Part shown: one piece after another, positions 1 to 64,000 of the stretch
Position numbering within the stretch: the first letter of the stretch is position 1
Layout of the letters: the number at the start of each line of letters is the position of its first letter
DNA from: Siphonodentalium dalli
Lineage: Eukaryota; Mollusca; Scaphopoda; Gadilida; Siphonodentaliidae
Length of the DNA: 64,000 nt
Direction of reading: 5' to 3'
NCBI GenBank assembly: GCA_032622095.1
Contig: CP136062.1
Coordinates: forward strand, 155,864,875-155,928,874
Program-made: the position numbers and the translations under genes
Notes under the pieces: model-generated
What the model was told of the DNA's origin: nothing
The model's database searches: none
The model's input: the letters and a program-made list of their open reading frames with translations, nothing else

Positions 1-25
1 TCCATTGCAGCATGTGAACATTGAG

Positions 26-1728
26 GCCGAATTCGTCATCTCAGGTTTAAACCTCCGAGTTTAAACCTGGTTTAAACCTACATTGGCGGTCCAGTCAAAC
101 CGGGTCGTTCAGTTTCCAGCTAATTGACAACTCGATTCGGTGATATGAGCAAGCAGTCAAACTACTCTCTTACAAATTGGACAAAAAGACACGCCGATAT
201 AATGGTTATTGACATGTTATAAATTATCGCGAACACGTGCACGCTCATTGACCATTTATCCGATCTCTTTGTTGGTTTAAATCATCTGACAAAGGGCATG
301 TCTATCGGCACGAGTTTCACGCGTTGTTTATCACTTTGTTTGTGATAGATTGTCTACACGATGCTTTACTCGCAAAGAAAAATATTGGTGTATTTACATT
401 TATATATGTATTTATTAAAGGGTATAGGAGCTGTATATATGCATGTCCGTTTGTCTGTTCGCAACTGGTTTGAAAACTGATTTGAAAATAAGAAAATTTA
501 ATTTTAAAAAAATGAAAAATTGTGTTGTTAATTTGAGTAAGGAATTCTAACAAGAAACAATATTTAAATATTTTTTTAATTAAAATGTTCAAAATGTGCG
601 CAAATTTGACGCAGGCTCCTTTCGCGCGAAGGGGCCGCATGCCCCTCTGACGCTGTATAAAGGCTGCATAATCGAGTCAATACTGGACCAAGAGGTCAGT
701 CAAGCAAAAGCAATTTGCTTATGAGTGCACACCATAAGCGGCATCTGATCTGATTGAAGTGGGCAACCATATTACATGCGTTGCTTTGTTTCAATGTAAT
801 ACATTTTCCGTCGTGGAGAAAATCAAAAAGTTCCCAGGTTTTGAACTGGTGGAATATTATGGGAATTTATGGACGGAGCCAGAGTAGAGCTTTGTGGCCT
901 GATCTACATCAAAATATGTTATCATATACTTGACTCATATAGCAATATAAGTGTATGATTGCAAACTATGTGTATAGCATATCTGTTCATGCAGCAGCAT
1001 GGTTTTGGTGTCAAAATTAAAACGTTGAACCATTAAAATTAATTCGTATAGAAAACACCAGTATTTGTGATTGCCACAAGCAAAAGAAAAACACACAAGA
1101 TAGTTGTAAAAATCATATTGAAGGAACATGTCGACATCTGAGCAGAGCTCGCGTGCGAATGAATCAACTGTGACATGATAACACCAGTCGGCAGCCGCCA
1201 ACCAGACACGCCCTCACTCGAGATAATTTACAGCTCCACCCTTTGATTGATTGTTTGATAATTCTAAACCGCGATGAAGAAAAGACGGATTCGTCATCTC
1301 AAGTTTAGCCTCCGTAAAGCTGGTTTAGCTGGACCGCCGAATTAGATGGTTTAGTTGCCGGTTTAAGCTTATAAAACGCAAACAAAATATCGAAATTGAC
1401 ACAAAATTAACCCCACATGCTTTATAGGTGTGAGTGCTTCTCGCTTATAAATTTCCAATCAAAATATGGTCGCTGTCGTAATTATTGATTTTCGCAATCA
1501 ATAAAACGAGGCGGTCCGCATTAGGAAAGTACGATTATTTATCTCGACGATACAGAGACACTACTGCTAAACCACTGGTTTGGCTGAACCAGGTTTAAAC
1601 CAGAGATGACGAGTGCGTCACTTAGACCTGCGGTGGCGGGTTTAAACCACGGATTTTGCTGACTCACGGTGGTTTAAACCTAGAGGTTTACGTAGACCAG
1701 GTTTAAACCTGAGATGACGAATCGGGCC
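26..1728. mobile_element. Non-autonomous terminal-inverted-repeat DNA element (1.7 kb)
   Basis: The ends are inverted copies of about 30 bp with two mismatches, containing ATTCGTCATCTCAGG followed by a TTTAAACC core. The duplicated locus at 57920 lacks the insertion and reads straight from CCTTGAG into AGTTTGAAC, which fixes the boundaries. Flanking bases TGAG on the left and TCAG on the right fit an imperfect 4-bp target duplication, though this is inference. No transposase reading frame is visible inside. Extra copies of the TTTAAACC motif lie just inside both ends. The element interrupts the zinc-knuckle LINE fragment at 1729. The superfamily is not assigned. Confidence 0.8.
1289..1614. 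mobile_element. Nested MITE related to the enclosing element
   Basis: The left end reads ATTCGTCATCTCAAG with a degenerate GTTTAGCC core. The right end reads GGTTTAAACC then GAGATGACGAGT. These are inverted copies of the terminal motif of the enclosing 1.7-kb element, giving an inner unit of about 326 bp. No coding potential. A clean target duplication was not seen, so it may instead be a rearranged subterminal repeat of the larger element. Confidence 0.5.
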
Positions 1729-1729
1729 T

Positions 1730-2060
1730 CAGAGTTTGAACATTTCTTAATATTCGTACAATCCTTATGACCAGGAATGGAACAGTGTGCGCACCTGGTT
1801 TCTTCACTTTTACAATTTTCATGGTCATAGCCTTGACATTTAGAACATTGCAATGGGTTTAGAACATATGTGCTTATATCCGTCTTCATACACCGAACCT
1901 TCAATGTCGGTGGATGATCGCAACGACTGAAGGTCAGAAGATAATTATTCAACGGAACGTTTTGACCATCAGCTGTCTTAGTAAATATACGGACTTCTGG
2001 AACTCCCTGTGGTGTTCTCAGCCAATATCGCGAATTCTCAACACAGCTCTACTACTGTTC
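1730..2060 (-). pseudogene. Non-LTR retrotransposon ORF1 fragment with zinc knuckles
   Basis: The minus strand encodes a gag-like segment: WLRTPQGVPEV, then TKTADGQ, YLLTFSRCDHPPTLKVR, NPLQCSKCQGYDHENC and RCAHCSIPGHKDC. The two C-x2-C-x4-H-x(3-4)-C units are CCHC zinc knuckles as found in ORF1 proteins of I/Jockey-type LINEs, which bind element RNA. The frame is open for about 100 codons but has no ORF2 downstream. It is cut by the inverted-repeat element at 1728, which replaces the codons after KKCSNS. The second locus copy at 57945-58260 lacks that insertion but has lost a knuckle cysteine (CFNRQG instead of CSKCQG). A fragment, not a gene. Confidence 0.8.
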
Positions 2061-3990
2061 AATGACTTGATATGTGTGAGCAATATTGGTGTGTGTGCAA
2101 TGGATGTTAATTGAATAAGAGCGTTTGCTTGAAGTTTTCTTGAACATTTGATCTGAAGAGATCCACTTAGTGGCCAGTCCTGGTCGGATTGACAGATTAT
2201 GATTGTCCGGCTATGCTTTGTAGCGTTTTATCTACAACAAATGCAGAAGGTTTCTTGACATTTGATCAAAACCAAGTACTAAGGAAATACCTCAGCATCA
2301 GTAGAACTTGGCGGAAGGTCAATTTTACGTTTTTGTAGTTGCCATATGAAAAGCGGATGATCGACAGCTATCCTCGCAGCCGCCTCGGACTACCCATCGA
2401 ATTATGGTCGGGTCAAAGATTGGTACATAGCTGAATTGTGACCCGTTTAGATACTTCACATATCAGCCTCTCGGTACCTCGCCATAATGAGACAGGCGTT
2501 AACAGTATATTATTGAAACATTTAAGTAACGAAGACGAAATTAATGGCATAACACACACGAACAACAACACACTACTAGACACCAGAAACAAAATACAGC
2601 AGACGGCAGAAATGTAATCTTAAACACTGTGAGTGACGTGACTAGCCGATTGATTGAGCCGGGTCAACTCAACCACCCGTCTTGAAGGGATGTAGGACCA
2701 AAGAGGACCATGAGCTAAGCCGTTACCACATGTCGGTGTCTCACTTGACAGGGCTGCCCTAGTATCACCAGAACTCCTGCAGCACACATCAATAGATGCA
2801 CCCCTCGGCAAAAGTGGGCAACTTTAGGGATTCTTACCCATGGCAGTGGGGCAGTAAACACATTCTACCCGGGCCCACGCGGGGAAATATTTCTTTATTA
2901 TGATCAATTAGCAGCAAGCATTAGAAAAAACAGTGGTATATATGGAGACAAGTAAGTGTTGATCGAGTTCGCATGGTGAATATATATGCACTCCTGATGG
3001 CGATTCCTCAATAAATCACCCGAATAGCCTAAAGTAAAATGGGTTTTGTATCACATGCTGAAATGCGTCGAAGATTAGGTTAACGTGTCGGATTGCGATT
3101 GCTGTTCAACTTAATTATAACAAGGCAAGTTTGAAAGTCACATGTAAAATTAAAGACAAGTCATGGATAGATGTCTGAAATATCAGAGCTCATGGAACTA
3201 TGTATGATATGTCACTGATATAGACAGGAATGTCACCCAATAACCTCGGGTTGCATTCCGTTCAGGGTCGGGCGACACATATCCGCGTTGCTCTCAAGCA
3301 CCGGCGACAACTGCATACTGTACTTGCATATTTTCCCGAACACGTCTCGTGTTGCCCTCGTTTCCATCGATCACACCTACGCGACTATAGATATAAAGAA
3401 CCATAGTTGACATTGCTATGTGGATTATGCATGGCGGCATGTTAATCGGCGTCATTACTGTGGCATCATTGTAAACAATAATCCAATACCCATCTTATAA
3501 CCAAGAGTACACGAGAAATTGACAAAGCATAGTGAATTATTTGATGATAACATAAGAGAGGATCGCAGATCACGTCTAAGGTTTGGAGTCCTCTCTTAAG
3601 TGTTCAGTCTTTTAGAACCAAGAGCGTTTGGTGAGAAGATTTAATTGCACGAAATTTGAAAGTAGAAATAATTAATCAAATTGCTCTCTTAAGTTTCACA
3701 ATTAGTGTTTTCCTTTAAATTATATATATCATGTTCGAACTTGTGTCCCTGGTATGCAGTCAGCAACAAAACATTATAAACAGATGGGCGAGGTACATGT
3801 GGTATTAGAATCCGGTGTAATATTTACAGCTGAAATGCGGGTATATCACTATATTTCAGTACATGTATATTAATAACCTCTATATATTTTATGTTCGTAT
3901 TATGTATGTTAGCTGAAATGCAGAATATTAACTTATCAGTACAAGGTTCCATCCCGTTGCTCACAGCAAAGTACTAAATTGTGTACACAT
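2061..3990 (-). repeat. Repeat R1, copy 1 (probable LINE 5' region and flank)
   Basis: This block recurs at 32942-33197 (cut short by the unit A/B join), 50648-52320 and about 58260-60010. It lies upstream, on the minus strand, of the zinc-knuckle frame, so part of it is probably the 5' region of that retrotransposon. The minus strand also carries a short frame starting METRATRDVFGKICKYS at 3367 that is recognisable in three copies. Copies differ by several percent with small indels. No known domain recognised in the R1 body. Confidence 0.75.
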
Positions 3991-4800
3991 GTGGATTGTC
4001 TTGTGGTGGTCTTGTATATAATCCACACAAAACAGCTTAGTGCGATAATGAGGGGACAAAGTATCTCTGTGCACTTGTCTGCTGATGATACTTAGCTTTA
4101 CATATCTGGCGACAGCCCCATTTTCTTTACAACTCTAATGGAACAGTGCAACAATTTTGTGAGATCGTGGATGGTGGCCAATAAACTGAAACTAATTGGT
4201 GACAAAAAAAGAAATGTGGGTCTCTAATCTGGCATACGTAAAGAAAGTTAGCATATATGTTATGACTTTTGATGACACTCAAGTTCACACTCCCATAACC
4301 CACATGTGCAAGGCAATATACACTGAACTTCGGCGACATTGGTAAATGAGAAAATACATTCACAGCGACTCAATTTAAAAAAAAAGTTAGTCATCTCTAA
4401 GTATCAGTCGACCTGACTACTACAACTCTATTTTAATTGGTGTACTATATAATCAAGTATCTCAGCGTCTGCAGAAAACTGTTGCAAGGATAGTTCTCTG
4501 TCGTAGAAGATCTGACGACAGATGTAATCTGCAAGAATTACATTGGCTACCTCAGGCAGACATAATTCTGTATATACGACGGGGAACTATCCTAGCATAT
4601 ATCCAATGGTATGAAACACGGGATCCGTGGAATATATCACTTCATTCTTCCACTGGCCTTCAAGTTTGTGGACATTCAATTTTAGCTATAATTGCGTACT
4701 TGCCTTGAGGGCTTATTGAAATGCTACTCTAGTGAGTATTTTAAGAATACCAATGCTGATAAATAACTTTAGGAATAGCCATTAAATAAATAAATAAATA
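3960..4800 (+). pseudogene. Degenerate LINE reverse-transcriptase 3' fragment with TAAA tail
   Basis: On the + strand the frame reads LSADDT, a stop, then LYISGD (the remnant of the ADDxxLY catalytic box), followed by FVRSWMVANKLKLIGDKK, matching the W-x-x-xNKLKLNxxKTE region of CR1/Jockey/RTE-type reverse transcriptases. Farther on, QRLQKTVARIVLCRR and CNLQELHWLPQ match the C-terminal LxxLHWLPV motif of the same group. The fragment ends in repeated TAAA units at 4783-4800. Stops and frameshifts make it inactive. Copy 2 is at 60060-60848, where the tail and motifs are also visible. Confidence 0.8.
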
Positions 4801-5540
4801 TTACACAAACATTTCTTGCAAAAAGTTGGCAAGTCTGATTTAAACAGGTGATCCACACCGAGTGACCAGACATCTTGCCAGGATAGCTCCACTGAATGTG
4901 GGATCCCACACTTCATCAAAACCAAGAAACAGTACATATTATAATGCTTTCTGAAGGACTATTGCCTACATATCTCTGAATGGTGTAGAAACCTACCAAA
5001 TTATTAAAAAAACGTCTCTTGTGAGAGAGTTTCGACAGCCTGTGCATCATGCACGCCAGCATCGCCGAAGTGAACTAAGTCACCTTAACGTAGTAGATAA
5101 TTACACAAATTATCGCGGTATAGTTGCTTAAACATATGGTATATGATACCAATCTCATAACGGAAAGTATCATTTGTTACGTCTTGATGATCTAACTGAG
5201 GAACGCCAAGAGTTGATGCTTGGAATTAGCACATGCTGCCAATAATAATTCATACTGGAATCGCAAAGGGAAATTACTGTTTAAAGTTAAATAGCCCTAA
5301 AAAAACAAGCAAATAAGATACAACTCGACATTCCGATTTGTTAGCACCAAATTGGGCACCACTATTTTGCAAATTCCCGCCACATTTATAGTTTGATATA
5401 AGTACTTTAATGGTGTGGTTTATAGATACATGAGTGACGGATCGACGCCGTTGGTGTCAGGGTGGGGGGGGGCACACATATTGAAAACAACTATATTGTA
5501 GAATTCCACAAAACTTATATAATATATTTACATATATTCA
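4801..5540. other. Duplicated spacer, no gene seen
   Basis: Matches 60849-61610 in the downstream flank copy. No domain, RNA or splice-supported exon was recognised. A G-run lies at 5461-5472; its counterpart near 61520-61536 differs in length. Confidence 0.4.
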
Positions 5541-5544
5541 AAAG

Positions 5545-5960
5545 TTTGAGGCGCGGGTCCAGTGGAATACATTATTTTTCTTTCTTTCACTTTCCTTCAA
5601 CTTTATGGACATTCAATGGGAGTCATCCTTGCGTACTTGCCATGAGGGCTGATTGAAATGCTACGCGGATGAGTCTTTATTCGTCTCCATGGTATACTAT
5701 GGACTTCTGTCGTATATCTCCACCAACCTTATATAAAATGTTCTCAACGCCATGCTATAGGGAGTCTAATGGTTTAGTTTAACCATACGTCAGTCGATGT
5801 CATGATTGGGGATCAAGGAAGGAACATGATACAAAACATGATTGCCACCAGACGAATACATAGTGGAATTTAAATTGTACATGGCATTTAGGGTATGATT
5901 TAAAGTTGGCAAAGTGCACCGTCGAAGTGAAGGATGGACCCGAAGCTCTTTATAATGTGT
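5545..5960 (+). repeat. LINE 3'-end fragment (family shared with 3960-4800)
   Basis: The stretch from about 5605 to 5665 repeats the 3' end of the fragment at 3960-4800 (GGACATTCAAT, CTTGCC.TGAGGGCT, TTGAAATGCTAC). The rest continues into a tail also found inverted at 30755-31215 and 48460-48920, and in direct orientation at 61612-62012. The four copies define a dispersed family; no open frame remains. Confidence 0.7.
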
Positions 5961-8228
5961 TTTCACTGGGGCCCGAGCCATTCACTTGGTTACAACCTCA
6001 CTATTTCAGAACCAAATAAGTCCAATATGAACATATGTGGATATTTAGGTCAAACATGAACCTATTTGTACGAGAATATGCTGGAACAGTATTTGTAGGC
6101 GTCTATATGATATCCTGCACTACATGGTGTACTTTAAAGTTACATGTCAGTATGCGCTCAGAAATACACCTAATAATATTCGCTGTAGATATTTCCCGGT
6201 ATCGAAATAGGTCGAGATATACTTCCATTTTACTGCAGTATAGTCCCAGACAGACGCATTGAACTCATACAAAATATAACTTTGAAGACGGTGTTTGAGT
6301 CCTAAACAAACAACAGCCATTTCACGGCATGGTACATTAAAGAGAATTATGTGTTACGCTATTCCTGATATTGTAGAAATAAAGAGCGTGTATTTCACTT
6401 CCGTACGAACAATTGAAAACAGCTGGAAGATGTCTGTGACCATGGCAATTATTTCTCAGAGCATATGATGTCGGAATATTAATATTTCGTGTATCTGTCA
6501 ACCTATATTATACCCCTACTAAATTAGGCAGACAAATATTTGGAAGCTCGAATGAGCCATGTCCGTTACTAAACACATGGTGCTGTCTTAATCAGGAATC
6601 GAAGTCGGATAAATCATATTGTAATACGACCTTGCCTAAACCTACATACAAGGCTCGTCCTGATTGGTCAGTATCCTGTATTCCCATGGAGACGCGGATC
6701 GTCCTTTTGTAAGTACAATTCTATATATTTTGAATTGTACCACAAAAAATGTGGTACAATCAGTGAAAAGCTGCCAACGCCTCGAAATTTCAGAAGTCAA
6801 ACCATACGGCCATTGGCTAATGTCTTGCTAAAGACTGAAGAAATAGACATATAATGACTAACTAATGTATTATACTGATTTTTATTTAAGTTAGAACAAA
6901 AATAAATCATAAATGAATTTGTTTGCCACAAAAACAATGGAAAGGGATCGTCGTTCAACAGTGACGTCATGTTTGACAATCAGGTCTAAGAGAAGAATTG
7001 TTTGCTGGAAAATAATACCACGCAGAGCTAGAAACTGGGCTATTATATAGCAGTTTGAACATATGTCACTACAATTTCGACCAAAACAGTTTCTTTGTGG
7101 CCGATGCGCAGTGTATTTATGTCTTAAATAGATAAGACCAACATTTCTATAAACGCATTATTAACTAAACTTATATAGTCATCTCCGTGATATGATGTAT
7201 TCGTTTTAAAGTATAGTTTTCATACTCATAAGAGTCGCCGATAGGTAAAGGAATCGCTATATGGCTAGTTAGGTGTTTCAAAGTGGGCAGATAGGCGCCG
7301 TTGGGTATGAGGAGCTAGAAAACAACAGCATTTATCATAGGCATCATGATACTAATCGTGCGGTTTGAAGATAAAGATTGTCTGAATTGGGGTGGAGTCG
7401 ATGCATTAAATTGATAAAAACTGAGTTACCGATATCAAAATGTTTGTTTGTTTTTAAAGATCTACAGTCCGATTTAACACCAAATAAACAAATTATCTGA
7501 GATAATGTTCAGCTTACCGGGACAATGAAAAAGGGAAACTGAATTCAATTATCATCATTTCTATGGCACAAGCGTCGCGAAAATTGACACAGGTCTACAC
7601 CAGGTTTACGCGTATACAAGATCATAATTGGAAATGCTGTGTATTATATTCCATGTTTGGGCAACGGAATCATAGCTTCTCTTTATCAGAGACACTCTTT
7701 AACAGAGATCGCTGGATTATTGCTTAGTCGACAGAAATTGAATTCGACATCTGACCATCGAAACCTCCCGCTAATGGACCCAATCATCTTTATTTTGTGA
7801 ATCAACGTTATTGCTGAGTACTCAGTGGTGATACAATCTGTAAGATTACTGTGGTAATAATCTTCTATAACCGATGTCTATTACACGTCCATGTTGTGTT
7901 TACTTCTTGACACGGGTCGAATTAATGGTGTTAAACTAAAGACAACAATGTGATTCAGGGTATATGATCCATGTATAAGATTGACGTTGTATTATGCCAA
8001 TTTGTGGAAAACATAAACTACCTTGACCAAATATATTCCTATCAAATGTCCCCATAAAATGTTCACGTCACTTTAACCTGGACAACGCCGGGTCACCATG
8101 CTAGTACTATATATAGCATGTAATAAAATGCGTAGGAGCTGGGAGGAACACACTACTCACGTGACTATTTCTGGCAAGCAACGTTAGAATGTGATTATTT
8201 ATTATAATTAGATGAGGATTCAGCGTCC
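5961..8228. other. Intergenic sequence upstream of the GTPase gene
   Basis: No coding exon recognised. The part up to 7797 is shared with 62013-64000. An open frame at 6035-6262 is present in both copies but the two translations differ at about 16 of 75 residues, which does not suggest protein constraint. A near-perfect hairpin lies at 6734-6760. A CACGTG E-box (8158-8163) lies about 180 bp upstream of the start codon. Confidence 0.5.
6734..6760. repeat. Perfect 11-bp inverted repeat (hairpin)
   Basis: Arms ATTGTACCACA and TGTGGTACAAT are separated by five A bases. The copy near 62820 keeps the arms with one changed loop base, so the palindrome has survived several percent divergence. Function unknown. 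Confidence 0.7.
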
Positions 8229-8236
8229 TATATAAA
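8229..8236 (+). promoter_or_regulatory. Putative TATA box of the RGK-type gene
   Basis: TATATAAA lies 105 bp upstream of the start codon, which would place transcription initiation near 8260 and leave a 5' UTR of about 80 bases. A CACGTG E-box at 8158-8163 sits 70 bp upstream of it. Position and sequence support this; there is no transcript evidence. Confidence 0.5.
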
Positions 8237-8340
8237 GAGTCGTAGATAGGGACACCACTCATAACGCATTTGCAACTCATCAGTTAATAAACCATCGCTG
8301 ACATTTATATCGCACCTTCGATATCCTGTAATTTGTCAAA

Positions 8341-8665
8341 ATGTCTCGTCAAAATTATAAAATTAATGCTGAGGATCGTGACATATACTCCTGTCGTTCT
8401 TTCAGCTTCACATCAAAAGGACTGATCAATAAGGGGGATTCGATGCAATCTCTGAGTGACGTAAGCCTAACATCAAGTAGTGGCGAATCGAGCGAGAGTT
8501 CTTCCCGTACTTCTAGCTGTTCTGACTTCTTTTACGCAGACGAATCGGTGCTACGCCAAGAATGCTGCCGTGTAGCTGTCGTAGGTTCACATGGCGTTGG
8601 GAAGACGGCCCTGATACGACAATTTATGACGTCAGAATACGTTGGTGATGTCGACGATGTGGAAG
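8341..8665 (+). CDS. RGK-like GTPase coding exon 1
   Basis: Encodes residues 1-108 plus the first base of codon 109: start Met, a hydrophilic region with a long serine run (TSSSGESSESSSRTSS), then beta-1 and the P-loop (CRVAVVGSHGVGKT) and the following helix. The donor is AAG|GTTGGT. A second GT four bases downstream would not keep the frame with exon 2. Only one copy of this exon is in the window. Confidence 0.9.
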
Positions 8666-11600
8666 GTTGGTACCGTTAATTTATTTTATTGTTTAAAGAT
8701 TCGAATGGGCACCTAATTAGTACCTAAGGTAATTTCCAGATAATATCAATATCAAATATAACCAGAACGCGCCACATGGCTTTTTGTCTCTGGAAGTTAC
8801 ATAATTATAATACATAAGACATGACTTTGTTCAGGAAATTGAACGGCACCGATCTCCAGTACCGGGGCTGTATACAAATCATATATTCCTTTCTTCAAAT
8901 CGTCCATTGATGAACTCGCGACTACAAAACAAGGTAAACTGTTCATGTTAGAAATTACACGTGAAAAACATATTTACGGATATCCTTTTTTAAGTATGTC
9001 CCTTGTAATTTGAGTTCATGTCCTCGGTTCCGTTTGTAATCAGCGAATACAAAATAATAACACCGGTCCGTGTTATACAAACCGTTCTGATATATAGAAA
9101 CCTCGATAAAATCGCCCCTAAATCGTCTATTATTCATATATTTGAGTTTTACGATGCGTAAACCAGACATAAGAATAAACGCGATGTGTTGCATCCTTAA
9201 GGGATAATTACACTCACTTCATTTGCTGTAGTATTTTCCCCATCGATATCCAAATATTAAATGCTTTTAAATAGGGTAATTATATCGGTATGGGAATGGA
9301 CGTTGCATATTAAATTTCGCTATGACAACGCAAGACGTCGCGGCAACGTCACTACAAAGTTCCCAATATTTAACAATAGTTCACATTTAATCTATGTGTG
9401 TATATAAGTGTATTACGGGTTGATAGTTTTCACTAAATTAACTATAATTATTAATCGACGTATCATAACAAAATGACAGATTGAATGGCATTTATCGTGT
9501 CCGACCAAAAACTGTTCGCAATATACAGATATGGTAAATGGACCAATATCATATCAATTAGCCAGGCTGCTTAACAAAAGGTAAACAAATGTACGACAGA
9601 TTATAAGACATCGCTATCGCGACGAGCACTGACGGAAATCGTTATTGTATGCTGTAACCCTTGCTACACTAAAGCATCATTGAATAGTTGTGATCCCAAA
9701 TGAAATGTTCAGACAATAAGCTCAACAAACGACCATTGTCTTTGTTGAACTTATTATCTGGACGGTTCCCTCAACAAATAGGGCTCCTTCTGCTATATTA
9801 TGTATCTGTTGTCTGTTTTTATCACATAACATGCCTCCAAACAAATAATAGACTATTCCAACATACCGTCGTGCGTGCGAGTGGGTTAATTTTGGTCCTA
9901 AATATTCACATAGGTTCATATTGAACTAATTTGATGATGACATAATCCCATAGAGAGCTTATACGGTTATTATATGTCGCGTCGATGAAAAAGTGACAAA
10001 AGAATTCCAATATGGGCTTATTTATTATTGAAAGAGTCCCATAATGGACTGTTTTAAAACCCGCTTATATGTCCACATAGAGCATACATTGAGCCTATTT
10101 CGCACACAAAAACAAGCCCGTTATAAGCTTATTTTCACGAGAACAGGCTGATTATTCATATGTACACTTTTCAACTGACTATGAAAATCCATTTAGTATA
10201 GCAAGAGTTAATGCCCCTCACCCAAAGTTAACTTAGTTAAGTATAAAATATTGGAAACGTTTACAACATAGCTGTGACATTGACAGATAATTTTCCCGAG
10301 AATACGAAGCCGGTATATTATTACGTCATGAATTATCAACCAACATGTATCATACCTCCTTCCAAATTATGTTGACAGAATTTGGAATCTCGAATGAGTC
10401 ATTTGAGGACTTAAAATATTTGTCAAATTTTACTCTTCAGGTACCAAATCGCTTCTATAATAATAAATAATTTCAGAAATCAAATAAATCATTACATACA
10501 TTATTGTTTTGGCCATATGAGAGGAAGCTTCATTAATTTTGTGTCACAATGTTGATTTTATGATTTAATACATAGCACAGCCCCATATATTGCAATGAAG
10601 AATAAACCAGCCACATTTAGGCCAATACATTATTGCGGATCACCGCCTAACGATATATTAAGACATGTCTCCTCAGACCTTAAAATATATCTAGTAGTAA
10701 TTTTAAATTCCTAGGCAAATATTTTGACAAGAACATTACAATAAAATTGAAAATGTCGACAAAAAAGCTTGGAAACACGGAAGATTTCTAACACAGTGTT
10801 TTTGGCAAAAAAAAAGCTTGGCATCACAAATTATTAACACCGATATGGAGAATAACAGTGTCGGTAAGATGATGTCATGTTTTATATTGCTTGCTACTAT
10901 TTCCAGTTCCGCCTTTTCTAGCTATGTTCTGCTGTAACAGTGCTGTTCACAATTGGTATTCTGAAATTCGATTTGTTGTTTGCATTGATTCATTCGCTAT
11001 ATTCCAGAAGATGATGACGATAACATCAAACAGGTGTCTGTCATGTTAAATGGAGAACAAGTATGGCAATGCTTTAACGAGGAACTAACACATCAGGTAT
11101 GATCTAATCCATACCACGGACATTTTGCTCCTATTCACTGTCTAAAATAGATTTCATGCTAGAAATTAAATATAATGACGGCCGGTACGACTATATATAT
11201 CTCGAGTTTTAAATTAAAGATGTATTCATGTTTCCAAACCACCCGTAACTGGCATGGGGCGACAAATGTGTTTAATTAAAGTACACATTTCAAAGATAAC
11301 ATATAGCATATAATTTGTTTTTCAGTCGATGTCTTCGCCTACTATTACAATACTTAAGTTAAGAAATACGTTATGATTACATATAGCATAAAGCTGAGTG
11401 TAAAATTTTCAAGAGTGGAATTGTGGTTTTAACCACGAGCCTTTTGGCGAGTTTTTAAAACCACAATTCCACTCGTGGTGACAATATGGTACTGACGGTG
11501 CTATATTCGAGGGGCACACTTACTCAATTTAAGATATTACGGAAGTAGTGGCACGGGTTACTGTTTATTTAGCAAGTGTCTAAACTCGAGGGAAATGTGC

Positions 11601-14600
11601 GGCCCAAGCAGCCCAACATATTTCTTGATTTATTTTACTTGTGATTTTGCGAAATAGTGAATTGGCATATACTAATAAATGACGCTTCCGCGTGCATCGT
11701 CTTGGTCGCTGCGGGACTTTCATCTCTTCCCAAAACCAGGATCTTTGTTTGTAATGTATGTCATTAAGTGCCTATTCGGGGTTCCAGTTACAACAACAAC
11801 AATAACAACATCCAACCTATGATTCATGGAAAAATGTTTTTAAAAAGTTGATGTACATGATACAATCTAAACGCACAAATACGAAAACAAAGTTTTTTAA
11901 ATGAGAACTTTACAAGAAATATTGTTGTCGCTCTGAAACTTCGAAACTATGCAATAACTGGATACACAATTCATTATCAAACAAGAGTATTTTATGTGTC
12001 ACGTCTCGTTCCGAAAATATCATTATACACACCATCTGATAACGCAGTTTATTCAGGGACGGGTGTGGAAATAAGGGGTACAGTTAATTGAAAGATGACT
12101 GAAAGTTGAACCCACAACCCTTACACAATGTATGTATGCTGGGTTGGGCACAGCATATAATTTCATATTTGACACATACATCATTTTAATGTGGGCCGGT
12201 ATCAAGGTTAAAAATGGTCACCACTCGGATTTCGAAAACAAATTTATTTCATGCAGATGACCAATTTTGAGAAGTGAGACCAGTATATGTAGCCACTGTT
12301 TCGCGGACATCGCTGCTACCTGATACGGGTGTGGTAAACGTAAAATGAAACATTATTTTCAAAACTAACAAAACATGCTCTAATTATAACCAACCTTTTC
12401 TCAATACACACACCACATCCCTTTTACCCCTACTGAACATTTGAAACCAGACTGTCACCTTAATGTACGTGTCATTTCGTTTGTTTGCGATGGAGACCAT
12501 ATCTACACATTCTATGTATGATACTATGTATAATGATCGTTGACACGCCATATATATTTTCAACCGCAATAAGCAATATTGGTTGCGGTTTAACGCCACG
12601 TGGATATTTTCCCCCATCATCTTTTGTTTGAAAAGGTCTAAAATGCTATTACTATGAATTACTTAAGCTCACTCTTCTTGAATCAGATAATTTTAATGAA
12701 ATTTCAGTCGTGCACTGTACCTTGCAGTGTGAATGTTAGCATTTCAGTTAAGATTAAAAGAGCATGATACCTTGAAGAAGTACATATCATTTGAAGAATC
12801 ATCAATACGACATATACACATTGCTGTGGATAAAGGTGACATATGCCAATATGTACACAAGCAGAGTGGTATATATAACATGAAATGTTCCTTCTAAGTC
12901 GGTAGATTTGCCGAAACATTGTTAGTGAGCATATTGTCAAATTGATGCGATGCCAAACACTCCTGCACGGTGATAAAATAAATTGGAGAATAATCTTTCT
13001 CACAGTATTTATAATTAACAGATAATATATCAAAACACATCATAATTATTATATATTAAATAAATGCAGTGAATATGGCGAAATAGTTTTCATTAGTTTA
13101 TCGCCGATTGTTGCGTCCAGAATCGAGAAGTAAATATCTACATTTGAGCGAAGTTCAGATATTTTCTATGGAGTACTCACTATTTGCTTGACATTTTCGG
13201 CGATGTTAGTAGAATGACACATTCACCAAATTGACATATTAGTTTCACGTACCTGCACAAGATACTAATGGTGATATTTACTGGTCTTGCAAAGACTTGC
13301 ATGTGACATTCCAGAATCTGCAGGTGTGGGTGCAGACATAAGACAGGGTGCATATCGAATCAACTTAACAAATAATAATTGTGATATTTAGAGAAGGGAC
13401 ACTCCAGTTTCAGCAGGGCCGGGTGTAAAATGATGGGAGCATCAAACCAGTGCACACTAACTATAATATGAACCCTCAACACAATGCCTGTTAGAGCACA
13501 GGTTTATGATTTAAGATTTGGTTGCAGCATTATTATTTTAATGGGGATATAAATAGACAGAGTGGCATAGACCCCTTGATATTATGTGACACAAACGACA
13601 TTTTCGAGCATAACTGGAAGAACGCTATTTCCTAACTCCAACATCAAAACTGTTCTAAATACTCACCATTGGGATTTTCAAAAACAAATTTGTTTTAATG
13701 CAGATGATAAATGTAGGTGGTAAAACGGCATCAGCGTCGGTGGCCACTGTTTTGCTGAAATCGGTACTACTGCGGGTGGGAGGCAACGTAGTCTGAAACA
13801 ATATTTTTTCAAAATTCAAAGAAACCCGATAAAGCTCACAAATTAATAACTAACATTCTCTCAATACACGTGGCATATCCAAGGTGCCAGCAAACACTGG
13901 TACACTATTTTAAGAAATTTATCCCTATTGATAATTGGAAAATGTTGAGTGTTGCACCATTATCTAAATGTAAATCGTACAAGGATTTGTAGAAATTGGC
14001 TGGAATCCTGAAAACATATTATAGTTTATTGATATTTAAAGTGACTTAAATGCGAGGGTTTATTACGCTGTGATATTTTTGTCTTTTTTGGAGATAATGT
14101 TTTAGTTTTGCCACTTTCCTTCAATATCACGTTAAAATATGTCTCTTGTGCCTAAAACGACAGTAATCCGTAACCACACTAAGGGCGTCTCATTCTGTAC
14201 AAGCTGGCGGTGTATGTCTTGGTCAAAAGCCATGACTAGTGCTTGATCAATCAATTGAACATAATGCTCGATTATTCCTGGATGATAATTTACAAGATGC
14301 TGATGTTGAGAGGGGGTTCATCGGTCTTTGTCTTGAATACATTTGTCCTGGATATTCCTCTCGTTATAACTATTAAAGTCGGCATTTCTACGTTGGCCTT
14401 AAGTTTTGTTATATGATGAGTCAGTCGTTTCCTATGATTGCCAATACTGGAAATGACACTGAGACACTGTTTTTTTGTATATATGTAAATGTTTAGACAA
14501 TATGTAGTCGGTACGGGTGGGGCATGGAAAGTGTTTTGGACGTGTGCATATTATATCCACTGCCCCAGCTGCGTGGCGCTATTTGGTTATATTTAAAAAA

Positions 14601-17600
14601 TGCTCGTTGCGAGGTGTGAATTGGGAGTCTGGCGGTGTAGAACCTTCACAAATGGCGGGGCAACATGTGTCGTATATACTGATTTGTAATTGGTGGAAGA
14701 AATTAATCTATTTGCCCGCATGCTGAAAAAACAAATTCTTTAAATACAAATTTGTTGAAAATAATCAAGGATTTTGATTTGAGTTGCCTGCTCCTATAAA
14801 TTTTATCTAGACTAATGGCATTGAAATATTATATTGTACGAAATTTACCAACACTGACTGATATGCCAAGCACCAGAACAACATGTATGGCATCAATTGA
14901 ACAGGGATTAAACAAAGATGGTGGAAAAAGAGTCATGAGCTATTTTAGAATCTGGATATCCAGCATTTCTCTACGATGTACAACTCAACTTGAGCAACCT
15001 GGGTATATGCTGCTCAACTTTAAACAACTAGGATATATACCGTATACTATATGCACCGTTTGGTGGAAATCGACTAGTCCGACGACAAGTAAAACCAATT
15101 TAATTAAACAGTGGTGGTGTAGAAAGTGGGGGTGACTGAACATAGCTGCTGTTATGACAAATTCATATTAACATACGAACATGTCACTGAATATAGTTGG
15201 GTGTCACGACCTTAGGAAAACATCAAATTTGAATCTCTGAAAGATGACAATAACTCTAACCATAACTCTAACCGGAACGCGACCTCAATCCTAACCCGAA
15301 CCGGTATGGGACGGTACCCTAACACTAACGAGGACGGAACCGTACCATAACACAAACCGAGACGGGACCATAAACTGATCCGTAACTCTAACAGGGATAC
15401 GACGGGACCTTAAGCATAATCCTAACCGGGACGGGACCTTCGTCCGGGCGGAACAATCGGAACCGAACCATAACTCTAACCATAACTCGGGGCAAACATC
15501 AAATTTGAATCCCTGGAAGATGACGTGGGGCAGAAACAAAATACTGATTTCCAAACATGACAATAAAGAGACAGTTTCAACATATGTTTATATTACATGA
15601 GTTTAATCCGTAACATGATACGGACATATACGTTCAGAAGAGATATCCGTCATGGCTACTGGTTGAAGTGGTTACTTCAAATAAACGAGATAAATCACTA
15701 CCATGACTAATCTACGATATGAGCATCACATTGAATCCTGATAATAAAGGAATATGAGAACGGTAACATGGGAATATGGACATCGAGGTGTTATCCTGTA
15801 ATCAGGTAAGATTTAATCTAGTAATTAATGAGGACCTATGTTGACATTTCTGCTCAAATTTTATTTCAATGAATTATGTTTAAGGAGACTAATTACCACC
15901 ACCCAACTACCACATACAAGTTCGAACTGATTTATGATAATATATTCCACGCACAGGAACAATTATTCAAAACATTACTATTTATGGTTTTGCGCAATCA
16001 TTCCGAAACTCGTTCTGTATGTGACTAGTTCGTATCTATAGTAAAATATATAAGTTTACTGAACCAATTCGATAGTGTTTCGTGTAATGTTGTCGTTGGT
16101 AGCTATATAATATTATACAGATACATACCATTGTTGGAAGGTTATACTATACAGTTCTAGTTTGATGTAAGCAGATCACTCAACAAAAATATTGCCATGA
16201 TGTTGAGTTGTTAACTTATTACACACTATAACAATAATTTAAGTTCGCTGGAAAATCAGGTTACTCAATGAGGAAGCCTACAACTGTAAGAGTTTACGCT
16301 TACCTGGTTGTTCTCCCTTTTACAGAATATGGTTCCAACTCATGACTGCGAAATCTACGTAGTTGTCTACTCGCGAGGAGACCGGAAGTCCTTTCGCCAC
16401 GCAATTGACATCCTGTTCCATTTGCGCCGAGTGAGCAAAGTCACCAAGCCCATCATTTTGGTGGAGAACAAGTGCGATCTTGTCCGGACAAAGGTCATCG
16501 CCGCCGGAGGTGAGTACCGTGTCTTTGCCAAACACTGAATTACTAGTAGTTTCCGAATGAAATGTTCAGATAAGTTCTACAACCGGCCAGTGTAGAACCT
16601 ATTTTCTGAACATTATATATAGGTATGACTCATCTGCACTTGTATTATATGTTCGTCTGTCGTCTGCTAATAATATGTCATTCCAATATATACTGTTATA
16701 CCTGATGGGAGAAACTATTTTGTGATGACATGGTTAACATCTCCATGGACAGTTTATTACATATATTATTTCAGATGTTCTAGCAATGGGTCAATATCTT
16801 CAAAAGTTTAAATATGTTCACTAGACGCACAAAACACTTAAATATACTTTACCTAGATCCAGCTATGTATGGGGCCATCTCCAACTCTCTTCAATAGAAT
16901 ATATGCAATAAATTAATGAATTTGAGTCGTCGTACATGAGTGAAAAAAAACAGTAATTTAGTCTATTACATCGCCCATGAAGAGTATGTACTGTCGCAAA
17001 GGGAGATAAATCATGAGTCAGAAATAAGCTAAATGTTTTTGAGCAGAAATAACAATTCTAAATTAAATTGAACGTGAGTTGAATCCTTGTGAACATCTGC
17101 AGTACACCGGTTTATCACATAATTAACCGTTAACCCCGTCCCAATGTTTTAGTAAGACACACGTGTATTATCGCTGCGCGCAGTGACGTAAGGGCTTATA
17201 TCAATGGTGTCGAAGCCAATTCGGGGACTTTATTATTATGTTAAACATAATGTAATTACGATATTCGATTTTTGTTGCGTTATTTAGTGTTGGGTGTGAG
17301 ATAACATGGTTGATACGGGTTGTTGACAAAATTGTTCAACATGAAAAGACACATTTGAAATTAAATATATTCGCTCTTGAATGTGCGTTTACATCATATT
17401 TGGTTGTGATAAGGAACCCAATATTAATTTGGTTAATCCCAGCCTTTTCGATGTCGTTTTTCCTCGCGTATGTGTGACTGTGATAAAATGGATCTTAAAT
17501 TCGTCGCCTTTCTATGCGAATTGTATTATTCCAATAAATTCGATTCTAGCCTCACAAAAGCTCGGTTCGAATATAATTTAGTGCACTGGGTTGATTACTT

Positions 17601-18134
17601 TCGTATACATGTGCGACTCATTAGATATCCTCTATGTTTCAAGTTGTTCTTTTGTAGGAAAATTGTTTTGACTTGAAAATCAGGAAGTGGTGTTTTGGAA
17701 GAAAGAGTGCCAAATTGCAAAATGGTATCCTCTCTGACAAATGCACAATTGTTTGCGCTCTATAATTACACTAGAGTTGCAGTGAATCCACAATTGTTAT
17801 GATGCTGCTTTCTTTATGAAATATTTACTTTGTGAATTTGTTTCCATGGCCTCCGATGTTGAAACAAGCTACCTCTGCCCCTCCTTGACATTCATTTTAA
17901 CTTTCGAATGTCTCTTTTTTTACAGAAGGGAAAAAAGTCGCCCTGTCATACAACTGCAAATTTGTGGAGACATCGACACTCTTCCATCACAACGTGGATG
18001 AGTTGTTGGTCGGTATTCATAAACAAAACTCTTTGCACAACAACGCTCGAACAGGCTCAGGGAGGAAGATGAAGGCACTTTTACCACGCATTTTCAAGAG
18101 TAAAGCATCCTGTGAAAATTTGATGAAATTATAA
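8341..18134 (+). CDS. RGK-family (Rad/Gem/Kir-like) small GTPase, four-exon gene model
   Basis: Joining 8341-8665, 11008-11096, 16326-16509 and 17926-18134 gives 807 bases: 268 codons plus TAA, with consistent intron phases (1, 0, 1) and GT-AG ends. The N-terminus is serine-rich (residues 36-61). The G domain has a P-loop, GSHGVGKT (82-89), VENKCDLVR with the guanine-specifying NKxD (186-189), and ETS (214-216). It lacks a CAAX box and ends SCENLMKL, with a cysteine exactly seven from the end, the RGK signature. Family members are plasma-membrane-associated GTPases that inhibit voltage-gated calcium channels and act on the cytoskeleton; that role is inferred. The usual RGK G3 motif DxWE is not recognisable: exon 2 reads CFNEELTHQ there. 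Usual family length is about 270-310 residues. The start has a good context (AAA before ATG). Exons 3-4 are duplicated at 33829-35637. Confidence 0.88.
8666..11007 (+). other. Intron 1 of the RGK-like gene
   Basis: 2.3-kb phase-1 intron with donor GTTGGT and acceptor TATATTCCAG. It contains a hairpin repeat at 9707-9763 related to one in intron 3. No other gene or RNA recognised; the open frames at 8955-9194 and 9700-9924 lack support. Confidence 0.7.
9707..9763. repeat. Intronic hairpin repeat, family H, copy 1
   Basis: Two 23-base arms around an 11-base loop pair with three mismatches (GTTCAGACAATAAG on the left, CTTATTATCTGGAC on the right). The flanking TGAAATGTTCAGA and the arm sequence resemble the hairpin in intron 3 at 16561-16614, so this is a small dispersed hairpin family. 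Mobile origin is inferred. Confidence 0.6.
11008..11096 (+). CDS. RGK-like GTPase coding exon 2
   Basis: 89-bp exon between ATTCCAG and CAG|GTATGA, in frame from exon 1 (phase 1) to exon 3 (phase 0). It encodes the end of codon 109 and residues 110-138: an acidic start (DDDDN), then SVMLNGEQVWQCF, NEELTHQ. VMLNGEQ aligns with the beta strand before G3 in Rad/Gem, but the DxWE motif expected after it is missing. Its small size and match of phases on both sides support a real exon; transcript confirmation is lacking. Confidence 0.78.
11413..11474. repeat. Hairpin with 18-bp perfect stem
   Basis: GAGTGGAATTGTGGTTTT and its exact reverse complement flank a 26-base spacer. The spacer begins CCACGAG and the sequence after the right arm completes CTCGTGG, so a second pairing is also possible. 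Single copy in the window. Possibly a MITE or transposon-end hairpin. Confidence 0.7.
12230..12420 (+). repeat. Diverged intronic direct repeat, copy 1
   Basis: Matches 13670-13875 about 1.45 kb downstream, from AAAACAAATTT through GCCACTGTTT to TCTCAATACAC and CATATCC/CACATCC. Similarity is well below that of the large duplications, so this pair is old. No coding content. Confidence 0.55.
13670..13875 (+). repeat. Diverged intronic direct repeat, copy 2
   Basis: Partner of 12230-12420; the upstream parts (from about 12045 and 13400) also share short blocks, so the duplicated unit may be longer but is poorly conserved. Confidence 0.55.
15218..15524 (+). repeat. Minisatellite island flanked by 31-bp direct repeats
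   Basis: About 245 bp of degenerate CTCTAACC / GGGACGGGACC units, the same sequence type as the large arrays at 18900 and 36403. It is bracketed by direct repeats at 15218-15248 and 15494-15524 (29 of 31 bases equal, starting AAACATCAAATTTGAAT). It lies just outside unit A, 170 bp upstream of the duplication breakpoint. Confidence 0.8.
16326..16509 (+). CDS. RGK-like GTPase coding exon 3 (unit A)
   Basis: Acceptor TTTTACAG, donor GAG|GTGAGT. Encodes residues 139-199 plus one base of codon 200: IYVVVYSRGDRKSF (beta-4 and following helix, as in Rad VIVYSxTDxxSF), HLRRVSK, and PIILVENKCDLVR with the NKxD box. Together with exon 4 this is the part of the gene present twice. Residue 196 is Ile here and Asn in unit B. 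Confidence 0.9.
16510..17925 (+). other. Intron 3 of the RGK-like gene (unit A)
   Basis: 1.4-kb phase-1 intron with consensus GTGAGT donor and pyrimidine-rich TTTTTTTACAG acceptor. It holds the family H hairpin at 16561-16614. Frames at 17381-17676 and 17816-18001 are overlaps with intron and exon 4 in the wrong frame. Confidence 0.75.
16561..16614. repeat. Intronic hairpin repeat, family H, copy 2 (unit A)
   Basis: AATGTTCAGATAAG and TTCTACA pair with TGTAGAA and TTTTCTGAACATT across a short CGGCCAG loop. Preceded by the same CCxAATGA context as the intron 1 copy. Repeated in unit B at 34064-34117. Confidence 0.65.
17926..18134 (+). CDS. RGK-like GTPase terminal coding exon 4 (unit A)
   Basis: Encodes codons 200 (shared) to 268 and TAA: YNCKFVETST (G5 ETS), HHNVDELLVGI (C-terminal helix of the G domain), then a basic tail GRKMKALLPRIFKSKAS and final CENLMKL. 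Basic tails of RGK proteins mediate phosphoinositide and membrane binding in place of lipidation. Unit B differs by one silent base (GCT/GCG). Confidence 0.93.
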
Positions 18135-18483
18135 TTTATCAGTCACCTGTTCAGCAACATTCAGAGTATGAAATGATGTTATTATAACAATTGTTATATA
18201 TTTATCATCGGTTATGTGAGATCGTGTAGCACGAGTGCTGTGTGGTAATGTGTTATCTTTGTCAGTGTTGAGAAGGAAACATGTATACCATTTTAAACAG
18301 AGAATACTTGAAGCTAAAAACCATATCCTGTCATCCATTTGTAACTCAGATATATTCAAATCGAAATTATTCAAAATCATGGAATCATATGTTGTACACT
18401 TAGCTGCATATATATATATAACATAAACGTAGCATATAACGTATGATTATTTTGTAAGTTATGGATAATTATGTATAGTCTGA

Positions 18484-18489
18484 AATAAA
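18484..18489 (+). terminator. Polyadenylation signal AATAAA (unit A)
   Basis: AATAAA 350 bp downstream of the stop codon, followed by AT-rich sequence and the ATC microsatellite. The best-placed signal for the 3' end of the gene; cleavage site not determined. Duplicated at 35987-35992. Confidence 0.6.
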
Positions 18490-18509
18490 ACTATATATCC
18501 ATGTAGAGC

Positions 18510-18641
18510 ATTATCATCATCACCATTATCACCGTTGTCATCATCATGGTCATTATCGTAATCATCATAACTGCTATCTGTTATCACAATCAACATCAAC
18601 ATCATCGCCGGCATCATCATATTCGTCGCCGTCGTCTTAAG
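18510..18641 (+). repeat. ATC-type microsatellite (unit A)
   Basis: Degenerate run of ATC/ATT/GTC triplets. The unit B copy is at 36013-36144 with at least one base difference (GTC to ATC). Confidence 0.8.
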
Positions 18642-18899
18642 TAATCACCACCAATTGTTTGGATTATATGAGCATTGACGGTTAACTATTTCGGTCGTAA
18701 ATATATCTACACGCGCTTCCATTCATCAAACGACGTGAATTCCGTTACTAATTCCTTATTGATCATTCGGCAAAATCCGAGAACGGTGGGAAATTACCTC
18801 TCATTCGTAAGCGGCCAACGGGGCCGAACACAATTAGGATCAGCTTTCAAAAAATGGCCTGAAAATGAGTTACCGCTCTGGTCTGTCAGGAAAATTTCG

Positions 18900-21800
18900 G
18901 GACCGGATGACTCGGAACTTTAACCAGGACAGGCGTGTTGGGGACCCTAAAGGGACGGGACAGTAATTCTAGCTGGACCCGGGCCGTGGCTATTAATCTA
19001 ACCGCGGGCGGGACAAATCGGTACCCTGACCCTAACCGGGGCGGGACGCGACTCTAACATTAACTGGGACGGGACCTTAGGCCTAACCCTAACCGGGGCG
19101 GCATCGTAACCCTAACACTGAACAGGACGACGCGGTATCCTAACCCTGACCGGACGGGACCATAAGTTGTATGTGGGTGTTCGGAACGGATTGTAACTTA
19201 ACCATAACCGAACCTGGGCCCTACCCCGGAGCGAAACGGTGCGGGACCCCAACCTTAACACAGACTGGACGAGACCGTAATTCTAGCTGGACCGTGACTC
19301 ATAGTTCTAACCGCGGACGGAACAAGTCGGGATCCTAACCGGGGCGGGACGAAACCCTAACTCTAACCGGGACGGGAAATAAAGCATAAACATAACCCTA
19401 ACGGCAGCTTAACTCTAAGACTGAACAGGCCTAGTCCGACCGGACGGGACCATAACCTTTATGTTGGGGTCGGAGTGACTGTAACTTTAACCCTAACCGG
19501 ATCGGGGCCCTATCCAGGAACTGAACGGGGCGGGGCCCTAAGCCAGGCAGGACGGGACCTTGACCCAACCCTGACGGGACATTAACACTAGCTACACCAA
19601 TAACCCTAAACCTAAACGGCACTGGACGGCTCTGAACGGGAATTTAACCCTAGCCCTAACCGAGACGTGACCATAACGCTAACCGTTAGGGGAACCCAAT
19701 ACTAACCGGGACGTGACCCCTGACCCTAACCCATTCGGGACGGGAGCTTAACCCTAACTCTAACCGGGACGGTTGGAACCTAACACTAACAATACTCGTA
19801 ACCTGATGGTGGATCCGGATGGTCCGTACATCGGACGGGACGAGCCGGGACCATAACAAGGAAGAGACGGGACCATAGGACGGTACCCTATCTCTAACCG
19901 GAACCCTAACCCTACCCCGGGGCGGAAGTCGGGGGAGGGACGTTAAAACTAATCATAACCATAACCGGGACGGCACCAGTCGGGGGCAATAACAATAACT
20001 GAAAAGAGGCCTTAAGCCTAACCACAAAGGGGATGGGACCTAAACCTTAATACGGACCAGAACGGGAGGTTAACATAACTACAACCGGGACTGGTGCTAA
20101 ACCCTAACCCGTACCGGACGGGCGGGATTCTAATTTGGATGTGGTGGTTCGGAACGGTACTGTAACATAATCATGTCGGGGGTCTGACACGGAAATTAAT
20201 TGGTCGGGACCCAAACACTACCAGGACGGGGCCTATGCCCCAACCCTGACCGTGACGGGACCTCAACCCTTGGCAAAACTATAACCCAAACCCTAAAGGG
20301 ACTGGACGGTTCGGGCGGGAACTTAAACACAACACAACTAACCTGGTCAGGGCCCTATCACTAACCGGCACGGAGCCTTAAACATAACCTTGGCGGGAGT
20401 TTAACCCTATCTGGTACGGGATGTTACTACAGTACTAACTGACAACAATCGTTACCTGGCGGGTAAACCCGACCGCGGACGGGACGAATCGGGACCCTAA
20501 CCAGGACGGCACCCTAACCTTTAACTGAACGTAACTGGTTGGAACGGGACCTTAACACTAAACGTAAACATAAAACTGGACGGGGCCAGAGGACCTGACG
20601 TTCACACTAACCATAACCGGGACTGTACGGCTCTGGGCTGGAATTTCACAATAACCATAACTGGGACGGGACCAGTCGGGACCCTAACACTAACCTGGAC
20701 TGGACCTTTGTCCGATTCCTAACTCGAACTTGGACGGGACCTTGAGCCTAACCCATAACCGGGAAGGGACGGGACCACAACAAGGGCGGTATCCTAACAG
20801 TAGCAAGAACTGGACGGATTGGAACGGGACCTTAACCCTAACCAGTACCCTAAACCGGGACCAGTGTCATGGGACGTCCGGGACGTTAACACTAACCTTA
20901 ACGATAACCCTAACCGGGACTGGACGGCTCTGAACTGGAACTTCACCAGAACCTGACTGCGACGAGACCAGTCGGATTCCTAACACTAACCGGGACTCGA
21001 CCTTAGAGCCATATCCCTAACTCTAACTTGGACGAAACATTGAACCTAACCTTAACCGGGACGGGAGCTTAACCCTGACAATAACCGGGGAGGTACCCCA
21101 AGCTGGACGTGGCGGGATGGGACCATAACTCTAACCCTAACCGGACGGGACGAGTCGGGAAACTAACCCGGGATGGAGAGAGACACTAACCCTACCAGAG
21201 TATGACCCTAACCATAACTGTGACTGGACGGCTCGGGAATGTAATTTAGGCCTAACACTAACCCTAACTGGGACGGACCCTACCACTAACCGAAACGTTA
21301 CGGTACCTTAAACCAACACCCAACTCAAACCGTGGCGGGATGGGGCTGGACCTTAAGCCTAACCTAATTATGAGTGGACCCTGACTCGAACCGCGACATG
21401 GTCTTAACCTTAGCTCTAACCGGGAGGGGACCGTAACACTATCCGAGATGTGACGGGACCGTAAACCGAGCCCTAACTCTAAGCGGGACTCGACATTAAA
21501 ACTAACTCTAGCTAATCCGGGGAGGATGGGACCTAACCCTAATCGGGACGGAACCGTAACCCTAATTCTAACAGGTACGGGACTCTAACCCTTACAGGAC
21601 GGGATGTAAACCTTAACCCTAACTGGTACTTGACCTTAAACCTAACTCTAAGCCGAACCGTGTAGGGACGGGCCCTTAACCATAACTCTAACCGGGACGG
21701 GACCTTTAGGTTCCCCTACCCAACCGCGGCGGTGTGTGCCGGCCCTTAATCCTACACTAATCCGAATGCCAGCGGGAGGACATTAAACCTATCTCTAATC

Positions 21801-22050
21801 CGAATCGGGGCGGGACGGGACCTTAACACTACCCATAACCGGGACGGGACTGGACCCACACACTGACCGTGACGGGATCCTAGTATGACAGGGATAGATC
21901 GAGATGGGACCTTTACACTATAGCACTAATCCTAAACGGGACAGGACGGGGCGGATCCTAACCCTAACTGGGACGGGACCCTAACCATAACCGGGATGGA
22001 CGGGATGGGACAGCGGGCGCGTGTAGTGACGGTGACGGGGCGCGCGGGCG
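18900..22050 (+). repeat. 3.1-kb telomere-like minisatellite array (unit A)
   Basis: Degenerate tandem units of roughly 20 bases, consensus near CCCTAACCGGGACGGGACC, with many interspersed CCCTAACCCTAA stretches identical to two telomere units. Both C-runs and G-runs lie on the same strand, so units can pair with each other. It starts about 410 bp after the polyadenylation signal. Unusual GC-rich island in AT-rich surroundings. Any open frame through it is low-complexity and not a protein. Confidence 0.92.
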
Positions 22051-24943
22051 GAGCAACTCGTAGTTGTGTTGGTTGGGGCGTCACTGTACGTCTGTTTTCG
22101 ACCAATTGGCACTGATGTTCTAATTTTTTCGGTCCAAATTATCGCCCCATGCACTTTCACTTCAATGTTCCAGACCGAGCATAGCAGCAACTCATATTCG
22201 GACACTTTTTGAAACTCGATCCAAATTTACTTCGGCTAAATCGAATTCTATCCAGCTATTATTTACATATACTTCTGAACACCTGATATATACATATTTT
22301 TTGTTTTGAACTATCAACGTTAGCGTTGTTAGCGTAATGAGAGCGGGTCTCAAGTTACAAAGAGCACATACTAATAACACTGTCAATGGCTACCGTTTTA
22401 AACCTGTTTACCCTGGAAGCCTATAACATTGTAGAGGTCGGTTGTTTATTATGACATCAAGGTGAACATATCCATACTGCACATGGCGTCACTTTATATT
22501 GCAACCAGTCTTTTCGCTTGCTTCTTGAATTAACGAACAGCAGAGGAATATCTGCTGGTTGCTTTCATGTTTTCATTTCAATTCAATATGTTGGGACGTT
22601 TGTACACCCGCAATCCGATATTTGACTAAGAGATGATTATAATTTTGCGTAGAAGTACAATTTAGTTTTATCTTATCGAATATGCCATTTCATTTTATGC
22701 CATTGTCTGATTTATTTGATTTATATTCGTGAATAATCCTGTGTCTTTCAATTGTTCTTGGCTGATAGCGATTCACGTGATTAGATTCATATATCTGTAT
22801 GTGGCTCATGTTATCGTTTCTACATTGTGTATCATGGTTTTGCATGCTTCAATATCTACTGGTTAATTTATTTTGGCTTTTATGTGTTAATTTCATTTCA
22901 TTCGAGTCTTTTGTAACGTACATAAATTGCCCACAACTCGATATTTGGCCAAGCGATTATTCAACTTTTGCATAGAAGTAAACTTTATTTTTTGAAAATA
23001 TCATTTTATCATGACATTCACTGATTTGTATGATTGTTATTCATGCGCTCTAAATAATCCTGTCACTTCCAATTGTCGATTCGTGATCTTGAATCACGAG
23101 ATCATATTCATATATTTGGCGATTGCTCAAGCCGATGTTCTATGTTTTCACGTTTACTACACATAGCGATTACGCAGACCAATGTTCTACATGTACGTTG
23201 TAATGCGTATTACATTATGTTGATTGTGTTCATGGTATACATTGTCCCGAATGTCCTTAACCAGACACCACATGTAAGCGAAAAATAAATTTGTCGGATC
23301 GGAATAATGGACTTTGTCTCACTTACTCCCTATGCATGGAAATTGCTTTAATAGGCATCAAACCAGTGACATTACATAACTACGGTCTTTACTTATTGTA
23401 TACAAATTAATAGAAGTTCAGTAAAAATAACTATAATTTGATTAAGTCTCTTTAATCCGTGTTATCGAAGAAAATATATCGTCAAATGTATAGCGTATTG
23501 GGGTACTATTACTTGTACAACCACTTATCTCACATATATCCTAGATTCGTTTCGTTTGCAACTGATGGTAAATTGTGTTCTTAGTATTTTGTTGAAAGGT
23601 AACTGATATGTATACTGTTGATACGTGCGGTTCCAGCTGGACTATACGCACCCCTGATCAAGACTTAGTGGTCCTGCTAATGTGATGTGATGTGATGCTG
23701 GTGGTCTCTGCTGAATTGCTATAATGCGATTCGGGCGAACTGATGCTGTTAAGACAAAGTACCGTTATTTTTCAAATGTTGTCATTTTCTGGGTGTATGG
23801 CTAATACGAGCGGTTTGGAATAAGACCAGTGCATGTTTGGAACATAAAAAACATAGACATTTTGAACAAATATAATAATGGCTGCTCTGGTGTTTGCAAA
23901 ACGATGTGAATTGCCATCTTGCTATAGTCGATTTGCCACAACTAGTACAACCAATATAAACATATCTCGCAATATATATGTGTTGGAATGTTTGATACAC
24001 ACAATGGCTTTTCATATTGCAGATTTTCCGAACGCCGCACAAACGACAATTTTAGAACAAATAACGTACATGTTCTTAACAGCGTAAATTTGCCATGACA
24101 GCATCTTAGCAATTCAACAGGGCCCACCAGCATCGCATCACATTGGCGGGACCAGTTGACCAGTTGTGATACTGTAATAGGATGAAACTTTAATGGTCTG
24201 ACTGTAATTGTGTTCGAGGGTACGCCAATACATGGGATTCGTTAATCAAATAATTTATTATTGCGACAGTTCTTTAATCTTAGTGTTCGATATTCCGAGA
24301 GTTCGATACTTAAGAATTTACAGCGACGTGGACATGAATAACAGTCGGGCCTCATCAACATAAAATAAATGTTCCCCGAGGCATCACCATGCGCAAAAGA
24401 ATCCCACCGGTATCAAATTTAAACACCATACATACATTTGGGAACAGACAATTAACACACGCGTATATATAATTGCGTAAATGATACACAAATATCCAAA
24501 TGTTTGTCTTTGTCGTGTCTTATACATGTATGTTACAACATATGTGACTTATTGGTGCTCTATATAAAGATTCACGTACATGCACGTGCGTGAGCGACAC
24601 ATACACGTGTAATAATTTAACGCGATGCTGAAACGGATGCCAGCTTCCGTATGTGAGGAAACTACATGCTATTCTGAAAGCTAGCGCGACCTACATGTAT
24701 ATTTACATATTCGCGACTTTCGGACTATCGAATAATCGTAATATCTAACTATCTGACAAACGAACTGCCTAATTTTTTCGTCATTTGACAAATATACAAC
24801 ATTCATATTTGAGAATAAGTGGGACAGTTGAAGCACAGGTCCCCAGATCAAAGATTTACTCCACCCCCAATAATACTTAATCCCATAGAAATGTATTCAA
24901 CTTGGCGGGGCCTAATTTTTATTTATTTTTTTCACTAAAAAAA
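22051..24943. other. AT-rich spacer with a diverged tandem repeat (unit A)
   Basis: No gene recognised. About 22600-22800 and 22920-23120 are diverged copies of one segment (about 323-bp period), sharing CGATATTTG, GTAGAAGTA, AATAATCCTGT and CACG.GAT blocks. The short ORFs at 23782-24133 overlap each other on opposite strands and have no recognisable domain. Confidence 0.6.
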
Positions 24944-25948
24944 CAGGTTCAAAATAGAAAACAAATATTTTTGTTACATAAAGGCCTCATATATACGTAG
25001 AAATATATTTTCTTACTCATCAATTTGATGTATCCCGTGTAAAAACATGGTCCAGAAAAACTCCTGTTATGAGCACAGGTCTGACGGAAACCGGCTGTTG
25101 AAATCCCTCGATCGAGATGGAGTCCGCTCAACTCGGTCAAAGAGCCGGATTTTGACCACACCGACTTGTGCTTCAAAAACGAACTAAACGGTAAGTAGAA
25201 TATATATATTATACATAATTAGAAGCGGAATCACGGCATCATATCTCTCGTATTTATTGAAATAATCAGTTTCATAAAACCGGAAGCAAATTTAAATTGT
25301 CCAAAACAAGCCATTTTGTAAGTAAGCACGTAACACTAATTTGTCATTGGTCCAATATAAATCAAATATATAACGAAGAAGTAATGTACATACGCTCTAA
25401 ATATTTACGAAGTTATATTCTTGTCCATGTGTATGTTTTCAAATCGGCATTCGTGTTAATTCAATCTTTATCTATTCTTTTCATTTTTTATAAATACATA
25501 TTGTGTTGCATAGAATTATAAATAGTACTCACGGCAGACTCGCATAAAATGGCTGGTTTTGGAAAATTTATATTTGCTTCCGAATTCATGAATCTGATTT
25601 TTTTCAATAAATACGAGAGATACGATGACGTGATGTGGCCAGATTGGTTTGGGTGTGTCAGTAATTAATTCCGCTTCTAATGATGTATAATATATATATT
25701 TTACTTAACGTTGAGAGTTTTTGAAGCGCAAGTCGGTGTAAAAATCCGACTCGCTGACCCAGTTTAGCGGGCACCATCTAGAACGAGTGATTTTAGCAGT
25801 CGGTTTGCTCCAGACCTGTGCTCATATCCGGAGTTTTTCTGAACCAATTTTACACGGCATACTTAAAATTGAAGAGTAATAAAATATCTTTCTACCTATA
25901 TATGAAGCATTTATGTTGCTAACATTATTTTTGTGTGTTTTGAACCTG
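24944..25948. mobile_element. Foldback element / long-TIR MITE (unit A)
   Basis: 1005-bp element beginning CAGGTTCAAAA and ending TTTTGAACCTG. Its two imperfect inverted arms are about 375-420 bp each, matching through GAGCACAGGTCTG, AAGTCGGTGT, ATATATATTATACAT, AGAAGCGGAAT, TCTCTCGTATTTATTGAA and GAAGCAAAT, around a central region of about 200 bp. No coding frame. A target-site duplication is not clear. Sits 77 bp from the Helitron-side spacer and is present identically in unit B. Confidence 0.85.
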
Positions 25949-26394
25949 TTTGTGGACTTTGAAAAAGTTATAACAAATTAGGGCCGTCCGCGTTCGATAC
26001 CTTTCTATTATAGGAAGAATATAGGGGCGGGGCATTTTTGTTTTTGTTCTGGCGACCTGTGAGTTAAAGATGCCCAAATTTGATAAAATACAAAATACAC
26101 CTAATGTGACAAAATACACAAAATTTGACAAAAACAAATCTTTGGAAACATAAGCATGGACGCTATCATAGACGATATTGGAATGTTTGCTAGACTGACC
26201 ACAGTCAAACGTGCTAAAAAGTTGCTCTTTTGAAATTCGACATTTGGCCATCAATACTTCATAATGATAATGAAGGGTTCGTTGTGCCATTCATTTTCGT
26301 GTATACAAACTGTGCATTTGAAGGTTGTTTGCTGTCAAACCGTCAGGGCATCTTTAAGTCATCGCTAGCAACGTTAGATGTCCTCACAAAACCT

Positions 26395-27780
26395 AAGTAT
26401 ACACAATGATGCGAGTCTTTCCAGTAGGAGCGTGGACGAACAAAGTATGAGGAGTTCCAACTCTAGAACATCCTACATACAGTTGTCCATGCGAAAATTA
26501 AGACAGTTGTAAACTAACAACAAATACAGTTTGGCCTTGAGACTTATTAATTGAAATGGCATAGCTCAATTTTTGATTTTAGTTTCTTAAACCGAAACGG
26601 AATGTCAGATGGTATGGGGTGTGCATGGCATAAACACATATTCTCCCTTACCACAGCCAGGCAGAATAGTAGCCACAATGACATGCGCCAATAGCTTAGT
26701 GACCACCAGCCGTGTTCCGTTGAAAATGTTGCGCAGACGCATGGTTTTGCTCCTGCTTTCAGCCAAATATTGTGAAGAGGAAGACATGGTGGCTCTAATA
26801 AATTAAATTATGTGCGATAGGTGACAACCTCTGATGAATCTGTAACAACGTCAACTGATGTGTAGGAATGGGAGCTCCCGGGCATTTCATTAACACGTTT
26901 GTTGTTGATGCTGTTCAGTCACAGACATTGGCGCAATAATTGCAAGTTTACATAGACAAGTAATGTTTTGATAGTGGTCGCGTAGGCTTGAGAATACACG
27001 TGAAACGGGGAAGGATCCACACACCATCATCGTCTAAAAACACTTTAGTTTCTCTAAGTTGTTGTAATGTTCGAGCGAACTGTGCGAAAGCTGGTTCCCA
27101 TGGAGTTGTGCTCGCAGCGATTTATGGTTAACATGGTGCCGCAACGAAGACGACTTCACGCAAGCCTGGTTCCGTCAGCTTTCGTCCCCCTGGTAATGAC
27201 TGGTAAAGTTTGCCTAAAGTCACCAGACAACATGACAGTGAGTCTCCCCATTTGTGGATTTGTATCCCGTACGTCTTTTAATGTTATGTCAATTGCCTCC
27301 AATGCTCTGGTATGTGCCACTGTGCATTCATCCCATACAATCATGTGTCACGTTCTGAAAAATTGCGCAAGTCCGGAAGTTTTGGAAATGTTGCAAACCG
27401 GAGCATCATTGGTGACCAAGTCCAAAGACAACTTAAAGGCAGAATGAGCTGTGGCAGCATTACCCGACGAAGCAACATGTTCGTGACGAAGTTTCCCCAG
27501 TTCCAGCAGGTGCATCGTGAAAACATATTCCTCCAGTATGAGATTGCACTCGACCGATGGTGGAATATGCTACCCTTTATTCGTGTAAAAGTTTTTTTTT
27601 CATTTTCATTAATGTATCCGACCAAAGAATCGATGTCGTTGAATGTTTGCCGTAATATCTCGTTGTCAGAATGTTCAGCTCGGTTCAGTTTGATGCCGAC
27701 CAAGCGTATGCAGTCCTTTTCCTCGCATAGCAATAACCATGTCTTCTATATCTATTAATGCGACAATGAAGACCTCATCA
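26395..27780 (-). pseudogene. Helitron PIF1-like helicase domain, broken (unit A)
   Basis: SF1 helicase motifs are seen in order on the minus strand: motif I remnant APAGTGET (27490-27513), with Glu in place of the catalytic Lys; motif Ia CNISKTSG; motif II IVWDEC; motif III LSGDFRQTLP (within 27156-27344); NGTRLVVTKLL (26605-26787); and motif VI region SHGQLYVGCSRVG, then APTGKT. Frames change several times. Loss of the Walker A lysine should abolish ATP hydrolysis, independent of the frameshifts. Confidence 0.85.
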
Positions 27781-27959
27781 CTGTAGGCACTTTCCATTTC
27801 CGGGTATCTTAATTGAACCTGGTGTTTAAAATCTTCAGAAAAATCATCCCGTTATTGGTATAGTATTAAAGGATGACAAACTTCACATGTTTTGATGATA
27901 ATTGCAGAGAATTCGGAGGCTTGTTGCTGAATGCGATGCCGAAGCTTTCATTAAAGTTG

Positions 27960-28985
27960 CATTCCATTTGGTATCGTCTTCGAGCAGTTCGCGCTTAACG
28001 CATGCTTCTCGGTAAGTAGCGCATACGTCGCCATCCTCAATCCGGAGATCTTCAAACGAAGTTGGACAACTGACTTCACGTAGGAGTAGTCTTTAAAAAA
28101 ACATGAATGTTGGTTGGGATGGACGGTGTGTACTCCATAAAGCAGTATCAAGTCTAATATCAGCATGATTGTCTAGAGCACCTCAGTTTCTTCAAGTTCA
28201 TCTGTTGTTACACCACGTGTAGTTGGGTGGTATTGGGTTATAAAACAACGTTTGTGCAAAGGAATCTTCTTGACACAGTTGAAAGAAACCCGTCAGTATA
28301 GTATCTCACGGTGATATTGCTGCGTTATCGGTGGGTAGAATAAACCCGCTGACCATTTTCCAACTGGACAGCAAGTTGTTGGATGGCAGGATGTCGTTCG
28401 TGGATTGGAAATCCAGATATCCTCCACAAAGCTTCATTGCTGCTTATATATCGGCCCATCGGGTATTGAGTAACTTCATCGTGGACATCTTGCTGACGTG
28501 CATGCATAGCAGCATCCGATGTTTTGTTGTCGCCTTCGAGCAATTCGCGCTTAACACATGTTTCTCGATAAGTAACACAGACGATGCCATCCACAGTCCG
28601 GTGCTCTGCAAAAACGTGGGAGGTGGGACCCTTGACTTCATGTAGTAGTCTTAAAAGGAAACATTCATGTTGGCTGGAATGGACGGTGTATAATCTCCAT
28701 ATAGCAGTGTCGTGTCTAATTAGAGCATTGTATTCTACAACAGAACCTCGTTTTCTTCTATTCCATCTGTTGTTACGCTACGTGCAATAGGATTGTACCT
28801 GGTGATAAAACAACGTTTGTGCCAAGGAATCTTCCTGACACAGTGCTATTGCCTGATTTGCAGCATTATCGGCGGTAAAATAAACCCGCTGACCATTTTC
28901 CAAATGGACAGCAAACTGTTAGATGCCATGATGTTGTTAGTGGACTAAAATTTCAAATATCCCATAAAACCTTCATTGTTGTGTA
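27960..28985 (-). pseudogene. Helitron linker region with internal ~550-bp diverged duplication (unit A)
   Basis: Blocks CGAGCA.TTCGCGCTTAAC (27981 and 28537) and TAAACCCGCTGACC (28341 and 28881) recur with a 540-556-bp period. Each copy encodes the YxxxNEA, HLENGQRVY and TYRExCVKRELLE segments in order. The copies differ at roughly a fifth of positions by eye. Only the copy at 28325-28594 keeps a long open frame. The duplication is inside the transposon and predates the A/B duplication, since both units have it. Confidence 0.75.
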
Positions 28986-30210
28986 TATATCTGATGGCTT
29001 TTAAACCACCGTCTCCAGGTCTCCTTCGCATGTAAGAAGGATACTCATCCTCGGCTGTTTTAGTCTCCAGAATAAACGATTCGAGGTACCGTTTCTTGCA
29101 CTTATTGTCTTTCATGCACGGTGATTTGTGTTTATTGGAATTGAATGGACCGTGTACCATTATTTTGTGTCTCGACAATGTCGAAGAGCCATCTGTCTGT
29201 TGCAGGATATGGAAGCTCTGCCGATATGATGGTTTCAAGCTGGTTGGATTGACTTTTGGTGATGAGCCAAATCAAAATATGCGCATGCGGCAACGAATTA
29301 TATGGTGGACTTTTGGCACCGCACTGGTCCGGCAATTTGGGACTTTGTCATGAGGTCCATTACTTTCAGTACTAGGTGGAATGTCAGTGAGATAATGTCT
29401 GTGGACGTAAGTTTGACCAAGAAGAAGCTCACATTGTGTTTCCTTCCATTTTGAATTACATGTGATTGTTATAAGTAGATCGGATCGGTCGTAATGCCGA
29501 ACAAAGGTCATGGCATGAAATGACAGGCATAAAAGTCCATACAAGAGACGGTCTTTCTATAGTTTCACCTTCCTGTGGAATTCCAAAGTGATAACCCTCT
29601 TCCCCATTCACAAACAACAGAGGATACAATAGGACATCATGCTATCTGTGTTTCGATGTTGCGTCTGAGATTATTATATCTGCATTTTAAAACAATATCC
29701 CTGGTTTCATATACCCAACTAGTTACGATCACAGCTACTTCGTTGCATTACGGTGCATTAAAACGGCGAGCATGCTCTCCAGATTGAACATTGTCAGCAT
29801 CAATGACGACTTCTTGTTCTTGTCTATGTGCACATTCCAAGGTGTACTTAGACCTTTGAACGCTATTGGTTGAATGTAGCATGTTCTGTAATTTCACAAT
29901 GATATCAAATCGTGTTCCTTGGTTTCCGTTGTATCTACTCTGCGTCTGGCTCTGAGGATCTCGCACAAAGTAAAGTTGTAGATATCGAGGTTGTTCGTCA
30001 GGCAGCGGCTGGAGGGATCCGAATATGTGGTAAACCTGCCCTTGGACTTTATATATAGGCATACACCCTCCTTCCCCGTTGATATTGGGTCCTATCGATG
30101 TTATCTGAACTGCGATATTATAGTTGAATGTTATTCAGAAAATGTTTCGATTCGGGCGTGGTGCCCACCAGAAGATAAATCAAAGGCTCCGGTGGTTCTA
30201 GACGCATGGT
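28945..30210 (-). pseudogene. Helitron Rep (HUH endonuclease) region, broken (unit A)
   Basis: Covers the Helitron-like N domain and the Rep HUH site. Two frames are needed: 29748-30062 and its upstream extension, then 29272-29544, then a frameshift into 29132-29335 carrying LPHAHILIWL, then 28945-29238. After RRPGDGG the sequence jumps straight to RYIHNNEG. The roughly 100-residue stretch that normally holds the catalytic tyrosine motif (K-Y-x-x-KY) is absent, so strand nicking and transfer are not expected. Confidence 0.82.
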
Positions 30211-30754
30211 TATTCTCATCGTTCAGATATGTACCCCACATAATATATAATATAAAAAAACTGCTGTGTTGAGAGCCCCATGCTATTATAATTAAACTGT
30301 ATAATTGAATAATGCGCATATCGTTCTACAGAGGTACATATACGCGGTTCGTTCTAGATGAAACTTCCGAGCCGAACACTGAAACAAACGCAAAAAAATG
30401 TATTGATGTCAATTTTGCCACCATTTGTGGCCAAATTATCCACCACATAATTAATTATGTTGTGCATCAGCGACACTTTTTAGAAACGTTTGTCTTATCT
30501 ATTATGGTCTTAATCCAATTAACCGACACCAATTCCCGTTCAGTATATCATGTAGACGTCTACATATCAGTTTCTATGAAAATCGTTGAATTAGTTTTAT
30601 CAATTGTGTTGCTCCTCGTCCGTGATATCAATTCCTGACCCAAAATGGAAGCCATCCGGAACATTTATGCTACGTCATTAGTGTTCGTATAGCACATATA
30701 TCTACATATACGTTTGGGGACATCCAGGATACAAATGTGTTGTCAATCTTGGTG

Positions 30755-31215
30755 GTTCTCCCCATCATTGACTTCGGCGGTGGAACTTTTGCAACTTTAA
30801 ATCATACCTTAAATTCCATGTACAATGGACATGACTATATATAGGTTTGGTGGAAATCTAAATTGACATCAGCAAAGCGTGTATCATGTTTGAGCTCTTT
30901 CACTGATGCACAACTGTGACATCGACTTTCTTATCCTTAAACCAAACCATTAGACTCCCTATAATCGATTACAGAATATTTTTTTTATAAATGTGTGGTC
31001 TGTGTCATTTGGGGACCTTTAAACTACACCATTAATGCCACTATGATGGAGCTGGCTAACGACTCGTCAACTTAGCATTTCAATAACCCCCAAGGCAAGT
31101 ATGCAAGGATGACTCGCATTTAATGTCCACAAATTTGAAGGACAGCGAACGAAAGAAATGATTTATTCCACCGAGCCCGTTTCTTATACCATTGAATTGT
31201 ATGATAAATGTGTTT
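30755..31215 (-). repeat. LINE 3'-end fragment, inverted copy (unit A)
   Basis: Reverse complement of the 5545-5960 family, extended into the preceding coding end: read on the minus strand it passes CAATGGTAT, GGAAT (equivalent to QWYETRDPWN in the + copies), GACATT, CTTGCCT.GGGG, TTGAAATGCTAA, then GGGAGTCTAATGGTTT and the TTAAAGTTGCAAAAG tail. Confidence 0.7.
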
Positions 31216-32941
31216 TGGGAGGTCTATTTTACTTTAAACAGTTAACCATATATACCGCGTTCATATATCTAATGGTGGTATCTTAATAACAGGGTCGTTT
31301 GATTCTATATTTTATGGAAATACTAATAATGCAACACGTTCGAAAGAGATTCATAGAATTGTGGGTTGTTGTTGCTGCTGAAAATGTTCATGGGGAGTGA
31401 TAGACCATCAGTAATGATAACGATATGGTACAAGTCTGAGTTAAGAATAAGATTGGAATGGGCTTAGAGTAGTCATATCGGTTATCACAGGTAGAGTTTA
31501 TAGTTTTGTTTAGAATGAGCTGTTAGTATTTTTGAATGACTCGGTGTACTCGCACCAACGGACTGAAGGCCGTTGGTACTTGCGCGAGTTATTGCTATAT
31601 ATCCATTGCTCTTGTTAGTCTGATAACATTGGATCATTCAACGTGGCAATTTACAAACTTAGTTGGCGAAATGCTTTGTCCTAGATATGTATATATGTAC
31701 TTCTGCAACTTTGTACAGTGGGTTCGGGTGTTATATCAGGGGATCCACAAAGACACTTGTGGGTTGTCAAGTTGCAGGTATCATTTAATGACTGGAGAGG
31801 CGAATTCCTTTCGGATGTCGCTGATCATGAGGTAATGGTCGTTGTCCTCTATGTGTCCATATAATCAGTACGGGTGGTGGTCGGCGATGAAATGTGTGTA
31901 TGTGTGATCATTTAAATCACTGCAGTTGAGTCTGGGGCGGGTGTGGTTAATATGTGTTTGCCTGGTATTAGCTTCATAATAATGTTGGTTAACTCCCTGG
32001 TCCCCATTTAGGAACTCTGTAAATTATGCCAGGGATGCATAACTTGTTTCGTTGTGGTCGATATTATTCCATAGGTCTATTGTTGACGGAATTGAAGGCA
32101 GCGGAGCCGAACGTCGAGGCTTGGGGGAATTGGCCTGTCGGGTCTAAACATTTGTTATTTGAAAGCTTGTTGGGGTATCAGAGGCTTGCCGGACATCATT
32201 TTGTTCCCACCCGGTTTCCTTGTCATCGGAGAAACTTTGAGCCTTCGCAGCAACGTTACTTTTGGTGTGAACTATCGATCTTTTCCAAGAGGGTGGTATT
32301 TTCAATTGATCTGGGGGGAATAGTTTGGTTAGGGATCTTCTTCCTGGATTATATGGTACGGTCGTTGGTTGGGGTATTCATGAGGTTATTCACTTTCTCA
32401 TAAATTAAAATTTTTATGAAGTATCGGCTCGTTTGTCTACATTGGTGCTCGGCGTAATCAATCATGTATTGTTTGTCATTTTTGTTTGCTGATGTTTGGT
32501 ATTCTTCTTAATAGTTTTGTGTGCATGGGTTTCACGTTGTTCATCTCTACTTTGAGGTGATTTGCGCACTCTGTAGTAGATTGCATAGCTGATTTAAAGA
32601 AAACCTTATGAATGCATAGATGTATTGACAGCCATAGTTTGTACGTTTCGGATGACACAGCATATTGTTTGTGTCGCCGCCGTCATCCCGGATTTGTGAA
32701 CATCTGGCCACTTCCATAGCCGTCGATCGCACATGAGTAGTAGGTCCTCGGTCGATCGAGATTTGGGAGGCCGTCTGACCAAGTCAAGTGACGAAATGTC
32801 CTTTCTTTTTGTTGTAATTGAACTGTATATCATATTATTACTCATTTTACCTTGTGGGTCTGCAGTTGTATTCCGTTTTCCCGGATACTTAGTTTATATA
32901 CTGTCTATTGCACGGAAGCGAGGAATATCGTCCAGAGAACT
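31216..32941. other. Unrecognised stretch of unit A
   Basis: No domain recognised on either strand. The frames at 31536-31835 and 32026-32403 (+) and 32606-32845 (-) are nearly unchanged in unit B, but the whole unit is nearly unchanged, so this says nothing about selection. A small inverted repeat ACCAACGG/CCGTTGGT lies at 31554-31577. Confidence 0.4.
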
Positions 32942-33197
32942 ACGATGTTAGGTATCAGTAAAATTTGGCGGATGGTCAATCTTTCGTTTTTTTAGTTGCC
33001 AAATGAAAATAAAAGCAGATGATCGACAACTATCCCAGCAGACACCTCGGACTACCCATCGAATTATGGTCGGGCCAAAGACTGGTACATAGCCGGAGCG
33101 GTGACCCGTTAGTCATTGCTTATACCAGCCTCTTGGTACATCACCACAATGAGACAGGCGTTAGCAGTACACTGTTGAAACATTTATAAGTCATGAA
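32942..33197 (-). repeat. Repeat R1, truncated copy at the unit A/B join
   Basis: Matches 2290-2530 and 50648-50903. It is cut at GTCATGAA, where unit B begins. In unit B the same R1 copy runs on past 50903 to about 52320, which shows that R1 was complete before the duplication. Confidence 0.85.
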
Positions 33198-33828
33198 TCA
33201 CTACCATGACTAATCTACGATATGAGCATCACATTGAATCCTGATAATAAAGGAATATGAGAACGGTAACATGGGAATATGGACATCAAGGTGTTATCCT
33301 GTAATCAGGTAAGATTTAATCTAGTAATTAATGAGGACCTATGTTGACATTTCTGCTCAAATTTTATTTCAATGAATTATGTTTAAGGAGACTAATTACC
33401 ACCACCCAACTACCACATACAAGTTCGAACTGATTTATGATAATATATTCCACGCACAGGAACAATTATTCAAAACATTACTATTTATGGTTTTGCGCAA
33501 TCATTCCGAAACTCGTTCTGTATGTGACTAGTTCGTATCTATAGTAAAATATATAAGTTTACTGAACCAATTCGATAGTGTTTCGTGTAATGTTGTCGTT
33601 GGTAGCTATATAATATTATACAGATACATACCATTGTTGGAAGGTTATACTATACAGTTCTAGTTTGATGTAAGCAGATCACTCAACAAAAATATTTCCA
33701 TGATGTTGAGTTGTTAACTTATTACACACTATAACAATAATTTAAGTTCGCTGGAAAATCAGGTTACTCAATGAGGAAGCCTACAACTGTAAGAGTTTAC
33801 GCTTACCTGGTTGTTCTCCCTTTTACAG

Positions 33829-34012
33829 AATATGGTTCCAACTCATGACTGCGAAATCTACGTAGTTGTCTACTCGCGAGGAGACCGGAAGTCCTTTCGC
33901 CACGCAATTGACATCCTGTTCCATTTGCGCCGAGTGAGCAAAGTCACCAAGCCCATCATTTTGGTGGAGAACAAGTGCGATCTTGTCCGGACAAAGGTCA
34001 ACGCCGCCGGAG
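33829..34012 (+). CDS. Duplicated RGK-like exon 3 (unit B)
   Basis: Intact splice sites (TTTTACAG before, GTGAGT after) and open frame. One amino-acid change against unit A, Ile196 to Asn (ATC to AAC), just after the NKxD region. No exons 1-2 lie immediately upstream of it, so it can be used only by splicing from exon 2 at 11096 past the unit A exons, or it is a silent partial copy. Confidence 0.75.
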
Positions 34013-34063
34013 GTGAGTACCGTGTCTTTGCCAAACACTGAATTACTAGTAGTTTCCGAATGA

Positions 34064-34117
34064 AATGTTCAGATAAGTTCTACAACCGGCCAGTGTAGAA
34101 CCTATTTTCTGAACATT
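34064..34117. repeat. Intronic hairpin repeat, family H (unit B)
   Basis: Unit B counterpart of 16561-16614, with identical arms, inside the duplicated intron 3. Confidence 0.65.
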
Positions 34118-35428
34118 ATATATAGGTATGACTCATCTGCACTTGTATTATATGTTCGTCTGTCGTCTGCTAATAATATGTCATTCCAATATATACTGTT
34201 ATACCTGATGGGAGAAACTATTTTGTGATGACATGGTTAACATCTCCATGGACAGTTTATTACATATATTATTTCAGATGTTCTAGCAATGGGTCAATAT
34301 CTTCAAAAGTTTAAATATGTTCACTAGACGCACAAAATACTTAAATATACTTTACCTAGATCCAGCTATGTATGGGGCCATCTCCAACTCTCTTCAATAG
34401 AATATATGCAATAAATTAATGAATTTGAGTCGTCGTACATGAGTGAAAAAAACCAGTAATTTAGTCTATTACATCGCCCATGAAGAGTATGTACTGTCGC
34501 AAAGGGAGATAAATCATGAGTCAGAAATAAGCTAAATGTTTTTGAGCAGAAATAACAATTCTAAATTAAATTGAACGTGAGTTGAATCCTTGTGAACATC
34601 TGCAGTACACCGGTTTATCACATAATTAACCGTTAACCCCGTCCCAATGTTTTAGTAAGACACACGTGTATTATCGCTGCGCGCAGTGACGTAAGGGCTT
34701 ATATCAATGGTGTCGAAGCCAATTCGGGGACTTTATTATTATGTTAAACATAATGTAATTACGATATTCGATTTTTGTTGCGTTATTTAGTGTTGGGTGT
34801 GAGATAACATGGTTGATACGGGTTGTTGACAAAATTGTTCAACATGAAAAGACACATTTGAAATTAAATATATTCGCTCTTGAATGTGCGTTTACATCAT
34901 ATTTGGTTGTGATAAGGAACCCAATATTAATTTGGTTAATCCCAGCCTTTTCGATGTCGTTTTTCCTCGCTTATGTGTGACTGTGATAAAATGGATCTTA
35001 AATTCGTCGCCTTTCTATGCGAATTGTATTATTCCAATAAATTCGATTCTAGCCTCACAAAAGCTCGGTTCGAATATAATTTAGTGCACTGGGTTGATTA
35101 CTTTCGTATACATGTGCGACTCATTAGATATCCTCTATGTTTCAAGTTGTTCTTTTGTAGGAAAATTGTTTTGACTTGAAAATCAGGAAGTGGTGTTTTG
35201 GAAGAAAGAGTGCCAAATTGCAAAATGGTATCCTCTCTGACAAATGCACAATTGTTTGCGCTCTATAATTACACTAGAGTTGCAGTGAATCCACAATTGT
35301 TATGATGCTGCTTTCTTTATGAAATATTTACTTTGTGAATTTGTTTCCATGGCCTCCGATGTTGAAACAAGCTACCTCTGCCCCTCCTTGACATTCATTT
35401 TAACTTTCGAATGTCTCTTTTTTTACAG

Positions 35429-35637
35429 AAGGGAAAAAAGTCGCCCTGTCATACAACTGCAAATTTGTGGAGACATCGACACTCTTCCATCACAACGTGG
35501 ATGAGTTGTTGGTCGGTATTCATAAACAAAACTCTTTGCACAACAACGCGCGAACAGGCTCAGGGAGGAAGATGAAGGCACTTTTACCACGCATTTTCAA
35601 GAGTAAAGCATCCTGTGAAAATTTGATGAAATTATAA
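35429..35637 (+). CDS. Duplicated RGK-like terminal exon 4 (unit B)
   Basis: Same acceptor, frame, TAA stop and C-terminal SCENLMKL as unit A; the difference noted is silent (GCT to GCG). Followed by the duplicated polyadenylation signal. A transcript joining exon 2 to this pair would make a protein differing at one residue only. Confidence 0.75.
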
Positions 35638-35986
35638 TTTATCAGTCACCTGTTCAGCAACATTCAGAGTATGAAATGATGTTATTATAACAATTGTTAT
35701 ATATTTATCATCGGTTATGTGAGATCGTGTAGCACGAGTGCTGTGTGGTAATGTGTTATCTTTGTCAGTGTTGAGAAGGAAACATGTATACCATTTTAAA
35801 CAGAGAATACTTGAAGCTAATAACCATATCCTGTCATCCATTTGTAACTCAGATATATTCAAATCGAAATTATTCAAAATCATGGAATCATATGTTGTAC
35901 ACTTAGCTGCATATATATATATAACATAAACGTAGCATATAACGTATGATTATTTTGTAAGTTATGGATAATTATGTATAGTCTGA

Positions 35987-35992
35987 AATAAA
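35987..35992 (+). terminator. Polyadenylation signal AATAAA (unit B)
   Basis: Counterpart of 18484-18489, 350 bp after the duplicated stop codon. Confidence 0.55.
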
Positions 35993-36012
35993 ACTATATA
36001 TCCATGTAGAGC

Positions 36013-36144
36013 ATTATCATCATCACCATTATCACCGTTGTCATCATCATGGTCATTATCGTAATCATCATAACTGCTATCTGTTATCACAATCAACATC
36101 AACATCATCGCCGGCATCATCATATTCATCGCCGTCGTCTTAAG
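36013..36144 (+). repeat. ATC-type microsatellite (unit B)
   Basis: Counterpart of 18510-18641. Confidence 0.8.
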
Positions 36145-36402
36145 TAATCACCACCAATTGTTTGGATTATATGAGCATTGACGGTTAACTATTTCGGTCG
36201 TAAATATATCTACACGCGCTTCCATTCATCAAACGACGTGAATTCCGTTACTAATTCCTTATTGATCATTCGGCAAAATCCGAGAACGGTGGGAAATTAC
36301 CTCTCATTCGTAAGCGGCCAACGGGGCCGAACACAATTAGGATCAGCTTTCAAAAAATGGCCTGAAAATGAGTTACCGCTCTGGTCTGTCAGGAAAATTT
36401 CG

Positions 36403-39400
36403 GGACCGGATGACTCGGAACTTTAACCAGGACAGGCGTGTTGGGACCCTAAAGGGACGGGACAGTAATTCTAGCTGGACCCGGGCCGTGGCTATTAATC
36501 TAACCGCGGGCGGGACAAATCGGTACCCTGACCCTAACCGGGGCGGGACGCGACTCTAACATTAACTGGGACGGGACCTTAGGCCTAACCCTAACCGGGG
36601 CGGCATCTTAACCCTAACACTGAACAGGACGACGCGGTATCCTAACCCTGACCGGACGGGACCATAAGTTGTATGTGGGTGTTCGGAACGGATTGTAACT
36701 TAACCATAACCGAACCTGGGCCCTACCCCGGAGCGAAACGGTGCGGGACCCCAACCTTAACCCAGACTGGACGAGACCGTAATTCTAGCTGGACCGTGAC
36801 TCATAGTTCTAACCGCGGACGGAACAAGTCGGGATCCTAACCGGGGCGGGACGAAACCCTAACTCTAACCGGGACGGGAAATAAAGCATAAACATAACCC
36901 TAACGGCAGCTTAACTCTAAGACTGAACAGGCCTAGTCCGACCGGACGGGACCATAACCTTTATGTTGGGGTCGGAGTGACTGTAACTTTAACCCTAACC
37001 GGATCGGGGCCCTATCCAGGAACTGAACGGGGCGGGGCCCTAAGCCAGGCAGGACGGGACCTTGACCCAACCCTGACGGGACATTAACACTGGCTACACC
37101 AATAACCCTAAACCTAAACGGCACTGGACGGCTCTGAACGGGAATTTAACCCTAGCCCTAACCGAGACGGGACCATAACGCTAACCGTTAGGGGAACCCA
37201 ATACTAACCGGGAAGTGACCCCTGACCCTAACCCATTCGGGACGGGAGCTTAACCCTAACTCTAACCGGGACGGTTGGAACCTAACACTAACAATACTCG
37301 TAACCTGATGGTGGATCCGGATGGTCCGTACATCGGACGGGACGAGCCGGGACCATAACAAGGAAGAGACGGGACCATAGGACGGTACCCTATCTCTAAC
37401 CGGAACCCTAACCCTACCCCGGGGCGGAAGTCGGGGGAGGGACGTTAAAACTAATCATAACCATAACCGGGACGGCACCAGTCGGGGGCAATAACAATAA
37501 CTGAAAAGAGGCCTTAAGCCTAACCACAAAGGGGACGGGACCTAAACCTTAATACGGACCAGAACGGGAGGTTAACATAACTACAACCGGGACTGGTGCT
37601 AAACCCTAACCCGTACCGGACGGGCGGGATTCTAATTTGGATGTGGTGGTTCGGAACGGTACTGTAACATAATCATGTCGGGGGTCTGACACGGAAATTA
37701 ATTGGGCGGGACCCAAACACTAACAGGACGGGGCCTATGCCCCAACCCTGACCGTGACGGGACCTCAACCCTTGGCAAAACTATAACCCAAACCCTAAAG
37801 GGACTGGACGGTTCGGGCGGGAACTTAAACACAACACAACTAACCTGGTCAGGGCCCTATCACTAACCGGTACGGAGCCTTAAACATAACCTTGGCGGGA
37901 GTTTAACCCTATCTGGTACGGGATGTTACTACAGTACTAACTGACAACAATCGTTACCTGGCGGGTAAACCCGACCGCGGACGGGACGAATCGGGACCCT
38001 AACCAGGACGGCACCCTAACCTTTAACTGAACGTAACTGGTTGGAACGGGACCTTAACACTAAACGTAAACATAAAACTGGACGGGGCCAGAGGACCTGA
38101 CGTTCACACTAACCATAACCGGGACTGTACGGCTCTGGGCTGGAATTTCACAATAACCATAACTGGGACGGGACCAGTCGGGACCCTAACACTTACCTGG
38201 ACTGGACCTTTGTCCGATTCCTAACTCGAACTTGGACGGGACCTTGAGCCTAACCCATAACCGGGAAGGGACGGGACCACAACAAGGGCGGTATCCTAAC
38301 AGTAGCAAGAACTGGACGGATTGGAACGGGACCTTAACCCTAAACATTACCCTAAACCGGGACCAGTGTCATGGGACGTCCGGGACGTTAACACTAACCT
38401 TAACGATAACCCTAACCGGGACTGGACGGCTCTGAACTGGAACTTCACCAGAACCTGACTGCGACGAGACCAGTCGGATTCCTAACACTAACCGGGACTC
38501 GACCTTAGAGCCATATCCCTAACTCTAACTTGGACGAAACATTGAACCTAACCTTAACCGGGACGGGAGCTTAACCCTGACAATAACCGGGGAGGTACCC
38601 CAAGCTGGACGTGGCGGGATGGGACCATAACTCTAACCCTAACCGGACGGGACGAGTCGGGAAACTAACCCGGGATGGAGAGAGACACTAACCCTACCAG
38701 AGTATGACCCTAACCATAACTGTGACTGGACGGCTCGGGAATGTAATTTAGGCCTAACACTAACCCTAACTGGGACGGACCCTACCACTAACCGAAACGT
38801 TACGGTACCTTAAACCAACACCCAACTCAAACCGTGGCGGGATGGGGCTGGACCTTAAGCCTAACCTAATTATGAGTGGACCCTGACTCGAACCGCGGCA
38901 TGGTCTTAACCTTAGCTCTAGCCGGGAGGGGACCGTAACACTATCCGAGATGTGACGGGACCGTAAACCGAGCCCTAACTCTAAGCGGGACTCGACATTA
39001 AAACTAACTCTAGCTAATCCGGGGAGGATGGGACCTAACCCTAATCGGGACGGAACCGTAACCCTAATTCTAACAGGTACGGGACTCTAACCCTTACAGG
39101 ACGGGATGTAAACCTTAACCCTAACTGGTACTTGACCTTAAACCTAACTCTAAGCCGAACCGTGTAGGGACGGGCCCTTAACCATAACTCTAACCGGGAC
39201 GGGACCTTTAGGTTCCCCTACCCAACCGCGGCGGTGTGTGCCGGCCCTTAATCCTACACTAATCCGAATGCCAGCGGGAGGACATTAAACCTATCTCTAA
39301 TCCGAATCGGGGCGGGACGGGACCTTAACACTACCCATAACCGGGACGGGACTGGACCCACACACTGACCGTAATCGGCACGGGACGATAAGGGCCGTGA

Positions 39401-39580
39401 CGGGACCCTAGTATAACAGGGATAGATCGAGATGGGACCTTTACACTATAGCACTAATCCTAAACGGGACAGGACGGGGCGGATCCTAACCCTAACTGGG
39501 ACGGGACCCTAACCATAACCGGTATGGACGGGATGGGACAGCGGGCGCGGGTAGTGACGGTAACGGGGCGCGCGGGCGGA
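36403..39580 (+). repeat. Telomere-like minisatellite array (unit B)
   Basis: Counterpart of 18900-22050. It aligns unit by unit, with point differences and one insertion of about 27 bp near 39369-39396. That the internal units have stayed in register shows little array turnover since the duplication. Confidence 0.92.
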
Positions 39581-40665
39581 GCAACTCGTAGTTGTGTTGG
39601 TTGGGGCGTCACTGTACGTCTGTTTTCGACCAATTGGCACTGATGTTCTAATTTTTTCGGTCCAAATTATCGCCCCATGCACTTTCACTTCAATGTTCCA
39701 GACCGAGCATAGCAGCAACTCATATTCGGACACTTTTTGAAACTCGATCCAAATTTACTTCGGCTAAATCGAATTCTATCCAGCTATTATTTACATATAC
39801 TTCTGAACACCTGATATATACATATTTTTTGTTTTGAACTATCAACGTTAGCGTTGTTAACATAATGAGAGCGGGTCTCAAGTTACAAAGAGCACATACT
39901 AATAACGCTGTCAATGGCTACCGTTTTAAACCTGTTTACCCTGGAAGCCTATAACATTGTAGAGGTCGGTTGTTTATTATGACATCAAGGTGAACATATC
40001 CATACTGCACATGGCGTCACTTTATATTGCAACCAGTCTTTTCGCTTGCTTCTTGAATTAACGAACAGCAGAGGAATATCTGCTGGTTGCTTTCATGTTT
40101 TCATTTCAATTCAATATGTTGGGACGTTTGTACACCCGCAATCCGATATTTGACTAAGAGATGATTATAATTTTGCGTAGAAGTACAATTTAGTTTTATC
40201 TTATCGAATATGCCATTTCATTTTATGCCATTGTCTGATTTATTTGATTTATATTCGTGAATAATCCTGTGTCTTTCAATTGTTCTTGGCTGATAGCGAT
40301 TCACGTGATTAGATTCATATATCTGTATGTGGCTCATGTTATCGTTTCTACATTGTGTATCATGGTTTTGCATGCTTCAATATCTACTGGTTAATTTATT
40401 TTGGCTTTTATGTGTTAATTTCATTTCATTCGAGTCTTTTGTAACGTACATAAATTGCCCACAACTCGATATTTGGCCAAGCGATTATTCAACTTTTGCA
40501 TAGAAGTAAACTTTATTTTTTGAAAATATCATTTTATCATGACATTCACTGATTTGTATGATTGTTATTCATGCGCTCTAAATAATCCTGTCACTTCCAA
40601 TTGTCGATTCGTGATCTTGAATCACGTGATCATATTCATATATTTGGCGATTGCTCAAGCCGATG

Positions 40666-41015
40666 TTCTATGTTTTCACGTTTACTACACATAGCGATTA
40701 CGCAGACCAATGTTCTACATGTACGTTGTAATGCGTATTACATTATGTTGATTGTGTTCATGGTATACATTGTCCCGAATGTCCTTAACCAGACACCACA
40801 TGTAAGCGAAAAATAAATTTGTCGGATCGGAATAATGGACTTCTATGTTTTCACGTTTACTACACATAGCGATTACGCAGACCAATGTTCTACATGTACG
40901 TTGTAATGCGTATTACATTATGTTGATTGTGTTCATGGTATACATTGTCCCGAATGTCCTTAACCAGACACCACATGTAAGCGAAAAATAAATTTGTCGG
41001 ATCGGAATAATGGAC
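40666..41015 (+). repeat. 175-bp tandem duplication private to unit B
   Basis: The segment 40666-40840, beginning TTCTATGTTTTCACG, is repeated immediately at 40841-41015 with no difference noted. Unit A has a single copy. The event therefore followed the A/B duplication, or arose on one haplotype. Confidence 0.9.
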
Positions 41016-42645
41016 TTTGTCTCACTTACTCCCTATGCATGGAAATTGCTTTAATAGGCATCAAACCAGTGACATTACATAACTACGGTCTTTACTTATT
41101 GTATACAAATTAATAGAAGTTCAGTAAAAATAACTATAATTTGATTAAGTCTCTTTAATCCGTGTTATCGAAGAAAATATATCGTCAAATGTATAGCGTA
41201 TTGGGGTACTATTACTTGTACAACCACTTATCTCACATATATCCTAGATTCGTTTCGTTTGCAACTGATGCTAAATTGTGTTCTTAGTATTTTGTTGAAA
41301 GGTAACTGATATGTATACTGTTGATACGTACGGTTCCAGCTGGACTATACGCACCCCTGATCAAGACTTAGTGGTCCTGCTAATGTGATGTGATGTGATG
41401 CTGGTGGTCTCTGCTGAATTGCTATAATACGATTCGGGCGAACTGATGCTGTTAAGACAAAGTACCGTTATTTTTCAAATGTTGTCATTTTCTGGGTGTA
41501 TGGCTAATACGAGCGGTTTGGAATAAGACCAGTGCATGTTTGGAACATAAAAAACATAGACATTTTGAACAAATATAATAATGGCTGCTCTGGTGTTTGC
41601 AAAACGATGTGAATTGCCATCTTGCTATAGTCGATTTGCCACAACTAGTACAACCAATATAAACATATCTCGCAATATATATGTGTTGGAATGTTTGATA
41701 CACACAATGGCTTTTCATATTGCAGATTTTCCGAACGCCGCACAAACGACAATTTTAGAACAAATAACGTACATGTTCTTAACAGCGTAAATTTGCCATG
41801 ACAGCATCTTAGCAATTCAACAGGGCCCACCAGCATCGCATCACATTGGCGGGACCAGTTGACCAGTTGTGATACTGTAATAGGATGAAACTTTAATGGT
41901 CTGACTGTAATTGTGTTCGAGGGTACGCCAATACATGGGATTCGTTAATCAAATAATTTATTATTGCGACAGTTCTTTAATCTTAGTGTTCGATATTCCG
42001 AGAGTTCGATACTTAAGAATTTACAGCGACGTGGACATGAATAACAGTCGGCCTCATCAACATAAAATAAATGTTCCCTGAGGCATCACCATGCGCAAAA
42101 GAATCCCACCGGTATCAAATTTAAACACCATACATACATTTGGGAACAGACAATTAACACACGCGTATATATAATTGCGTAAATGATACACAAATATCCA
42201 AATGTTTGTCTTTGTCGTGTCTTATACATGTATGTTACAACATATGTGACTTATTGGTGCTCTATATAAAGATTCACGTACATGCACGTGCGTGAGCGAC
42301 ACATACACGTGTAATAATTTAACGCGATGCTGAAACGGATGCCAGCTTCCGTATGTGAGGAAACTACATGCTATTCTGAAAGCTAGCGCGACCTACATGT
42401 ATATTTACATATTCGCGACTTTCGGACTATCGAATAATCGTAATATCTAACTATCTGACAAACGAACTGCCTAATTTTTTCGTCATTTGACAAATATACA
42501 ACATTCATATTTGAGAATAAGTGGGACAGTTGAAGCACAGGTCCCCAGATCAAAGATTTACTCCACCCACAATAATACTTAATCCCATAGAAATGTATTC
42601 AACTTGGCGGGGCCTAATTTTTATTTATTTTTTTCACTAAAAAAA

Positions 42646-43650
42646 CAGGTTCAAAATAGAAAACAAATATTTTTGTTACATAAAGGCCTCATATATACGT
42701 AGAAATATATTTTCTTACTCATCAATTTGATGTATCCCGTGTAAAAACATGGTCCAGAAAAACTCCTGTTATGAGCACAGGTCTGACGGAAACCGGCTGT
42801 TGAAATCCCTCGATCGAGATGGAGTCCGCTCAACTCGGTCAAAGAGCCGGATTTTGACCACACCGACTTGTGCTTCAAAAACGAACTAAACGGTAAGTAG
42901 AATATATATATTATACATAATTAGAAGCGGAATCACGGCATCATATCTCTCGTATTTATTGAAATAATCAGTTTCATAAAACCGGAAGCAAATTTAAATT
43001 GTCCAAAACAAGCCATTTTGTAAGTAAGCACGTAACACTAATTTGTCATTGGCCCAATATAAATCAAATATATAACGAAGAAGTAATGTACATACGCTCT
43101 AAATATTTACGAAGTTATATTCTTGTCCATGTGTATGTTTTCAAATCGCCATTCGTGTTAATTCAATCTTTATCTATTCTTTTCATTTTTTATAAATACA
43201 TATTGTGTTGCATAGAATTATAAATAGTACTCACGGCAGACTCGCATAAAATGGCTGGTTTTGGAAAATTTATATTTGCTTCCGAATTCATGAATCTGAT
43301 TTTTTTCAATAAATACGAGAGATACGATGACATGATGTGGCCAGATTGGTTTGGGTGTGTCAGTAATTAATTCCGCTTCTAATGATGTATAATATATATA
43401 TTTTACTTAACGTTGAGAGTTTTTGAAGCGCAAGTCGGTGTAAAAATCCGACTCGCTGACCCAGTTTAGCGGGCACCATCTAGAACGAGTGATTTTAGCA
43501 GTCGGTTTGCTCCAGACCTGTGCTCATATCCGGAGTTTTTCTGAACCAATTTTACACGGCATACTTAAAATTGAAGAGTAATAAAATATCTTTCTACCTA
43601 TATATGAAGCATTTATGTTGCTAACATTATTTTTGTGTGTTTTGAACCTG
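42646..43650. mobile_element. Foldback element / long-TIR MITE (unit B)
   Basis: Same 1005-bp length and ends as 24944-25948. A few base differences (for example GTCCAATA to GCCCAATA near 43051). Confidence 0.85.
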
Positions 43651-44099
43651 TTTGTGGACTTTGAAAAAGTTATAACAAATTAGGGCCGTCCGCGTTCGAT
43701 ACCTTTCTATTATAGGAAGAATATAGGGGCGGGGTATTTTTGTTTTTTTGTTCTGGCGACCTGTGAGTTAAAGATGCCCAAATTTGATAAAATACAAAAT
43801 ACACCTAATGTGACAAAATACACAAAATTTGACAAAAACAAATCTTTGGCAACATAAGCATGGACGCTATCATAGACGATATTGGAATGTTTGCTAGACT
43901 GACCACAGTCAAACGTGCTAAAAAGTTGCTCTTTTGAAATTCGACATTTGGCCATCAATACTTCATAATGATAATGCAGGGTTCGTTGTGCCATTCATTT
44001 TCGTGTATACAAACTGTGCATTTGAAGGTTGTTTGCTGTCAAACCGTCAGGGCATCTTTAAGTCATCGCTAGCAACGTTAGATGTCCTCACAAAACCTA

Positions 44100-47000
44100 A
44101 GTATACACAATGATGCGAGTCTTTCCAGTAGGAGCGTGGACGAACAAAGTATGAGGAGTTCCAACTCTAGAACATCCTACATACAGTTGTCCATGCGAAA
44201 ATTAAGACAGTTGTAAACAAACAACAAATACAGTTTGGCCTTGAGACTTATTAATTGAAATGGCATAGCTCAATTTTTGATTTTAGTTTCTTAAACCGAA
44301 ACGGAATGTCAGATGGTATGGGGGTGTGCATGGCATAAACACATATTCTCCCTTACCACAGCCAGGCAGAATAGTAGCCACAATGACATGCGCCAATAGC
44401 TTAGTGACCACCAGCCGTGTTCCGTTGAAAATGTTGCGCAGACGCATGGTTTTGCTCCTGCTTTCAGCCAAATATTGTGAAGAGGAAGACATGGTGGCTC
44501 TAATAAATTAAATTATGTGCGATAGGTGACAACCTCTGATGAATCTGTAACAACGTCAACTGATGTGTAGGAATGGGAGCTCCCGGGCATTTCATTAACA
44601 CGTTTGTTGTTGATGCTGTTCAGTCACAGACATTGGCGCAATAATTGCAAGTTTACATAGACAAGTAATGTTTTGATAGTGGTCGCGTAGGCTTGAGAAT
44701 ACACGTGAAACGGGGAAGGATCCACACACCATCATCGTCTAAAAACACTTTAGTTTCTCTAAGTTGTTGTAATGTTCGAGCGAACTGTGCGAAAGCTGGT
44801 TCCCATGGAGTTGTGCTCGCAGCGATTTATGGTTAACATGGTGCCGCAACGAAGACGACTTCACGCAAGCCTGGTTCCGTCAGCTTTCGTCCCCCTGGTA
44901 ATGACTGGTAAAGTTTGCCTAAAGTCACCAGACAACATGACAGTGAGTCTCCCCATTTGTGGATTTGTATCCCGTACGTCTTTTAATGTTATGTCAATTG
45001 CCTCCAATGCTCTGGTATGTGCCACTGTACATTCATCCCATACAATCATGTGTCACGTTCTGAAAAATTGCGCAAGTCCGGAAGTTTTGGAAATGTTGCA
45101 AACCGGAGCATCATTGGTGACCAAGTCCAAAGACAACTTAAAGGCAGAATGAGCTGTGGCAGCATTACCCGACGAAGCAACATGTTCGTGACGAAGTTTC
45201 CCCAGTTCCAGCAGGTGCATCGTGAAAACATATTCCTCCAGTATGAGATTGCACTCGACCGATGGTGGAATATGCTACCCTTTATTCGTGTAAAAGTTTT
45301 TTTTTCATTTTCATTAATGTATCCGACCAAAGAATCGATGTCGTTGAATGTTTGCCGTAATATCTCGTTGTCAGAATGTTCAGCTCGGTTCAGTTTGATG
45401 CCGACCAAGCGTATGCAGTCCTTTTCCCCGCAAAGCAATAACCATGTCTTCTATATCTATTAATGCGACAATGAAGACCTCATCACTGTAGGCACTTTCC
45501 ATTTCCGGGTATCTTAATTGAACCTGGTGTTTAAAATCTTCAGAAAAATCATCCCGTTATTGGTATAGTATTAAAGGATCACAAACTTCACATGTTTTGA
45601 TGATAATTGCAGAGAATTCAGAGGCTTGTTGCTGAATGCGATGCCGAAGCTTTCATTAAAGTTGCATTCCATTTGGTATCGTCTTCGAGCAGTTCGCGCT
45701 TAACGCATGCTTCTCGGTAAGTAGCGCATACGTCGCCATCCTCAATCCGGAGATCTGCAAACGAAGTTGGACAACTGACTTCACGTAGGAGTAGTCTTTA
45801 AAAAAACATGAATGTTGGTTGGGATGGACGGTGTGTACTCCATAAAGCAGTATCAAGTCTAATATCAGCATGATTGTCTAGAGCACCTCAGTTTCTTCAA
45901 GTTCATCTGTTGTTACACCACGTGTAGTTGGGTGGTATTGGGTTATAAAACAACGTTTGTGCAAAGGAATCATCTTGACACAGTTGAAAGAAACCCGTCA
46001 GTATAGTATCTCACGGTGATATTGCTGCGTTATCGGTGGGTAGAATAAACCCGCTGACCATTTTCCAACTGGACAGCAAGTTGTTGGATGGCAGGATGTC
46101 GTTCGTGGATTGGAAATCCAGATATCCTCCACAAAGCTTCATTGCTGCTTATATATCGGCCCATCGGGTATTGAGTAACTTCATCGTGGACATCTTGCTG
46201 ACGTGCATGCATAGCAGCATCCGATGTTTTGTTGTCGCCTTCGAGCAATTCGCGCTTAACACATGTTTCTCGATAAGTAACACAGACGATGCCATCCACA
46301 GTCCGGTGATCTGCAAAAACGTGGGAGGTGGAACCCTTGACTTCATGTAGTAGTCTTAAAAGGAAACATTCATGTTGGCTGGAATGGACGGTGTATAATC
46401 TCCCTATAGCAGTGTCGTGTCTAGTTAGAGCATTGTATTCTACAACAGAACCTCGTTTTCTTCTATTCCATCTGTTGTTACGCTACGTGCAATAGGATTG
46501 TACCTGGTGATAAAACAACGTTTGTGCCAAGGAATCTTCCTGACACAGTGCTATTGCCTGATTTGCAGCATTATCGGCGGTAAAATAAACCCGCTGACCA
46601 TTTTCCAAATGGACAGCAAACTGTTAGATGCCATGATGTTGTTAGTGGACTAAAATTTCAAATATCCCATAAAACCTTCATTGTTGTGTATATATCTGAT
46701 TGCTTTTAAACCACCGTCTCCAGGTCTCCTTCGCATGTAAGAAGGATACTCATCCTCGGCTGTTTTAGTCTCCAGAATAAACGATTCGAGGTACCGTTTC
46801 TTGCACTTATTGTCTTTCATGCACGGTGATTTGTGTTTATTGGAATTGAATGGACCGTGTACCATTATTTTGTGTCTCGACAATGTCGAAGAGCCATCTG
46901 TCTGTTGCAGGATATGGAAGCTCTGCCGATATGATGGTTTCAAGCTGGTTGGATTGAATTTTGGTGATGAGCCAAATCAAAATATGCGCATGCGGCAACG

Positions 47001-47915
47001 AATTATATGGTGGACTTTTGGCACCGCACTGGTCCGGCAATTTGGGACTTTGTCATGAGGTCCATTACTTTCAGTACTAGGTGGAATGTCAGTGAGATAA
47101 TGTCTGTGGACGTAAGTTTGACCAAGAAGAAGCTCACATTGTGTTTCCTTCCATTTTGAATTACATGTGATTGTTATAAGTAGATCGGATCGGTCGTAAT
47201 GCCGAACAAAGGTCATGGCATGAAATGACAGGCATAAAAGTCCATACAAGAGACGGTCTTTCTATAGTTTCACCTGCCTGTGGAATTCCAAAGTGATAAC
47301 CCTCTTCCCCATTCACAAACAACAGAGGATACAATAGGACATCATGCTATCTGTGTTTCGATGTTGCGTCTGAGATTATTATATCTGCATTTTAAAACAA
47401 TATCCCTGGTTTCATATACCCAACTAGTCACGATCACAGCTACTTCGTTGCATTACGGTGCATTAAAACGGCGAGCATGCTCTCCAGATTGAACATTGTC
47501 AGCATCAATGACGACTTCTTGTTCTTGTCTATGTGCACATTCCAAGGTGTACTTAGACCTTTGAACGATATTGGTTGAATGTAGCATGTTCTGTAATTTC
47601 ACAATGATATCAAATCGTGTTCCTTGGTTTCCGTTGTATCTACTCTGCGTCTGGCTCTGAGGATCTCGCACAAAGTAAAGTTGTAGATATCGAGGTTGTT
47701 CGTCAGGCAGCGGCTGGAGGGATCCGAATATGTGGTAAACCTGCCCTTGGACTTTATATATAGGCATACACCCTCCTTCCCCGTTGATATTGGGTCCTAT
47801 CGATGTCATCTGAACTGCGATATTATAGTTGAATGTTATTCAGAAAATGTTTCGATTCGGGCGTGGTGCCCACCAGAAGACAAATCAAAGGCTCCGGTGG
47901 TTCTAGACGCATGGT
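44100..47915 (-). mobile_element. Helitron remnant (unit B)
   Basis: Copy of 26395-30210 with the same broken Rep and helicase blocks, the same internal duplication and the same Walker A Lys-to-Glu change. So the element was already dead before the 17.5-kb duplication. The N-terminal frame here shows an added ATG (47809) from one base change. Confidence 0.92.
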
Positions 47916-48459
47916 TATTCTCATCGTTCAGATATGTACCCCACATAATATATAATATAAAAAAAACTGCTGTGTTGAGAGCCCCATGCTATTATAATTA
48001 AACTGTATAATTGAATAATGCGCATATCGATCTACAGAGGTACATATACGCGGTTCGTTCTAGATGAAACTTCCGAGCCGAACACTGAAACAAACGCAAA
48101 AAAATGTATTGATGTCAATTTTGCCCCCATTTGTGGCCAAATTATCCACCACATAATTAATTATGTTGTGCATCAGCGACACTTTTTAGAAACGTTTGTC
48201 TTATCTATTATGGTCTTAATCCAATTAACCGACACCAATTCCCGTTCAGTATATCATGTAGACGTCTACATATCAGTTTCTATGAAAATCGTTGAATTAG
48301 TTTTATCAATTGTGTTGCTCCTCGTCCGTGATATCAATTCCTGACCCAAAATGGAAGCCATCCGGAACATTTATGCTACGTCATTAGTGTTCGTATAGCA
48401 CATATATCTACATATACGTTTGGGGACATCCAGGATACAAATGTGTTGTCAATCTTGGT

Positions 48460-48920
48460 GGTTCGCCCCATCATTGACTTCGGCGGTGGAACTTTTGCAA
48501 CTTTAAATCATACCTTAAATTCCATGTACAATGGACATGACTATATATAGGTTTGGTGGAAATCTAAATTGACATCAGCAAAGCGTGTATCATGTTTGAG
48601 CTCTTTCACTGATGCACAACTGTGACATCGACTTTCTTATCCTTAAACCAAACCATTAGACTCCCTATAATCGATTACAGAATATTTTTTTTATAAATGT
48701 GTGGTCTGTGTCATTTGGGGACCTTTAAACTACACCATTAATGCCACTATGATGGAGCTGGCTAACGACTCGTCAACTTAGCATTTCAATAACCCCCAAG
48801 GCAAGTATGCAAGGATGACTCGCATTTAATGTCCACAAATTTGAAGGACAGCGAACGAAAGAAATGATTTATTCCACCGAGCCCGTTTCTTATACCATTG
48901 AATTGTATGATAAATGTGTT
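48460..48920 (-). repeat. LINE 3'-end fragment, inverted copy (unit B)
   Basis: Counterpart of 30755-31215. Confidence 0.7.
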
Positions 48921-50647
48921 TTGGGAGGTCTATTTTACTTTAAACAGTTAACCATATATACCGCGTTCATATATCTAATGGTGGTATCTTAATAACAGGG
49001 TCGTTTGATTCTATATTTTATGGAAATACTAATAATGCAACACGTTCGAAAGAGATTCATAGAATTGTGGGTTGTTGTTGCTGCTGAAAATGTTCATGGG
49101 GAGTGATAGACCATCAGTAATGATAACGATATGGTACAAGTCTGAGTTAAGAATAAGATTGGAATGGGCTTAGAGTAGTCATATCGGTTATCACAGGTAG
49201 AGTTTATAGTTTTGTTTAGAATGAGCTGTTAGTATTTTTGAATGACTCGGTGTACTCGCACCAACGGACTGAAGGCCGTTGGTACTTGCGCGAGTTATTG
49301 CTATATATCCATTGCTCTTGTTAGTCTGATAACATTGGATCATTCAACGTGGCAATTTACAAACTTAGTTGGCGAAATGCTTTGTCCTAGATATGTATAT
49401 ATGTACTTCTGCAACTTTGTACAGTGGGTTCGGGTGTTATATCAGGGGATCCACAAAGACACTTGTGAGTTGTCAAGTTGCAGGTATCATTTAATGACTG
49501 GAGAGGCGAATTCCTTTCGGATGTCGCTGATCATGAGGTAATGGTCGTTGTCCTCTATGTGTCCATATAATCAGTACGGGTGGTGGTCGGCGATGAAATG
49601 TGTGTATGTGTGATCATTTAAATCACTGCAGTTGAGTCTGGGGCGGGTGTGGTTAATATGTGTTTGCCTGGTATTAGCTTCATAATAATGTTGGTTAACT
49701 CCCTGGTCCCCATTTAGGAACTCTGTAAATTATGCCAGGGATGCATAACTTGTTTCGTTGTGGTCGATATTATTCCATAGGTCTATTGTTGACGGAATTG
49801 AAGGCAGCGGAGCCGAACGTCGAGGCTTGGGGGAATTGGCCTGTCGGGTCTAAACATTTGTTATTTGAAAGCTTGTTGGGGTATCAGAGGCTTGCCGGAC
49901 ATCATTTTGTTCCCACCCGGTTTCCTTGTCATCGGAGAAACTTTGAGCCTTCGCAGCAACGTTACTTTTGGTGTGAACTATCGATCTTTTCCAAGAGGGT
50001 GGTATTTTCAATTGATCTGGGTGGAATAGTTTGGTTAGGGATCTTCTTCCTGGATTATATGGTACGGTCGTTGGTTGGGGTATTCATGAGGTTATTCACT
50101 TTCTCATAAATTAAAATTTTTATGAAGTATCGGCTCGTTTGCCTACATTGGTGCTCGGCGTAATCAATCATGTATTGTTTGTCATTTTTGTTTGCTGATG
50201 TTTGGTATTCTTCTTAATAGTTTTGTGTGCATGGGTTTCACGTTGTTCATCTCTACTTTGAGGTGATTTGCGCACTCTGTAGTAGATTGCATAGCTGATT
50301 TAAAGAAAACCTTATGAATGCATAGATGTATTGACAGCCATAGTTTGTACGTTTCGGATGACATAGCATATTGTTTGTGTCGCCGCCGTCATCCCGGATT
50401 TGTGAACATCTGGCCACTTCCATAGCCGTCGATCGCACATGAGTAGTAGGTCCTCGGTCGATCGAGATTTGGGAGGCCGTCTGACCAAGTCAAGTGACGA
50501 AATGTCCTTTCTTTTTGTTGTAATTGAACTGTATATCATATTATTACTCATTTTACCTTGTGGGTCTGCAGTTGTATTCCGTTTTCCCGGATACTTAGTT
50601 TATATACTGTCTATTGCACGGAAGCGAGGAATATCGTCCAGAGAACT
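48921..50647. other. Unrecognised stretch of unit B
   Basis: Counterpart of 31216-32941. No recognisable gene. Confidence 0.4.
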
Positions 50648-52320
50648 ACGATGTTAGGTATCAGTAAAATTTGGCGGATGGTCAATCTTTCGTTTTTTTA
50701 GTTGCCAAATGAAAATAAAAGCAGATGATCGACAACTATCCCAGCAGACACCTCGGACTACCCATCGAATTATGGTCGGGCCAAAGACTGGTACATAGCC
50801 GGAGCGGTGACCCGTTAGTCATTGCTTATACCAGCCTCTTGGTACATCACCACAATGAGACAGGCGTTAGCAGTACACTGTTGAAACATTTATAAGTCAT
50901 GAAGACGAAATTAACGGCGCAACATACATGATAAACAGAACACACAACTAGATACCAGAAAAAAAAAATAACAGGTGGCAGAAATTTAATCTGAAACACT
51001 GTGAGTGTCGTGACTAGCCGATTGATTGAGCCGGATCAACTCAACCACCCGTATTGAAGAGATGTAGAACCAAAGAGGACCATGAGCTAAGCCATTACCA
51101 CAGGTCGATGTCTCACTTGACACGGCTGCCCTAGTATTCACAGAACTCCTGCACCACACATCAAGGGATGCACCCCTCGGCAAAAGTGGACCACTTTAGG
51201 GTAAATCTTTACGGGATTCTTAATAAGTGAACCTATTCTACCCGGGTCCATACGGGGATGATTTCTTTATTATGATCAATTGGCAGCAAGCAATACAAAA
51301 ATAGTGGTATATGTGGAGACAAATAAGTGTTGATAGAGATCACATGGTGAATATCCATGCACTCCCAATGGCGATTCCTCAATAAATCACCCGAATAGCC
51401 TAAAGTGAAATGGGTTTTGTATCAGATGCTGAAATGCGTCTACGATTATGTTAACTTGTCGGATTGCAATAGCTGTTCAACATAATTATAACAAGGCAAT
51501 TTTGAAAGTCACATGTGAAACTAAAGACAAACTATGCATAGATGTCTGAAATATCAGAGCTCATGGAACTATGTATGATATGACACTGATATGGACAGGA
51601 ATGTCACCCCAATAGCCTCGGGTGGTATTCCGTTCTCGATCGGGCGATACACATCCGCGTTGCACTCAAGCACTAGCGACAACTGTATACTGTACTTACA
51701 TATTTGCCCAAACACGTCTCGTCTTGCTCTCGTTTCCATCGATCACACCTACGCGACTATATATATAAAGAACCATATTCGACATTGGTATGCGACTTAT
51801 GCAAGATGGCATATTAACGATGTATCCATCGGCGGCATGAATGTGGCAATAATTATTCCTCCAATACCCATCTTACAATTGGGTATACATAAGGACTTGA
51901 TAAAGCATACTGAGGTGTGAGATGATAACATAAGAGAGGATAGCACAAGTCTGAGTATTTTAAGTCCTCTCCTCGAAGTTTTTCAGTCTTCTAGAACCAA
52001 GAGCGTTTGGTGGGAAGATTCCATTGCACGATATTTGAAAGTAGAAATAATTCATCACATTGCTCTTTTAAATTTTACAATTATTTTGTCCTTTAACGTA
52101 CATATATAATGAACTAACTTGTGTCCCTTCTCTGGTATGCAGTCAGCAACAACCTGCTAAACCGAGGGGTGACATGTGACATTGGCATCCGGTGTATGTT
52201 GTACAGCTGAAATGCGGGCATATAACTATACTTCAGTAATGCAGAATATTAACTCACCAGTACAAGGTTACAGTCCGTTACACCCTATTTCCCAGAACAA
52301 AGTACCAGTGGTGTACGCTT
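50648..52320 (-). repeat. Repeat R1, copy spanning the right end of unit B
   Basis: Matches 2290-3990 and 58480-60010 at several percent divergence. The unit B boundary (50903) lies inside it. The minus strand keeps an open frame starting METRARRDVFGQICKYS near 51740 that is shared with the other complete copies. The match ends near 52320; the reverse-transcriptase fragment that follows R1 in the flank copies is absent here. Confidence 0.8.
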
Positions 52321-52632
52321 GAGGATGTTCTTGGGACGGAGACTCGTGATACGAGAATACCGATTTCTGGTTTCGCAGTAACGACACAGGTTATTTCTTT
52401 GATTGTTCATCATTCGCACGTTAGGTTGATTTTACAACTATTTATTTATATTATTCTCACATTGTTTGATATCACACTGCCGTTATGGTACATTCATACG
52501 CTTGCAATATTGCACTGAAAACTGCAGAAATTCCAGCTGTAAAATAGTCAAAACGGATTTTTGTGACAGTTGTCAACCAATAAGCTTTAACAATGATCAT
52601 GTAGAACTGCGATTTTTTGCATGATTGCTGAT

Positions 52633-52920
52633 TGATTGGTTTGGGTTTAAGGTCACTTTCAGCAGCCAAGACCATAATACGACATTGCCAGTTTTAGTGG
52701 TGGATGAAATCCGCACATTTACGGCTAATCTAAACTCTCGTCGGCCATGTGCGGCAAACCACTGGCCATCGGCGAGTGATTGGCAACTCCACCAGATAAC
52801 GATTTCAAGTTAGAATGTCCATGATGGAACTATCTGGATTTGAACCCTCATCGCCAGCGCTGGAGGGCGAGTCGGCTTCGAGTTGTACCCCTATCCGACT
52901 GAGCCATCGATACACCCGCG
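52633..52920 (-). mobile_element. tRNA-derived SINE (288 bp) with 11-bp target duplication
   Basis: On the minus strand the element starts at 52920 with GGGTGTATCGA, followed by a polymerase III A box TGGCTCAGTCGG (within 52888-52906) and B box GGGTTCAAATCC (52836-52847). It then has a body of about 200 bp without tRNA similarity. Exact direct repeats TGATTGCTGAT flank it at 52622-52632 and 52921-52931. The acceptor ends do not pair, so it is not a functional tRNA. No poly-A tail; the 3' end reads CCCAAACCAATCA. Confidence 0.88.
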
Positions 52921-52931
52921 TGATTGCTGAT

Positions 52932-54225
52932 ATCGCTGAGCTATTTACAATTATATTAAGAACACAGTGCGTGTTGGTATTCTTATGCCTGTCAAAATAA
53001 TGTCACTTGATATGTTGGAATGTGAGATCGACACGGCCAGCGCCATCGATGGGATGCTGCTGATATATATATACGAGTACCATAAATGTTACATAGAGAT
53101 GAGATGGTGCGCCCGCACTTGGCTCAACGAAGAAATGCGGCGACTTTCTGACCTTCGATAAATCGCAGTGTAAGTCACCCTTGTAACATACATACACTAT
53201 TTAATCTGAATCTGTATTATCAAACTTTCCAACTATTGGACATTCCCATCGTAACACAACCAATGGTTGAGAAGTCTCAACTGATTGCTGCATTTCAGTC
53301 AAAAATTCGGTCCTTCAGTCTAAACACACAATAATACTCTTTGTTATATCAAATTATCAGCACAAAATTCAAAATAGTTTCGTCGGAAATTTCCAATTAA
53401 TGTTGTGTCAGGCATTAAATGTCAAACTGTTGTACTCTTGGAAATCCACCCTGACACATGTCCCTGGTGGTAAGTATTGCATTGATTGAAATATAGGTTT
53501 ATCAAAATACTTGAGTATGTTCATATATAGTAACTAATTGGGCTATCCGGCGTTGTCCATGCGAGTTAGAATGTATTTTTGATATGCTTTATTTGAGTAC
53601 TAAATTTACATAAGCATAGCCTACACACAATAATTTACTGCATAGGTGTATATATGTATACATGATTGATGTATCAATGTCAAAGAATAACCATTGCCAC
53701 TGCTGTCAAGACCCCCACCATGACAAAAGCAATTTTCAACACAACTTTATTACATCAATGCAGTGTTTAAGATAATCGCTAGACTATGTTCGCCCGGGTT
53801 CTAACCCAAACATATTCGAAAATATGCACCTCTCAATGTGCCATTCCGATCGGTACATTGCCATTTCGATAATAAATGAGAAACTGTCCAAGCTCATTGA
53901 ATTAAGCACATTTGAAACAACGAATACCCATACTGAGTTATTGCCTCCATAAATCTTACGTTTGGTGAAGTTGGCGACAATGTTAGTGTCCATTCTGCCA
54001 GCCCCCGTCACCCTAGCTCCCAATTTTCTGATTTGAGAAGTACCACTATTATGCCACGTCATGAGAGTGCTCGCGTATAACGGAGAAGCGTATACATGCA
54101 TAATTAAGTACGACAATCGCCGATACCAAAATGTTCTATCAACGCCCCTCCCCGATACACAATTCGTATCAAGGACAACCACTAATTCATCATTTGGGAA
54201 TAAATTATTTGATAAAATACTAATT
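52932..54225. other. Single-copy spacer, no gene seen
   Basis: No domain recognised; the minus-strand frame 53784-54182 (132 codons) has no recognisable motif, no neighbouring splice-supported exon and no second copy for comparison. Confidence 0.4.
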
Positions 54226-54281
54226 TAAAAAAAAAAAAAAATACTAAAACAAAATACAGAACAAAAAAAAAAGAATAATAA
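54226..54281 (+). repeat. A-rich low-complexity tract
   Basis: Two runs of A, separated by an A-rich segment, at the left of the minisatellite region. Could be a remnant of a retrotransposon tail. Confidence 0.6.
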
Positions 54282-54529
54282 TATGCATAAGAAAGAGGAT
54301 AACAGCAAAATCACTCAACATTATATTAAGACAAAACAAAACAATTGTGGTGCAAAATAAGGAAATGTCCGATAAAAATGACTGGACAATTTCTTAAATG
54401 AGACCATTAAATTGGGTGGATAATAATTGAATTAACTTACTGGAAATTCCCAACTTATCCCAAGTCCGCTAAGTTAGATATATTGTAGGCCCATGTACCT
54501 ATCATCGCCACTCTCCAATGGATTAAAAT

Positions 54530-54790
54530 TTTCCAACTAGTACTTCGTTCCGTCCAGCTGATGGAAACTCCCAAATTGACACCCCTATAATAAAGGTTCG
54601 AATGGTTTCCAAATGATGACCATTCTGTCCAGATGTTGGAAACCTCAACAAATACCCCAATAATAAAGGTTCGAATGGTTTCCAGCTGATGACCATTCTG
54701 TCCAGATGTTGAAAACTCCCCAACTGACACCCCTATAATAAAGGTTCGAAAGGTTTTCAGCTGATGACAATTCAATCCAAACAGTTGACC
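54530..54790 (+). repeat. Minisatellite, 73-75-bp unit, about 3.3 copies
   Basis: The block TAAAGGTTCGAA recurs at 54591, 54664 and 54739, with GTTTCCA, TGATGACCATTCTG and CAGATGTTG in each unit. Units vary by substitutions and 1-2-bp indels. The frames open through it on the minus strand are repeat artefacts. Confidence 0.85.
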
Positions 54791-55404
54791 GAAATTGGGA
54801 TATCATTCCAATTTTGGTCCAAAAATAGAAGAATTAAAACAATTTCAACCATTTTTAGTTTAAAATATTTATTTGTCTAATTTATATAACCCATGACATA
54901 TAACACATATATTGTGGAATTGGAGGACAGGTGCTAAATCACTTATGGGTACCCATCTCCCATATCACTGATAAATAAATAATTAGTAATAGCAAACCAA
55001 CTTGACTACAAAACAAGTTGAACATATCACCGGTCACCCCCACCATTTTTGTCATGTTCCTCCAACTAACTTACCAGACATGGATGACATTTCCAACTGC
55101 TAAACGTTTTACCAAGGTTGCAGGTGAGACACCAAATACAAGTTTGTGAAACCCGAGTTCCAACTTTAAAACAACCCGTTTGTTTTAAACTTGATATCCA
55201 GTCTAAATATAACGGTGAATGCTCAGCAATTGACATGGATTTCACAATTTCATTCGTCACCGAACGGATATCAATAGTCTCAGAACAGGTGAGTGGCCAC
55301 ATGTGAGACTCATACATGGGGTGACTATATGGTTTTTGTTGTGGTGGAGGATTTCATCTTCTAATTCCAATCTGCATCCCACCAAATTCCCAAATATAGA
55401 GAAA

Positions 55405-57040
55405 ACGGACGACACGACGCTCGTACTTGTTGGTTCTGAAAATAGTCTACGTGAATCGTACTTAACACTGGACGAATTTGCTCGGATATCGGGTCTGCGC
55501 ATAAATCCTGAAAAATATCAAGCAGGCATGGATAGGGATAGGGTCACAAAATAAAATACGACAAGCTATTACGGAACTAAACCTGTCTACTGTAAGCATT
55601 TAAAAAAATTTAGGGATACATTTCGACACTAATTTAATAATCATGAATATAAAATACAATGATAGACTCGAAGATATAGAAAAGATCACAAACATTTGGA
55701 AACGCAGACTCCTGACCCCTTTAGGTAGAATAACAGTTGTCAAATCCCTCATCTTACCAAAATCGACCCACTTATTTATAACTCTTCCACGTCCAGATAC
55801 AGCTTTTTTGAAAGCCCTAAATACCTGTTTATACAATTTCATTTCGAATTCCAAACGTGATAGAATAAAAAGCAAACAACTATGTGCCGACCATATGCGC
55901 GGAGGTTTGAAGATGATTAATGTTGAAAACTTTGAGAGCGCCATGAAAATTAACTGGATACGACGCTTGATTTGCAAACAATCGAAATGGGCTTCATTGT
56001 GCAATACCACCCCTTTCTTAAACGACCCACTATCTCTCACTTACCATGCAAATTATATTGTAAAGCAAACAAACAAGTTCGCAAATCCATTCTAGAGAGA
56101 TGATTTCGGCGCATGGTGTAAACTTATGCGATCAAATAATTCAAATAATAATATTATGGCCTCAAATATCTGGAATAATCCGAATATAAAAATCGGAGGT
56201 TCGTCGATCAACTTTAAATCTTGGAGAGATGCGGGGATATATTTTATAAATGATCTATTCCAACCAGATAGTAAATGCCATACCCCATATACATTATATT
56301 CAATTTTCAACATCGTGTCGATTTCATAACAATCAGCAACACAATACGTCGTATACTGTCATTGGCAAGTTCTCTTAATCAACCCTTAATTCGTGTACCT
56401 GCACATGCCCACACAATAATCTTCCTCCGATACTCCGTGACTTAAAAGGCGGACAATTATTTTACACAATTCTAGCAAGTGGGAACACTATGCCGAATGC
56501 ATGCCAAAAATGGGAATCCGAAATAGGCGAATAGATAGAAAATTGGGAAGATTATTTGAGCATTCCCTTTAAAATCGGTACGAAATTACAGTGGCTACAA
56601 TTCAGAATCAATACACGAATTATTAGTACCAATACATTTCTGAAGGTGGCTAACATTCGAGTCGATGGTTTTTGTAATCGCTGTCAAAACATACAAGAAA
56701 CAAATACTAATATTTGCTGGGATTGTCCCCATGTCCAAACTTTTATAAACGAAATTTTAACATGGACAAGAAACAACCAATTCCCCGTTGATCTACAAAA
56801 AATAATATCATTTTCGGTATAGTTCATGAACACAGAAATTAAAAAAGTTATATTTTCCTGCTGGTTTTGAAACAATATATGTATAGAACAAAATTCACGC
56901 CCGTGCAGTTGTCTCGCTTGTTCCTTTGTGATGTCAAATTTAGATATGAATGCGAGAGATACAGCGCAAAATGTAATATGAATCGTGACTTCGATAACCA
57001 GTGGCTGACACTTCGATATGCCTTAAAAATTCCGTGAAAT
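55405..57040 (+). pseudogene. 5'-truncated L1/Tx1-like LINE ORF2 fragment
   Basis: Starts at the reverse-transcriptase catalytic box (DDTTLVLVGSENSL), followed by LDEFARISGLRINPEK, then after frameshifts IWKRRLLTPLGRITVVKSL (thumb region), HMRGGLKMINVENF, WLQFRINTRI and the zinc-knuckle-like FCNRCQNIQE with WDCPHV. It ends with FLCDVKFRYECERY near 57000. This order is that of L1/Tx1-clade ORF2 C-terminal halves. The endonuclease and the first RT motifs are missing and the frames are broken, so it cannot move. Flanking target duplications were not found. Confidence 0.87.
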
Positions 57041-57919
57041 TGTGGATATTGCTCAATAAACTAGAAACAAAACTGAACTAATGTGGGTATCTAAACGAAG
57101 CAACTGTGTTTAGACAAAGCCATGGATTATACCAAAATTAAACAAAATACATACAAATAAAAACACAGAAACCAGAGCGAGAGTGCAAACCATTGTGCAA
57201 ACACAGATAACACATAATATCAAAATAGACAACAATACTGCTTTGAGAACAGCCAAGATATAAAACCTGTATAAAATTAGACAGCAAAATTTAATTTAAT
57301 TTAACAAGGCTCCGCATATAACATTTGAAGTAGCTGGCAAATAAACCTCATGAATGATTGATAATATATTTATAATCTGTTGAATATGGGGTCAATTCAA
57401 CAAGTTGATAATTGGGTAGTTGACTTAGTAGTTGATCCCTCGCCCAACAGCCAGCCTCCCTCCACATAGCATACATGGTATCCACTTCCCTCCATGTTAA
57501 CATGTTCTCTCGAAGCATAGCATCGAACATTAAAAACTCAAAGATCAAACGCTGTTTCCGAGAGTCAAAGATTTGACAGATTTTGGAGATTTTTGTTTTT
57601 GAACAATATGATCAACTTGCATAGATTGTTTCGGATGATCTGTCTCGACAGAGGAGACGTAATCCATTACTTGCGCTACTGGTTCTGGAACAGGAATAGT
57701 ATCACTATTCCTGCACGTGCGTTGCTAGTGATACACTGACGAGTTTAGTTTGACTCTGTGTTTGAGTGCTGTCGCCAGCACACGTTTTGTAGACCCTATT
57801 GTTGAGTACGTAATCTGTGGCCGAGGACAAACTATTTTCTTAGCATCTATATATGACATATTCGTCTCAGCAATATATCACTGAATCTTGAATTCATATT
57901 CAAATTGGGACATGGACGA
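57041..57919. other. Spacer between LINE fragment and flank copy 2
   Basis: Possibly the LINE 3' untranslated part at its start (A-rich to about 57290). No gene recognised; the minus frame 57348-57548 has no known motif. Confidence 0.4.
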
Positions 57920-57944
57920 TCCATTGAAGCATGTTAACCTTGAG

Positions 57945-58260
57945 AGTTTGAACATTTCTTAATACTCGTACAATCCTTATGACCAGGAATGGAAAAGTGT
58001 GCGCACCTGGTTTCTTCACTTTTACAATGTTAATGGTCATAGCCTTGACGGTTAAAACATTGAAATGGGTTTGGAACATATTTGCTTATATCCGTCTTCA
58101 TATACCGAACCTTCAATGTCGGTGGATGGTCGCAACGACTGAAGGTCAAAAGATAAATATTCAACGGAACGATTTGACCATCAGCTGTCTTAGTAAATCT
58201 ACGGACTTCTGGAACACCCTGTGGTGTTCTCAGCCAATATCTCTGATTCAAAGGAATCAG
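57945..58260 (-). pseudogene. Zinc-knuckle ORF1 fragment, copy 2
   Basis: Same frame as 1730-2060: RYWLRTPQGVPEVRRF, TKTADGQIVPL, YLLTFSRCDHPPTLKVR. The first knuckle has lost a cysteine (QCFNRQGYDH) and a base change near 58029 breaks the frame after it. This copy is the empty site for the element at 26-1728. Confidence 0.78.
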
Positions 58261-60059
58261 ATATATCGCGAATTCTCAACACAGCTCTACTACTGTTCAA
58301 TGACTTGAGAGGTGTGATCAATATTGGTGTTTGTGCAATAGATGTTAATTGCATAAGAGCGTTTGCTTGAATTTGTCTTGAACATTCGATCAGAAGAGAT
58401 CCATTTAGTGGCCAGTCCTGATCGGTATGACAAATTTTAATTGTTCGGCTATGCTTTGTAGCGTTTTATCAATCACATACTTCACACATCAGCCTCTCGG
58501 TACCTCGCCATAATGAGACAGGCGTTTACAGTATAGTATTGAAACATTTAAGCCACGAAGACGAAATTTATGGCAAAACACACACGAAAAACAACACACA
58601 ACTAGACACCAGAAACAAAATACAGCAGACGGCAGAAATGTAATCTGAAAAACTGTGAGCGACGTGGCTGATTGATTGGACAGGGTCAACTCAACCACCC
58701 GTCTTGAAGAGATGTAGGACCAAAAAGGACCATGAGCTAAGCCGTTACCACAGGTCGATGTCTCACTTGAGACGGCTGCCCTAGTATCCCCAGAACTCCT
58801 GCTCCACATATCAAGGGATGCACCCCTCGGCAAAAGTGGGCCACTTTAGGGGATTCTAACCCCTGGCAGTGGGACAGTAAACCTATTCTACCCGGGCCCA
58901 CACGGGGAAAGATTTCTTTATTATGATCAATTGGCAGCAAGCATTAGAAAAACAGTGGTATATATGGAGACAAGTAAGTGTTGATCGAGTTCGCATGGTG
59001 AATATCGATGCACTCCCAATGGCGATTCCTCAATAAATCACCCGAATAGGTTAAAGTGAAATGGGTTTTGTATCAGATGCTGAAATGCGTCTACGATTAG
59101 GTTAACGTGTCGGATTTCGATAGCTGTTCAACTTAATTATAACAAGGCAAGTTTGAAAGTCACATGTGATATTAAAGACACGTCATGGATAGGTGTCTGA
59201 AATATCAGAGCTCATGGAAATATGTATGATATGTCACTGATATGGACAGTAATGTCACCCCAAGAGCCTCGGGTTGCATTCCGTTCTCGATCGGGCGATA
59301 CATATCCGCGTTGCTCTCAAGCACCGGCGATAACTGCATACTGTACTTGCATATTTGCCCAAACACGTCTGGTGTTGCCATCGCTTCCATCGATCACACC
59401 TACGCGACTATAGATATAAAGATCCTTATTTGACATTGCTATGTGGATTATGCATGGCGGCATGTTAATCGGCGTCATTACTGTGGCATCGCTGTAAACA
59501 ATAATTATTCCTCCAATACCCATCTTATAACCAAGAGTACACAAGAAATTGACAAAGCATAGTGAATTGTTTGATGATAACATAAGAGAGGATCGCATAT
59601 CAGGTCTAAGGTTTTGAGTCCTGTCTTAAGTGTTCAGTCTTTTGGAACCAAGAGCGTATTGGTGAGAAGATTTAATTGCACGATATTTGAAAGTAGAAAT
59701 AATTCATCAAATTGCTCTCTTAAGTTTCACAATTAGTGTTTTCCTTTAAATTATATATATATAATGTTCGAACTTGTGTCCCTGGTATGCAGTCAGCAAC
59801 AAAACATGCTAAACAGATGGGTGAGGTACATGTGGTATTGGAATCCGGTGTATGATTTACAGCTGAAATGCGGGCATATAACTATATGTCAGTACATGTA
59901 TATTAATAACCTCTATATATTGTCGGCTTAGACAACGCGTTCGTATTATGTATGTTAGCTGAAATGCAGAATATTAACTTATCAGTACAAGGTTCCACCC
60001 CGTTTTTCACAACAAAGTACCAAATTGTGTACACATGTGGATTGTCTTGTGACGGTCTT

Positions 60060-60848
60060 GTATATAATCCACACCAAACTGCTCAGTGCGATAATCATGG
60101 GACAAAGTATCTCTGTGCACATGTTTGCTGATGAAAATTAGCTGTACATTTCTGGTGACAACCCCTATTGCTTTACAACTATAATGGCACAGTGCAATTA
60201 TTTTGTGAAATCGTGGATGGTGGCCAATAAACTGAAACTAATTAGTGACAAAACTGAAGAAATGTGAGTGTCTAATCTGGCATACGTAAAGACAGTTAGC
60301 ATATATGTTATGACTTTTGATGACACTCAAGTTCACACTCCTACAAGCCACATATGCAAGGCAATATACACTGAACTTCGGCGACACTGGAAAATGAGAA
60401 AATACATTCAAAACGACTCAATTTTTTAAAAACGTTAGTCATCTCTAAGTATCAGTCGACCTGACTACTACAATTCTATTTTAATTGGTGTACTATATAA
60501 TCAGGTATCTCAGCGTCTGCAGAAAACTGTTGCAATGATAGTTCTATGTCGTAGAAGATCTGACGACAGATGCAATCTGCAAGAATTACATTGGCTACCT
60601 GTAGCAGACATAATTCTGTATATACGACGGGGAACTATCCTAGCATATATTCAATGGTATGAAACACGCGATCCGTGGAATATATCACTTCATTCTTACA
60701 CTGCCCTTCAAGTTTGTGGACATTCAATGTTAGCCATCCTTGCGTACTTGCCTTGAGGGCTTATTGAAATGCTACTCTAGTGAGTAGTTTAAGAATACCA
60801 ATGCTGATAAATAACTTTAGGAATAGCCATTAAATAAATAAATAAATA
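60060..60848 (+). pseudogene. LINE reverse-transcriptase 3' fragment, copy 2
   Basis: Reads FADEN, stop, LYISGDNP, then FVKSWMVANKLKLISDKTEEM (better preserved than copy 1), and RRRSDDRCNLQELHWLPVADI (60535-60756), ending in TAAA units at 60831-60848. Confidence 0.8.
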
Positions 60849-61611
60849 TTACACAAACATTTCTTGTAAAAAGTTGGCAAGTCTGATTTCAAAAGGTGAT
60901 CCACACCAAGTGACCAGACATCTTACTAGCATAGCTGCGCTGAATGTGGGATCCCACATTTCATCAAAACCAAGAGACAGTGAAAATTATAATGCATTCT
61001 GGAGGACTATTGCCTACATGTCTCTGATTGGTGTAGAAACCTACCAAATTATAAAAAAAATACGTCTCTTGTGAGAGAGTTTCGACAGCCCGTGCACCAT
61101 GCACGCCCGCATCGCCGAAGTGAATTAAGTCACATTAACGTAGTAGATAATTATACAAATTATCGCGGTATATTTGCTAAAACATATGGTATATAATACC
61201 AATCTCATAATGGAAAGTATCATTTGTTACGTCTTGATTATCTAACCGAGGAACGGCAAGAGTTGATGCTTGAAATTAACACATGCTTCCAATAATAATT
61301 CATACTGGAATCGCAAAGGGAAATTACTGTTTATAGTTAAATAGCCCTAAATAAAACAAGCAAATAAGATACAACTCGACATTCCGATTTGTTAGCACCA
61401 AATTGGGCACCACTATTTAGCAAATTCCCGCCACATTTATAGTTATATCCTTGATATAAGTACTTTAATGGTGTGGTTTATAGATACATGAGTGACGGAT
61501 AGACGCCGTTGGTGTCATGGCGGGAGGGGGGGGGGCACATAATGAAAACAACTATATTGTAGAATTCCACTAAACTTGTATGATATATTTATAATGTATA
61601 ATGTATTCAAA

Positions 61612-62012
61612 CGTTTCAGGCGCGGGTCCAGTGGAATACATTATTTTTCTTTCTTTCGCTTTCCTTCAAGTTTATGGACATTCAATGTGAGTCATCCGAA
61701 CTTGCCTTGAGGGCTGATTGAAATGCTACGCGGATGAGTCTTTATTCGTCTCCATGGTATACTATGAACTTCTGTCGTACATCTCCATCAACCTTGTATA
61801 AAATGTTCCCAACGCCATGCTATAGGGATTTTAATGGTTTAGTTTAACCATACATCAGTCGATGTCATGGTTGGGGATCACGGAAGGAACATGATACAAA
61901 CTTCTTTGTCATCGATTGCCACCAGACGAATACATAGTGGAATTTAGATTGTACATGGCATTTAGGGTATGATTTAAAGTTGGCAAAGTGCACCGTCGAA
62001 GTGAATGATGGA
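61612..62012 (+). repeat. LINE 3'-end fragment, copy in flank 2
   Basis: Counterpart of 5545-5960, with a short deletion after GAGTCATCC and a 12-bp insertion near 61900. Confidence 0.7.
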
Positions 62013-63179
62013 CCCGAAGCTCTTTATAATGTGTTTTCACTGGGGCCCGAACCATTCAATTGTATAAAGGTTACACCCCCACTATTTCAGAACCAAATAA
62101 GTCCAATATGAACATATGTGGATATTTAAGTCAGACATGAACCTATTTGTACGAGAGTGTTCTGGAAATGTATATGTATGCGTCTATATGATATACTGCA
62201 CTACATGGTGTACTTTAAAGTCACATGGCGGTATGCGCTCCGAAATACACCTAATAATATTCGCTATAGATTTTTCCCGGTATCGAAATAGGTCGAGATA
62301 TACTTCCATTTTACGGCAGTATAGTCTCAGACAGACGAATTGAACTCATACAAAATATAACTTTGAAGACGGTGTTTGGGTGCTAAACAAACAACAGCCA
62401 TGTCACGGCATGGCACATTAAAGATAATTCTGTGTTACGCTATTCCTGATATTGTAGAAATAAAGAGCGTTTGTTTCATTTCTGTGCGAAAAATTGAAAA
62501 CAGCTGGAAGATGTCTGTAACCATGGCAATTATTTATCAGAGCATATATATGATGCCGGAATATAAATAGTTCGTGTATCTGTCAACCTATATTATACCT
62601 CCTACTAAATTAGGCAGAAAATATTTGGAAGCTCGAAAGAGCCATGTCCGTTTAACATACTAAACACATGGTGCGTTCTAAATCAGGAATCGAAGTCGGA
62701 TAAACCATATGTTAACGACCTTGCCTAAACCTACACACAAGGCTCGTCCTGATTGGTCAGTATCCTGTATTCCCATGCAGACGCGGACCGTCCTTTTGTA
62801 GTACAATTCTAGATATTTTTAATTGTACCACAAACAATGTGGTACAATCAGTGAAATGCTGCCAACGCCTTGAAATTTCAGAAGTCAAACCATACGGCCA
62901 TTGGCTAATGTCATGCTAAAGACTGAAGAAAGAGACATATAATGACTAACTACTGTATTATACTGATTTTTATTTAAGTTAGAACAAAAATAAGTCTTAA
63001 GTGAATTTGTTTGCCACAAAAACAATGGAAAGGGGTTGTCGTTCAATAGTGACGCTATGTTTCACTATCAGGTCTAAGAGAAGAATTGTTTGGTGGAAAA
63101 TCTTACCACGCAGAGCTAGAAACTGGGCTATTATATAACAGTTTGAACATATGTCACTACAATTTCGACCAAACCATAC

Positions 63180-63313
63180 AGTCGAATTACAAAAGAAATA
63201 AATACACTGCGCATCGACGTGTATAGTATAATTTGACCACATAAACTGATTGTACTACCCCGCTTCGCGTCGTCCTACAATCAGTTTCTTTGTGGCCGAT
63301 GCGCAGTGTATTT
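63180..63313. repeat. Compound inverted repeat, insertion specific to flank copy 2
   Basis: About 110 bp not present at the matching place in copy 1 (after position 7085). AAATACACTGCGCATCG near 63200 is the exact reverse complement of bases near 63297-63313. Inside it AAACTGATTGTA (63243-63254) pairs exactly with TACAATCAGTTT (63276-63287). The inserted bases include an inverted copy of the neighbouring sequence. Confidence 0.8.
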
Positions 63314-64000
63314 ATGTCTTAAATAGATAAGAGCAACATTTCTATAAAGTGTCGCACAATTAACTAAACTTATATAGTCATCTCCGTGATATGATGTATT
63401 CGTTTTAAAGTATAGTTTTCATACTCATAAGAGTCGCCGATAGATAAAGGAATCGCTATATGGCTAGTTAGGTATTTCAAAGTGGGCAGATAGGCGCCGT
63501 TGGGTATGAGGAGCTAGAAAACAACAGCATTTATTATAGGCATCAACATGATACTAATCGTGCGGCTTGAAGATAAAGATTTTCTGAATTGGGGTGGAGT
63601 TGATGCATTAAATTGATAAAGACGGAGTTACCGATATCAAAATGTTTGGTTAGTTTTTAAAGATCTACAGTCCGATTTAACACCAGATGACCGAATTATT
63701 TGAGATAATGACCAGCTTACCGGGACAATGAAAAAGGAAAACTGAATTCAATTATCATCTGTTCTATGGCACGAGCGTCGCGACAATTGACAAAGGCATA
63801 TACACCAGGTTTACGCGTATACAATATCATAATTAGAAATGCTGTGTATTATATTCCATGTTTGGGCAACGGAATCATAGCTTCTCTTTATCAGTGACAC
63901 TCTTTAACAGATATCGCTGGAATATTGCTCAGTCGACAGAAATTGAAGTCGACATCTGACCATCGAAACCTCCCGCTAATGGACCCAATCATCTTATTTT

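Follow-up and report, generated by a model that had tools for sequence, protein, structure and literature searches.

The window analysed here is a stretch of 64,000 nucleotides (C2:155864875-155928874) in a genome of 2.23 Gb assembled in 9 contigs, and it contains no N. Models for molluscan haemocyanin (PF14830) and arthropod cuticle (PF00379) matched nothing, but all 14 controls were equally silent, and this negative carries little weight. The window carries one gene of four exons, the last two of which are present twice (Table 1). The gene model rests on frame, splice signals and conservation, and exon 2 was located by comparison with diverged paralogues. Around the putative promoter, positions 8200-8281 share 90% identity with a diverged paralogue on C7. 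Splicing of exons 1 and 2 onto exons 3 and 4 of the first copy (unit A) would yield a single RGK-type protein of 268 residues, and the exons of the second copy (unit B) give a product of the same length.

Table 1. Features of the window (positions counted from its first nucleotide)
Feature	Position	Strand	Basis
TATAAA upstream of exon 1; putative promoter element	8231..8236	+	comparison with paralogue, pattern search
Exon 1: Ser-rich N-terminus and P-loop (G1, GSHGVGKT, residue 82)	8341..8665	+	exon searches, frame
Exon 2: switch region; AG/GT in 40/40 array copies examined	11008..11096	+	comparison with paralogues
Approximate exchange point in intron 2	13500..14000	.	divergence between the window gene and the A'B' gene
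Unit A, first 17.5-kb copy: end of intron 2, exons 3-4, downstream DNA	15695..33197	+	self-comparison, alignment
Exon 3 of A: G4 NKCD, Ile196	16326..16509	+	exon search, splice signals
Exon 4 of A: G5 ETST, C-terminal Cys at -7, stop	17926..18134	+	exon search, splice signals
AATAAA after exon 4 of A (search pattern AATAAA/ATTAAA)	18484..18489	+	pattern search
A/B junction; AA (2 bp) common at the break, no long homology	33197..33198	.	sequence comparison
Unit B, second copy: 99.6% identity to A; exons 1-2 lacking	33198..50903	+	self-comparison, alignment, blastn
Exon 3 of B: Asn196	33829..34012	+	exon search, splice signals
Exon 4 of B	35429..35637	+	exon search, splice signals
Poly(A) signal after exon 4 of B, position as in A	35987..35992	+	pattern search
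175-bp perfect tandem doubling; present in B and B', absent from A and A'	40666..41017	+	alignment
Unit spacer up to the next gene copy	50904..64000	+	spacer marker search

The half-gene repeat and its predicted product

Comparison of the window with itself reveals two head-to-tail copies, and their alignment bears out the 17.5-kb tandem duplication of the 3' half of the gene that had been proposed from the sequence alone. Over 17,501 aligned bases, A and B differ by 69 substitutions (0.39%) and 7 indels, the largest of 26 and 175 bp, which agrees with the earlier description of nearly identical units separated by single bases, small indels and one 175-bp event. In the window, blastn places exons 3 and 4 at two positions each and exons 1 and 2 at a single position each, again as first described; AG/GT signals, the stop codon and one AATAAA are retained in both units, so that the intact splice sites, stop and polyadenylation signal noted earlier are indeed all present. 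The sole difference between the two products is residue 196, which is Ile in A (codon at 16498) and Asn in B (codon at 34001). Such a half-gene repeat is far beyond chance expectation.

Other repeats are interspersed in the window. An 82-85% identical repeat lies at 2297-3865, 32954-33186, 50660-52241 and 58490-59898, and the right ends of A and B fall inside it. Short tandem runs with periods of 23-34 bp, in which telomere-like CCCTAAC is mixed with GGGACGG, occupy 15314-15369, 19702-21996 and 36556-39387. A fragment of a PIF1-type helicase is found on the minus strand of each unit (27159-27347 in A, with a Pfam PIF1 match of 5.1e-14, and 44864-45052 in B), surrounded by other open minus-strand pieces; these fragments resemble what we take to be a decayed Helitron.

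The closest solved relatives of the predicted protein, over its residues 74-248, are GEM (PDB 2cjw; 3.9e-22) and RAD (2gjs; 9.2e-22). Among the 17 PDB sequences with E <= 1e-12, the ten best are GEM, RAD, REM1 and REM2 (3.9e-22 to 1.6e-14), in line with the RGK identity first suggested; the best match outside the family, RAP2A (2.8e-14), is near the value of REM2. Like RGK proteins, the product has a long N-terminus and keeps G4 (Asn and Lys conserved; NKCD at 186) and G5 (Glu and Ser conserved; ETST at 214, with Thr instead of Ala as its last residue). In G1 (GSHGVGKT, residue 82), Thr stands for the Ser of the published GXXGXGKS (PMC4081519). The G3 motif DXWE was not found in the product, whose exon 2 reads NGEQVWQCFNEE; this motif is described as fading in all protostome sequences (PMC4081519), and it is therefore not family-defining outside vertebrates. 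With Gem residue numbers derived from the alignment to GEM, the counterparts of R196 and H225 are kept (R192 and H221). Unlike Gem, the product has Phe219 at the counterpart of Val223, a position at which binding is maintained by several hydrophobic residues (PMC4081519), and its NKCD is preceded by Glu, in place of the Gly seen in Gem and in two relatives from this genome. At the C-terminus, Cys -7, Glu -6, Leu -4 and Leu -1 are kept, and the residue at -6 is acidic, as in the protostome RGKs of PMC4081519, which gives no more than a hint of a protostome. The strict 11-residue C-terminal pattern given there, [KR][SAF][KR][SH]C[HNED][DNEV][LM]x[VSA]L, is not matched by the product, in which 4 of the 10 fixed positions fail and the basic KSK is shifted by one. 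Taken by its best match and by most, not all, of the family marks, the predicted protein is thus nearest to the RGK type. It would bind nucleotide, with the greater part of the CaV-beta contact residues present as well as a membrane-end motif.

A 2-Mb array of RGK-type genes

The window lies within an array of about 2 Mb that comprises 41 exon-1 loci of the same gene. The sequence-only reading was right about the half-gene duplication and missed this array, most of which is outside the window. Exon-by-exon searches of C2:155.04-157.01 Mb found 41 loci for exon 1, 40 for exon 2, at least 44 for exon 3 and at least 43 for exon 4; all first-look candidates were scored for exons 1 and 2, and 150 of 170 for exons 3 and 4, which makes the latter two counts lower bounds. 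The array has 37 genes in one orientation and four in the other, the four inverted copies lying at one end (C2:155.07-155.20 Mb). The 37 plus-strand genes comprise 32 with the exon order 1-2-3-4, three with an additional exon 3-4 set and two from which exons are missing. Their spacing ranges from 28.3 to 141.3 kb (median 39.5 kb), with 11 of 36 gaps within 38.0-39.2 kb. For the window gene and a second gene with an A/B pair, the gap to the next gene is 56.2 and 56.3 kb, an excess over the commonest value of about one 17.5-17.7-kb unit. The duplicated stretch is part of a repeat unit present about 40 times in the array, and a spacer marker (51000-51600) gave 40 scored matches, the best 40 of 1,931 candidates, every one of them inside the array. 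Exon 1 of the next gene begins about 0.5 kb beyond the window end (C2:155929419; region C2:155929300-155929850) and has lost part of its coding sequence, with a broken frame. The third gene with an extra exon 3-4 set, at 156288649, carries it 14.5 kb on; this different spacing points to a probably separate event.

More diverged clusters are found on C7 (130.3-130.9, 166.1-166.3 and 168.3-168.7 Mb), C3 (285.1 Mb) and C2 (213 and 215 Mb), together with a few weaker matches and two lone relatives, at C7:112.16-112.21 Mb (exon 1 identity 58%) and C2:146.09-146.22 Mb (46%). In one relative, at C7:168557100-168586100, intron 2 harbours a tandem series of 3.69-kb units (94-98% identity) and, with them, incomplete copies of exon 2, four in number (168563571, 168567249, 168570937 and 168574624); its neighbours have one or two such incomplete copies. 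The window is thus not the only place where these genes have undergone internal duplication. An array of this type is also hard to assemble, so its copy number and order may be partly wrong.

Frames are intact in 36 of the 41 exon-1 loci, with predicted products of 251-269 residues. Thirty-nine loci were modelled, and 35 of them gave complete intact frames encoding 32 distinct proteins; the gene at 156604821 is additionally intact when no distance limit is applied. The two loci left unmodelled, 155232056 and 155929523, have a broken exon 1, in two fragments each counted as one locus. The remaining non-intact loci are 155828504 (without exon 2), 156417444 (without exons 3-4) and 156797530, where exon 3 lies 33 kb on and the frame is shifted. 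AG/GT signals flank exon 3 in all 43 copies and exon 2 in all 40, and the GT donor of exon 1 is present in 38 of 39. Exon 3-4 cassettes are intact in 42 of 43 cases, a set to which the orphan exon 3 at 155035816, with an internal stop, does not belong.

Over the 595 pairs formed by 35 genes, pS is 0.040 and pN 0.014 (ratio 0.35), and pN/pS ranges by exon from 0.17 in exon 2 to 0.48 in exon 4. The mean difference in intron 3 among copies is 1.5% (this and the cassette distances use 42 cassettes, one with an intron 3 of more than 2 kb being omitted), which is close to the pN of 1.4%, and coding differences from the consensus amount to 10.7 per gene against 7.9 expected from intron 3. For these two reasons, the constraint that the array copies appear to be under is graded as only moderate. 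Synonymous sites, at 4.0%, differ more among the copies than intron 3 does. A neutral expectation of 46% intact frames was set aside, since it assumes independent copies, which the members of an array are not. Two gene classes can be recognized, full (22 genes) and with a shortened exon 1 (13 genes), and the residues linked to them run from exon 1 to exon 4.

A second A/B pair and the order of events

The A/B pair recurs 360 kb away as a pair referred to here as A'B'. The 401-bp sequence of the A/B junction is identical at C2:155538201-155538601, and these two are the only full-length junction matches among the best 40 of 1,569 candidates. A and A' differ by 29 substitutions (0.17%) and B and B' by 23 (0.13%), compared with 69 between A and B and 77 between A' and B'. 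Forty-seven informative sites support the grouping of A with A' and of B with B', and none supports either other grouping; five indels, including those of 26 and 175 bp, likewise separate B and B' from A and A'. Together, these sites and indels indicate that the tandem duplication predates the copying of the pair.

These data bear directly on the possibility, raised in the sequence-only reading, that the assembler set two haplotypes of a single stretch side by side as A and B. A divergence of 0.39% is compatible with heterozygosity, and the region is repetitive. However, the same base-exact junction and the same A/B differences, with five shared indels, are found at two loci, the second beside a diverged 5' flank, so the assembler would have had to make an identical base-exact error twice; nor does the window contain any N. 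A simple artefact of two haplotypes is therefore quite unlikely. A larger false duplication could have produced the A'B' block, but one A/B pair would be left even so. More generally, a search for the same join elsewhere in an array offers a way, independent of reads, to judge whether a near-identical tandem pair is a haplotype artefact.

The copied block has a recognizable left limit. Between the window gene and the A'B' gene, divergence is 1.65% (91/5,503) to the left of 13.5 kb and 0.13% (64/49,282) to the right, and this drop at 13.5-14.0 kb places the start of the block inside intron 2, such that the two A/B genes carry different 5' halves. In agreement with this, the cassettes A, B, A' and B' are mutually nearest (2-6 substitutions, the next being at 10 or more). 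In the coding 5' half, the window gene has 0 substitutions relative to the gene at 155111744, the A'B' gene is nearest to three other genes, at one substitution each, and the two A/B genes are four substitutions apart. With only four coding bases separating them there, it is mainly the switch in intron 2 that supports different halves.

Exchange in intron 2 appears to give genes new pairings of halves without shuffling them freely. The correlation between 5' and 3' half distances is r = 0.73 over 35 genes, which reflects the fact that the two gene classes stay linked, and r = 0.30 over the 22 full-length genes. It could be proposed that B is kept as a gene-conversion donor that reassorts 3' halves among array genes, and both the intron 2 switch, with halves that have different nearest relatives, and the weak correlation within the full-length class are consistent with this. 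However, exchange is a by-product of any tandem array, nothing marks B as a preferred donor, and the linkage of the two classes over all 35 genes goes against it, which makes this role very unlikely.

The sequence of the assembly directly shows the array, both occurrences of the duplication and the order of events. The 17.5-kb copies are very probably (about 85%) the outcome of a real tandem duplication by which one gene of the RGK-type array gained a second 3' half (exons 3-4 and flanks). In a first step, A and B arose in tandem; since only 2 bp are common at the join, end-joining or replication slippage would fit this step better than recombination between repeats. The A/B block was then copied into another unit, with the switch point in intron 2, and the join would have spread in the array by unequal crossing-over or conversion.

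The role of unit B and known systems

Neither exon 1, exon 2 nor the upstream stretch 8200-8340 has a copy that could be found for B. It is most likely a recent orphan 3' half, presumably promoterless, and would be either silent or a rarely used alternative end with a near-identical product. The first reading had raised the possibility of alternative terminal-exon cassettes. In such a scheme, exon 2 would be joined to exons 3-4 of either A or B to give two proteins. The exon 3-4 frames are intact in B and B', the poly(A) signal is kept in B, and a second exon 3-4 set is present in 3 of the 37 plus-strand genes, all of which would suit this arrangement. Against it, the products differ by one residue; Asn196 occurs in B alone among 43 cassettes (1/43) and is Ile in its sister B', which means that B has no conserved protein difference. 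The private changes of the other two units are Leu-to-Val in B' and Gln-to-Lys in A'. In addition, the stop and poly(A) signal of A come before B, and the pair is too young for constraint on B to show. Alternative cassettes are therefore unsupported and, in our view, unlikely.

For a tandem array, a duplication of 17.5 kb is nothing unusual; what deserves notice is the array around it. A tentative reading, possible though doubtful, is that the RGK family, described elsewhere with few members in each animal, has been amplified to about 40 array copies and smaller clusters, mostly intact, and that exchange in intron 2 reassorts their halves, with 3' halves such as B enlarging the pool, to yield diversified or dosage-tuned calcium-channel regulators. 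Under this hypothesis, the 5' half would contribute the N-terminus and P-loop, and the 3' half guanine binding, the CaV-beta contact and the membrane end. The array copies are natural variants of the switch and CaV-beta surfaces. The authors of PMC4081519 put forward, as a speculation, an intolerance of high RGK gene dosage, along with a case that weakens this idea; 41 array loci, 36 of them with intact frames, offer a direct test of it. No description of an RGK array was found among the papers that literature searches listed, as judged by titles and the starts of abstracts.

Partial tandem duplications of the 3' half of a gene arise by end-joining, slippage or unequal exchange. The window has their usual traits (a head-to-tail local copy, a promoter end left behind and 2-bp microhomology) and departs from a plain case in that the array contains the duplication at two places, whose 5' flanks differ. 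The dozens of RGK copies contrast with the four vertebrate and three Drosophila genes named in PMC4081519. Lineage-specific tandem arrays of invertebrate GTPase genes offer a further comparison. An expansion-prone GTPase family is also represented by the AIG genes of Biomphalaria, for which the term tandem array is likewise used (PMC7053062); the family is a different one, and the array described here extends over about 2 Mb, with spacings of 28-141 kb and a median of 39.5 kb.
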